A stretch of 64,000 bases of DNA from the NCBI GenBank assembly GCA_947034885.2, contig OX344757.2:6696001-6760000 (forward strand). Reading direction: 5' to 3'. The notes below the pieces were generated by a model that was not told the origin of the DNA, searched no databases, and worked only from the letters and a program-made list of their open reading frames with translations. The position numbers were made by a program, and so were the translations under genes. The stretch is from Thuidium tamariscinum (Eukaryota; Streptophyta; Bryopsida; Hypnales; Thuidiaceae). Positions 1 to 64,000 of this stretch are shown here, piece after piece; within the stretch, counting starts at the first letter, position 1; each line of letters opens with the position of its first letter.

Positions 1-600
1 CTTTTAGCCCCATCTTTACCATAGAACTCATCCAAATCCATTTATTTTTTTGACAAAATCAAAGCCTTAATGTCAACAAGGGTGACATGTTGATCCTTTA
101 TTAGTGGATACTTAAGTGCTAATAGATATGTGGAATGGTGGTTATAGATTGTTTATAATACACTTATAGCTCCAATCATAAGTAGTTTTGTTTTAAAATT
201 TTCAAAGCATTCCATTTGGATTTGATTTTTGAAATAAGTGTATACCTTTAAAAAGTATGTGCCACCTAGCTTTGGCCCTAAAATATTTGGATTGCAAATT
301 AGGGTGGTAATACAATAGGCTTATCTATTGTAGAAGGATTCTTTTGTCATCCACTAGACACTTAGTATCTACAATTATATAATAGGATTAATAGAATTGA
401 AATATTTTTACAAAAGCTTTGTAGATCTTGGTGTCTTGATCTTTGATGATTGCATGGTTTACAATTTGATCACAAAACATGAAATAATAGGCCTATCAAT
501 ACAAAGTTGAACTTCAAATTCCTTCAATATGTACAATATGCACCTAATTTATAGACTTTATATGAATGATTTAAAAAAAAAATTCTAACATCAATGCAAA
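1..600. other. AT-rich intergenic stretch
   Basis: No open frame with recognisable protein content and no clear repeat structure on either strand. Short A and T runs dominate. I see nothing functional here. Confidence 0.6.
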
Positions 601-860
601 CACTAGAAGAAAAACACAGAAAAACAGGTTTCAGCAAACAGATCACGTCAGGTAGATTGTGTTGAGACTGCGTTGCTAAAAACGCAGGAAAACGCCGAAA
701 ACACTAAAAAAAACACTGAAAAAACGCAGAAAAACACTGAAAACGCGTTTTTTTGTGTTTTTTTGTGTTTTTTCCGCGTTTTCAGCAACGCAGTCTCAAC
801 ACAATCTACCTGACGTGATCTGTTTGCTGAAACCTGTTTTTTTGCGTTTTTCTTCTAGTG
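601..860. mobile_element. CACTA-type foldback MITE, 260 bp
   Basis: The element begins CACTAGAAGAAAAAC and ends with the inverted counterpart GTTTTTCTTCTAGTG. About 75 bp at each end are inverted copies with only two or three mismatches, and the A-rich inner arms (repeats of AAAACGC type) continue the pairing, so nearly the whole element folds into one hairpin. A 3-bp direct repeat AAA flanks both sides (598-600 and 861-863), the length expected for CACTA/En-Spm insertions, although an A-rich site makes a chance match possible. It has no coding capacity and would need a transposase supplied in trans. The minus-strand CACTA transposon at the right end of the window is a same-superfamily candidate, but its terminal sequence differs after the first six bases. 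Confidence 0.85.
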
Positions 861-863
861 AAA

Positions 864-3087
864 TGGCCTTCTAAAAGTCAAAAAAATTTAGAGATTTTTT
901 TTAGTATATTTGAAATCATTGTAATTTTTTGAAGAAGATAAGTAAAAAAAATTCAAATCAAGTAGAAAATTGGCTCAAAAAAACTAAATGTTTTACTACT
1001 TGTGTAGATTATAGTGAAGACCATTGTTGCTTTAACAAAATTTATCATATCATTCTATCTCTCAAATTTCTTGTATTATTCTATCTTTTGAAATGTAGTT
1101 GTAAGCATTCAACTTCAAACTACAATATTCTATTCACAGACTTTCAATAATTTCAATCAGTATAGAAACTAGCAATCATAGTAGTTATTTCACATAATTT
1201 AATTTCAACTCAATGACGTGTACATTCTATTGATGAAATTGTATACAAAAAATTGGATGAAAATTTTCATTTTTGCATTATATTTAATTGCTATTGACAC
1301 ATGTCAAAAAGATACTAAAAATCTTTATTAACATTTTAAAGTTAAATTGTTATAAGATTTTTTCTAATTTTAAAAATATAATCAAGAATAACAATTTTTC
1401 TCTATTATATGATTTTTCTAATCTATAAAATATAGACAAGAATGAGAGTGTTGTTAATTTATTATTAGGTTAAATATATTATTTGTCATTCTTTTTTTGT
1501 GATTGAAACTTGAATTACAAAAATCTCCAAGAAAGACAGGAATGACCTTTCAATGTTAATTGAGTATATAATATAGGATTTTACATAGAATTTTATAATA
1601 TACATGTGACTTCCAACTTCCAACTTCCAACACCATATTTCTTTTTTTAATATTAAAAAAAATAGATTTGAAATCACCAATGATTTTTCTAAATAATTTG
1701 ACCATATAGATGTCTAACTATTATTGATGCTTTGATTAATTGCTTAAAACTCATAGTTATTCATTTGGTCCTTTTCTTATTCAATCAGATTTTTTCAAAA
1801 TTATAAAAATGTTAAGTTAAAGTATTTCAAATTATATTTATTCAATTAAATCACAAAAATATTTATAGGAGAATTTTTTTAGAAAGCCCCTAGCCCTTAG
1901 GTTGGATGAAATTGTCAAATTGGTGCACTAAAAAGTTCTAAAATCCTCATTCCTAGACACTAATCACAAGAACGAGTGAATTTTTGGCAACAAAACTTCA
2001 AAAAAAATTTAAAGTACTAGTGACTAGAAAGATGTAGCTATAATTCCTTCTTTACAAGGCCCCTTTCAATCTTTAGAGCATCCTTAGTTCAACTTTAATC
2101 AACCTTGGCAATGATAAGTGGTGTTGTTGATCAACATAAACGCACCCCTAATGTCATAAGTATTCTACTCAATTTCTTTGTGGATTTTGCCAAAAAAACA
2201 ACCTTATATGGCAAATTCACTTTCCTTGTTGTATCCTTGATCCTACTTTGTACATGAACAAATATTACAATCATGGCAAAAAACAAGCAACCAACAAATC
2301 ACAAGCATGTAGTTCAACATAGGCATCACATTTCTCGCAACTCTTGCATTTATGAAAGCATCTTTTTGCCTAATTAGCCAAAGTAGAATTTGTGACAATG
2401 TTTATAGATTGAAGTACAAGAAACTCAAACCTTTTTTTAATCTTCAAGGCCTCATAAATCAACTCAGGATGTAACAATGTAGTGCACAATAGAGTTAATC
2501 GTAAAGTGGATGGAATGCCAGACCAAGAGCTAGAGATCAAGATAATCACATGACCAAATTCTTTCAAGCTCCAAAACTGATGTCTAAAGAACTAATGTTT
2601 AGTGCCATGTTTTTTTTCTTCTATTCTCAAATATACATCCTTTTGACCCCCTGTTTCAATCCTAGGTTTCCTTTACGTTTAACTCTAATAACCATCCCAA
2701 CTGAGAATGCATTTAATCCTTGAAGGACAGATTAGTGGCCATGAAAATCATACATTTTTGATACCATGTGATATCATCTAGTTTGAAAAAACCAAAAGTA
2801 CTCATTGGAAGTCAAAGTACTATAGAAGATCTTCCCTTTCCCCCCTAATATTGAAGATGAAAAGTTGCAATTCTATCCTACAAGGTAAGATTCTTTATCA
2901 TTCAAATGGTGCCAAATGTCCACAGTAGCGTTCAAAGGTTAAAGAACTCAATGATTCCATTCACCAAACTATGACACTTACTAATTATTTGCTAAAAATT
3001 GGTATCCCTAATTAAATTCCAAGTTTTCAACTCCATTGAAAGAACAAATTCCTTTTAAAAAAAAGCAAGAAATCAAATCTCTAGTTT
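864..3087. other. AT-rich intergenic stretch, no gene seen
   Basis: Only short frames with low-complexity translations are present. Several mononucleotide runs occur. No terminal inverted repeats or conserved protein motifs were found. Confidence 0.55.
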
Positions 3088-3451
3088 ACTGAATTGAGAG
3101 CGTTCCCACGGGGACACGGCCAGAGCCTCAAACTCGGTATTTGGCCATGTGTGGTCAAAGAAACTTCCTATGGTACGCACGAAGAGGCTCAAAATATGCC
3201 CAAGCCTAGCCAAAATTGAAGAAGAGACAGCCAAATGGTAAACACTAGCCGTAGCTCCCTATGTGATTTGGCACAATTCTCAAGCTACGGATCCATTAAT
3301 TCAACACAATTCTCCCCAAAAGACACACTTTTATATTCAAAAAGTGAATGGGGCCCGAACTTCATTGATGGGAGGATAATTGAATTCGGGGGGAGATTCC
3401 TTGTATTGCAATAAAATAAGGAATAGTGACCGGGCCGTGTCCTCCCATTCA
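3088..3451. repeat. Possible short element with imperfect inverted ends
   Basis: A GC-richer block starts with a sequence containing GGGGACACGGCC (about 3109) and ends with the inverted GGCCGTGTCCTCCCA (about 3434). ACTGAAT near 3089 pairs with ATTCAGT near 3449. The interior has no convincing protein. It could be a decayed MITE; no target duplication was identified. Confidence 0.35.
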
Positions 3452-4200
3452 GTGATTTTTTAATTGGTGAATTGTCGCCAAATACGAAGGGAAATAAGGG
3501 GCTAGTGAATTTTACATGCAAAAAAAGTTTAAAAAATAAATAAATTTGCCTGATGTGGATTGCTCAAGGGGCCACGGCAACCTCGTCAACCACTCCAATC
3601 CTAGTTTCATTGCCACGTTAGCCTCCACTCTCCTCGACTTTTTTGCCTACCCATCTTGTGGCCTTCTATCTTCTTGCCAGAGCTGTAGAGCTGTAGAGTG
3701 CTACTTAATTTGGGGCTCCCTCCATTATTGTCTAGCCTTGACTCTCCCGTGAAGGAAGGACACATGTGAAGGAAGGCCAATGCGGAGGCGATTAATCTTC
3801 AGAATAGGATTAGAACTGCTTAAGAAAGGGATTAGAATTGCTTAAGATTCGAAAAGTGCTCCAAAATTAAGTCGCCAGATCCACCATATGGAGGAATGCA
3901 TTGTAGCCAGTGACACTAGCAAAAAATGGCCAGAAGTTGCCAAAAAGACTCCATCCCAAATCTTGCGGCAACATGTCACGCGACTGCCCTACATCCTTAA
4001 AATATTCACTGCTCCCATTCCGTGTCGCCATGGAGTGCATGAGCCCGACACCTCTTGATGAGCCTAAAAATCTTCACAGGGCGTCCCTCAAGTGGTGGGG
4101 ATGCTCTGAGACCCTGAACATATTCTGGCATTAAGAACCCATAGTAATAATTAGAAATATATTCCATCTAACCACCTGCAGTCAGTCTCTCTGCCTCTTT
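3452..4200. other. Intergenic, moderately GC-rich, no gene recognised
   Basis: Translations here resemble no family I know. A short imperfect tandem duplication lies at about 3806-3850, where GGATTAGAA followed by an extension ending TTAAGA occurs twice. The block may be upstream flank of the FKBP gene. Confidence 0.45.
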
Positions 4201-4211
4201 CTGCAAGTCAA

Positions 4212-4219
4212 CCACGTCA
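4212..4219 (-). promoter_or_regulatory. UPRE-like / bZIP site CCACGTCA
   Basis: On the minus strand this reads TGACGTGG, which matches the plant unfolded-protein-response element core (TGACGTGR) and more generally ACGT-core bZIP sites. It lies about 700 bp upstream of the start codon of a gene whose product has an ER signal peptide, so ER-stress control would make sense. A single 8-bp match is weak evidence, and similar motifs occur elsewhere in the window (for example near 56205). Confidence 0.25.
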
Positions 4220-4445
4220 TCATCATGAAATGCAAAGTGTCTTCGGGGCTCGGGAATAACTAAAAATGTCCGCAACGACAACGTGCACAACAGGACGGCG
4301 TTTATGAGCGCCGAACAGGAAAGGTACTCCCCGACTTCCGTCGTCGCCTTGGGAGTGAACGAATCGCCCAACCTCGTCGGTCAGTCTCCGTTCCGTCAGC
4401 TCAGATATTCAGTTGTCATGCACACCCTCCAAACTGTTGGATTCG

Positions 4446-4880
4446 TGACGAACGAAAGGAATCGTTGGGACGGAACATCGTCCTTCTTCTGTTGGACCCG
4501 CCTCAAATATTGGGGTCTGAATTAGGTCAAACTCGAAGGCAAAACGACGTCGTTTGGACGAACGAAATAGCATCATCGTGCTTCTCTGTTCGTCTGGGCA
4601 GTCAAGCTCTTGGACAACCTTTGGAAGATAGTTTAAAATGAGGACGAACGAATGGACTCGTTGGTAAGTGTCGTCAACTCTCTATGGCCAGCCCTCAGCT
4701 TCAGGAGTTCAGGTTGAGTGGTTTGGACTTTGGACGAACGAATCAGTATCCTCGTGCGTCCTTCTTCGTTCGTCAGTGCAGGCAATCACCAGCGGCGCGG
4801 GGTCGGTAAGAGTCGTCTGAAATAGGGACGAACGATCGGAAAAATTGGGAAGTATCGTCGTCTCTCTCAGTTCGACCTGC
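4446..4880 (+). repeat. Degenerate tandem repeats upstream of the FKBP gene (GGACGAACGA motif)
   Basis: GGACGAACGA occurs at 4556, 4642, 4732 and 4826, with a variant TGACGAACGA at 4446. The spacings are 110, 86, 90 and 94 bp. The best match is a two-unit duplication: 4556-4731 aligns with 4732-about 4900, including the internal CATCGTGC/CCTCGTGC blocks, an inverted TTCGTC in each unit and the second GACGAACGA. The array ends just before the start codon at 4951, so it occupies the expected promoter and 5' UTR. Whether it binds a factor is not known; it may simply be a minisatellite. Confidence 0.7.
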
Positions 4881-4950
4881 CCCAGGTTAGAAAGTCTAAC
4901 TGGAAGCCATCACTCTGAATATGGTTCCCAGAACTCGTCTTCAAGCGGCG

Positions 4951-5463
4951 ATGGCGACTGTTAGCGCGAAGACGTGGTTGATTTCGGCTCTCGTTGCTGT
5001 AGTAGCTTCACTTTCTGTGAATGGATTAGAGGTTACACAACTTCAGATCGGTGTGAAATTCAAGCCAGAGAGTTGTGAGTTGAAGGCGCACAAGGGTGAC
5101 CTCGTGAGCGTGCACTACCGAGGTTTACTCTCCGACGGGACGGAGTTTGAGAACAGCTATGATAGAGAACAGCCGCTAGATTTCAAGCTCGGTCAGGGGA
5201 CCGTCATCAAGGGCTGGGACCAGGGGATTCTTGGCATGTGCGTCGGGGAGAAGCGGAAGCTAAAGATCCCTGCGAAGCTTGCTTACGGCAATCAAAGCAT
5301 CCCTCCCAGGATACCAGCTGGCGCAGCTTTGATTTTCGACACGGAGCTCGTTGCTGTGAACGGGCGGACCGGCCCTGGCCCTGATGATGTCGTGGAGGCT
5401 CTTCTTGGGGACTTGCCACCTGAGGACTTAGAATTTGGAGATGCTGTGACTGCCTTTAGTTAG
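4951..5463 (+). CDS. FKBP15-like secretory peptidyl-prolyl cis-trans isomerase, intronless
   Basis: FKBP-fold prolyl isomerases speed cis-trans isomerisation of X-Pro bonds; the plant FKBP15 type works in the ER. From the Met at 4951 the protein has 170 residues: a signal peptide with a hydrophobic core ([15 protein letters not shown]), mature sequence from about residue 27, an FKBP domain and a 30-residue acidic tail. Family motifs are [37 protein letters not shown] and [18 protein letters not shown]. An in-frame Met at 4921 would add ten polar residues ahead of the signal peptide, so 4951 is preferred. Oddities: plant FKBP15 proteins normally end in a KDEL-like ER signal but this one ends TAFS; the residue equivalent to FKBP12 Asp37 is Glu; and the whole frame is in one exon, whereas relatives known to me are split, which would fit a retrocopy or intron loss. 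Cysteines at KPESC and GMC are kept. Confidence 0.9.
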
Positions 5464-5541
5464 ATAGTAGGTTTTTCTGCGTGAGGACTTAGAATTTGTT
5501 GACACTGTTGTTGCCTTTAGAAATGTAGGTTTTGCTGCTGG
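5422..5541 (+). repeat. 61-bp tandem duplication across the FKBP stop codon
   Basis: The segment starting GAGGACTTAGAATTTG at 5422 recurs at 5483, and similarity continues through CTTTAG and GTAGGTTTT to about 5541, with several substitutions and a small indel. The first copy encodes the last residues and the stop; the second lies in the 3' UTR. The duplication or the drift after it may explain the unusual C-terminus. Confidence 0.85.
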
Positions 5542-8186
5542 ATCCGTTCTCGCATTTGAGTAGGAGTGTGCGATGCCGCACTCGAAAGAAGCGATTTCTG
5601 TGATTACGTGTGGTGGCAGTCGGGAACAGAGTATTTGAGGTTTAGGAGGACAGTTTAGGAGAGACTAGATATTTACCTTTCCGACTTCAACCTCATTGAT
5701 TGTACAGATAAGAGAAGGTTGGTGTGCGCGAGAGGCTTGGATAAGCGTGCCTGAGATGTTCAGTGCTGGTGTTGAGGTACTTGTCAATTGCGACATTGTT
5801 GCCTTGGCGTTTCTGAAGCCTTACTTTGAACGATTTACATACAAATCAGTACTTTAGTTTTTGAACGTCTGCTGTGTCTATTGGAACGTCCATGTATCTG
5901 TGTTTTGCACTCTGGCAAGTGCGCATTGTCTTGGGAAATAAACCCCGGCAAACGCTGACAATCCAGACAAGCTGTGTTTTGCACTCTGGCAAGGGTTCTT
6001 CTTCGAGAAGAGAAAAGAGAAGGGAAACCCTTGCCAGTTGCCTCTACAGTAGTGAGCCCTTTCTGGTGTAAATTCTATACTTTGTAGCTCATAGTTTGAA
6101 ATAGCCTGTTTGTTTGACTTCATCGTTTTGGATGTTCCACTATCTAATATGTATTCTCACATGTATCGAGAATGCCTCGTGAACCCGTTTACTTGATCGA
6201 ACTTTACTGCAATTCTTTCATCTGTAAGCAACTCGACTTCACATTTGGTGAGCAGGACTTTTGAAATCTGTAGGGTTTCGTTTGAAAAGAGTTGTGTTCC
6301 TAGTTTGACCCCTAGGAAGTGCACTACGGATTCAAATTTTTAGCAGCTCATGTACGGACTCTCCTTACGTCCAATTTTTATTTATTTTTTACCAACATAT
6401 GGAATGTTCTAGTGATAATGTTTCTGACCTAGTCTAAAATGTACGATCTTTCGAATTGTTCATTTAAAAAGGTACTCCGTACTTTTCTTTCAATGCAATT
6501 TCTCAGTTATGTCTGGATCAACGCTGTTGTTGATTTCATCAGTAATTCTATTGATTTTGTTGAAGAGTGTTTGCTCCTCGTGCACTGCCCATAGGCTCAC
6601 GGTGATTTTCATCTTTGGAAGTAATGGTTCCATCTTCCAGAGATTTTTGTAGACAAAGTGCTTCAAAATGAAGACTCGGTAATGGCATGGTTCTACTTGG
6701 TAATGACATGCGGAATCGACGTTCATTCTTTTTTTCAATCTGTTACTTTGTTTCAATTGAAGTGGATAGGGAAGAAAATTCATGACTTAGGTTGAGGCAC
6801 ACAGGTAGGATCAGTTGATTCAGTTTCCGACCATTTTAATTATAAACATATTAGAAGCGCTGTCATCACCACCATGATTCCTATCTCCTAATGTTCTGGA
6901 TTGATTGCTCAAGCTGGTTTGCAGTGGCTCAGCAAAGGGTGAGATCTTTACGGCATGGAGGGGTTTTTTCTGAACATGGTGCGGGCAAGCATGGGCTGAT
7001 CTCTCGATATTTGTCGACTTTCAAGCATCTCAAAATTGAAGGTTAGCTACCCGAAAATATGTGAAGTTGAGAGTATCATTTGCACAGTGAACATCATGTC
7101 TAGATTAAACTGGAGATATAGTATCGTAGCACCATTAGCGATAAAGATGGTGTACTCTTTAGCTATTAGAAGAAATTTTTGGATTCATCTTCTGGAATTG
7201 ATATCAAGGTTGTTTAAGGTGGAGCATATTTGCATCACTTTGTGCATTTTATCCAATATGTAGGAGTATTGTCATTGGGTGATCAGTATACAGCTCTGGA
7301 GATCACTTCGGGTTCAAGAGCTAACTCTCTTCAGACCACACCTTTCATCAGTACATATGAATTTCTTATGCAATCAATCAAAATAGACCCATTTTCATAC
7401 AAAGAATCATTGCCCATGGACATTTAACCAAGCCATGCCTTTACATCCTAACCAAGTGTGTGTAGAGAGAGAGATTTGTTGGTGGTGTTGACAGTGGTTG
7501 GTAGACGAGACAAGACCAGAGCCCTAATAGTTTTCAAGTAAGTTAGCCTCTACTCTATGTATTGCTCAGGCTGTGTAAACCGGGCTAACTTCAATTCCAT
7601 TGCAGCAGTACAGCACAGTACATATACCTGCTTTGAAGAGGAAGGCATGACATCCAGCAGCTCCTCTAATTTGTTTCTTTTTGTGACAGGAGCAGAGAAT
7701 GAAGCATTTGGTGCGAGTGGTGTCACGCGGGCTTTCACGATGTGGATGCTGCCATTCTTTTCTTTGGGATCTAGCTACTTGTAGTCTAAGCCTACTGGAA
7801 TTTGAAAGGGGAAGCCCGAAATTCATGTTCTGGAACCAACTGACTGATTGGTATAGGTCAGCTGCTGGCTTCAGTTTGCCCAGAGCCTGGTTTGTGTACT
7901 TTTCCATCACATGTGATCTCCACGACAGCTTTACTGAACTGCAGCTTAAGTTAGTTGGGACTTGGCAGGTTCACGGTGGGAAGCTCATCTCATCTTTCTG
8001 GGACATGATGCAGACCTTGTGTCAACGTCTGTTTAATTTGATATGAGTGCACACAATCCATGGAATGAAGTCTAAGATATGGTCGAGGCTATGATGGGGG
8101 GAGTCTAGGCACTCTCATGTTAGGTTACTTCCAGTTTGAAGCTCCTGGTGTGTGGAATGCTAGGATGTTAGGTGGGTAACTGGTTA
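5542..8186. other. 3' flank of FKBP, no gene recognised
   Basis: GC content is higher than in the surrounding AT-rich DNA and decreases only slowly. Open frames on both strands around 7557-8046 overlap each other and resemble nothing known. A GTAAGT at about 7540 and a TTCCATTGCAG at about 7595-7605 look like splice sites, so a spliced non-coding transcript or UTR intron is possible. A 22-bp perfect direct repeat and a hairpin are listed separately. Confidence 0.4.
5898..6037 (+). repeat. 22-bp direct repeat pair plus a 12-bp-stem hairpin
   Basis: The 22-bp segment beginning CTGTGTTTTGCACTCT is identical at 5898-5919 and 5972-5993. The end of the second copy, CTGGCAAGGGTT (5986-5997), pairs perfectly with AACCCTTGCCAG (6026-6037) across a purine-rich 28-nt loop. 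The hairpin lies about 525 bp past the FKBP stop codon and could fold in a transcript; no function is known. Confidence 0.7.
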
Positions 8187-8476
8187 TAAGTTGGGTACCC
8201 CCGAACCACCACTTTTTGCAACTGTGTTTAGTTAACTTTTATTAGACTAGGCAAATTTTCATTGATTTTCTTTTTGACAAGTGGAAAGAGTTTGTAATGC
8301 ACCAATCAATGTCGCAATTGGATGCCATATGCAAAAGTTATGAAGGATCAAAGATTTTTTTGGTAAATATTCTAAAACCATTTCTTCCACATAGATATAT
8401 ATTGATTTTGGAGATGTCTACAAAGTGATGAAATTGATTTTGGGTCAATGGCATAGTTTTAGTTGTACCCACCTTA
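8187..8476 (-). mobile_element. Family Y MITE, diverged copy
   Basis: Ends are TAAGTTGGGTAC on the left and GTACCCACCTTA on the right. The interior (the GGCAAATTTTCATTG and GCAAAAGTTATGAAGG region) aligns with the reverse strand of family Y copies such as 42182-42474. It is about 290 bp long, non-coding, and more diverged than the other copies. A related right end recurs at about 33720-33785. Confidence 0.6.
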
Positions 8477-8508
8477 CTCAACCAATCAACTAAGGTAGGG
8501 CAACCCAT

Positions 8509-9240
8509 TAACCCTGGACTGCCGCCATCGCCATTTTGTGGCGTTTGGATGACAGTCCAGGGTCAAAAGAAGAGGTAAACAATAGTTTTTTCATCCACTT
8601 TTTTCAAATGATTTTTCATGTTCACTTATGAAGCATATCCAACTGAGATTTTAGTCTAACTAATGTTTGTTTTCATGTAGTTGAGAAGTAATTAGAGAAA
8701 ACGGATGGCCAAATTTGCCATTTTAATGTATTTTGAGAAATTGAGTAAATCTGAAATTTCTCCTTGAAAACAACATTTTTTGAATTTGAGGTCAACTAAT
8801 GAAATAGAGGTCCTCTACTCTAGTTTTTTCTCCAATTTGAATTTTGGCAAAATTCATAAAATTGAATATTTTATTGCAGTTTGAACTTTGGCTGTATTTT
8901 TAATGTCCACTGCATTTTAATTATAGATATAAAAGGCAAATCAATTTACACCATGATGTTTGTCACTGTAATTTTCACACATGGTGAAATTTTCAGATTT
9001 TTTGAGATTATTTTCTATTTGATATGAATTTTTCTTCAGTTTTTCTTCAAAAAATTTCAAAAAATACAATTATACTCAAAAAAATCTGAAATTTTTGTGA
9101 AGTACAGAGGACATGTAGGTTCATCTCTGAAAAATAAAATAAAATTTTTTCATACACATCTGGTTAGAAAATGGCAACAAACTGGGTGACGGACAGTGAT
9201 TCCTGAAACTAGTGGCTATAGGCCCGGCGTTTAAGGGTTA
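8509..9240 (+). mobile_element. Family W inverted-repeat element, copy 1
   Basis: About 730 bp, starting TAACCCTGGACTGCC and ending GGCGTTTAAGGGTTA, so the outer bases TAACCCT/AGGGTTA are inverted and a TA duplication is implied. It contains CGCCATTTTGTGGCG, an internal palindrome, near the left end. The interior matches 10282-11026 over nearly its full length, including the GGCCCGGC block close to the right end. Non-coding. Its right TA is shared with the left TA of the next element. Confidence 0.75.
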
Positions 9241-9841
9241 AGGTAGGTGCACCCAAAAGTGCACCGTTCCTAAAAGTGCCATCTAAGGCAAGAGGTCCTA
9301 TAACAGACCATCTAAGGGCTGAAACAGAATTTCAGGGAGGTAAAATCTTTAGAAATATTTTTCAGTAAATTTTCCTTGAAAAACAAGTAGAATTGACATC
9401 TAATTCATGTCATTTCATATTTTTCTAAGCTTTTTTGAATTAGTTATCAAATTTTGAAGTTGAAAGGGCATAGGGCTATAAAATGGTGCCCTAGCTACAA
9501 TGTACACTGTCAGTTGAAGGCTATGAAAAAGCAACATGTACAACAATGTATTGTACACTTAAGATAGGGCACCATTTTAGAACCCACTCCATTTAAGAGC
9601 CTTCTACCTTACAATCAATGTATATTTCTAATATGAGTGATGTATGCAAGTTGTAGATGGCACTTTTAGAAACAAACTTTGACCTTTAATAACTTTTGCA
9701 TATTGTATCCAAATGTTGTTGTTTTTGGTGCTTTGGAACATGCTTTTACTTGCCAATAAAACTTTATGAAAATTTGAACAACCTAATAATAGTAACTAGG
9801 CACAATATCAATAAGTGGGGCTTTTAGGTGTATCCACCTTA
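9239..9841 (+). mobile_element. Family Y MITE interrupted by a family Z MITE
   Basis: Outer ends are TAAGGTAGGTGCACCC (9239) and GGTGTATCCACCTTA (9841). The flanks of the inner element join to match intact copies at 17696-17972 and 40189-40473. Interior features shared by family Y are TTTGACCTTTAATAACTTTT, the stretch around GTGCTTTGGAACATG and CTAGGCACAAT. Non-coding. The insertion divides it at a CCATCTA sequence. Confidence 0.85.
9284..9611 (+). mobile_element. Family Z MITE nested inside a family Y MITE
   Basis: It begins TAAGGCAAGAGGTCC and ends GAGCCTTCTACCTTA, 328 bp. The other clear Z copy is 17043-17374 in the opposite orientation. At the insertion point the host reads CCATC-TA, then the element, then TA-CAATC; the uninterrupted family Y copy at 17696 reads CCATCTACAATG. 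The insertion therefore duplicated TA, as Tc1/mariner-type (Stowaway) elements do. Confidence 0.88.
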
Positions 9842-10281
9842 TGGGCAAAATTAGAAGTTTGCCCTCAAACAATTGTTGAAGTTTGTTTATTTTGTTCTAT
9901 ATAAAATCAAGTGTGGGAAACAAATAGAGTAATTGAAATTATACTTTTTCAACAAACTATGAATTTGTTATAAATTTTTGAAGTTTGTTGTCTATCACGG
10001 CCTCAAAAAGTTTCTAAATTAAGGTATTCTCATAGGATTATAGTAGTTTTTTTATACAAAAATAGTTTGTTCATATTGATTTATATTATCTTAACATCTT
10101 TTTCATGTTTTGAGGCAAATATTACTCCCTTTGTCCCACTAAAAACTTCAACCATTCTATAAATTAGTATTTATTGTATTTAACAACCTCGTGAAGACAA
10201 GTGAAATAATCTACAAGCATTCCTTTGGCCTTGTAAGCTTGGCCTTTGTCCATATTAGGCACCTTGTACTTGTTTCTTCCT

Positions 10282-11026
10282 TAGCCCCTTAGCGTGGACA
10301 GCGCCATTCTGTGGCGTTTGGATGAATTTGCAACAATGCACAGGGAGATTGCTAGCAATTTTTCATCCATTTCTTGGTGCTTGACCTTTCGAAAAGGATT
10401 GTGAAGAGTACCTAATTCATTTTGTAGTCATGTGAGTGTTTCTCTTCACATGAATTAGAAATTATAGAAAAAAACGGATCACAGAATATGTTATTTTCAG
10501 TGTATTTTTGGAAGTTCTTACTCCTTGCTTTAAATCTTAAATTTCTAAAAAAATACACGATATTTTTGGAATTTGAGCCCAACTAAAAAAAATGAAGGTA
10601 ATCTATTCTAGTATCTTCTCCGATTGGAATTTTGAAAGAAAAACATAATTTGAATATTTTATTGCAATTTGAACTTTATTTATATTTTCAAAGTCTTATG
10701 GATTGTAATTATAGAATGACACGGGTATTGAGTTTATACCGTGATGTTTGACACTAAAATTTTCACACATGGTGAAATTCTCAGATTTTTGAGATAATTT
10801 CCTATTTGATATGATTTTTCTTCACTTTTTCTTCAAAAATTCTCCAAAAAATATATTTTACTCAAAAAAATCTAAAATTTTCGAGAATTATAGAAGAGAT
10901 GTAACTTCATCTCTAAAAAATAAATGAAAAAAAATTCATACACATCTAGTCCCAAAATGGCAACAAAGTGAGTATTGGATACAAGGGCATGAAAGCAATG
11001 GTTATAGGCCCGGCATTTAAGGGTTA
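10282..11026 (+). mobile_element. Family W inverted-repeat element, copy 2
   Basis: About 745 bp, similar to 8509-9240 throughout. It has the same CGCCATTCTGTGGCG palindrome near the left end, the same CACACATGGTGAAATT stretch in the middle and the same GGCCCGGCATTTAAGGGTTA right end. The left end is more decayed (TAGCCCCTTAG). No coding capacity. Confidence 0.75.
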
Positions 11027-11289
11027 GACAATGGTGTTGACAATGGATTCAATGTCCACTTGAGCACTATGAAGATTTGTTCATGAAGTGGGCTAGATTT
11101 CTTTATTGCAAATATTTAAACTAGAAAACATGTTTCTAAATTCACATTGTTGTTATGAACTTTAGAATGATAGAGCTAGTAGCATTTACAAACTATTCAC
11201 AAATATGATATTTTTGCATTAGAAGAGATTTGGAGCCTTCAAAACAGTATTTTAAGACTCTTCCTTAAAATTGTTCCTATTATTGTAGA

Positions 11290-11620
11290 CTAGTCCACTG
11301 TTGGTCTAAATATTCAAATTTTTTCTTTCAAATTCAAAAAAAATTCAAAAATTTCAAAGAATATTAAGAAATAAAAAACGATTAAATAATATTTTGAAAA
11401 AATAATTTAAATTATCTAATAATTAATTTAAAACTTAACTAATTAATTAATTAATTAAGATTATTTGATATGATAGTTGCTTGACCATGGCAAATTCCTT
11501 TCATGGCAAACTTCCTAACATTCCTATAGTTCGAGAATTTATAGTCTTCTAAAAGCCTCAAATCTCTCCTAATGGCATGGATTTGGGATGCCTTAATGAC
11601 AATGCCTAAGCTAAAGATAT
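11290..11620 (+). repeat. Dispersed repeat family V, copy 1
   Basis: A very A/T-rich tract (AAAAATT runs and ATTAATTAATT) is followed by a segment that recurs in two other places: GTTGCTTGACCATGG, then CATTCCTATAGTTCG and a block ending CTCCTAATGG. Matching segments lie at about 12850-13080 and 43290-43640. No frame is conserved between copies. It may be part of a decayed retroelement; ends were not found. Confidence 0.55.
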
Positions 11621-11639
11621 CACATAGATCATTTTAGGG

Positions 11640-12840
11640 ATGAATTACTAGTTCTTGATTGCAAATATTATTGGCACAATTAGATTGAATGTACTGTCAA
11701 TCCTTCATTAGGAAGATTTTTTAAGATTTTTTTAGTGGGACAAAAGTAATACTAATTATATAGTAGCATATTGGGCTTAGAATATGGTTACAATAAGGTC
11801 TTGACATTACATTCACTAGTTTTAAGAAATTAATGTAGTCACATTAATGAATAAGATGACAGTTGATTTTTTCGCCAATCTAAGTTTTTGCCTATTCTAA
11901 AGGTGATATAATGTTAGTTATGGACTATTGGAACAACACACTTTAGATATCATAACAAATCTATACTTTACCAAAAACTATACAAGAATTCACCCTTTCA
12001 ATGACAAATTGTAGTAGCATTTGAAAGTTGTGAAGAACACTAGAATTTGATTCCAAAGCTAACATTTAGCATTTGTACTAGGGTTTATTTTTTTTGGCTT
12101 TCTAATGTGAGAATGCACCAAAAAAGATTATTTGGTAAAAAACTAGCAACAAAATATGAAGTTTTTTGCTAAAGAAATTTGACTTACAAAAAATTCTTAG
12201 ATGAAATTGTGTGTGTGTGTGTAAAGATACATTTCTCAATTTTTGAGCATCTATGGGAGCCATTTGATGTGTATGATATTCAAAAGCAAAAGAATTTTGA
12301 AGCTACGTACACTATTGATTTTGAGTCATTATAGTCTATTCTTTTCATCTACATTTTGTCCATTGACATCCACTACAAGTTTTCAAGAGCAACCAATGGA
12401 AATTGAATCATTTTGTGCTTCAAAAGTACATCTACTTACAGGCGTGTAGTGGAATATCTAATACTTACATCTTTTAATATTTGCAAACCATTCCCCAAGT
12501 ATTTGAAATTTTTAAAAAAATTGTCTTTCGGCTTGTAGAACTTGAAGTCATATAGGCAAAATTAAAATTAGCCCTTATTTTTTAGCACATAGATAGAATA
12601 ACTTTTCTTGAAAGTTATTTTGTTGAAAATTTTACAATTTTTGCAAATTATCTAAGTCAATACTTGAATAAGCCTAGAAATGCCAAATATATACATCTTT
12701 GAATTGTTTTCAAAAAGACTCAAAACCATTCACCAAAAAAAGAGCCTCCATGATGAACTCAATAGATGTCTTTTTAGGGTTCCTCGAGATTGTTTCGAGG
12801 CTATTCTCCAAAACTATTCCTTCTATAGTCAACCAACCAT
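11640..12840. other. AT-rich stretch without a gene
   Basis: A (GT)8 microsatellite lies near 12210. The two frames at 12243 and 12680 translate to low-information peptides without recognisable motifs. Confidence 0.5.
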
Positions 12841-12849
12841 AGCTAGTTT

Positions 12850-13080
12850 CATTTTTAAAATAAAAAATTAATTAATTAAAAAAATTTAAGTATAAAAGAA
12901 ATAAAAACTGATTCAATTCTTTTTCAAAAAAATAAATTTTTAATTTAAAATAATAATAAATTAATATTATCTAATGTGAAAATCTCTCGGCCACATCAAA
13001 TTGCTCACATGGCACAATCTTGGCATTTCCACAATCTCAGAACTTGCAATCTTCGGAATGCCCCAAAAATCATTTAAGGC
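12850..13080 (+). repeat. Dispersed repeat family V, copy 2
   Basis: Same order as the copy at 11290: an A/T-rich tract, then a CTCGGCCACATCAAATTGC segment corresponding to CTCGACCACATCAGCATCG of the copy near 43530, then CTCAGAACTTGCAATCTTC. Similarity appears to extend upstream to about 12770. Confidence 0.55.
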
Positions 13081-15335
13081 AATTAGTAACTAAGTATATT
13101 CACTATTATAAAATACATATTATTTTGTAGAATATTATTGGCAAGTGAAGAGGATTCTAATATACTTTAGCATCTATTATTGAACCATTGTATGAAGAGG
13201 TTATAAAATTTCAAAATATTGTGAGAAGGTATATGAAAATTGACACTAGAATCTTCTAAAACAATTCTCATGTCTAGATTGTATACATTTTATGCAATCA
13301 ATATCTAGACTTTAGTGTTGCAATTTATTCTAAATGTAGGCGTTACATTTTAGATAGTGTGGTTGTGGGTGCACATACTTTAACTCCTAAAGTCCCAAAG
13401 TCTTCTCAATGGACTCTTGAATGGGATTTTAGGTAGGCTTGTCTAGCCCCAATTTTGTGAATGATTTTTTGAATTTTTTTTGAAAATAGGAAATTACATT
13501 AGTTTTGTGGAAATCTAATTTAATATATTTCAATTAGTGCTTGAGAGCAAAAGTTATGCTACCCTACATCCAAAAATCGATTTGTTAGACAATACAAAAA
13601 AAACACAAAAAATTATTTATTAGATAATACAAAAAAATTACAAAAAATTGAACTTTTCTAGATTTAATTTTTTTCCCCAAAGATTACATTTTTATCTCTA
13701 TGTAAAGCTTTGATTCATTCCATTTGGATTAGCGATATGAAAATTATAGAACTTTGTGTTTTTTAGGCAATCATTGTATCACTTGAAAAAATAATTGATT
13801 TGATTCATCACTAAATTCAATTTTTGCAATTTTTGCAAAATAAAGTTCTTCACAATTGACTTTGATTTTTAGAAAAATCTCACCAATGAGATTAGTATAT
13901 TTTAAGTCCTTTTCAAAACCATTAACAATTTTTTTCGTCAATAGTTTTTTTCATAACAATTAACAAAGTGAGTATGAAACTTTTTTTTGTGTCCAAATGG
14001 TGCCTAAAAAAATTTTAACCCCACTTTCGAAGCCCAACATCGCAGGCTGGGAAGAGGCGCGATGTTGCGGGCTTTAAAAAGCAGGCTAGGAGGAGGCACG
14101 GTGAGGTGCCATTAGAAAAGTTGACATTTCACTTGGAGTTTGGAAACTCCAAATGACTTTCCAAGTTCCACTCTTTATTACCATGTTTTTGGAAAAGTTC
14201 TACCCTAACTAGAGAGCACTTTATAAATAATTCTAATGTTTGTGAACAATTCTAGTCTCTCAATCTATAGGCCCTTGCTTAGGCACCTTCAACAAAGAGC
14301 CACCCCAACCTGTAGTCAAGAGCACTATCTCCTCTGCCAAGGAAAACTTTACAAAAAAGAAACCATATTCAAGGCCCATGGGGAAGAAAAGAAAATTGAG
14401 ACAATATTTGAAATAAGGTATTCATGGTATCTTCCTCAATACTCATTGTTCTCTTGATATAAGGCTTGAGGGGCACAAAATGTCTTTTAACCTTGTTCTA
14501 CTAACCTAAAGGTCAAAATTTCCAAAAGCTTGAGCAATTTATTTGTTCATTTTTTCTTGAGATTGGATAAAATGTAAACACATGATCTTAAAGTTCTTAT
14601 TGAAATTGGATATCTTCAAATAAATTTAGATTATTTGACCACATATTTAGTAGATATTTTAGTTTGAAGTTTTATTTGGTCAATGAAAGAACAAGGTAGT
14701 GCACTTTGAAGGAGCATATCTTGGTGAGAATATTTTGAAATGATGAGCTTTTGTGCTCAACAAAAGAGAAGAAAGTTGAGAATGCTCATCTAAATTTTCA
14801 CAACATTTTGAGCATTTTTCAATTCATGGTAGAGCTTGCAATGCACAATGGTTACTAAATTGAGAGTAGTGTTTGTAAAAAATACAAGAATGGGACACTT
14901 ATCTTCTTCTTGAGTTCCTTGGATCTACCATTTTCAAGGTGGATTTGCTTTTATTGAGGTAGGCAACAATTACATTGGTTGGTTGACTTTTTAGTGCGTC
15001 CTTAATCAAACCCCAAGAATGATTTGTTAATTACAATACACCACTCAACTTTAATAAATTCCACAAGGTGGATTTTAACTTGGAATTTGATGAAACTACT
15101 ACCATTGGATTTATGATGCAATTTTTTTTAGTAGTTTTTTTATTTGTAGAAAAAAATTAAAATTTGAGAATGGGTAGTTCAAAAAAAAGGGGTAGGGACT
15201 AGAAAATGGCCAACAACAAGAAAATGGGTGCTTGAGTCATTGGAGGTCAAAGGTTAAGTCTTTACATTAGGGGGAATTGAACTCAAGGAGTTGCTTTGAA
15301 AATGAAAAATTTTAGGTAGAAAAGAGCCTTTCCAA
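13080..15335. other. AT-rich stretch with one small GC-rich hairpin
   Basis: No gene recognised. At about 14031-14073 AGCCCAACATCGC pairs with GCGATGTTGCGGGCT around a 15-nt loop, the only GC-rich spot in about 2 kb. The rest is low-complexity DNA. Confidence 0.5.
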
Positions 15336-16185
15336 TACTACAAAAAAACAAGGGTATAAATTACTAGTAGGTGAGTGCAAGAAACACTTGTCCTATTTTG
15401 TGTCACACTACGTGTGCTGATCTGTTTTTTGGCCATAACTTTTGTGTTTTATCTCCAATTGACTCAATATTTGTAGAGAAGGTACTCATAACTATCATAA
15501 ACCTTCCCTAATTTTTTCATAATTTTTAAAAATAATTTACTATCCAAAAATAGACCCCAATTGGATGTCACACTTTGTAGTTTAGAGTTTTTTAGTACTA
15601 TGGAGTACCTTTTTTTAATGATTTTAAGATGAAATTTGGATGAGATGGTCTTCTAATAGACTCCTAGCTCTCCAAGGCAGGATTTAAAAAAATAGTTAAT
15701 TTTATGTGGTGTGGAGGTCTACAAAGTGATCTCCCTTCTACTTGTATTTTGAAACATATAAAATATTATTTTGGTGGATTTCTTGGTGAATGACCATCTC
15801 CATAAAGTTGTTGCAAATGGCCACTTTTTATTTTTTGAAAATACTTATTTTTACTGTTTTTCCCTAATTAAAACATGAAGGTATGTATTTTCTGGAGGTT
15901 TGGCACTTTTCAAGTTCTCCTACTTAGAGAATTTTTTTATCCATTTCCTTCAGTGAAAACCTTCATCTTAGAGGTATATACACTATTCATATTTTTCAAA
16001 TTAAAAAAAAATTAAATTTCTAATTTTAAAGTACTCCTGAAAAAATCAACCAAACGCAACAAAATTGGCAGGTGTTTCTTGCAATCACCCTTGTCCACAA
16101 TGATAGCAAAATGATGGTTTTGCAGTCATTGTTGTCCTTACAGTCATTGTGGACAAGTCATATATACCCTTGTTTTTTTGTAGTG
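15336..16185. mobile_element. Non-autonomous CACTA-like element, 850 bp
   Basis: The left end TACTACAAAAAAACAAGGG and the right end CCCTTGTTTTTTTGTAGTG are inverted copies; the left CACTA motif carries one C-to-T change. A second inverted pair lies inside: GCAAGAAACACTTGTCC on the left against GTGTTTCTTGCAATCACC on the right. The 3-bp direct repeat CAA flanks both ends (15333-15335, 16186-16188), as expected for CACTA insertion. No long frame, so it depends on a transposase elsewhere. Confidence 0.8.
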
Positions 16186-16188
16186 CAA

Positions 16189-17042
16189 GTCACTAATTAG
16201 ACCAAGAATTACATAATGGGCTCGAAAATTTGTCTCCATGATCTCATAAATCAATTATAGAGGATAGCTAGCAACCTAAAGGAGACGGCTCTAAAACTAA
16301 GATGGCATTTTCAACCATCTAGTAGGGGCTGTGAAATGGACACTTGAATTGTAGGAAAATGAATTTTGGATTACAATGGACCTTGATAAGATTTGTTTTT
16401 ACTTCTTCAATGGATGGTTTAAGAGCCACATTGGATTCATTTCTAACTAAGTGGCTAGGTGTTTACTAATTTAATTCAAAATAAGAATCCGTTGTTCAAC
16501 TACCTTCTACAAGTATTGAAAAATTTGAAATAATGATTAATTCAAGCATTCATTTCGGATTTAGAAAGGCACGCTTTTAGAAACCATTTCTATCACTTTA
16601 TACATGTTGCAATGCTAGTTTTTGAACAAGCCCTAGGTTTTTTTCAAACTATGCATGGATGGATTTCCAAGTGCCTATAATCACAAATAGGGACCTATAC
16701 CAGATTGTGTTTGAAAGTTCATAACTAATTCAATAATGCTTCGAAAAATATGAAACAACTTGTGTTAGATTCCTCATCTATTTCTCTTTGACTAAAAAAT
16801 AAACTAAAAATATTATTCTATCTCTAGAGATACATGAAAAGGCACATCAGCCCTTAAATGATCGCTTTTTGAGCCTCTTACTTTAGCACGTGCCTCCCTC
16901 AAATCTCTACACACCAAGTAACCTTTGTGTTCCTATGTGGGGGTAAGGTATTAAAAATAATGTGGAATACCTTCATACTAACCTCAATCAATATTAAAAT
17001 TATGGTAAGAAAAACTCATAACCTCTTAATGGGTTCAATGTG
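16189..17042. other. AT-rich intergenic stretch
   Basis: No recognisable coding sequence or inverted ends. Confidence 0.5.
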
Positions 17043-17374
17043 TAAGGTAGAAGGCTCTTAAATGGAGCGGGTTCTAAAATGGTGCCCTATCTTAAACGTA
17101 CGGTAGTTGTACATGTTACTTTTTCATAGCCTTCAGCATTGTAGTGACAGTGTACATTGTAGCTAGGGCACCATTTTACAGCCCTATGCCCTTTCAACTT
17201 CAAAATTTGATAACTAATTCAAAAAAGCTCAGAAAAATATGAAACGACTTGGGTTAGATGTCAATTCTACTTGTTTTTCAAGGAAAATTTACTGAAAAAT
17301 ATTTCTAGAGGTTTTACCTCCCTGAAATTCTGTTTTCAGCCCTTAGACGGTCCATTATAGGACCTCTTACCTTA
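17043..17374 (-). mobile_element. Family Z MITE, second copy
   Basis: Begins TAAGGTAGAAGGCTC and ends GGACCTCTTACCTTA, 332 bp, in the opposite orientation to the nested copy at 9284-9611. The two are similar along their whole length. The middle is related to family X (24004, 44045), sharing the segment around ATATGAAACGACTTGGGTTA. Non-coding. Confidence 0.85.
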
Positions 17375-17695
17375 ATGATGAAGACAATTCAAATTACATT
17401 GGAAACACTGCAAAAACCTTGCATGATAGAATTGTGGGTTGGGATGTTTTTTGTACTTCCCATGTCATGTGAAGTACCTGTTTGGAGGCATTCATTTGTT
17501 GCAAGTTCCAACATTCCAACAGCAACTAAAATTGAATTTGAAGTCTTCATCAAAAACTGAGGGATAGTCTACTTTCGATGGCTTCTCCAACCGTAGCTTG
17601 CCTTGGATCAGTGATTGTCAAAGCTTGCAACTTTGCATCACCCAACAATCTCATTTGCACTTGAAGCTTGCACACATTTTAGTCCGTGCAGGTAC

Positions 17696-17972
17696 TAAGG
17701 TAGGTACACCCAAAATGGCACCTGACCTTAAAGCGCCATCTACAATGTGCATACATTTCCAAAATCAGTCATGTACCCAGACTGTAGATGGCACTTTCAA
17801 AAACAGACTTTGACTGTTAATAACTTTCACATACAGTATCCAAATCCTCTGTTTTTTGGTGCGTTGGAACATACTTTCACTCACCAACAAGACTGTATAA
17901 AAATCTGAACAGCATGATAACACAACCTAGGCACACTAAGAATAAGTGGCACTTTTGGGTGTACCCACCTTA
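17696..17972 (+). mobile_element. Family Y MITE, intact copy
   Basis: 277 bp with ends TAAGGTAGGTACACCC and GGGTGTACCCACCTTA, a 16-bp perfect inverted repeat. It contains CCATCTACAATG, which serves as the empty-site reference for the nested insertion at 9284. A TA flanks each side. Confidence 0.88.
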
Positions 17973-18124
17973 GCCAGGACACTTTTCAAAACCTGTCACC
18001 CCAAGCCTCCTGCATTTTTGGAATTTGCATTTCATTGACAATTTCCACAAGGGAACATACTTAGTCACTTGTACTCCAGTCCAATTTTTAAAATGATTGA
18101 TGCAACCAAAGTCAAGGAGAATAA

Positions 18125-18263
18125 GGGGTGTTTCACACTATGGCCGTCCAAGTCGAGAGGCCATCAATTCCACCAATTAGATTTGAGAAACCATGATTTT
18201 CACCAATCAGATTTGAGAAAACCATGGCCTCTCGACTTAGACGGCCATAGTGTGAAACATCCC
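18125..18263. mobile_element. Tourist-like hairpin MITE, 139 bp
   Basis: Arms of about 40 bp pair: the left begins GGGGTGTTTCACACTATGGC and the right ends GCCATAGTGTGAAACATCCC. Both arms continue into the CTCGA and CCAT blocks. A TAA direct repeat flanks both sides (18122-18124 and 18264-18266), the usual duplication of PIF/Harbinger (Tourist) elements. The loop carries a 25-bp tandem repeat containing CAGATTTGAGAAA or its variant. A transcript would form a long, near-perfect stem. Confidence 0.85.
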
Positions 18264-18420
18264 TAAGGTAGGAGCATCTACAACTGAGCCTATATTCAAT
18301 GGCATTATTTTTTAGGTGAAGCAATGATTTTAGAATCTAAATCTACATAGTGTACAGATAGCTTATTGTTTTGGTCAACAAATAATAACCTTTCTGTAGT
18401 CCACCTAGATTTAGGTTTTA

Positions 18421-18745
18421 AAATAACTAAATTGTCTAAATAGTGATGCCATTAGGTATACAATTGGTTTTGGATGCTCCTACTGTACTTCAATTTATTG
18501 TGTGGAGTAGACAAGTTCACTCTTCAAACCACTTACAAATCAACATGCATCTTCAATCTTTGACTGTGGGTTTACACCTCAAAAAATAACTAAATTGTCT
18601 AGATAGTGATGCCATTAGGTATACATTTGGTTTTGAATGCTACTACTATACTTCAATTTATTGTGTGGATTAGACAAGTCCACTCTTTGGTCCACTCACA
18701 AATCAATGTGCATCTTCAATCTTAGATTGTAGGTTTACACCCAAA
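18421..18745 (+). repeat. 163-bp tandem duplication, two copies
   Basis: AAATAACTAAATTGTCTA starts at 18421 and again at 18584. Each copy continues through TAGTGATGCCATTAGGTATA and TTCAATTTATTGTGTGGA to a final CATCTTCAATCTT block, with roughly one difference per 10 bases. No frame is conserved. Confidence 0.85.
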
Positions 18746-19127
18746 ATTGCCCTGCCTAAAACCACCATCATCACTATGTGCACATTTTCTAAAATCAATA
18801 TGTACTTATGCCAAAGAAACAATTTTAGAACATCTACCATTTCTTTGGTGTGTTGAAACTTCTTTCATTTGGACCAACAAAATAATACAAAATTTTGACC
18901 GATCTAGAGGTAATAGCCAAAAAATGGCTACCCTACTTAATTCTAGATGCAAAAACATTCTCACTTGTAAAAAGTTTTGTTATAAATCTTTTAAAAATAA
19001 AGAAAGTGAGTCCTTTGCATGCAAAATTTTATTAGTGGTATATGTTTCAAAACTTGAATGTTCACTACTACTACTAATTTTGTCTATAATGAGTTTGCTC
19101 CCATTTGGCTTTAGTGATGGGCTCATT

Positions 19128-19724
19128 TAAGGAAGAGGCACCAATTGCCAACCATGTCCAATGCTCAATCAATAAGGTGAGCTATTTCCAACCTTAAGAT
19201 AGAACTCAAATTTGCAATGAATTAAGCATTTTAAAGTAGGAAGTAGTGAGCCTAAGAGAATGATTCTTGAATGATTAAAATTAGATGATTTTTAGATATT
19301 GGCTATTAGTGAAGAATAGTTTTTGGCTCCCAAAATTCACAATAATTACAACTTCGAAAATACAATTTTGATAATTCTCTATCCCCATATTTCCTATCTT
19401 CTTACATTCGAATAATTTCCATCACCTCATACTACTCATGATTTACTCCAAAATTGCTTAAACCTTTACATACTAAGAAGCCAAGAATTGGGCCTCACAT
19501 TTTTTAAGCAATTTTGAAGAGTTTATATGGAGCTTTTCATTTATTTTGATAATTATTTTTCTTAAGTCAATGCATACAATGTTCTTCATTCAAGCTAATG
19601 ATGTTAGAAAATTTCCATTTAAATTATTTTTTCTACAATATAATCAATCAAAGTTTACAACTTAAAACCATGAATTTTTAGTATATAAAGGGCTAAATGA
19701 TTAGCTATTGGTGCCTCCACCTTA
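19128..19724 (+). mobile_element. Family U inverted-repeat element, copy 1
   Basis: Ends are TAAGGAAGAGGCACCAATTG and TAGCTATTGGTGCCTCCACCTTA (written in two parts: TAGCTATTGGTGCC, then TCCACCTTA), about 597 bp. Interior segments such as CCAACCATGTCCAATGC and TTCACAATAATTACAA recur in the copies at 22704 and 39596. Non-coding. Confidence 0.7.
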
Positions 19725-22703
19725 CTTTGCGTGCTAGTCAAATGAATGTGACCATCTTTGAAGCAAAATTATTATTTTGAACATCTAATTGATAATTAAC
19801 ATGACACCTACATAACATAATTGTTTAGCTATGGTGTAGGGCTATCATTTGATCACATGCAAAATATGCAAATATTTAAGTTGGTCCATATTTCAGCATA
19901 AAATGAGATACTAAAGCCCATTTAATGCCTAAAAAATTCATTTAAAAATGGTTCAATGTTTGTTCAATATTTAGTATTTGATAGTGATCAAGCATACATT
20001 TTATATCAAATGTTATATATATATATATTTGTCAAAATTTAATGATTTATAATCCTAAATGTTAGCCTATGATTTATTTGAAGTTTGCCTCCAATGTCAT
20101 CAAAAAATAAAAGTGGAGGACTTGAATTTGTATTAAAAATGATTCAAATTTTAAGTGACAGTTATTGATATTTTTTGAAATATATTCTTCACTCTTGTAT
20201 ATATTTACATCAAAATCTCCAACAAAAACCATACGAAAAGGGATAATGGCTTTTTTAAGTGAACCCAAAGTCCAAAATGAAAACCGTCAATAAATGAAAA
20301 GTATCCTATATACCATAGTGTGTAGACATAGGTGGAATCATTGAAAGTAAGATGGCGAAGGTCAATTCTCATATTGAGGTAATAGAGGTCAATGTGAAAG
20401 GATTAGGCCTAATAAAATATGCTTCAATCCATTTGTAGAATATATTATCATTGTCAAGTATTTTAAATTCAACAAAAAAAAGTCAAAAATTAAGAACAAA
20501 TCAACGTTGACTAGTCAATTACACCTATAAATAAATAAATAAATAAAATGGGCAATGACTTGAAGCAACTTTATTATGAATGAATAAGAGACCAACTTTA
20601 TTTATTTTTCTTTAGGGATGGAATCAAATGACAGACAATTTTGATTCATTATCAAATAATGTTAGGATTCCCACTCAATTGAGTTAGAAAAGATTTGTTT
20701 GTTGTATCTTAAACCATTGACTTCAACCAAAGATCTTATAACTGGTTTCATTTTTAGTGGAATATAGCACTTTGTCATTTAGACAATCTTCTTTTTGGAT
20801 TAAGTCTTTAATATTGAGTTCTTTAATATTCATTTAGAAAATTCTAAAAATTAGTAATAGACACTATTGGATGCATAAGGAAATTACCTATGAAAAAATG
20901 ATGACAATTTCTTATGGATGTATATAATAAAATTATATAAAATTGTATAAAATTATATAAATTTAGTTATCAAGTACTAATGCAAAAGAGATATTACATA
21001 TAATGACCTAAAAAGGCCTAGTGCTACCTATACACAAAAGGCAGATGAGATGTTTGATCCCTAAAGGTTTTTGAGTATGCACTTTAGGACTTTAGGGGTT
21101 AATAATTATATTCAATTACATCATAGTACAAGCCTTGTGTATTCATGGCCAAAGTTAAAATGAGGCAAGTATCTTCATGAGTACATACAATATTGTCAAC
21201 TTAAGTAGAAGTCATAGATGTTATAGGAGCATTTTCAATAAATAAAGATCCCATTTTTTCCACATACCATTATACTCTCTTACCTTTATTTCTACTAGAT
21301 TGTGGACAATGGATGCTTAATAGGTTTAAGGAAGTTCTAGAAGGGACAATCTTCCAGAAAGGAAACTTAAGAAAGGTATGTACACAACATTGTCACTAAT
21401 AGCATTATACACATATTTTTTGTAATAATAAAAGGGATTAAAAAGCCCAACTAACAATCAAAGCGCATTTAAAAAAAAGATTCATTATGCATAAAAAGTT
21501 GTAATGCTTTGAAAATAAAACTAGAATAAAAATATAATATAATATAATCACATTAAAATATATTTAAAAATTCATAAATTAAGCTTCTTGTACCCAAATT
21601 CAAGGGCAAAATATAATAACATTTTGATGAATTTTTGGAGTTAAATGCCTCTAATTGATATTGCAAAGATCAATAAATAATATTCATATTTCATTGTGTA
21701 TAGAATTTTTTTAATTGATGTATAACATCTTGTTTAATAATTGATTTAATAATACAAACTTCAAAAAAGTTGAAGAAGTTATATATCACCATATTTATTG
21801 GAACTATGTGGAGGATGAGGACCTTGAATTCTGAAAACTACTAAAAAGTTTGACACTATGGAAATTTGCCAAAAATTATCAAAATCTTGGTACACGGTTT
21901 TGAACCTTTAGCAATTTAACAATTTATGTAGTGACAAATTAGTGATATCATGCATGAAATAAATATGTCAAATCTAATGATATAATAGATAGGATAGAAT
22001 TTAAGTGAAGCTAAAGTAAGAGGTACATAAAGTGACCATTTACATATTAATTTTCAATTTTGGGGAGTTTGGCTCTTTCCAATTTTTTTTGGTAAATATT
22101 CCTTGAATAATAAATGGAATTGGCATTCAAAGTAAACTATACATTTACAAACATCTATAAAAATCTCCATTCTAGAATGTTTGCATTAAAAAATAGAAAT
22201 AGAAATGAAGGAATTAATTACTTTAGTTACTTTACTTAGGGAGTTGATTGCATGAAATGAAGATAATATATTTATCTAATGGTCAGAATTCAAGTATGCA
22301 TAATTGCACACTATCATCAATTCACTCTTATATAGCTTGAATCAATGCAAATCAATTGATTTTGGCACTAAAAACATTAGGAAATTTTTTTGGCTTGTAG
22401 AAGGTTGTTTGATTTTTGGCCATGGTACAAATATAGAATTTTTTTTAATAAATTTTTAATAAATTATTACATTTGAAATCTCTTATTTGACATGGCACTA
22501 ATAGTGTCTTGCCATTTCCATTTTTTCCTATAATTGCATTGTTGCCATGCACTCTTGTAGCCCTTGATACTCTTGGTAGGCTTGAAATTTTTCTTAATAT
22601 TAGTAGTTATTCATTGATATGTTCATTGGTCATACATTGAAGAAAGCAATGTGTATCTCTATGTTAGAACACCCTTAGAGCCTAGTTGCTTTTATGGACT
22701 TTC
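19725..22703. other. AT-rich stretch with decayed element fragments
   Basis: No gene recognised. An (AAAT)5 microsatellite lies near 20530 and an (AT)7 near 20015. At about 22013-22140 a decayed fragment resembles the left half of family X, with TAAAGTAAGAGGTACATAAA followed by the GGAATTGGCATTC segment. Confidence 0.45.
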
Positions 22704-23118
22704 CAAAGTAGAAGTACCAATTTTCAACCATGCCCAATATCCAACTTATAATATAAGCTATTTCCAATGTTAGCTTGAAATTTAGGCTTGGAATGTGTGT
22801 TTTTTGTTCTTTTCAAGGTTGAGACTAATAATGTTATGACACATGTTCAAAAGTAGTAAGTAAAAAAATAGAAAGCAATAAGCTAGAAAATAATTCTTGA
22901 TTGATTGGAATTGTAAAATTCTAGACATTGATTATTGGTCAAGAGTACTTTATTGCTCCTAAATTCACAATGATTTCAATTTCAGGGATAAAATTTTGAG
23001 AAAATTTCTATTCCCATATTTCATATTATCCTACATAAGAAGTATTTTTACTAGTTCATACTCCTAACCATTTACTTCGACATTGTTTAAATGATTGGCT
23101 ACTAGTGCCTCTACTTTA
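22704..23118 (+). mobile_element. Family U inverted-repeat element, copy 2
   Basis: About 415 bp with decayed ends (CAAAGTAGAAGTACC and TAGTGCCTCTACTTTA). The interior has GAGACTAATAATGTTATGAC and TTCTTGATTGATTGG, matching the copy at 39596-40021. Confidence 0.6.
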
Positions 23119-23559
23119 CTGAGGTAAGAGGCTTGAACTCTAACTAGGCATTAAAAGTGAACATGACTTATAGGTACATATTAGTAGGGTTTTAAAAAAA
23201 TTTCTTATGAAGTGCCATAGTAGTGATACTTCATTTTATTGTAGAGCTCCAAATCTCAACATTCATCCATATATTTAACCAAAAAATCATATTAGCACAT
23301 AATACATATCTTTCATTCTATTTTCGTCCATTTTTTGGATTTTTCATGTAGTATTTTTAAAAAACTTGAAGTTTATTGGTGATTTCATCCAAAATTGTAC
23401 TATTTGATTTCTATAGGCTTGGTGTCATTCCAAAAAATTTGGTGCAATTTTGCACCGAATTGCCAGGAATAAAAACACCAGTGCATATTGCTTCCTTTCT
23501 TCAATGTGCCAACTATGCACATTTCAAGAGGTGGTTGCTTTTGATGACCGTAGATGACT

Positions 23560-23745
23560 ACTTTTTTTCAACTTCAAAAATTTGTAACTAATTGCACAAA
23601 GCTCCGAAAAATATGAAGAGACTTGGATTAGATGCTTATTCCACTTGTCTTTCAAGAAAAGTTCATTGAAGAATAAGTTATTTCAAGATATTTCACCTCT
23701 GCAAAATTCAATTCTAGCCCTTAAATGGTTAACATATATACACCT
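23560..23745 (-). repeat. Decayed fragment related to families X and Z
   Basis: The stretch from AAATTTGTAACTAATTG through ATATGAAGAGACTTGG to CTAGCCCTTAAATGG follows the same order as the right half of the Z copy at 17043-17374. Terminal repeats were not found. Confidence 0.5.
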
Positions 23746-24003
23746 TACACTCTTGCAAGTCCTCGTTGATCTTGACTCTATATTAGAGTATCTGACCCCT
23801 TTCCAACCACTTAAGCAATTACACATATGTAGAGTGCAGCTTTTTTGAATGCAATTTTTTTTTTCATATACAAAAATAGAATTTGGAAGGATGCCATATT
23901 TTTTCTGAATTTTATTACACAAATTGTACTATGAATTTTTTAGTAGAAGATTCTCTGCTACCTATAATGGTGATATAGGCTGATTGCAAAACCAACCAAG
24001 GAC

Positions 24004-24301
24004 TAAGGTAGGGGGTTGTAAAAGCGACCTTTTACCAGCTGATTTGCATTTTGGGGAAGCTAAACTCCTTAAAACAATTTCTAGTAAATTTTCGTGGTAA
24101 GAAAAATAGAATTGGCATCTAACCCAAGTCGTTTCATATTTTTTGGACCTTCATGGAATTAGTGATGAATTTTTGAAGTTGAAAACACAGTGGTTTCTAA
24201 AAGTGACCCCCTCTTGAAATGTACACTTCTGGTACATGTTAGAGGCAAAATTTACCAAATCGCTTTTAGAGACAGGGTTGCAATTACAACCCCCTACCTT
24301 A
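24004..24301 (+). mobile_element. Family X MITE, copy 1
   Basis: 298 bp with ends TAAGGTAGGGGGTTGTAA and TTACAACCCCCTACCTTA, a perfect 18-bp inverted repeat with TA at both boundaries. Very similar along its length to 44045-44342, which suggests recent activity. Non-coding. Confidence 0.9.
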
Positions 24302-24357
24302 GTTGCATTTATAAGAGCCTTGCAACCACTCATAATGTGCCACAATTGCTTTGGGAA

Positions 24358-25096
24358 CTACACCCTACCTTCACGGAAAGAAACCAGTATATTGATTGGG
24401 AATGGGGGCTGATCAGAAATGGGTTGCCATCTTGAAGGCCATGTCTCGTTGTCTTTTGGGTTGTAAACTGGAATACTAAAATCATACATTCCTGCAATGA
24501 AATCTGCCCAAGGATCTTGAATCTGAAAGTCTGAATCTTAGCAGCCCTATGATGAGATTCAAAAGAAAAAAGAAAAAGCTCTGGAGTGCGGTTTTCCTCC
24601 ATCCACGTTGAGTCCATGTTTGAAGGAAAAAGTGTTTGAAGAAAAAAACTGTTTGTTTGTCCCTTGCAGTTCAGAATCTGCACGTCACCGTCGTCAGCAC
24701 CCACCACTCATGGTGAGAGTACACTGAAACTTTGTGCAGTGAAGGACGCTACGAAACCTGGCGATCTCTGGAACGTTCCCGATTCGTAGTACCGTATTCT
24801 CCCTTGAATGCGAACTTTCATTTGAAGAAGAATTCCACGAATGTGCCCGTACACCTGAATCACGAATAATAGAGTCTGCAGAAGTTTCCTGCACGACCAT
24901 GGCCGGAACGTACTACTGCACTTGCTTGGGCGTTATCGCAAACAATCTCGTCTTCTAGAACTTCAGGAGCCTCTGCATTGACAAAAGCTTTGTGTGCTGT
25001 GAATTTGAGGAAAATTTCGGCTTGAATCCCCAAAGGCGAAGCCAGTGCTAGAGTACTAGCATTGGGTTGTTGAAAACTACTGTAGCTAGAGCTCAA
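24358..25096 (-). CDS. Possible unrecognised spliced gene, head-to-head with the hydrolase gene
   Basis: The best piece is a last exon whose minus-strand reading contains DPWADFIAGMYDFSIPVYN and later ETWPSRWQPI, ending VSFREGRV and a stop at 24358. An acceptor (GATTCAG) at about 24531 lets it join an upstream frame containing VPEIARFRSVLHC through a donor GTGGGT near 24700. A third block further upstream (SPLGIQAEIFLKFTAHKAF, 24860-25096) is in a different frame and has no ATG. The block is GC-richer than its surroundings, begins soon after a MITE and lies about 800 bp from the divergent hydrolase start. DPWADF weakly resembles the start of the OVATE domain, but the rest does not. It may be a gene, a pseudogene or chance. 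Confidence 0.3.
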
Positions 25097-25909
25097 CTGT
25101 CAGTGCAATATATTCTTGTCTATTAAAGGATCGCAGGCGCATCACTATTTTTGTCATCTAGGAAGGAAAATCCGCCATTGTGTCATTGTGTGGTTTCAAA
25201 GTAGTCGATTACGAATCTTGCTTCACGATTTGCAGATTTGTTACCAAATTCGGTGCAAGGGAATTGTTCTCTGTCTCTGTCTCTCTCGATCTCTCTCGCC
25301 CTTGTAGTGCTTTGGAACCCCCTTTTGAAATCGTCGTTTTGCGAGCTCTAAAGGGCTTTCTTTGATTTGTGTTGGCATTCAAACCGAACGGCACAAATTT
25401 CCACCAGCAGCGATCGTCATCTGGAAACAAGTGTAGGAAGCGCCGGTTCAAGCTCAAGCTTCGGAACCGTGGAAGTCCCCGAAACTGTTCCTTAGAATCC
25501 GCGTCACCCTGTTCTAGATCTCGAAATCTGCGCCCCTCGCAAAAAATTTCACAGACAACGCCCCATGCAGAATCCTTCTGCAAGATTCTGAGCCCATTCG
25601 CAAGAGAACAACTCACTGCAGTAGCGCCACAATCCCCTGCCACGATCTAGAGCTAACGTGCTTCCAGATCTCAAGAGCAGACGTGTTTCCAGCATGTTTT
25701 AGGGTTGCCCTAGAGTCTCAGAATGTGACGAGTTCTCGATTTTTTGGGGTTTCTCGCAATTTTTTCGGGTACTGAGCCCTAAAGTAATACTCTTCAGTAT
25801 TCCATCCGCCTGCTTCTTCCTCGCTAATCAGTTTTCCTCGTGTGGTGCCCTGAACGATGCACAATCTGCTCTAGTTTTAGGTTCTTTTGTGTGAAAGTTT
25901 TGTGTGGTC
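25097..25909 (+). promoter_or_regulatory. Probable promoter and 5' UTR of the hydrolase gene
   Basis: GC-rich, free of mobile elements, and including a pyrimidine-rich TCTCTCTCGATCTCTCTCG tract at about 25277. Frames on both strands here overlap and have no recognisable content. The transcription start cannot be placed from sequence alone. Confidence 0.5.
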
Positions 25910-28900
25910 ATGGTGCTGCTGATCGTAGCAGGCACGCTCGGGGTGCTCTTCTACGGTCGATGGCTTTGGTCGAGAGGAAATGAAGGGAAGAAGGTCGGAA
26001 GTGCTGTGGAGTATGATCCACGGCATGCGTTGGACGAGGCTGCTGCAAGGCGGGCGGCCAGGGCGGATTTCTATCGGAGCCACAAGCATTTCGACCATAC
26101 TTGCCCGCCTGTGTGTGAATATTTTCCCCGTTTTGCCCGAAGTTTTGTTCCAGCACTTCCTCTTTCAGTTTTTGCATGCCTATGATTCTGCATTTCTTGA
26201 GTTCAAGCCCGCATTCTGTATCTTTGACTTCTGTTTGACAGCGCAGGCTAAAGATTTTCGTGAAATCCGAGGCGCAGTATTTTGAATGTTTGGTCTTGTT
26301 GTGTGCAGCAAAGCGAAGCAGAGAAGGAGCTCTCTGTCACCGAGGTGCGTCGCATCGAACTCTCCGCTTCTGATTTTTTGAATTTGACTGTTTTCGTAGA
26401 GTCTGGTGCTTGCAACCGGTTGTTCTGTTTTGGATTAGAATTTTGGTGTTTTCTCAGAGTCGGGTGCTTACTGCCGGTTTTCTTTTTGGGTTCGAATTTT
26501 GCCGTTTTATTGAAGTCTGATGCTTACTAGCACCCGTCCTTTTTGGATTAGAAGTTTACCGTTTTCTCAGATTCTGAAGGTTACGACCACTTCTCTTTCT
26601 TGGATTTGAATTTTGCCGTTTTCTTAAGAGGCTGATGCTTACAACCGTTTGTTCTTTTGGATTTGAATATTGCCCGTTTTCTGAGAGTCTGATTCTTGCA
26701 ACCGGTTGTCCTTTTTTGGATTTGAATTTGCCGTGTTCTGAGGGTCTGGTGTTTAGCAGTACTGGGTTTCAGAATTTGTAGAATGTACGAGGTGATTTGA
26801 TAGTAGAGCTTCATGATGAAAAGTAACTGATACCGAGTCACGGTATTGCTTAGGGATGTTGTTTCCATAACGAGTCTGTACTTTCGTATTATTGGATGTA
26901 ACCTAAGTGGTTGTTAGATCCTGTTCAACCTTGCTCAAGTAGGGGTCTTAAATGAAAGACACTGTAGCTCTTGAGAAGGACAATGTTATGAAATATAATC
27001 ATGTTCACCATATCCAATGCTTGGCTGTGTGGAGAAATAGGCTCCAATGAGGTTAGGAGATGCATTCTGTGGTACTAGCCTTCAGTTGAATGCTGATTGA
27101 GATGTGTACAAACGTCTGGTCAGTGAAAGTGTCACCATTAACCCTTCAAGGTCCGAGCAACTGTGAATGGGTTGCTTTTACTAAAGGAATGTCACATCAT
27201 GAACTTTAATTGGGTCATACTTATTTCCCATCTCCTTCATCGAGGTAATGGCATTGTATTGATTGAGTGCTGTGGATGTCGCTTTCCACAAGGACTAGTC
27301 TTCGCGCTGATTGCTTTGTTACATGCTAAGTAATCACTACCTGGGGTGTTGTTACTTCATTGGTGAATTTCTCTATTGGTGATGAATGTTGTGAAAGGGC
27401 ACTCGGGAATCCATCTTAATTCTTTCCAACATTCATTAATCCAAGGTTTGAATTCCAGTAGTTCTTGTTGATTAGGGGTTCTCAATGTTGGTGGTTTATT
27501 CTTTGGTTTTGAAGAAAACGATTTGATACTATTGATCGTATTTTTCATTCACCAGGGACTGCTATCACCCAGCTCAAGGAGGTGAATTTTGATTTTAAAT
27601 TTGAAAAGCAGTGATCTCATCTCCCTCTTTGTAGGATCTCATTTCCAACTTCATCGGATTTACTGCTCCATCTTGACACCCAGTATTGTTTGAAAACACA
27701 CGTTCAAAGAAAGTTCCACAACAGGTGGTTGCCTAGTATGGTACTCACTCTGCTTGATTTTCTTGCCCTTTTTGCAGACGTATGTGCTAAACTCCAGGGG
27801 CGTGGAGATTTTTGTCAAGAGTTGGGTGCCTGCACAGTCCAAGCCCCATGGCGTGGTGTTTCTCTGCCATGGTTATGGTGATACGGTCACCTTTTACGCT
27901 GAAGGTTTTGTCACTGTCGCCATTCTTGTGAATGAATGTCAATCTTTCTATGTTTGTTAAAATCATACCTTGAAATAGAGCGACTTACACTGGATGGATT
28001 GAGCATATGTTCGCTTTGAAGGTTTTATGAGTTATTCAAAGGTGTACCTAAGTTCATTTCCATTCCCGTGATCAAGAGTTTTTTTACAGTTACTCTCTCT
28101 AGTGCAGACCACTTTATTTCAACCCATTTTCTTATTGCACCGATCGTTCTTTCTCTATAGAATTCCACCTGTTTAAAATTTTATGACTCAATGACGACAC
28201 TATTCACGCTCCTATCGCACTTCAAGGACACGTAGGATGACCTCCTTATTCTCACCAGAACCCACACTAGAGTAGAGCTTTCTGTTGCTAATTTTCTACA
28301 TTGCTTTTGTTGCAAAACACTGTTTGAATCAGGGTTTTTTCTTCCATTATGAGGAATACAGTTTAAGTGTCGGATCACTTCTATTTGGGAGGTTGAGTGC
28401 ATGAAAAAATCATTCAAAATTGATGAAAATTGGTTAATTTTGTGGGCGAGGGACGATATTTCAACCTGAATTTTGCTGTTTAAAAATAAGGTATGTCGTG
28501 GGGGGTGTATTCCCACCTAATAGAGGACTGGTCTAAATTGGGCTGGTACTAACCTAGGAATTTACTGCAGGGGAAGCAAGGACACTGGCGTTAGCTGGGT
28601 ACGCGGTTTACGGCATGGATTACCCCGGATTTGGCATGTCCCAAGGATTGCATGGCTATGTACCTAGTTTCGACAAGCTCGTGGATGATGTCATTGAGCA
28701 GTACCGCACCATCAAAGGTAAACTCAATCTAGAAAAAATGAATTATGTCCCTGTTTTTCAAAATGGCACATTTCGGAGCGAAACTGTGGCACTTAAACGC
28801 CCGGAGTTCTGAAATTGTGTCAGATTCACTGAAATGTGCCATTTTAATAAATTTGAGGATAAGAGCTCATTTGTGCAATGAAAATGCTTATTTCATGTGC

Positions 28901-31632
28901 AAGGATACTTTCTTGGTTCCTAGGGTGGACCCAAAAAACCGTATTTAAGTACTTTTTTGCATTCAATTCCAACTCATTGATTGTCCCTCTTTCTCTACTC
29001 CTATTCCCATTGCAGGTCGAAATAGACTTCGGGGAACATGCTTACAAGTTCGGATGTTTTCAAAACTTTGGGATAGAGTGAAAAACAGTAGTGGAGCCCA
29101 TTCTAGAACTTCGAACTCAACATGATTCTTAAGCATGTCCTACATCATGAGTGCAAATCTTTACCTTCTAGAGTTTTGGAATGCAGTTCTGCAGTTCCCT
29201 TTTTCTGCGAGCTAGCTTCAACATCTGTGGCGAATTTCAATCTTGTTTTTCGCCACCGATTTTACCCTTTCTAATCCTTCTGTTAATCGTAGTCCAACGT
29301 AACTATTACCAGAATGTTCGTGTAGACATACACTCTAGTCTGTGCAATCCTGCACAGAAGCCTACTCCCACTGATTTCCCGCTGCAAAAGGATGACCACC
29401 CTCCAATCCCTCTAAGAGGACCAACTTTGAACTTCAAATGGAGAGTTTATTTTTATTTTTGGTGCGTGTGTGTGTGCAGGTCGTGCGGAGTTGCAGGGTC
29501 TGCCTTGCTTTCTGTTTGGTGAGTCCATGGGAGGGGCGGTGGCGCTGCGAGCTCACCTGAAGGAGCCTTCCTTGTGGGACGGCGCCGTGCTGGTGGCGCC
29601 CATGTGCAAAATCGCCGACGCCATGTATCCGCCGTGGATCCTCGTGCGCATCCTCATTGCCCTGTCTTGCGTCATACCCAAGGCCAAGCTGGTGCCAGGA
29701 CAAAGCATTGCTGCAATCGGATTCAGAGACCCAATCAAGAGAAAACTCGTAAGCTTATTGCTATCCTATTTGGTGTCTCTGCCTAAACGCTATAACCCTA
29801 AAAACCCTAAACCCAACCCTAAACCCTAAAAAACCCTACTCTAAGTCACTGTCAGCTATAGTTTGTTTTTTATATTGGCGAAGTGTAGCGTATTACGTGA
29901 GGGAAAGGGATCTCAGGGGAGAGATGTCTGATGAGGAGGGTGAAGCTTGTCAAGCGAAAGCTCGGACGTTACGTTTCCTAGCTATCCTGTTTATTCTATT
30001 TGGTGTCACTGCCTGTACTAAGTTATTATAAGCTATATAATGTTGTGTTGGAGCTTTCTTTTTTAAATCGGCGAAGCGTAGGGTAGTTCCTTAGGACAAA
30101 GAAACTCAAGGAGAAGATGCCTGTTGAGGAGGGTGAAGCTTGACAAGGAAGGAATGTTTTTCAAATTCTTGAGGGCGAGGCTATTAGTCAGCATGAACCA
30201 GAATTGACAAATTTGGATGAACTCGGTGAATTTTCAGTGGTTGCAGAATGTCTGGTTATGTGGGCAAGCCTGTGGAACATATTATTCTGCAGTAGATTTC
30301 ATGGAATCCACTCAACATGATGAATATTGGAGCTGTATGAATAGGGAAATAATGTAGTTTTAGGGGCGTGATTATAGCTTGAAGTAACTTGGTTTAGGGA
30401 GTGACATTAAATAGAATAAGTGGTGCAGCAATCGTATTTGTAGCTAGGCGGTACCATAAGCCGATGTTGAAAACTCTTCATCCTAATCAATCATGACTTG
30501 ATTGTTTTCCTGATTTTCCTGACATTTAATTATTCTTGCAGGCCGATTCGAACCCGGTTGCGTATGTGGGAAACCCTCGCATCCGAACTGCTGTTCAAAT
30601 GCTCCGGATCACTGAATGTCTCGGTAGCAAATTGCAAGAGGTATGACCCACTTCATTCTCCATCAATGTGGTTTCCAACCTGGCAGGCCAACAATGGACT
30701 CATTACTTTCTGAATAGAGCATTGTTCATACTTAGAGGAATCTTTATTGTGATATAGATACCTTCTTCGTTCTCATAAGTTCTTATTTCTGTCCGAGCCA
30801 TTTGGATTCTTTCATCCTAGTTATAATATTCTCTGTCCTTCTTTGAGCTCTACATACTTCTACTCAATTTACTTCCAAATACATGATCGTCCAAGGTCAC
30901 GATGTTATGTTGATTGATTGATTGATTTTGTTCATAAAATTTGTTTTGGGGCTCCTATTAGTTCTCTTTCATTACTCCAAGTCATTTGATTGTTCCACCA
31001 TCTTCTCCAGTATTCTCTCCATCATTTTAATAGCTCCTCATAAGTCTGTAAGCCTACACATGATTTCTTCCAAACAGACGATCTCCCAACTAGTTCAGGA
31101 ATGTGATTGGATTGATTGATTGATCTTGCGTGCAAAGATTCATATTTTGTTCTTCTAAGTTCTCCATTCTCTCATTCACCATCTTCTCCAATATTCTCTC
31201 CGTCACTCACTCTCAGAGCTCCACATGGTTTCTTCCAGAATTGGTTCAAGAACATTGTTATATTCTCGATGGATTGACTGATGGATTGACTGATGGGTTG
31301 GGCAGGTTTCCTTGCCATTGCTGGTGCTTCACGGCGCTGGCGACCGCGTCACGGACCCGGCCATCAGCAAGCTGCTGCACGAGAAGGCCAAGTCTGCAGA
31401 CAAGACTTTGCGACTCTACGACGATGCGTGGCATTGTCTGCTGCAGGGCGAGCCGGATGAGATGATCCACGGCGTGATGCGTGATGTGATCCGATGGCTG
31501 GATTCTCACACGGCCGCCAAGTCGAAGGCGTTTCCGCAGCTGAGCCAGAAGGAGTTTGACGACCGGGTGGCGAGAGCTGTTCCCAGTTTGATCAATTTTG
31601 GTAGATTCAAGGTAGAGAGAAAAAACCTCTGA
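25910..31632 (+). CDS. Monoacylglycerol lipase-like alpha/beta hydrolase (plant MAGL / caffeoylshikimate esterase family), seven exons
   Basis: Serine hydrolases of this family cleave monoacylglycerols, lysophospholipids or related esters; the substrate cannot be told from sequence. Exons: 25910-26110, 26309-26344, 27778-27904, 28571-28717, 29480-29748, 30542-30640, 31306-31632, all introns GT-AG, phases consistent, giving 401 residues. The N-terminus (VLLIVAGTLGVLFYGRWLW) is a likely membrane anchor. Then come NSRGVEIFVKSWVP, HGYGD (oxyanion region), MDYPGFGMSQGLHGY, GESMGG with the nucleophile Ser, the APMCKIAD cap region, GAGDRVTDP with the catalytic Asp, and DDAWHCLLQGEPDE with the catalytic His. 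All triad residues are intact. The C-terminus extends some 40 residues past the usual WLD.H motif. Family members without the N-terminal anchor are shorter. Introns 2, 4, 5 and 6 carry unusual repeats. A GTG-initiated extension from 25904 is unlikely. Confidence 0.93.
26374..26765 (+). repeat. Minisatellite in hydrolase intron 2, about seven 57-bp units
   Basis: Each unit contains a TTTGGATTTGAATTTTGCCG-like start, GTTTTCTGAGAGTCTG and GATGCTTACAACCGG. Seven units can be followed from about 26374 to 26765, with 10-25 percent divergence between neighbours. The array starts about 30 bases after the end of the 36-bp exon 2. Confidence 0.85.
28760..28845. repeat. Foldback in hydrolase intron 4
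   Basis: AAAATGGCACATTTC (28760-28774) pairs perfectly with GAAATGTGCCATTTT (28831-28845) around a 56-nt loop. The element starts about 40 bp after the splice donor. No target duplication was found. Confidence 0.75.
29760..30149 (+). repeat. Tandem duplication in hydrolase intron 5, about 200 bp
   Basis: Copy 1 (about 29760-29958) and copy 2 (about 29981-30149) share CTATCC, ATTTGGTGTC(A/T)CTGCCT, the AAGCTATA-like block, TCGGCGAAGCGTAG or its variant, and GAGGAGGGTGAAGCTTG. They differ by point changes and by a telomere-like tract present only in copy 1. Confidence 0.8.
29794..29839 (+). repeat. Interstitial telomere-type repeat (CCCTAAA variants)
   Basis: Five to six CCCTAAA-type units, some with extra A or missing A, lie between CTGCCTAAACGCTAT and CTCTAAGTCAC. 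The second duplication copy lacks them at the matching place. This is the plant telomere sequence and also contains telo-box motifs (AAACCCTA). Confidence 0.85.
30765..31260 (+). repeat. Degenerate repeats in hydrolase intron 6, three units of about 190 bp
   Basis: Recurring order in each unit: TAAGTTCT or TTAGTTCTC, then CACCATCTTCTCCARTATTC with CTCTCC, AGCTCYWCA, then a TTTCTTCCA block; GATTGATTGATTGAT separates units. The first unit (about 30765-30890) is the most decayed. The last unit ends shortly before the exon 7 acceptor. Confidence 0.65.
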
Positions 31633-34600
31633 TTGATTTTAAGGCTTGCAGAGCTGGAGGCTGATCTTGGAAGGATGTCAAGGCTATGACTAAGGTAGTC
31701 AGTCTGACACAAATTATCATATTCTTGGATGAACAGGTGCATTCTTTGTTTATATAGTTTCCTTGGAAGTCATTTTTTGGACTCTTTTTGTCCTCCGTAG
31801 TGTTTCAAGGTTCAGATCCTAATCTTGAAACTTAAGGATGTGGCGTATGATTGAGGTAGTGACACAAACATTAATTAGATTCTTGGATGAATTGGTGCAT
31901 TCTTTGTTTCTATAATTTCCTTGAAGGTCATTCATTAAACACTTTTTGTGCTCTTCAATTCTTTTGGAATTAAGAGAAGATCAATAATATGCTTGTTTCG
32001 GGGTCCCACTTTAGAGTGACATTGGAAATTCAATGTAATTTATTGATTGCTTGAGGATTCCCATTGGCATTGAATTGAGTAAATAGAAAGGAAGGGGAGA
32101 GGGTTGGGTTCAGCCCTTGACCCCTAAAGGTCTATGTATCTAATAAGTGGATGTACCTTGTTCAACCTCGATTGTAGCTTTCAAAATACTACTTTTGGAA
32201 TTTGATTTAAAACTAAGAAAATGAAGCTTAACAAATTTTGTTTCTATTCCATCTCAAAATTTTGAAAATGTCAAAAATTGAAAGTGTTATTGCAATTGAA
32301 AGCTCCATGTTTTAGAATCCAAATAATATGGTATGATATGTTTTTCATTCATGTGTATATATATATATATATACACACTCTAGAGTGCCTTGTACAATTG
32401 CCAAAGTCAAAATCAAGGTAAAAAGTATTTTTTTAATTTATTTAGTTGACTAAACTTTTGAAATTCAATAACATTTACACTAATGGTTAGAACATGACAA
32501 AACAAAGCACATACACCCATGTCCACCAAGGACTTTTTGATTGTACAAAAATGTAACTGAAGGATGCATGATCTTCAAGATCTCACCGTAACAAACAAAC
32601 TAAGTAAACAAATAACCTATCTTAAGGTATATATAATTTGATGTCTACCTTAAGCTATAAAAAATCACTCATAATTTGATTTTCCTATCAAAATTATTGA
32701 ACAAAAACTTAAATAGAAAATACATTTTTACTCTAGTAAAAAATATCTAAATTTTATACATTTATTCAATAAAAGAATAAATTTGGTTTGATGTCAAATT
32801 TGAATTCAACATCTTTGTTGTTGTTGTTTTGGGTCTAAAAAATAAAATTATCAATTGAAATATTATAACACTAGTCTTCATTGTTACTTGTACAACTTGA
32901 AAAGATTTTAAATCATTTTGATTTTTTTTGCTATTTTTACTTATTTATATATTCAATTTTTGCAATAAAAATTATAACATCTAAAATTTTTTACAAGACA
33001 ATTTGAAATTTCTCTTAGTAATGTACAATTCAAAGTTTTAAATAACAAAAATATAAGATTTTTATTTGAACACGGTTTATAAGGCTAAATTTAGGTGAAA
33101 TAGGAAGTTTGACCATTTCACAATGGATCAAGTCCTTTAGGAGTTAAAAGATGGGTTGGACTCATCCTTTCACATCTTGAGTGAATCATTTACTTAACCA
33201 AAACTAGGAGCATCCGTTGGGGGTCATATTAGTGTACAATACCTTTTCTTTCCACACAAAATTCCAAGGATGAAAATACGTACTTTTGTCTTACTTAAAA
33301 GGATTCTCCATCATCCATCAAACAATAAACATTTGTAGCATTATTCAAGAATTATGGTATTGACACTTTAATCTTCAATTGTAAATGGTCAAATTTTTAT
33401 ATGTTCTTTCTAACAAGTGAAGGAAGATTCTAGTGGACAAAATTATGTAGTATGTAGATACAATATGTAAGAGTTGAGAGTATTTCACCTAAAATATACA
33501 ACCTCTATCCATGAGAACCTAGGGTTGATTTTGAATATATCTATATTCAACACTATAAAAATTCATAGTTTAGGTATATGGTGTCCAAAAAATGCATTCT
33601 AAGAAGATCTAGATTCTTCTTCTAACTATCACAAGATTCAACAAATACTTTCCTAGTTCAATAATAACAACTATGTTAAAAAAATTATTAAATTTTTAAA
33701 AGATTTTCTAGTATATTAATGTTGGAGATGTACATGAAATGATAATAAGTTTTGGGCAAGGTGAAATTTGGAATGTACCCACCTTAATGATATACTTTTG
33801 ATAATGTTTTTTTTTTAACTTACATCAAACTAGTTTAGTGTTGTATTCTATAATTTTGCATTAATTTCCCCATGAATTACATTCAAACTTCTTTCATGGA
33901 ACATTTTACACATGCTTCTATCTTAGATTATGGTTGAAATGACTAGGAGTGACCTTTCATAAGTTTAATAAACCTGAGTTCAATGGTTAATGTAGAAAAT
34001 TTTGTGTCGAATGTCACTATACTTTTTAAATGCACACCAATCAACAACAATTACCGTATGACATGAGCATGTTGACATGACTAACGTTTGGCACTTGAGA
34101 TTTTCTATGTGCATATTGCTATAGAGAGCTTAGATGTGCTATATCATATAGAAAAAAAAATCATGAAATTCAACATGCTACATAAAAAATGGCATCAAGA
34201 AACAAAAACAACTTCAAATATTGCTTGTAAAGAGAGATAATCTAACCAAAATTGCTTACCTCGAAAAGACCAAAGACGGAAGTCAAAAGAATGGAAAAGA
34301 AGCTTCTTCTCAAGACAATTATTTTGTCAGATATGAACCAACACCTTCCATCTTCTGTTTGGCTTCCTTTGATATTCACATCTCATGTCATTTTAGTTTT
34401 TTTTGCAATTCAAATTGATGACTTAGGAAGAAGGATTGAATTTTCTTAAAGTGCATTAACAATGATATTTATAACATGAGCCTCACAAATGCTGACTAAA
34501 TATATACTTAAGACTTTAAGACTTCATTTGATCAACTATGTGTATTATAATCGACAATTTTTCTTTAATATGTAGTCAAACCTCTATAAGGGAATCAAAT

Positions 34601-37600
34601 TGGTCTCCTAACTATGCTCATGGCCTTAAATAGCAACTTGGAACCTGTACTTCTATTCCAAACCCTAAGACTCTTAATCAGGGTGTTTTTTTAGGCGATA
34701 AAAAGACTAAAAGCACCAAAAAATTATCTTCCGCACCAAGCCTTTAGAAAAATTTGGAGGAAAAGAAATTTAAAAAGCCAAATGTAAACTTTCACTCACA
34801 CCCTAGTAGCCACTATCTTGACAATGCCTACTAGGATTTTCCACCCTATTGCCACCTCTCCAAATGTTGATTCGACAACTTTGCATCTTCAGTTGCCTAA
34901 AATATACCAAAGTTGGAGATATAGGTATAGATTGTAGCCACATATACAAGGGCTTCTTCATCCTGTCACTAGATTTTTTTACTTCCTTTCAAGCTACAAT
35001 TTTCTTACTCTCAATTTTATTTGGCTTTTCCTACCAATTGCAATCTTTGAGGTTGCATTTTTGTTGTAGAAACCATTTAAAACTTCATGCACATGAATTA
35101 GGAAGATATTGAATTTTACAGCCCAAGTACATGAATGAGTTGTAGTTCATGTGCTTCAACTTGTGAGTTGTAGTTTTCATAATCCATTTTGCACCACTCT
35201 TTGAAACATGGTTGCCCTATTTTGCACCAATCTAAGAGTTGTAGTCGGTGAAGATGTTTTTTTGGTTTTTTATTTTGAAGCCATATAGCTTACACTAATT
35301 TCTAACTTGGAGCCAAATTTTGTACCAAAAGTAAATTTGAGTGTCGCCTAACCTCAACCACTTACTTCTCACCTGGAGCCCAAATCCAGATTCTCTTAAA
35401 ATTTTAAAAAAGAAACTGCTCTCAATACCAATGGCACTCCTCACTTATACTTGTTTCATAGACACTTAGGTATGAATTTTTCTTAACTCCTTTTTATCCT
35501 TCTTAGAATACATTTTTCTCAAGCTTCAAGTTTTTTTTCCCTAAACTCCATGACCTTCAATCTACATCACTAGTTCAAATGCACTAGATTTCATTTTGTA
35601 TCAACCAATCTAATTAGCTTTTAATTTGTATCATCCACTATAATCAATCAATATAATCAACCAATCTACTAGTGTACAAACTAGATATATAATCATAATT
35701 ATCCTTGTGACTTAATGTATTTGTTAAACAATAAATTTTCTTTGTGATTACTAAAATCAACAATCTCTATGTTTGAAAAACTACTTTATAAAATTGTATT
35801 TGTCACCAAATATATATTTTGATCTCTAAACAAAACCACCATAAGAAACCAAAATACATTTAATACATATTTTGAGACCCTATTCCTATCCCTTCTAATG
35901 TGATAGGTTGGAAATGAATCCATCTATTGTCTCCGGTATTTGCAAGAAATAGTTATTGTTTTTAGCTCAAAATGACCTATTTCAATGAATCTCGTGACTT
36001 TTGGAATAAATTTTTTTAAATAAAATAAATATATACAATTTGAAAAGCAATGAGAATATTGTGTCTCTTAAAATTCAAACCTATGTAAACTTAACTCTAA
36101 AAGTTATGCATAAAATAAGTACAATGAAAAATACAATGAAAATAGACACTTTCATGTTTGATTTTTTTTTAAATAATAAAAATTCAAAAAGATAAAATTC
36201 AAAAAATTTGTATTTTATAATTTAAAGATGCTATTCTTCAACCATTTTCATCTTTTGGAAAAATTAATCGTGTTCTCTACACTTGCACAAAGGTAGTGCT
36301 TTTTGACCACATGTGGAAGTTGGACAATTTACTATCTTTACAAAATCTCTTTGCAGGCTTGTGTAACTTTAGTAGAAGTCCTTGTATGCCAATTTGAGCT
36401 TTAAATTTGTATTTTTGGATCAAGAATAGGACTAAAACCTCCCAAAATGGCCAAGGTAGATATCCAATTGGGGGCTGTTTAAAAATAGGAAAATAGTTTT
36501 CAAAATTTTCAAAAAATTGAATAACGTCTAGAACTATTATATGTACCTTTATTTCAAATTTTGTATGAATTGTAAAAATGAAGCAAAAGTTATGAGTAAA
36601 AAACTACTTGTCCAAGTCCAAGAGGACAAAAAATAGGACAAAAGTTTCTTACAATCTTCTCCTATTATTAACTCTTTTTTTTCCTACTTCCCTTCTAAAT
36701 CCTATGAAAAATTTAAATTAATTAATCAAAATATAAACATGTATCACTCCAAATTATTGAATACCAATTCTATAATACATAGCCTTGAAAAAATTATTAT
36801 TATTTTTGATAGGTCATGCCTACATCCTAAAAAACAGCCTCTATGCCCAAGATATTAGATTGTCCAACTAATCTTTGGGATGTCCTAAAAGAAAAAAAAT
36901 TACTTTAAGAAATGTGATTGTAAAATATGACTAACAAAAAAAACAAAATTGCAATATATAATTGAAGCAAAAAATTATAATTAGGTGCTTGTAGAAATAG
37001 TATTTTTACCTAATTGGAAAAACAACCAAAGAGGTAGGGTTCAAACACTAGGGAGGTAATTTGCTAGGTTTCTTATACTAAGTCGTCACTTATCAACTTA
37101 TAATAATCTATTGGTTTCCTTCACTCATGTACATCAATTGATCTCCGATTTAGACCTTAACTTGTCTATAATTAATTCTCAAATACATCATTAGCTCCAT
37201 ATCCATTTGACTCCACAATTTCCAATTGTTTACTACAATGACACTCCTCTCTAATCTTTTAATTATCTTTCATTTTATATTTTCTAATTTCTCTCTTTTG
37301 ATATTTTATTATGAATTTATTTTTATATTTTATACAAACTCAAGTATGATAATTTCAATTTTTCTCTTTCAACCATATCTCCTTCACAATAGGTTTCTCT
37401 TGCTTCATCCAATTGGTACCAAATTCCACTCAATAAAGCTTCTACTCGATATTCTCACACAATACTCAATACACGCATACACCAACTTCAATATTTTTTT
37501 AAAAATCTCTTCTTAAATTAAACTCCAATTGTCTCACATCACATCTCATCACATCACATCAATTATCTAATCTCTAATTCTAACTTTAAAGTTTTATTTC

Positions 37601-38427
37601 CTTCTTCCCAAGGAAGGAGCTTCAGCTTCTCTCCCGCATGAACACTAAAATCCAATTTGGTCTTTTCCCAAACTTATGCCTCTTGCAATTGCTCACAAAA
37701 AACTAACTAGTGGTTCCCCCATTGGAAGTTTGATTAACCATCCAAACCGCTTGGCTTAACTCCCAATTGGGCTATTTTCACACTATTTCTATCTTATTGG
37801 CTTCTATCTTATAACTACAACCTATTTGGCTAACTAAATCCAATCTAATTGGTAATTCAAAATGTTTTTAGCAAAATTTTACCAATTTGGTTTCTATTGT
37901 CTAAATCTTGTGTTCACAGTGCTCTCTAAATGTATTCCTTGCCTAAAATTTTCCTTAGGTTGCTTAAAAAAAATGTCTCTTTTATAAATATATGACTAGA
38001 AAAATATGATTGCAAAATATGAAGCAAAAAAGCATGGCTAAGTACTCTCCAAACATGTTCTCCCACATGTTCTTCACCTAAAATTTCTCTTGGGCTACCC
38101 CAAAAGAAAAAAATGTCATTTATATAAATACATGATTTCAAAATATAACTAAGGAAAAAATGTAATTAGAAAATATAACTAGGCATTTCCAAATCACGTT
38201 TCTTGTTCTTTTCTATGAAATACTTTGGCATTCCCAACAAGCCTATATATTATACACCCATGAAGTATAAGGCCAAAATATGACTTGTGGTCATACTTGT
38301 AATCATATTTTTTCCAACATGTTGGCCTCTAAGAATATGATTGTGAATAGTCACCAATAATCCCAAATCATATTTTCATAGTTATAAAATATCCATTTTA
38401 TTGTAGTGTTTTCAATTTATGCCTTGG
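31633..38427. other. AT-rich intergenic region, no gene seen
   Basis: About 6.8 kb without any recognisable protein, including an (AT) microsatellite near 32356. About 33720-33785 ends GTACCCACCTTA and resembles the right end of the family Y copy at 8187-8476, a probable fragment. Frames near 34849 and 37226 are low-complexity, hydrophobic by base composition. Confidence 0.55.
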
Positions 38428-38887
38428 TAAGGTAGAAGAACCATTACTCGCTAATTCAAACTATTTTTGAGAAAATTTTGGAGCAACATGAGGTCATGGA
38501 AATTTTTCACACTTATGAAAGTAGGAAATATAGGGATAGCAAAATTTTCAGAATTTTATTCTAAAGATTGAGATTACTATGAATTTTAGTAGCCAAAAAG
38601 TGCATTTTATACATTGAAAATGTGGCAATTTCTAGAGTTTTCAAATCCCAATCATTTTAGACATATTTTCTTGCTCATTTCTTCCTATTCTCTTTGTTCA
38701 CTACTACACAACATGTGTCATAACCTTAGTAGTCCCAACCTTAAAAAAGACCAAAAAAACACAATCCAAGCTTTGGTTGGAATTCTCTTTCAACCTTGGT
38801 TGGAATTCTCTTTCAACCTTGGTTGGAATTAGTGCATTTCTACAAGTTGAATATTGGATGAGGTTGACAATTGGTGCTTCTACCTTA
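38428..38887. mobile_element. Inverted-repeat element T with TAAGGTAG ends
   Basis: About 460 bp, left end TAAGGTAGAAGAACCA and right end TGGTGCTTCTACCTTA. The ends resemble family U but the interior does not. It holds a 23-bp tandem repeat near the right end. Confidence 0.65.
38773..38831 (+). repeat. 23-bp tandem repeat, 2.6 copies
   Basis: Unit TTGGTTGGAATTCTCTTT plus CAACC, with two identical full copies from 38773 and a partial third. GGTTG and CAACC in each unit can pair as a short stem. Confidence 0.9.
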
Positions 38888-39263
38888 GGCAAACAATGTG
38901 ACGAAAAGAGGCAGCACACCATGTTGGATTAATTTTCCTAACCCCCCTCATCAGTAAAAATCAAGAACCGTTGGATTTGAATTTTAAAAAATCCCACCCC
39001 CCCTCCAAGAAAAATCAAGAGCCATTGGATACGGATACGAATACAGAATATGGGTATAGTATATGAGTACAAAATACAGGTAGGAAATACTGGTACAAAA
39101 TATAGATATAGAATACATATACAGAGTATGAATACATAATATGGATATGGTATTACCCCATTTGTCCCATAAGCATTGTAACCAAGCCCACCCTATGAGA
39201 AGTATAAGAGGGGTGGGAGGGGGTTTCAAAAATAATAAGTTTAGTATTCAAAATTTAATAATT

Positions 39264-39403
39264 AAATCAGATTGGGAAGGGGGGGGTGCGAAATAATTCA
39301 ATTTTTAAATTTTTTTAGTTTTTGAGCTCATTGTGACAAACTTTGTCACAATGAGCAATGAGCTCAAAAGAGGCAGTCACTGTCTCACTTCCAATCTGAT
39401 TTA
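39264..39403. repeat. Two-level palindrome, 140 bp
   Basis: Outer arms AAATCAGATTGGGAA (39264) and CTTCCAATCTGATTT (to 39403) pair with one mismatch. An inner perfect hairpin GCTCATTGTGACAAA (39326-39340) / TTTGTCACAATGAGC (39342-39356) has a one-base loop. G runs of eight or nine follow the left arm and the sequence just past the right arm. Probably a small MITE. Confidence 0.75.
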
Positions 39404-39595
39404 AATCATTTAGATTGGGAGGGGGGGGCAAACAATTTTCATTGAATATGAACCACAAAAGAAATTGCTATTGACATAATGTGTAACCATTTTTTGTAGC
39501 CAATTTCTCATAGTTTAAGAAATGTCAATTTCTTGTTGAGACTTGTATACAACAATTTTCCTCAACTTTGATACCAAGGCTTTACTTTAAACCGT

Positions 39596-40021
39596 TAAGG
39601 TGGAGCCACCCATAAGCAACTAGTACTCCATCCCCAACCTATAGAAAACATTTATTTTGAGTAAGGTAGGAACATATCTCCAACCCAAAATTGGAATGCC
39701 TATTTTTTCTTTTTCAAAGTTGAGACTAATAAGTTCATAACACATATCCTAAACTAGTGAGCAAGAAAATAGGAAGTAATGAAGAGGAAAGGAGTTCTTC
39801 AATGATCGTAATTGAAAGAGTCTAAACATTGGCTATAGGTCTACAACACTTTTTGCTTTCCAAATTCATAGTAATTTCAATTCATACAATAAAATTACAA
39901 AAGTTTTTGCAATCCTTGTCATTTCTATCATTGCACCTCCAAGAGTATTTGCTTTGCCTTCTACTACACTAGGTCCTGATTAGAATACCTTAATTGGTCG
40001 GTTATAGGTAGTTCTACCTTA
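39596..40021 (+). mobile_element. Family U inverted-repeat element, copy 3
   Basis: 426 bp with ends TAAGGTGGAGCCACCC and TAGTTCTACCTTA (approximate inverse). The interior matches the copy at 22704-23118 along most of its length, including GAGACTAATAAGTTCATAAC. Confidence 0.65.
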
Positions 40022-40188
40022 GCCAAGATCAAAATAAACTCAGGAAATCTCTTACAACACATGACTTTCCTTCAAAGTCCATGAATATACTTTTTGGTTT
40101 AGGGTCTTTTGGGGCATTTAGGGATTAGTCTACCTTAGCTTTGAATTAGGGAGTTGGAGATAGCTAAGCAATTCTTCAATTTAGAAGT

Positions 40189-40473
40189 TAAAGTGGATAC
40201 ACCCGAAAGCACAACTAACCTTAAAGGCTTAAAGATCCATCTATAGTCTATGTATATTTTCAAAATTAGATACATACATAGACTATAGATGGCGCATTCA
40301 AAAACTAACTTTGACCTTTAATAATTTTTGCATATTGTATCCTAATGTTGTGTTCTTTAGTGCATTGGAATGTGTTTTCACTTACCAACAAGACTATATG
40401 AAAATTCAAACAATCTAGTAATAGTAACTAGGCACAATTCTAATTTGTGGCAATTTTGGGTGCACCCACCTTA
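40189..40473 (+). mobile_element. Family Y MITE
   Basis: 285 bp with ends TAAAGTGGATACACCC and GGGTGCACCCACCTTA. The interior is similar to the copies at 9239 and 17696, including the TTTGACCTTTAATAATTTTT segment. Non-coding. Confidence 0.82.
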
Positions 40474-40572
40474 TTACGAGCCAAATGATAATTGGTCATG
40501 GTCAAAGACAAATAATTCAATCTTATAAATTGTGACAATGGACATCAATATGTGTGATTGCAAAATAAAATT

Positions 40573-40845
40573 TAACCCTTAAAGGAAGGACATATAACCA
40601 CTTGTTTCAAGCCTCATTGTCCATTACTTAGTTTGTTGCCATTTTCAAACTAGATATGTATAAAAAGTTTTATATTTATTTTTCAAAGATGAAGTTACAT
40701 GTCTTCTATACTTTACGAAAAAAACTTAGATTTTTTTAATGAAAATTGATTTTTATGTGAATTTTTGAAGAAAAAGTGAAGAAAAAATCAAATCAAATAG
40801 AAAATTATCTCAAAATATCTGAAAATTTCAGTATGTGTGTATAGT
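40573..40845 (-). mobile_element. Family W element, truncated copy
   Basis: It starts with TAACCCTTAAAGG and matches the right half of the family W copies in reverse, through the CAAATAGAAAATTATCTC and CAGTATGTGTGTATAGTG segments, then similarity stops. The other end is missing. Confidence 0.65.
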
Positions 40846-40887
40846 GGGGTCCCAATCAAAATGGCGTTTCGGGATCCGTAGTCGAAA

Positions 40888-41407
40888 CAATTTCAACTCT
40901 ACCAACTTTGACAGCCTCTTCAGAGCTCAAAAATTGATATTTTACTATGAATTTTTTTAACATCATCATCTATAAGTTAATAACATCCATGAAAAATTTC
41001 AAGGCCAAAAGGCTTACCAAAAAGAAAATATTCAAAATCTACGAACATGTGTAATAGTGAAATTTTTTTCACTACTTTCAACTTTGACACCCTCCCAAGG
41101 ATTGAAAGATTTTTTTGCCATGAAATAAACTTTAAGTTCTTAATAGGTGTAAAAAATTTCAAGGCTAACAGATTAATTTTAAAAAAGATATTCAAAATCT
41201 CCCAACATGTGTAGTTTTGAGAAAATTTTCACAATTGCCAACTTTGATACCCTCTCAAGTCTCAAGGGCAAAAAATTGGTTTCTTACCATGAATTTTTTT
41301 TTGTGAAGTCATCTCTATGTTGATAACATGTATTTCAAATTTCAAGTTCAAATGAATTACAAAAAAAAAGATATCTAAAATCTCAAAATGTTCATGAAAA
41401 CTTTTTT
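40888..41407 (+). repeat. Short satellite-like array, three units of about 165-180 bp
   Basis: Each unit contains CCAACTTTGA(C/T)A(C/G)CCTC, a TTTACTATGAATTTTTTT-like tract, AAAATTTCAAGG(C) with variation, and ATTCAAAATCT(C/A)(C) before ACATGTGTA. Units start near 40888, 41072 and 41232. The array directly follows the broken end of a family W element. Confidence 0.75.
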
Positions 41408-42181
41408 ATGGCAAAATTTAGTATTGCCATACATCCTTGCCATCCACTAATTAACATTACAAGTTGTTTAAATAGTAGATTTGAAATCCAATTAACTATC
41501 TGGATGTCATATTCTATACCCCAAATAACACTAAAGGTAACTCATAGTACAAAAAGTAGAAAAATGTTGAAAATAAAAAATGCAACAAATAGTACAATTG
41601 TTTCTTGCAATTACTGCTAGCATGGATTTGGCTTCAATCAATTGAATGATAATTTTCAAATCATTGCAAATTACATTGGTTGTTTTCAAATCATAAATCC
41701 TTTTATTTTATTTCAAGGATTAAATAAGGTCCATTGCACTTTGTATCCCGATGTCTATAAACACTTATCTTGCATTCAAGCATTTTATTTATATACCAAT
41801 CCTAATTGGTATCTTATAGGGGTAGCAAGTGAACAATTTGAAAAAGATGGAACTTTGATTCCTAAACAGTTTTGATTTCATGCTAAACTTTTTCATTACT
41901 ATTCTCAACTCCGTCTTTGATCTGTTAGAATGATCTACTTGGCCTTCAAACGATAAAGGGCTATATTTGAATCAATTCTTGTCAAAGATGCAATATAATT
42001 AGTAATTTCAATTTGAAATTGTTTCTTATTACATTCCATGAATCTAACAACTCCATTGGTGCCATTTGTGATTTGGAGGAAATTGGCCAATGAAAAATTG
42101 GTATTTCAAGAGGTAACCTAGTACTTTCTTTTATTGAGAAGATGCAACCAACAACCACAAGAAACGAAAATATGCAAGGAA

Positions 42182-42474
42182 TAAGGTGGGGACATCCAAA
42201 AGTGCCACTTATTCATACTGTGCCTAATGATTGTTATTAGCTTGTTCAGATTTTCATACAATCTTGTTGGCAAGTGGAAGCATGTTCCAAAGTACCAAAG
42301 AATGTAGGATTTGGATACCGTATGCAAAAGTTATCAATGGACAAAGTCTCTTTCTGAAAGTGCCATCTATAGTTTGTGAACATGACTGATTTTGAAAATG
42401 TATGTGCACTGTAGATGGTGTTTTTAGAAACGTGGCGTTTTAGGAACGTGGAGTTTTAGGGTGTACCTACCTTA
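42182..42474 (-). mobile_element. Family Y MITE
   Basis: 293 bp, ends TAAGGTGGGGACATCC and GGGTGTACCTACCTTA, in reverse orientation relative to 17696-17972, with all interior blocks in the same order. Near the right end a short duplicated segment (ACGTGGCGTTTTAGGA, then ACGTGGAGTTTTAGG) is specific to this copy. Confidence 0.83.
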
Positions 42475-43289
42475 TATCAATAGGAAGAACTCAATGAATT
42501 CCTTGAATACTGTAGAATTGACCCATATCTAAAACTAGATTGTTCTGTTTGCTTGTTAAAATGAAATCTCCAAGCCTGTACATGCCAGTCATGTTCTTAG
42601 TATTACTAGAAAGTCCTTGACAAGGAGTGTGGTAAGGACTTTGCTTTGTAACATTTGAATTTGTGTTGTAAAATTTATGGAATTTCAAAGTTTTTATGAA
42701 ATTATAAATTAAAAAGTTACTTTCACTCTTATTTTGACTATAACAACGGCAAAAGTCACAACAGTTTTTACTTAAGATAGATCACCATATTGTCATCAAA
42801 ATTAAAACAAACTCATTCTAGGCAGAAATGTAATGGTCATGTACATATGAAAACTCAAATGTACACCACCATTACAATTTTGTTCACAATGAGCTTGCTC
42901 CCATTTTGACCATGACCACAATGGAGTGGTTTACCTTACTTCCCAGTTCCCACATCCAAATCCTTTCCCATGATTTGAAACCTCCATTGCCTTCCGTTTC
43001 ACATGTTGCAAAAAAAAATTAAAAATTAAAAAAAAAAAAAAAAAAAAACTTTTGTTGACGATTGGTCCAGTTCGAAGACACTGTAGCCAGACTCGCCATC
43101 GATCTAGGCAAGTAAACTCTGCCAAATTTTATTTTATTTTATTTTATTTTTTCAACAAGAAACTCTGCCAATTTTTTGAAACCTCAGTCAGTCGCTGGCA
43201 CTGTACAGTACTCTTCCTGGGTGATGGGTGACCCATATGACGGTCGGGGTGAACTGGCCCCCAGCTCGCCGACCCCAAGTCATTCCAGG
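42475..43289. other. Intergenic with simple repeats
   Basis: Poly(A) tract at about 43028-43048 and (ATTTT)n at about 43130-43158. The segment from about 43165 is GC-richer, but no gene is recognised. Confidence 0.5.
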
Positions 43290-43640
43290 ATTTCTGGGCC
43301 CCAAGAAGACCGTTTCAGGGGTGTTCCCTGAAACTGTTCCCACTGCTGCAGACCAGCCCCCTGCTGCTCTGAATTTTTGAATTTTGAAAAAAAAAATTAA
43401 AATTTTTTTTCCTAGGAAACTTTAGAATATGTTAAAAAGAAATAAAATGATTTAAAAAATAATTTAAAAAATAATTAAAAAATAATTAAAATCAATAGAT
43501 AATTGATCTTTTCTGACGTGGCAGTTGCTCGACCACATCAGCATCGCGTTGACAATGTTTCCAATGCGTTCCCAGAGTTTGGGAACTCGCAATCTTGTAA
43601 ACCAGCTAGAAATCCTCTTATGTAATGCTTGATTAGTTCA
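43290..43640 (+). repeat. Dispersed repeat family V, copy 3
   Basis: The least decayed copy: a GC-rich part with CCGTTTCAGGGGTGTTCCC, an A-rich tract, then CTGACGTGGCAGTTGCTCG, CACATCAGCATCGCG and GGGAACTCGCAATCTTG. The same order is seen near 11290 and 12850. Possibly the remains of a retroelement. Confidence 0.6.
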
Positions 43641-43800
43641 CCTGGAACATTGACTTAGAAGGCTAATTTTGGGCCTCCGGTTGCAAATATGAATTCAAAA
43701 TTTGAAAATATTATCATACATCGGAAATAAAAAATTTCAGTGTTTTCCTGAGTGGTCGAGCAAGGAGGTTAGTTTACCCCAATCCATCTATACCTTAGAA

Positions 43801-43838
43801 CAAGTAGTTTGTTTTGTTTTGTTTTGTTTGTTTGTTTG
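43801..43838 (+). repeat. (TTTTG)n / (TTTG)n microsatellite
   Basis: Five-base units turn into four-base units at the right. No other feature. Confidence 0.85.
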
Positions 43839-44044
43839 TCACGAGGAGATCTCCCGACCTATGTATTCCCCAACTGTATGCCTAGTACCATCGAAAAGCT
43901 CTTGGCAAGAAGGGGTGCGCGGGCTTGATTTTGTGACATTTCGATGCATGGTGCGAAAGTGATGGATTTTTGAGTTATATTTGATTTAAAATTTTTTGTT
44001 TTACCTTTGTTTTGCCTGTGGCAACGGCACATGGCACACTAAGG

Positions 44045-44342
44045 TAAGGTAGGGGGCTGTAAAAGCGACCCTTTACCATCTGATTTGCAGTTTGGGAAGC
44101 TAAACTCCTTAAAACAATTTTTAGTAAATTTTCGTGGTAAGAAAAATGGAATTGGCATCTAACCCAAGTCGTTTCATATTTTTTGGACCTTCATGGAATT
44201 AGTTATGAATTTTTGAAGTTAAAAACCCGGTGGTTTCTAAAAGCGCCCTCCCTCCTGAAATGTACACTTTTGGTACATGTTAGAGGCAAAATCTACGAGA
44301 TCGCCTTTAGAGACAGGGTTGCAATTACAGCCCCCTACCTTA
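44045..44342 (+). mobile_element. Family X MITE, copy 2
   Basis: 298 bp, ends TAAGGTAGGGGGCTGTAA and TTACAGCCCCCTACCTTA (perfect 18-bp inverted repeat). Closely similar to 24004-24301 and of the same length. The five bases TAAGG are duplicated at the left boundary (44040-44049). It ends about 790 bp before the BAH gene start. Confidence 0.9.
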
Positions 44343-44418
44343 GTATTACTTACAGAAACTACTCCCGAAGCCCCGCCCAGAGGTCCCACCCAGCCTCGGC
44401 TTTTACATTAATCTGTGG

Positions 44419-44476
44419 CGAACCTCTGCGAACCTTCCCCAACCTGCCCGAACCTCCTCGAACCTCCGCGAACGTC
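44419..44476 (+). repeat. 10-bp tandem repeat CGAACCTCCN upstream of the BAH gene
   Basis: CGAACCT or a one-base variant starts at 44419, 44429, 44439, 44449, 44459 and 44469, an exact 10-bp period over six units. It lies in the putative promoter of the BAH-domain gene. Confidence 0.88.
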
Positions 44477-44820
44477 AGCAGTGGGTCGCTGACTGTTCTC
44501 CCAAGCTTCAAATTGCCGCCTTCCTGCACTTTTGCAGTTTTCGAGATCGATCCAGTTCTTTCAGATCTTCGTCTCCTTGTTGTGGATTGCTTCCCGACCA
44601 CGCAGCCTGGTTCCAGTTGCAGTTCCGTGAACAAAGCTTGTTTTGGCTTGAGTTCTGTGGAGTTTGTGAAGCTAGCTAGCTAGCCTGCCTTCAATTCCGC
44701 GCGCTTGAATTGGATTGCAGGTGTTTTTTGTCAGCGTTGAAATCTCTGGTTCCTGCTTGTAGTTCAGAGAGAGCTCGGGATTGTCGATCGTTGTAGCAGC
44801 GTCTCGTCTCGTTGGTGTGT

Positions 44821-44859
44821 ATGCAAGTGTGCTTGCCCTACCCGCGAGCGAGGTTGTAG
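44821..44859 (+). promoter_or_regulatory. Possible 12-codon upstream ORF
   Basis: ATG at 44821 opens a short frame, MQVCLPYPRARL, ending TAG at 44859, about 270 bp before the BAH start codon. It matters only if it lies within the mRNA, which cannot be shown here. Confidence 0.2.
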
Positions 44860-45129
44860 CACGCTAAAATTGAGTTCTCCACTGGCCGAGGCTCGTCTGT
44901 TTGAGTCACGCACATTTCGGAAGCCTATTTAGGCTTGCTCGTTTCGAAGCTCTTTGCGTGACTTGGGACATTTGATTGGTGGGTTTCAGTTTGTGGGTTT
45001 CAGTTTGTTGTTCAAGAGGAGAGCTGTGCGCTTGCGTTTTGGTTGTTCTGGCCGCAAGAGATTGAATTAAGTGGGGTGCTGTGCGTGTTTGAGGCTTTTG
45101 GTTTCATCTAGCCAGAGTCTTGGACAGAA

Positions 45130-46209
45130 ATGGCGGGGTCTTCTTCTGGCGCTGTGTTCCAATGGGGAAACAAGCAGGCCGGGACGGAGTCGAGTTACGA
45201 GAGCATGTGTTTCAACGGCGTTTGGTACACCCTCTACGACTGTGTCTTCTGCAGGTCGGGGAGGAAGACGCCGTTTGTAGGGAAGCTGATGAGGTTGTTT
45301 GAGGATGAAGCGGGTGCTCCGAAAGTGCGCATTCGATGGTTTTTCCGTCCCTATGAACTCCCAGCTCGTGTAATGAAAGATTTGTCGCAAGATATTCACA
45401 ACTCCAATGAGCTTTTCATTGCACTTGGGAACGTGAAAGGCGTAGAGAATGAAAATTTGGTGGAAGTGATTTGCGGGAAGGCGATGGTACTTTGTACAGC
45501 AAGATATGGAGGGAATGTGGTGCCATCATGTTTGCATATTGATGCAGGTGACTACTTTGTCTTCAATAGAGCATACGACGTGGCCAACCAAAAAGTAGTG
45601 AAAATGGCAAACATCCAAAACAAACAACTTGGTAAGGTCTCATCTCTTTGCTATAGATAGAATTGAAGTGAAGGTAGAATTGACTGTGTTTTGTATATCT
45701 TTAAGTTTGTCTTTTATGAAGTCTATGATGTGACCAACTAGAAAGTAGTCATATTGGTGAACATTCAAAAAATAACTTAGGTTGAAATTCTTTTCTTAAA
45801 ATAAATAAGGAAAGATAGTATTGATTGTGTTTATGCATCTTGAATTTTACCAATAGTTTTAACATGTATTCATGTCTATGGAAAATTTACATTTGCATTA
45901 TTTTAATTGGTGATGTATTTTTCATGTTGTGTAGCTCAAAAGTTTGCCAACAAATTAGAGTGGATGGTAGTAGGTGAAAACATGGAAGTTGAAGACTCGA
46001 AATCAACAACTTTTGAAGATTGTAAACCATCAACATCAATGAAGAATGGTGACTTTGTGGCAACAAAGCGTCATTTGATGAGAACGTCATCAATGGAATC
46101 TAGTGCTTTTCAAGCCAAGAAGTTGAAGGGGAAAGAGAATATTGCAAATGACCAAGTCCAAGGTACTACCAATTTGAAAATAATAAGTTTGGTTCATGCT
46201 TATAGATGA
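45130..46209 (+). CDS. ASI1-like BAH-domain protein (N-terminal part or short form)
   Basis: BAH domains bind histone tails or chromatin partners; plant ASI1 (ANTI-SILENCING 1) controls transcripts with heterochromatic introns and adds an RRM after the BAH domain. Exon 1 is 45130-45631 and exon 2 starts at 45935 (donor GTAAGG, acceptor TGTGTAG, phase 1). Motifs: VFQWGNKQAG, FNGVWYTLYDCVF, GKLMRLFED, VRIRWFFRPYELP, NELFIALGNVKGVENENLVE and DYFVFNRAYDV. Exon 2 is charged and serine-rich, possibly linker. Reading straight through gives 258 residues ending at 46209. Alternatively a donor (GTACTA) at 46163 leads to further exons, but I find none for an RRM in the next 8 kb. The gene may thus be a BAH-only paralogue, have a very long intron, or be truncated. 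Decayed exon 2 copies follow. Confidence 0.8.
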
Positions 46210-46950
46210 AAGTTTTGATGAGAACATTAGTGAAGTGAAGTGTCAAGGTGTAGAAGATGCTATAGGGAACAAAAAATAGTACATCATCAATGGAATCTAG
46301 CACTTCTAAAGGCAAGAAGTTGCAAGGCAAAGATTATGGCCAAGTCTAAGATATTGTTGATTTGAAAATGATAGATTTGAATATGCTACCAAATTAGAGT
46401 GTGAATGTAAACATCATCAATGGAGTCAAATGTATCTTGAAGCAAGAAAGTGAGGGAGATAGAGAATAGTACATATTGTGAAGTCTATAGTATTGTAAGT
46501 ATGAAAATGATAGATTTGAATGTTGATGTTAGATTAGATTTCAATGTATATGTGATGCATTGAACTTGTAAAGGCTTTATGCTAAATTTGATAAGTTTTT
46601 ATATGTTGTCAAACTAAAGTTTAAATGACAACATCAATAATGGATAGAAATATGTCTCAAAACAAGAAATTGGAGGTTCAAAGAGTAGTAGATATTACTA
46701 AGCCTTCAATGTTGCAAGTGTGAAAATTATAGATTTAAATATTTTGTCAAATTAGATTTCAAAGTGTTCAAGTAGTGCATTGAACTTGTATAGGCTCTAT
46801 ATTAGATGTGTTAGATTTTAATATACTATCAAACTAAAGTTTAAATGAGAGCCTCATGAATGGGGTGAAATACGTTCATAAAAAAGACTAAGAGTTATAC
46901 ATGTGGCCAAATCCTCAATATTACAAATGTAAAAAGTTATAGATTTCAAT
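46040..46950 (+). repeat. Decayed tandem copies of BAH gene exon 2
   Basis: The exon 2 segment from CATCAATGGAATCTAG through the AAGAAGTTG block to AATTTGAAAATAATA recurs at about 46284, 46414, 46620 and 46850. Each recurrence keeps the order: CATCAATGGA-like start, CAAGAAG(T)TG-like lysine block, a CAAGTCTA/AAGTCTATA segment, then GAAAATGATAGATTTGAAT. Later copies share more with each other (TGCATTGAACTTGTA, GGCTTTATG) and have lost the frame. Confidence 0.75.
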
Positions 46951-49900
46951 ATGTACCAAATTAAATCTTAATGTGCGTAAATAGTACATTGAATTTGCAT
47001 AGGCTTTATGATTGAAGATTTTATCAGACAATGATCAAAGAAACAATTTAGTTGACAATAAAAAATAGTTATTTAATTCTATATGTTTATAATTAGTCTA
47101 TTAGATTACAAAGTTAAATGTTATAACAATAGTTAACAAAATACTAAAAAATGAATAAATTGTAATTCTTGTAATTGAATTGAATATATTAAATTTTCTA
47201 TTTGTAATCTAGTAGAAGGTTGTATAATGCAATATTTTTGTAAGGGATAAGAATAATTTTCTAAATTTAGAAAAATATATTTTAAATATTATACATTGAT
47301 TTTAAATTTTATATGTATACTTTGTGAATTTTTTTGAAATTTTGAATTATTTCATTGCTATTAGTATCTATTCAAAAATAAATTAAGAACCTTATTATCA
47401 ATGATAGCATTCATTAAATTCATCTATGACTTTTTTTTATCACTAAATTATATTTTCAATCACCTATAATTGTAAAATTATTAACAATTATTTTCATTCT
47501 AATTTTTCATATCTTTGTCATTCATATGTTTTCAAAATCTTTCAATTTCTTCATGAAATTATATGAACTTCTTAAGACTTTTTTTGAAATGATTTAAAAA
47601 AATTTCATACTATTAAGTGATTTTACATCAAAGTATAATTAAGGGTTTTTATGTCTTTCCAATAATAGTAATGAAGCAATTTGCAACCTTGTCTTAACTC
47701 CTAAAGGATCAAGGTGCATTTTTAGGCAACATACATATTTAGGGCAACTCATTACAAATGTTGATTTAATTATTTTTCTATAAATTTTTCACTCAACAAG
47801 TAGACAAAGAATATCTTTAAGGTCCAATAATTTTTGTAACCTTGACTACATAGTTGAAAAGTTATTGCATGATATGCAACAAAAATTCAAAAATGGTTTT
47901 GTAGCTTTATCTACATATGGAAAGTTTTTGAATCATTTCCATTTTGATTAATGAGATGAAAGCTATAAGGAATTTTAGTTTACAAGTGTTGCGGACGCAA
48001 CTCTCGAATGGAATTGAGATCAGAATTGAAGAGGGACCTTGAACAAGAATGAAAATAAGAGCAGAATGAAGGGAGTTCCTTCAAGAAGAGCTAGAAATAG
48101 AGTCAAAAGTTTTAAAACTAGACTTGGATTGATGAAAGCATGAACAAAGTACAATTGGTATTGATGAGAGTGAGGAACAATGTTCTTCAACCCTCTGTTT
48201 ATACTAATCTTGCATTAGACTAGCTTGCTTTGCCTTCAAGGCGAATCTAAGAACTTGCTTAAGCCTCAAGGCAACTTGGAGTGCACTCCAAGGCGGTCAA
48301 AGGCGGTTATCTTCGTCTAGAAGCTAAATAGGGTGCTGACTTGAGGAACAAGCCATCTAGAGGTGGTTGCCTTGAGCCGCAAGTAAGCTTAGAGCGGTGG
48401 CTTGTACCACTATCTAAAAACTACCTAGTAATTTCCGAGTTCTATTACACAGTTGATCTATCATTGATGTTGTCTTTGTGGTTTGATATCTGGTATGCTT
48501 TGTATGTTACGTCCATGACAACTAGTTATAGAATCTATAGGTCAAAATAAACTTTGAAGTCCTTTAATTAATTCAACTTTCAACAATTTTGGAAAAAAAT
48601 TAGAAACATTGAGTATGAATTTTTTATTACAACTTTACAACCATTGGTTTGCACTTTTTCAACTTCATAAATTTATTCTTAACAATTCAATGTTTTAAAT
48701 CATTATCTACTTTTTCCTACTTAGTATTTTTTCCTATATGTTGTACAATTCCAAATGATTTGAAAATTTTCAAGCATGTAGCCAACTTGATTTGGAGAAA
48801 GAATCCAAATAATTACTTACAGTATGGACATTTTTCTATACAAATGTATATTTGTGAAGTGTAGTTGCTTGGTTTTTTGCAGGGCTAATTGAAAAAAGAT
48901 TTTGGTCAATTCAAACACTAATATCTTGCAATTTACATAGCAAAAATTTGCAAATTTTTCTTCGATACCTTCTCAAACCAATACACAAAAGATCTCATAG
49001 TAGTCCAAGATGACTCTAAACTATTGGAGGAAAGGTAAAGAAGTACTTGAATTGAATGGTGTGGTTGTGAATTCTAAATCTAACGATGATAGGAGTTTAC
49101 CTAGCATGAAAGAAGACCCTCTTCTTGACAAATATCCTTGGAGTCTATTCTTCAACACATTTTTTTCAAAAAAAAGATCCTTTGTACTTCAAGCAATGTA
49201 CTTTGTATGGTTGGCTTAATTCACAAATTATTTTGTTTGTAATTCAAACAACCTAAACACAATACTTCATGGCATAAAGTACTATCATTGTCATTGTATC
49301 TTAAGACCTTCTAGGCTATGCCAAGGTATTAGTGTTCCATTGATGACTTATTGAAAGTTCGTATTTGAGGTGCAAATAGATCATTTCTATAATAAAGGCA
49401 AAGACACTGACTTGTATGATTTGCCCCAAACCAAAGTGTGACAATAATGTGAAGCTTATTGATGTCTTATGAATGAAGATCAATCCCATATGAGATTTTG
49501 TCACAATACTCAATAATAATTAAAGAGAAAACGAAAGATTTTAAGCTTGCATCATGCATTCTAATTCAAAGGTTTTAAAATCTCCACATTTGATTATTTG
49601 AGATATTAGTAAATTATGTAGTCCTTTTATTGTTTAGTACCATCATAAACATAAAGATGGTACTAAAAAAATGAAAAATTATCTTTTGAAGTTCCTTGAC
49701 TATATTTTAATTAAAAATTAACCCTCCAAAGTTGCCACTTCCAATACAAACATTAGACTTTAGAAGAAAAAAACATTTTTGGACACATATAACTATACTT
49801 TAAACCAAAACATCCTAGTGTATCAATAGATAGTAAATTCTTGCCAACATCAATTGTACTTAGCTTTTGCTTTCATTTATAAATACAAATTTAATTTTTG

Positions 49901-52511
49901 GATCTCTTGTTGTAATTTTTGCTCTAAATTCATATTCTAGTCATCATAATTTTTAAAATTTCTCAATAGTCAATCTTGATTTTGTTTTCATTAAAACTTG
50001 TGTTTGTAACAAGCTCATGGTATTTTAATTCATCTTGGAAATAATATGAGAAGTTTTTTTCCTAGAAATTAAAAAAAACACTATAGAAATGAGCACTTAA
50101 CAACTTCTAATTACCAAAGAAATTTTTTACAAGAGAATTAATTAGCATTCAATTAAAAAAAATTTAACAAGAAAGAACATTTTGAAAGACAAAGTTAATT
50201 ATTTCCTAATTTCTAAAGCACTAAAGTAGTTTTAAGAAACAACATAATTCATGTTTTGCCAATAAATATCAAATTTTATTATTATTTTAGTAGTATATAC
50301 ATGCACAAATTGTAGCCAATAATCCAATATTGATTGTATTTAGAAAATAAGTGAAGAATTTATGGGTAAAAATATTATTTATTCAATATTTTTATTACTT
50401 TAAGCCTTCATAATTTTTAGAGACCTAAATTGAATTACATTTTAAAAAATAAAGATGAAAAAAGGTATCAATAAAAATCTATAACCAAGTTTTAAGAGAT
50501 AATAATGTTTAATTTAAAGAAAATTTGAGGGCAAAATTTTGAAAATAGAACTTAATGAAGGTTTCTTTAATCTATTATGGATACACTTGAATAAATCATT
50601 TGAATTTCAAGGGATTCCTGGTTGAAATTAAGAATCATCTTTGCTTTGACTTCTTTATATACTATTTGCTTAGGATTTTTTCAATAAGCTCAAAAGTTCA
50701 AAGGTTACTTTCATATAGCTTCTAATAGTACCCATGAAGGAAACTTCTCAAGAAATTTTCATTTACTTATAAGCCATTTTAATGATCAATGGCTATTAAA
50801 TATTACTTGATTTCTAGTGAAAATGATCAATTTGGCATTTTGCAACAAAAATATCTTCAATGGACTTGATTTGATTTTTGTTAAAAAATGTTATAAAAAG
50901 TCTCGTAAAAAGTCTATAAAATTGATGAAGTGTGAATTTATAAATGAGATTTATGTATATTTAAAAAAAATTCAATCATGTCCACATAATTGAATGTTGT
51001 ATTTCTATAGTCAATAATGTGTTTTTCATCTATTGAAAAGTGGAAGTAAAAAAGAATGGGCCATATTTATTAAAAATTCTCATGACAAGTGTGACCAAAG
51101 TAATTTGGATGTAACTTTAGAAGGATCTACAATTACAAAGTCTACTAGGAAAAACAAGCTGCAAATGTGCAATTCAATAGTGTATCATGAGAAGAGATTT
51201 GGTATTAATTAGGCCAATTTTTGATGACAACCTATACCTGGGAATCAATTTAGTCAATATTTGGCTTAACATATATTTCTTTATTAAAAAATATGAGTGA
51301 GCATTAGGTGTGGAGAGTCACACATTCATCTAAAACAATGAAATGAAGCCATGATGCACATATGGAATCATGAAATGAAGCCACAAAAATTTATGTGTCA
51401 TCTTACCAACATTTGTTTTATTTCAATAGAAATAAATTCTTGAAGTATTTTGAATGCCAATCCTCCTATCTTCAATGGGCTTTAATGGTAGCTTAGAGGG
51501 TAAAAGAGACTTAGTGTGCTTTTATATAAAAATTTATTAAATTAAGTTAGGTATAATTTAATAATTGATTAAGGAATAAGGATATGTGTGAGTATATTTT
51601 ATACCTTTGGATCTAATTAGATGTAAATTTGGTAGACTTATATACGTCAAATTTGCCAAACTTTGTATGGAAGTTTAAGAAAAATTTCAAATCTATATGG
51701 AAGTGTACAAAGCTACAACTTATAAGGGGAGAAGTAAAATTTCTAGCCAACAAAATTGTTGATGAAGCTTGTGAAAAGTAGGGGGGAAACTTTTAGGACA
51801 TTGTTTTGAATATTAGCCTTGAATTTTTGGCTTGCTTTTAGTTTGACCATAAAGCAAAGTTATTTCTAAAATGTAGTTTCTTTCTATTCACATAGAAGAG
51901 AATGCACCATGATATTTGAATTGACAAAGGCAATTTCAATTTTTTTTAAATCAAAAATGAATCTCCAATTTCAATATAATAAGAAAGTTTGCTTGTTAGG
52001 GGCATATGCAATTATACAATATAGTTTTGACTATAAGGTAGATAAGCCTATTACCACCATGAATTGAAATACTATTGAACTACCTTAGGGCCAATTTCAT
52101 AAGGGACACATATTTTTTAGAGGTATGTACTTGTTTTATGAGTCAAACTCCACTTAAATTTTAGTTCTATAATCAAATTCATATTTTTGTGAATTTAAGA
52201 AAAAATCTACTCTAAAATTACAAAATCAAACATTGAGTGGGGGCACAAACATCCTATAAACAATCCATTTAGCTACTCTCTTTTGTATCCATTAGTGTTC
52301 AAGTATTCACTGATGAAAGATTGACACATTACTTGTTTTGATAGTAATTCAAAAGCACTCTGACATTCAATCTCTGACATTCAATATCCTTATAGTGAAT
52401 AGATTGAAAATCACTTTTTTTTTTCTCATTATTGTTTGGATTAAAGTCATCCTAATTTTTGGACATACTTTATTGAGTTGTCCTATCTAAGGGTTGAATT
52501 TGATCTTACTA

Positions 52512-52512
<1 letters not shown>
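46951..52512. other. AT-rich intergenic region
   Basis: No recognisable gene. The one distinct block, 47987-48420, has higher GC and may be a retroelement end (listed separately). Remaining frames are short and low in information. Confidence 0.5.
47987..48420. repeat. GC-richer block, possible LTR fragment
   Basis: It begins TGTTGCGGACGCAACTC, starting with TG as LTRs do, and contains a perfect 18-bp palindrome CTTGGAGTGCACTCCAAG (48275-48292) and several AAGGCGG/CTCAAGGC repeats. No matching second copy, primer-binding site or polyprotein is in the window, so the LTR idea is only a guess. Confidence 0.25.
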
Positions 52513-52569
<57 letters not shown>

Positions 52570-52573
52570 TTTT
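52513..52573 (+). repeat. (TA)24 microsatellite followed by T13
   Basis: 24 uninterrupted TA units (52513-52560) run directly into 13 T. It is the longest simple repeat in the window. Confidence 0.95.
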
Positions 52574-53686
52574 CCTTCTAAAATTATAAATGTGGAAGTA
52601 TATCAAGTGGTTGACCAAGATAAAGTTAATTGACTTTATATTAGAATTGGATTTGTAAAAATGAGGTTACAAAATTAAAGAATACCAAAATTTCAAAAAA
52701 TCACCATATCAAGAAAACCTCATTTAAAACCTACTCAAAAAAATTTACTCAAAAAATGACAATATTTTGCTTGTAATTGAATTTAGAAGGAGTTTAGAAA
52801 TTTCCTTTTAAAATTTACAAAAAATATTGGTGAAAGCATTGGTAAATATAACCATATAGATGGAATCTAAAGTTCAGAGCTTACAACTTTATTTGTATTT
52901 CAATTCCAAAATATTCTACCAAATAGTAGTTTATGATAATTTTTTCTAAACCGCTAATTCTTGAGAAGACTTTGAATACTTAGAAGTTAATGCATTGAAA
53001 TTGTTAGAGAAATTAAAGGATTAGCATCATGGGCTGAATGGAACAAGGGCCAAAAATAGGGTGATGGAATTAGGTAGCAAATAGTAATGAACTGCTCTTC
53101 CCCCCGCTCTTCCTTAGCCCTATTTATACACTTTTCCAAAAAGTAAGTGTATGATGGATGACAAAGAATTCTTGCATGTAAGACAAAAGTGCAATTGTTC
53201 ATCCTTGGAATTTTGTGTAAAAAAGGGAAATTATGAATAATAATTTGGTCTCTTATGAATGCTTTGGAATTTTTTAAAGTACATGATTCACATTCATTTG
53301 TCTCAAAAAGGATGATTTCTAAAAAGACCAGCCACTACAATATAAAGGGTGTTGTAAGTGAGTTTTAAAGTATAAATCCTAGATATAAGATTATAAGTAA
53401 ATAATGTGATTTTCAACCAAACTTAACTATTGTGTGAAGCATGTATTGACATTTCAATTAGTCCATGATTCATTTGGTCATTTCTTTATTGCTTTTCTAT
53501 TATTCAAATAAGACTATTTTCTTTATAAGGATAAGAAAACACATATTATTAGAAACCATCATTATGCTCGAAAGGAGATTGGATAAACTCATTTGATAGA
53601 GATTTTTTGGGGTTGACTTCTTAGGCGATTCTTGAAGACCAAAGGAGCACTCACCTTGTGTTTTCGATTGAATATGGTATGTAATT
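52574..53686. other. AT-rich intergenic stretch
   Basis: No gene or inverted-repeat element recognised. Confidence 0.5.
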
Positions 53687-53945
53687 GAGTTATTTGTAAA
53701 GTCCCTCCAACTTTGGGCATGACTTTTTTTGAAGTTGAGAAGGCAACTATAGTTGAAACGTCAAACTTTTTTGCAAGATACTTATATCACACGACTTCAA
53801 AAGTGGGGACCAAACTTTTTTAGGCACCATTTTGATGGAAAAATAAGTTCCATACCCACTTTTATTTTGACTTTTTTAACTCAACCGACTTTTTCACAAA
53901 ACTCATGGGTTTAAACCCTGGTTTAGGGTACTTTACAAATAACTC
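53687..53945. mobile_element. Short inverted-repeat element, about 259 bp
   Basis: GAGTTATTTGTAAAGT (53687) pairs with ACTTTACAAATAACTC (to 53945), a perfect 16-bp repeat that extends a few bases further in (CCC/GGG). The family differs from the TAAGGTRG group. No certain target duplication. It lies about 450 bp upstream of the next gene. Confidence 0.7.
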
Positions 53946-54392
53946 AAATAACATTCTTAAGTTAATAGGTGAATTGCCATCCATTCACAGGTCTTAGTTT
54001 TGAAGGCACTTTGTCTTTTAAGAGAATGGTTTGTGTCATTTTGGCCCATTCTTAATATGACCTGCCTCCCTTTTTTTTCCATGCCCGGGATGAATCCATA
54101 AACACCAGTTGTCTGAAGCTTTGAAACTGAACTTCGATCGGTAGCTTTTGTATCGTATTTTGGTGTGGGTTTCAGGTCATTCATCTCAGTCTGCGATCAC
54201 ATGTTTGCGAGTATGCTTTCTGGGGTAACGTACTTTGTGATACTGTCTTCAGTGAATTTATATCCACTGAGAGCGTGTGTACATCCTGCATGTAGTTGCA
54301 GGTTTCAAGCACCCAATTGCAGAGGAGAGAGAGAGTCCACATGAACTACGAGTGATTGTTTTGAACATTCAAGGTGGAGCTTCGAAAGAGAA

Positions 54393-55722
54393 ATGGCGCT
54401 TAAGATCGTCCGCCACATGAAGGTTTGTCTTCGTTCCTTTTCTTCTTTCTCCTTTCTAGCTCTATGATGATGTCAAGAAGTTCCTGAAGCAGTCTTGATT
54501 TGACTGAAAATTAATCTTGTTCTGCCCTTGAGAACAAGATTTAGAATGCTTTTGATGGAGATCTTGATTCAATCTTGTTTTTGCTGTGATTATTTAATTA
54601 TGAACTTGTGTTGATGAATGCAGAGCTTGGTTAATCGAGGGCTCTTTGATGGATGTGGTTTCAACCGTGCGGAGCCTCCAGGGCCAACGACAGACGCTGG
54701 AAAGTTGGAATCTCGCAAGGGACCGTGCGTACTTTTTCTGTCGGTGACTTCTATTAAATGTTGTTTTCGTTGTTTGTGCAACAACGTTGAAAACGAACAA
54801 GCGTTAAAAGCTCTTGATCGATGCCTCTCCTTCGACCACATTGTTGAATGACCATATGTAATTTTTTTCTGCTGGCACGTATGCATTGGTTCAGGGTGGA
54901 TTGTATTCATGCGGTCGTCAAGATTACAAGGACCTGCCGTCTGAGACCAAACTGGACAACAGCAAAGGAACTGTGGCGCTCATCACTGTAATTTAACTCT
55001 GACTTCTTTGTTCCTTTGCTCCTCATGCTTCTATGAGCTTCTTCTCGAAGAATTGTAGGCAGGACCGGTGTTCATTGGTGATGCGAGTAGAAGACCATAA
55101 ATTTGGCCTGAGAATACCTTCATAAGCAAAATCCAAAGTCCTTCTCTGTAATCAAATGTTTTTCATTGCGCTCATCCATGTAGAGTCCTTGCACAATTTC
55201 TGATAATCAAGGAATCAACGACTTATGATTGCAGGGGACAAGTGAGTTCTTTTCCAACCTAAAAGACCACTATGAGAGTGGAATGGGAGTTTTTTCTGTG
55301 TTTGGAACAGTAAGTTTGGCTTTCTAAGATTGCATGGTGTTTATCTTGAGTTTTCACATTTAACTTGAAGCATTGAAACCAAAGTACTGGAATGTGATTT
55401 GGGGAAGATCGAGAGATAGTTGTGGAGAGATCGCTTGCTAATTGAAGGTCAACCACCTGCATCAGTAGACGAGTTACCGTTGGTAAGGGCGTCAGTATTA
55501 GAGATGGAGTGAGGTCCGTAATGGTTGTAGCATCCTCTGTACAGGAATTGCTCGTAAAAAATAGGGTTTCTATTTCTTTACTAAAGACTGGATGGTTGAT
55601 TGCAGGTGTTCAGGGAACCAAGCTACGCGTGCTGTAGAGGAAGTGGTACCATTGCCCACAAGGCAGGAGGTACATCCAAGTGGCACTGGGATGAGGATAC
55701 CAGTGAAGCATATTGTATTTAG
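54393..55722 (+). CDS. Small five-exon gene of unknown function (139 residues)
   Basis: Exons 54393-54422, 54624-54728, 54895-54987, 55235-55309 and 55606-55722 all join in phase 0 with GT-AG introns, and the block is GC-richer than the flanks. The protein begins MALKIVRHMK and includes NRGLFDGCGFNRAEPPGP, GLYSCGRQDYKDLPSETKL, FFSNLKDHYESGMGVFSVFG and TSKWHWDEDTSEAYCI at the C-terminus. It has no signal peptide or membrane segment; a basic N-terminus with Arg and His could be a mitochondrial targeting start, but this is weak. Six cysteines occur, and the CCRGSG segment recalls half of a DnaJ-type zinc motif without its partners. I cannot assign a family. The regular exon phases and consistent splice sites argue that it is real. 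Exon 2 has an alternative donor four bases earlier (GTGCGT) that would break the frame. Confidence 0.6.
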
Positions 55723-56614
55723 AGTCACCATTGAGAGGCATTTCTACCCTCCTAGTGTGGGACTTCATTCTCCTTAGAGCTCCATAAGATTCTTCTTTAT
55801 CGAGTCTTGGATATCAGGTCAATCACTATAAGAAACAGGTGTGTTTTTCAACATTGGAAAAAATAGGAAAAACGTTACTTTTGACAGGATTTCGATCAAC
55901 ATTGATGTCACCTAAAATCCGTTATAAAAGACAAGCAAAAATCGTGCCAAAATTTGAGATGACGCATCTAAATTTGGCTTGTTTGTTTTTAACATCAAAT
56001 AAAACAAGGTCTTACAAGCTTTGCAAAAGGTTATATGTGGAGGGGTCTTAAGTGCCACACAATCTCTTTTTGGGATGGGCAGTACCACATGGGACAATTT
56101 TTCATCCAATACCATTTTGACCAAGATTGTAATGTGAACTTGGAAAAAAAGTGACGTGAACCCTAAATTAAGCTGACATGGATCCCCCCCAAATTATGCT
56201 GACGTGGACTCCCAAATTATGTTGACATGGACCCCAATTATGCTAATATAGTATGCTTTGTCAACATATTTTTGAAATTTTGAAAATTGAAATCATATTT
56301 TTTGAGACATAAAATTAGATGTTTTTTGAAACATCAATTGTTACATACCCCACCCATAAGGCAAAATTAACAAAAAAAAAATTAATTTTAATTTTTTTTA
56401 AATAAAATAAATTAAAAAATAAAATAAAATGAACAAAGAAATTTATTGAATTCAACATAAATTGAAGAAAACTTACCATCTACCATTATGAAAAAAATTC
56501 ATGGCAAAATGAAGGAATTACTTCATTTTAAGTTACTGAGATTAAAGGAGAGAGTGTCTGTATTTATATCCTTTCCTAACCCAAGGTGAGACAAAAGATA
56601 TGGGATTCTAAAAT
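55723..56614. other. 3' flank of the unknown gene, repeats
   Basis: No further gene. CACTATAAGAAACAGG at 55824 looks like a CACTA-type end without a partner in the window. A tandem repeat lies at 56161-56247. Confidence 0.5.
56161..56247 (+). repeat. Degenerate tandem repeat with TGAC(G/A)TGG, 3.5 copies of about 25 bp
   Basis: Units read AAATTATGCTGACGTGGACTCCC with variation (AAATTAAGCTGACATGG, AATTATGTTGACATGG, AATTATGCTAATATAG); lengths vary by a few bases. One unit has the bZIP-type core TGACGTGG. Confidence 0.8.
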
Positions 56615-57234
56615 CACTAGTAGAAAATGGTGTTGGAATCAACAGAAAATCAACAGTGCTCTGTTGTTCCAGTCACCCCAGCTGACGACTTGTTGAAGCT
56701 GACGAACATGTGTGAGGTCCACAGCAGATGTGTCAGCGCTCTTGTTGCCCTGGACAGTCTAGAATTTAATGAATTGAAAACTACGCGTTGTGGTGATGTG
56801 GCATACTTTATCCACTTTACATCACACGACATTCACATTAGTCACTTGCTTGCACACAGACCACGCCTGAAATTGGACTTCAGTCAATAAATTTAGTACT
56901 GTTGCTGCTGAACCGAATCCCGATGCCTTGCTTCCGCCGAGCAGGTGTCATTTCCTTGTATAAATTTTTTTTTAAATTGTTTAAGTGGCTCAATTTCTGC
57001 CTTCCTCCTCTGGTAAGTACTAGTCACACGAACGTCCCATGGTAAATCATGCAGAATCACTTCCTTCCCTCGTGCTCACAGTCCAGAACAAGTAATTTTC
57101 AATTCTCTATAGGGAAAATAGATTTACTTCAACGGAAAATTTTCAACGGGGATTATTTACCATTTCAAAATTCTTTTTAAATAAGAAAATCTGCATTCAC
57201 ATTTCCAAGCACTGAACCTCATTCCATGTTGTTC

Positions 57235-57490
57235 ATGGAGCGGTTCTAGAACGGTGCCCTGACTTCAGCACACAGTAATTGTGCATGTTGCTTTTTCATA
57301 GCCTGCACTGTACATTTCAGGTGGGGCAACTTCTAAGATCCCTATGCCCTCTAAACTACATAGTTTCATAAGAATTCCACCAAACTCTAAGAATATTCAA
57401 TGACTTGGGTTTCATGTCTATTCCACTTCTCTTTCAATGTATTCATACTGCATTTTTGTAAACATGTTTCAACTCCCCAAAATTAAGGTG
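57235..57490 (-). mobile_element. Decayed family X/Z MITE inside the CACTA element
   Basis: It contains ATGGAGCGGTTCTAGAACGG, GTGCATGTTGCTTTTTCATA and AATGACTTGGGTTTCATGTC in the same order as the Z copy at 17043-17374, with an end-like ATTAAGGTGCAGCC boundary at the right. The terminal repeats have largely decayed, so the insertion into the CACTA element is old. Confidence 0.6.
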
Positions 57491-60400
57491 CAGCCGTGAC
57501 ATGGGCGATTAATTATCCTTGTACCTCCTGGGATCTAGGGGTTCAGAACATACCCTGCACATTGCACAGAATTGGGGGCTATTTCATCTCCTCTACCTCA
57601 GATAACCTGAAAGCAACCCACCTCATCCTACTTCACTGTTATGATTCATGGTTCTTCATTGAGCAATTCTCCGGAAGGACTTCCTGGTTTCCAACTCCCA
57701 CATAATCACAGCCATGATGCATATCTAATTCTACATGTTCAAGTGCTCACATACATATCTCCAGCGACTGTTCATGGCTACAATAAAAGCTTCAGGCGTT
57801 CAATGAAGAATACTTAAAAAGACTGACCTACTCATTCTGTTAAACGACTATGTGTAGGATATAGATTAGCACAGGTCCCTTCATTTCCGCACACATGACT
57901 CTCCTTGCATAATAAATATGTATTCACTGCAAACTTTTCAAACGTCATGTACGAGTAGAATGAAAATTTGAACGCCAATTGGTAGTGATGTTTCTTAACA
58001 AACCATGTACATAGCACCCTATGAATTCATTGTCAACAGCAACGGACTCTACCAAATACACTCTCTACAAATGACATACGCTGAATGACTGACCTACAGT
58101 GACCGAGGAGCTACCGAAGTCCACCGCCCAAAAGCTCCCATTCAATGAAGAGACTCAGTAGCACTGCCCACTTGCTGATGTCTTCGCTCTTCAGCCCACC
58201 TTGCTTCACGACAATTCCCTACACTCGTAGAACAATTGCACTGTTAGAACTACTTTATTACTCCACTCTCGGCCATTCAAAGAATGATGAACACATTCTA
58301 ATACAACAGCAAGAACGCCCCATATTTCGCTCCCACTCTCTCCATTCTCTTCCTCTAACCCAGAACTGCCGTTTGAAGCATTCACAGCCTCTCTCCCTTA
58401 GACTGTGGCATGACATGAGTGCCCTCCTCCACTACCCCATGCCCTCTCCTACTACCATAGTAATCCTTGCTTCACAAAATGCAAAGAACTAATCCCTCCC
58501 ATTACTCTGATTCAGACACCGAAGTGAAAGAGGTCCCGAAATATGAAATGCAACACTTACTCCGATACTTGTCCCCCCAGACCTGCGTCACAGACACCCT
58601 TTTCATTCGATGTTCTCATACAACGATGTCTATGTTCGCTTGATGTGGTCTTCCCCACGCTGCACTGCAGCACTCTCTCAGTGTGCCTGCCGGTCTTCAA
58701 GGTGGTATAAAATAATACTGGATGCTTCTCCAATCCCATTCCTGCGCACTCCAATCATCATTTAAGTCAACAAACCACACTTTTCCTTCGTAGCTCAAAC
58801 TGAAATTTTTACCTCACTCCTCAATCCTGCTACGTGAGGGTTCAGTTACGTACAGAAGCATATTCCACTTCACTAGTTCGTCACATGTACAGCACTCTGA
58901 CGTCCACATTTACAGTAAATCTGATTACTCATACGATCAAGTCTGTCCACAACCACGAACTCCAGTTCAGCACAGAAAATGCACTACTACCCTGGATCAG
59001 AAGCTTACCATTGCTGGCGACTTGAAGTCTGACTTCCGCTACTTGAAGTACGACAACTCAATGGGTGCACCCCCATCCACAGAACGCAACTGCAACTGGA
59101 ACTGCAACTCTCCTTGGCAATGAACAAGAAAATGGACACGCGTTACTCTCACGACGACTTCTGCAAGGTCTTATGAATCGATGTACAGCTTCCCTCTTCT
59201 TCAAACAGATTTCGCACTTCAGAAAAAGTTCCGTGAGGATGCAGAGGGCACTGTCTTCCAGTCCAAATACCTTAGATATGACTCTCCTCATTCACTATTA
59301 CTGAACTTAATTTTCTTTGACGTCCAAATTAAAAACCTGCAACAAATAAGAGCTTCCCAAATACCGCTCCTCATAAAAATTTCGTGAGTCTTCATCGCCT
59401 ATTTCTGCACCTGCAAAGTATGTTTCAAACTACTGAAAACGGTCATTTCCCAGAAGTAACATACATTTAAAAAAAAAATACTCATTGCACATTCCATCGA
59501 CTGAATGTGATGAAAATACTTATGTCCATGCCTTCACTATTAATTAGGCTTCTCCAAACATTGCGTCCTTACTTCGGGGCAAATGAACAATCACTGAAAG
59601 AAGGTTCAGATCTGGACATCGACATTCACGACCTCAAATTTGAATATTCCGTAAATTAAATTAACAAACAAACCATTTCGGCCACCCTCTCTGATTCCCA
59701 TTAATGCGGACGACGCTACTAAAAAAAGTGAGGACAACGAACCGTTTCGTGAATGCACACAACAATGACGATGAATGTCTACTGAATAGGCAACAGTGCG
59801 ACCCCTCTTAATCCCAGAACCATCTCACATGCTCTCAACAAGCAGCTTTCGAACTCAATGAACGAGTCAGCGCATAATTGTTAATCTATGAAGACTTTCA
59901 TAGTAGCAATAAGTTGCGTAACTACTTCAATCGATTATAGAAGAAGCAAATTTCAACACTCCAGTCACTGCGGTCAATGCTTACAACGGTGCTTCTCGTA
60001 TCCAACCATGCATACTTCAGCCGACTCCACTTGTGATTGAGAGAGGCCTCCCCAGAAGTACCGTTACTGACCATACTATAGATTATACGCTCGTTCATGC
60101 TTTTCAAATTCTCTGAGCATGATGGATTCTCAACAATGCTGCCTCACACAGCTCGCCGTTCAATGCAACGTCAGCTCACTTTCCACTAATCAATTACTGC
60201 CTGATTCTGTAAAACAATTTCGCTGCACGGTGCTCACCATTTCGACTTACATGGACACAATCATTTCACTTGCACTGTTACGTAAGCAGTGCTACACGCT
60301 CTCTCAAGAACTCTCGAATTCTCTTCAATTCGAAACAGCACTCACTTTAACAGATGCCACAAACAATTCATATCTCATCGTCCTGGGCCCTCAGCGTGCG

Positions 60401-61022
60401 AATACAGAAACAAGAGATAGTGATACCATACCTTTGAATCTGATCACTGGCAAGCCTTCGCTCTTAGTTCTCCACCGTCTCCACACATTTCTCCTACTTC
60501 TCTATTCTTCGATTACAGCTCTCTTCTCAATTTCTCCAACAACATTGCGATCACTGAAGAAGATTAGGCACTGCCATAAAATGAAGGCAGAATTAAATCG
60601 CTTGCTCCAATTTCCCTTCTCCCTGCACAATTCCACGTACATCTCCGACAAACACTATCACACATACATACAGCAAGAAGTTTTACCCCAGTCATTTCTA
60701 AATGCAATCACTTAGCTCGATCTCCATACGCATCACAACTACACAATTCCTGGTCAATATAAAATTCCTGAAATCGCCTGCACAGAAACAATGGGGACTT
60801 CAAAGATTACAGTCACCATTACTTACTTCACACATTCGGTAGCAATAAAACCTAGGTGCTAAAGCTTCAAAAAGTTCTGCGACACTTCTTATTCAACACG
60901 CTGCACCTCTGAAATTGATTCCGACCTTCACAGAACCCACCACGTCGCGACGTCTTCCCACTGAGACCTCTCGAGCTGGAGAAAAATAAATCAATTTCAA
61001 CCCTAGTTTTTAATTGCCCTAA
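57491..61022. other. Non-coding 3' part of the CACTA element
   Basis: The plus strand is rich in C, A and T and poor in G, so plus-strand frames open by chance (for example 58145-58492 and 60119-60715). Their translations show no conserved family. I see no gene here. Confidence 0.55.
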
Positions 61023-61902
61023 TCACGCTTCCTCTTCGGAGGATTCCCCTACGTCCCTGTCAAATGCAACTGCTTCCTGATCTATTCCATCACCTAAAAC
61101 TTCGTTCATTACAATGTTCCTCCCCGCATGAATAGGAGGTCCATCGCTTTCCACATTCGAAGCAGCGGCACGAAACCCTTCAAAATCCAAGTCGTCTCCC
61201 ATTCTAAATATCTCCGCCTCCTCTTCTTCCTCCTGTTCAGTGTCCACTCGACGACCCCTAACTTCAGTTCGGAGTACGATTCTCTAGCCAGGGTCCTCCT
61301 CCACATCCGAGAAAAACACTTGGTCGCAATGCACAGGGAAAGCGAATGATTCGTATCCAAATGGCAATAGTGAGCTGAAATTTGCCATTGTGAATCCCCA
61401 TTCGTCTCTTTTCACTGTCGCATTTCTACCTCTATAATTCGCTTTCACCCACTCACAAACAAACAAGACGGTGCAATGCCGTCCATAGTTCAACTCCACT
61501 ATCTCCAAGATCTGCCCTATGTACTCCAACGTTGCTTCAACAGGATTCTCATCTCGTATACCTGATCGGCATGGTCTCCGAAAAATGGCAGCTACACCAG
61601 AGTCACAGGTCCTTAGGCTTCCTTCTACGCTCTTCACACGATAGTGATAACCGTAGGCATACATACTCCTGAACCTCCGTGCTTGTAATGATGGTGCTTT
61701 GGCTGAGTCTTCCACATCCTCTGAAATCACAGCCCCTTTGTTTATAGCTTTCTGCACATCTTCTGAAATCCATTCTGCAAATGCTGGCACCTCTTCCAAT
61801 CCACTTGGATAGGGAGGCCATCTCCTACCGCTCCTACGAGGGTTTCTAGAACGGAACTCTGCTCTTGCTGTTCTTCGTTCTTCACATATTTGTTGATACC
61901 GC
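61023..61902 (-). pseudogene. CACTA transposase 3' exon, DUF4216 region, with a premature stop
   Basis: The exon begins at 61902 (acceptor TGCTGCAG) with residues RYQQICEERRTARAE and runs through PPYPSGLEEVPAFAEW, YGYHYRVKSVEGSLRTCD, a CEWVKANYRG segment and DEWGFTMANFSSLLPFGYE to VFFSDVEEDPG, typical of the DUF4216 part of plant CACTA proteins. At 61284-61286 a TAG stop follows, where the family has a Trp. The frame then stays open for 86 codons (RIVLRTEVRGRR, an acidic EQEEEEEAEIF stretch, to 61023), so the stop is probably a recent G-to-A change of TGG. It removes the acidic tail but leaves the DUF4216 core mostly intact. Function of this region in transposition is not well defined. Confidence 0.85.
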
Positions 61903-62745
61903 CTGCAGCACACACGGTCAGGCCTAGCTGAAGTTGGGGCTCATAAAATTCAAATCAACACTGTCGAAAATTTCCTTCAACTACTGAATGATTCACAATT
62001 ACATTACTGCACACCAATGTCAGTAGGTGAGGCTGAACTGGATCCCTTGTTCAGGCAGTCCAAGTTATATCAGAGGTGAAAATAAAATAAACAGCCTATT
62101 CCTTTGGGCTTTTCTTATTCTTCCCTACAACTCTCTAAACTCCTTTTCCATCCTCCGCTCGTGATATGCATAAAAAAAAGGACAAAAGCCATTATAATAG
62201 GCTGCAGTAATTGAAGTGCAGCCAAGAGAGGCCTTGCGAGGAACACTTCATTCTAGTCCGTGACGTTACATTCTTTCAAGCTCCCTACATTTCGACTGAA
62301 AATGAATATAACTTAGTACTTCGTCATTCCTGTAATCTTACGAAATTTTGACCCATTGCCAAAATAATAAGGACTCTCTCACTAGCTACTTTTCAGATAC
62401 TTCTGAAGATCAAAGGACTGAATTATTAATCATTGAATCAAAATCACTAACTTCAATTTCAATAATAGAAATCAAAAACATTTTCTCAAATGGAATCAAA
62501 GTTATTTCCTTTCAAAAATACAATTCATTCACACTCATGTCAAAATTTCCTTTCGCACTACAATTATTATTATGTTACCAGTTTTAATTCTGATTTTTAC
62601 TCAGCGATATCAGAGTTAAAATCTTCAGTAATTCAATTACATTTTCTCTAATAAATAAATGACCACTACATACTAAAAACTGGACACTCTCCCATGAGTC
62701 ACTTTCGTGGAAAAACAATATTCAAAGGACTAGGATATTTCTTAC
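61903..62745 (-). other. Intron between the DUF4218 and DUF4216 exons
   Basis: 843 bp, donor GTAAGA, acceptor CTGCAG. T-rich on the minus strand. No internal gene or repeat recognised. Confidence 0.75.
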
Positions 62746-63644
62746 TCCCTATACACCTCCAAGTGAGAGGCATTATCCAGAACGAAAGAGTGCATTGCGT
62801 TCCGCAAGTTCTCTGAAAGTTGCCTTGGCTTCCCCTTTCCCTCCAAAATCTCATCCACCATTGTTGGCTCCTCTTTGTCATCCCAAACTCTTCGTGATGT
62901 TATACTGTAGTCCGCCATATACTCCGTTATGAATCCTAGAGCTTCCTCTGCCTGGTACCCTTCTGCAATGCTGCCCTCTGGTTTAGCTAGGTTTCGCACG
63001 AATCCTTTCAAAGATTTAAAATACCGTTCGAATGGGTACATCCACCGAGTATGAACTGGTCCGCATAAGAAGAGTTCTTCCACTAAATGTGGAGGTGTGT
63101 GTGACATTATATCAAAAAAAGAGGGTGGCATCTCTTTCTCCAATAGGCACATAGTTTCTGCACAATCTGCCTTCAACTGTTGCTCATCATCAATATTTAT
63201 TGTTTTCGCACAAATCTTTCGAAATACTCTGCTTAAGCAAATAACAGCAGCAGCAAAAGGCTTCTTCGAAATTCTGCGGAAACATAAGGGCAAAATCTGT
63301 TGCAAAAGGACGTGGTAGTCGTGTGATTTAAGACCACTTAGTTTCCCTTTACTAATTTTTGTATGCAATGCACTCGCATAATGGGTCGGAGTGCGCAATG
63401 ATTTCAGCACGTGCAACACCTTTTCCTTATCCTCCGCTGACAAAACGTAGGTAGCCTCCGGCATATAAAACTTATCTTGGTTTGTACCAACAGGTTGCAG
63501 ATGAAGATGATGTCTAATGTTCCTGGCTTGAAGGTCGGCTCTCACTGCGGGTGAATCTTTATCTCCAAAACCTGTCTTCACTATATTCTCACATATGTTT
63601 TTCTCGCTGTGCATCACGTCCAGGCCATGTCGTACAAGATGCTC
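62746..63644 (-). CDS. CACTA transposase internal exon, DUF4218 region (TNP2-like)
   Basis: The exon starts at 63644 after a TTGTAG acceptor and ends at 62746 before a GTAAGA donor; its last two bases complete a Glu codon with the next exon at 61902. Conserved landmarks in order: LDVMHSEKNICENI, LSGLKSHDYHVLLQQILPL, LEKEMPPSFFDIMSH, HLVEELFLCGPVHTRWMYPF with ERYFKSLKGFVRN, and the PEGSIAEGYQAEEALGFI segment. These belong to the C-terminal half of TNP2/TNPD-type transposases of plant CACTA elements, which bind the element ends and cut DNA. The catalytic N-terminal half should lie beyond 64000 on the minus strand. No stop or frameshift was seen inside this exon. Confidence 0.92.
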
Positions 63645-64000
63645 CTACAATGATAACACCAAATGACACTCAATAGTTAGTGCTCCAATAGTCCTCGTCA
63701 AGAGCACATGAAACTATTGGAGGCAAGAGCAAAAATATAGCCATGTTCACATTGTTCTAATACGGCAAATCATGTCTATTCAAATCTTCACAAGCAATTG
63801 AACTACTGCTTTCTTTGTATTTACAATATAGAACCCACATGGTGTAAAACGATGTCAGTGGACATTGAATTCCCTAAGTAATTACATGAAGAGAGAAACA
63901 GTGACCTACACATGACCAAATTTGTGTTGCCCTAGTCAGTACACACTTGTCATCACTTCAATTACCTTACATGTCTTTTTATTTCTTTATATTCCATGTT
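63645..64000 (-). other. Upstream intron of the CACTA transposase, continuing out of the window
   Basis: The sequence before the acceptor at 63645 has no open frame matching TNP2, so an intron of at least 355 bp is the simplest reading. Confidence 0.6.

Follow-up and report, generated by a model that had tools for sequence, protein, structure and literature searches.

Short AGGTRG-ended elements in the moss Thuidium tamariscinum share their end signature with a pogo-type transposase clade

Several described systems of plant transposons partly resemble the short elements reported here. In the case of Emigrant, the MITEs are paired with a pogo element in eudicots, and the moss elements are likewise MITEs accompanied by pogo; however, the Emigrant ends read CAGTAAAACC..., unlike the AGGTRG ends of the moss. 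Stowaway and PlantMar share with the moss elements a TA duplication, the MITE structure and a high copy number, but they depend on a mariner DD39D transposase, whereas the candidate moss transposases are of the pogo-type DD35D kind. The familiar Stowaway ends are CTCCCTCC, and the AGGTRG ends of the moss depart from them, as the original prediction had remarked.

In one study, PlantMar was not found in bryophytes, and the pogo sequences of plants included a dicot clade and two sequences from Selaginella (PMC7325037). That study and a 2020 survey differ on whether pogo stands inside or beside Tc1/mariner (PMC7325037, PMC7386202). The survey gives Lemi, from 23 eudicots, as the sole pogo family in land plants, with HTH_Tnp_Tc5 and with or without HTH_ABP1_N (PMC7386202). 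Compared with Lemi, the moss clade is again pogo in a land plant, but its member L055 combines HTH_Tnp_Tc5 with HTH_psq. According to the same survey, HTH_psq with HTH_Tnp_Tc5 and DD35D marks the Fot/Fot-like pogo elements, most but not all of which have inverted repeats of 40–60 bp, and the Fot-like ones listed come from protists, algae and relatives of fungi, not from land plants (PMC7386202). The moss Tc1-like elements PpTc1 and PpTc2 have CAGT...ACTG ends and a DD34E transposase (PMC4054914). They share the TA duplication, and comparable TACAGT-ended DDE_3 elements exist in the present genome, but their ends and DD34E set them apart, and they are not the partner of the AGGTRG MITEs. Literature searches in an open-licence library brought up neither AGGTRG-ended MITEs nor a moss pogo. 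The pogo-type clade and the AGGTRG-ended MITEs represent a known kind of system in an unusual host for pogo.

The window, which is the whole 64-kb stretch analysed (C9:6696001-6760000), belongs to a 363-Mb genome of 19 contigs. Its genes, an FKBP, an S33 hydrolase, a BAH gene and a CACTA-type DUF4218, fit a plant. A single gene of the genome has the LEAFY C-terminal domain, and the LEAFY SAM domain gives one strong match at that gene and five weak matches elsewhere; the gene reads KMRDYVHCYALH...GAWCQACY, with an aspartate and a cysteine at these sites, which we take to be the moss type. The elements of the window are as follows, in window coordinates and with no strand assigned.

8187–8476, family Y MITE with a mutated left end (TAAGTTGG); end pair present, interior 69–70% identical to other Y copies
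9239–9841, family Y MITE split by a Z element; end pair present, aligns with other Y copies once Z is removed
9284–9611, family X/Z MITE (Z type), lying within a Y element; the empty site retains a single TA
17043–17374, family X/Z MITE (Z type)
17696–17972, a 277-bp family Y MITE, resembling the most frequent class in the genome; end pair and length class
19128–19724, family U/T MITE; end pair and interior comparison
22704–23118, decayed family U/T copy with ends CAAAGTAG / CTACTTTA; interior 71–74% identical to U
24004–24301, family X/Z MITE (X type); end pair, paralogous empty site in L054
38428–38887, family U/T MITE (T type); end pair, 70–74% identical to U copies
39596–40021, family U/T MITE; end pair, genome-wide length class
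40189–40473, family Y MITE with a mutated left end (TAAAGTGG); end pair and interior similarity
42182–42474, family Y MITE in opposite orientation; end pair, 81% identical to Y 17696
44045–44342, family X/Z MITE (X type), sitting in TAAGG-TA-G; end pair, 93% identical to X 24004

The TAAGGTRG/CYACCTTA ends predicted for these elements are real. All the named elements are recovered, although the ends of the copy at 22704 have decayed. Once 16 bases are trimmed from each end, BLASTN sorts the interiors into three groups (Y, X+Z and U+T) and detects no similarity between the groups at E 0.01. Unlike interiors behind common ends were therefore correctly foreseen, but the five families proposed reduce to three. 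As a separate observation, X 44045 and the pogo copy L055 are both inserted in TAAGG-TA-G, a copy of the element's own end, which would amount to self-targeting; across the genome, matches to TAAGGTAAGGTRG number 180 versus 83 for the reversed pattern, a mild excess.

The window contains 29 TAAGGTRG motifs versus 3.43 expected, and 11 exact TAAGGTRG...CYACCTTA pairs at 150–700 bp spacing, for which the mean of a Markov null is 0.02. Among the letter permutations, TAAGGTAG forms six pairs and each of the 59 others at most one. Genome-wide, exact inverted pairs number 2992 at spacers of 260–290 bases (26 for the reversed pattern), 811 at 291–321 bases (32) and 1275 at 385–415 bases (21), all of which are lower bounds, because the exact pattern misses elements with mutated ends; the pattern, being identical to its reverse complement, was counted on one strand. 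Of 15 copies fetched from the 260–290 class, 13 belong to family Y (71–96% identical among themselves), and the remaining two are of another type, 77% alike. The 385–415 class was analysed as a pair count. The enrichment of inverted pairs expected in the original prediction is thus strong in all three length classes, which sum to more than 5000 exactly ended short elements, and the AGGTRG-ended elements are a real, genome-wide feature.

The original prediction proposed to look for a transposase gene that has these ends on either side, and the genome contains such genes. The pogo-type DDE_1 domain (PF03184) gives 150 scored matches out of 303 candidates, and the domain of one DDE_1 copy, used as the query, gives 150 scored out of 331 candidates at 40–100% identity; all scored matches of both searches lie outside the window, in agreement with the claim that the window holds no fitting transposase. 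Among 19 DDE_1 loci sampled for flanking ends, nine are flanked at both ends by an exact TAAGGTRG or TATGGTAG when the two ends need not be alike. With alike, exact TAAGGTAG or TATGGTAG ends, the count is 8 of 19 DDE_1 loci versus 0 of 30 loci fetched for the Tc1-type DDE_3 domain (Fisher p 1.7e-4). The remaining sampled DDE_1 loci have single end-like matches or none, and the stretch of L057 stops before a second end. The copy at C2:36400500-36404917 carries TATGGTAGGAGGCT at either end of its 4418 bp and contains a 926-codon open frame. L057, on a different contig, is 99.3% identical to it over 4276 bp, with a stop in its frame, and this identity indicates that the pogo group moved recently.

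DDE_1 exceeds its cut-off in all eight scanned proteins (seven clade members and L054), and the catalytic domain has the three aspartates of pogo, with a second-to-third spacing of 35 (DD35D) in eight of eight clade domains. The N-terminal HTH motifs were examined in two clade members: in L055, HTH_psq, HTH_Tnp_Tc5 and DDE_1 are all above the Pfam cut-offs, while in L056 HTH_Tnp_Tc5 lies just above and HTH_psq below. Against PDB sequences, the L055 protein has no match at E 0.01. The inverted repeats of the sampled pogo-type copies are alike over approximately 15–20 bp.

With a probability of about 80%, the elements of the window are non-autonomous DNA transposons (MITEs) whose end signature is that of a large pogo-type (DDE_1, DD35D) clade of the same genome, class-matched subsets of which most likely move them. 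In such a mechanism, the N-terminal HTH_psq and HTH_Tnp_Tc5 would read the subterminal, inner bases, and the DDD domain would cut beside the conserved outer AGGTAG. The excised element would be pasted into a TA, and sister transposases would mobilise in trans the MITEs of the corresponding end class. Bases 12–15, GCTC-like or CACC-like, differ by sister transposase and by MITE family, so that each family would have its own subset.

The outer TAWGGTAG is common to the transposon groups and the MITE families, and bases 12–15 differ. The latter are GCTC-like in L055, C7:17388018-17392703, C5:20964663, C1:30185502 and C9:18454547, CACC-like in C10:12963831-12968507, C1:29776439-29780249, C5:17439203 and C2:25116180, and GACC in C1:52685288; these classes were named after the ends had been inspected. 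In a tree of eight clade domains and L054, in which one clade domain is a 128-aa piece and one is partial, the three GCTC copies form a group (0.822), which lies with L056 and L054 on one side of a split (0.977) from the remaining domains. Two CACC copies pair up (1.000) without the C10 copy, which is also of the CACC type, and hence the end classes follow the transposase tree only in part.

The strongest competing explanation retains pogo but assigns all three MITE families to one subfamily, which would recognise only the outer AGGTRG. It agrees with the outer eight bases being common to all families; however, the inner bases vary by family in step with the transposon groups, and the genome contains many diverse transposases, so that this explanation is unlikely. 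Several sister transposases fit the partial tracking of the tree by the inner end classes better than one does. The idea of a single transposase moving many passengers is accordingly the less probable reading, only the outer TAWGGTAG being common. Judged from the ends, it is most probable that each MITE family depends on a transposase subset of its own.

Bases 9–36 of 24 MITE ends from 12 window elements were compared by score with 22 transposon ends. All 10 Y ends score best with the CACC class and all 8 X/Z ends with the GCTC class, while 5 of 6 U/T ends favour CACC (one of these tied with the third class); just 10 of the 24 ends score above the 95% level of a shuffled-end control. The strongest end matches join Y with the right end of the C10 transposon, the first 32 bases of which resemble many Y ends, at 81–91% over 20–35 bases. 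Stretch 119–197 of this right end also matches L044:2912-2990 (80%). The X/Z MITEs start with TAAGG, whereas the two-ended GCTC-class transposons start with TATGG or TATAG, which means that the exact transposon partner of X/Z is missing.

Further inward, 19 ends of 10 transposon copies, excluding their first 36 bases, were compared with 29 MITEs. Just one of 1102 comparisons scored at least 38, and plain deletion of the sampled transposons is accordingly unsupported as the origin of the MITEs. In the C7 copy, the left arm has a collinear inner match of approximately 50 bp (126–178 with 132–181) to the Z-type MITE at L055:4794-5125, scoring 43 versus a null maximum of 29 (1160 null comparisons), which hints at common descent. 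Apart from this match, the sampled transposons showed no homology to MITE interiors beyond approximately 35 bases.

A second alternative, that a Tc1-type (DDE_3) or another transposase moves the MITEs and the pogo copies merely end alike, is very improbable. DDE_3 (PF13358) has 48 matches in the genome, a TA duplication fits Tc1/mariner as well, and the transposase search spanned DDE_3 and DDE_1. However, at the 30 fetched DDE_3 loci the inverted repeats that best bracket the domain are mainly TACAGT... or other sequences, and none of these loci is flanked at both ends by an exact TAAGGTRG or TATGGTAG, even with unlike ends accepted. A loose rule, allowing one mismatch per 8-base end and asking for 11 of 16 bases alike, finds a flanking pair at 10 of 19 DDE_1 loci but also at 8 of 30 DDE_3 loci, and such loose matches discriminate poorly and mean little. 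The Tc1/mariner-like transposase of the original prediction stands in the wide sense, as pogo-type DDE_1 and not as Tc1-type DDE_3. Two other candidate ends were discarded: the TAAGGTAAAAA pair in L017/L018 is embedded in a longer inverted repeat, the outer flanks of which match too, and so is not a terminus, and TAAGGTGG in L037/L038 lies within TACAGT-ended elements.

Pogo elements have inverted repeats around the gene and a TA duplication; here, the repeats are seen in the end pairs, and the TA duplication is observed on the MITEs, not on a full-length pogo-type copy. Filled and empty sites could be compared for 5 of 33 flank pairs tested, covering the Z, X and Y types, and nearly all empty sites retain a single TA, which identifies TA as the target duplication; no empty site was found for the U/T type among these pairs. 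At X 24004, the paralogous empty site in L054 has one TA and is 89% identical over 246 bp. The predicted TA boundaries are borne out for these three types, and the transposed unit is TA-(AGGTRG...CYACCT)-TA, which duplicates TA at its target. The flanks, TAA on the left and TTA on the right, might suggest a TAA/TTA duplication of PIF/Harbinger (Tourist-type) elements. The chance of this is negligible, because TAA...TTA is an inverted and not a direct repeat and only TA, not the 3-bp TWA of Tourist, is left at the empty sites, which refutes this origin for types X, Y and Z.

Within pogo, the moss clade resembles the Fot-like elements in its matching protein features, namely HTH_psq and HTH_Tnp_Tc5 (both in L055) with DD35D and DDE_1. 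In the survey, 50 listed Fot-like elements also have a TA duplication, and the moss copy length falls within their 1.2–5.2 kb; the difference lies in the short moss repeats and in the hosts listed (PMC7386202). It is possible, at somewhat less than even odds, that a Fot-like pogo lineage radiated in this moss into hundreds of transposase copies with class-split ends (GCTC, CACC and GACC), each with its own MITE swarms; the short ends and the tree position of the C10 copy lower the probability.

Pogo is reported as unimportant in land plants in the survey (PMC7386202), and here one land plant has 150 scored DDE_1 matches (331 candidates). Furthermore, a pogo clade becomes a probable partner for MITEs that would otherwise be classed as Stowaway-like, and sister transposases with graded ends form a set for testing the evolution of specificity between a transposase and its ends. 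The Fot-like radiation, if true, would provide a natural series in which transposase and recognition ends diverge together behind a fixed AGGTAG.

The insertion sites of an X MITE (site at 44040–44052) and of a full-length pogo-type (DDE_1) transposon copy with similar ends (site at L055:190–210, in a fetched locus) are both TAAGG-TA-G, a copy of the element's own end. Genome-wide, this nested motif is found 180 times, versus 83 exact matches for the reversed pattern, and the excess is mild only. In the Tc1-type DDE_3 elements of two further fetched loci (L017 and L018), the inverted repeats extend well beyond 150 bp, which distinguishes them from the short TACAGT-ended DDE_3 elements of the same genome.

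Within the window, a dispersed repeat is present in three copies, approximately 78% alike:
8802–9240, copy of the dispersed repeat
10590–11026, copy of the dispersed repeat
40572–40867, copy of the dispersed repeat
Its terminus is TTTAAGGGTTA, which in one copy coincides exactly with the start of the Y MITE at 9239. A tandem array of six units of 56–58 bp, with 60–85% identity to the first unit, occupies 26384–26729. The 54-bp stretch at 52034–52087, bearing TAAGGTAG at one terminus and CTACCTTA at the opposite terminus, may be either a tiny element or a chance arrangement. The remains of a CACTA-type transposase are located on the minus strand at 61284–63644, containing a DUF4218 match (E 1.1e-32) and a DUF4216 match scoring slightly under the cut-off.

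Besides the single LEAFY gene (contig C4), the LEAFY SAM domain has five weak genomic matches (30–44 bits):
C9:9824638, weak match
C1:35710485, weak match
C8:9874880, weak match
C1:42521344, weak match
C2:21540582, weak match
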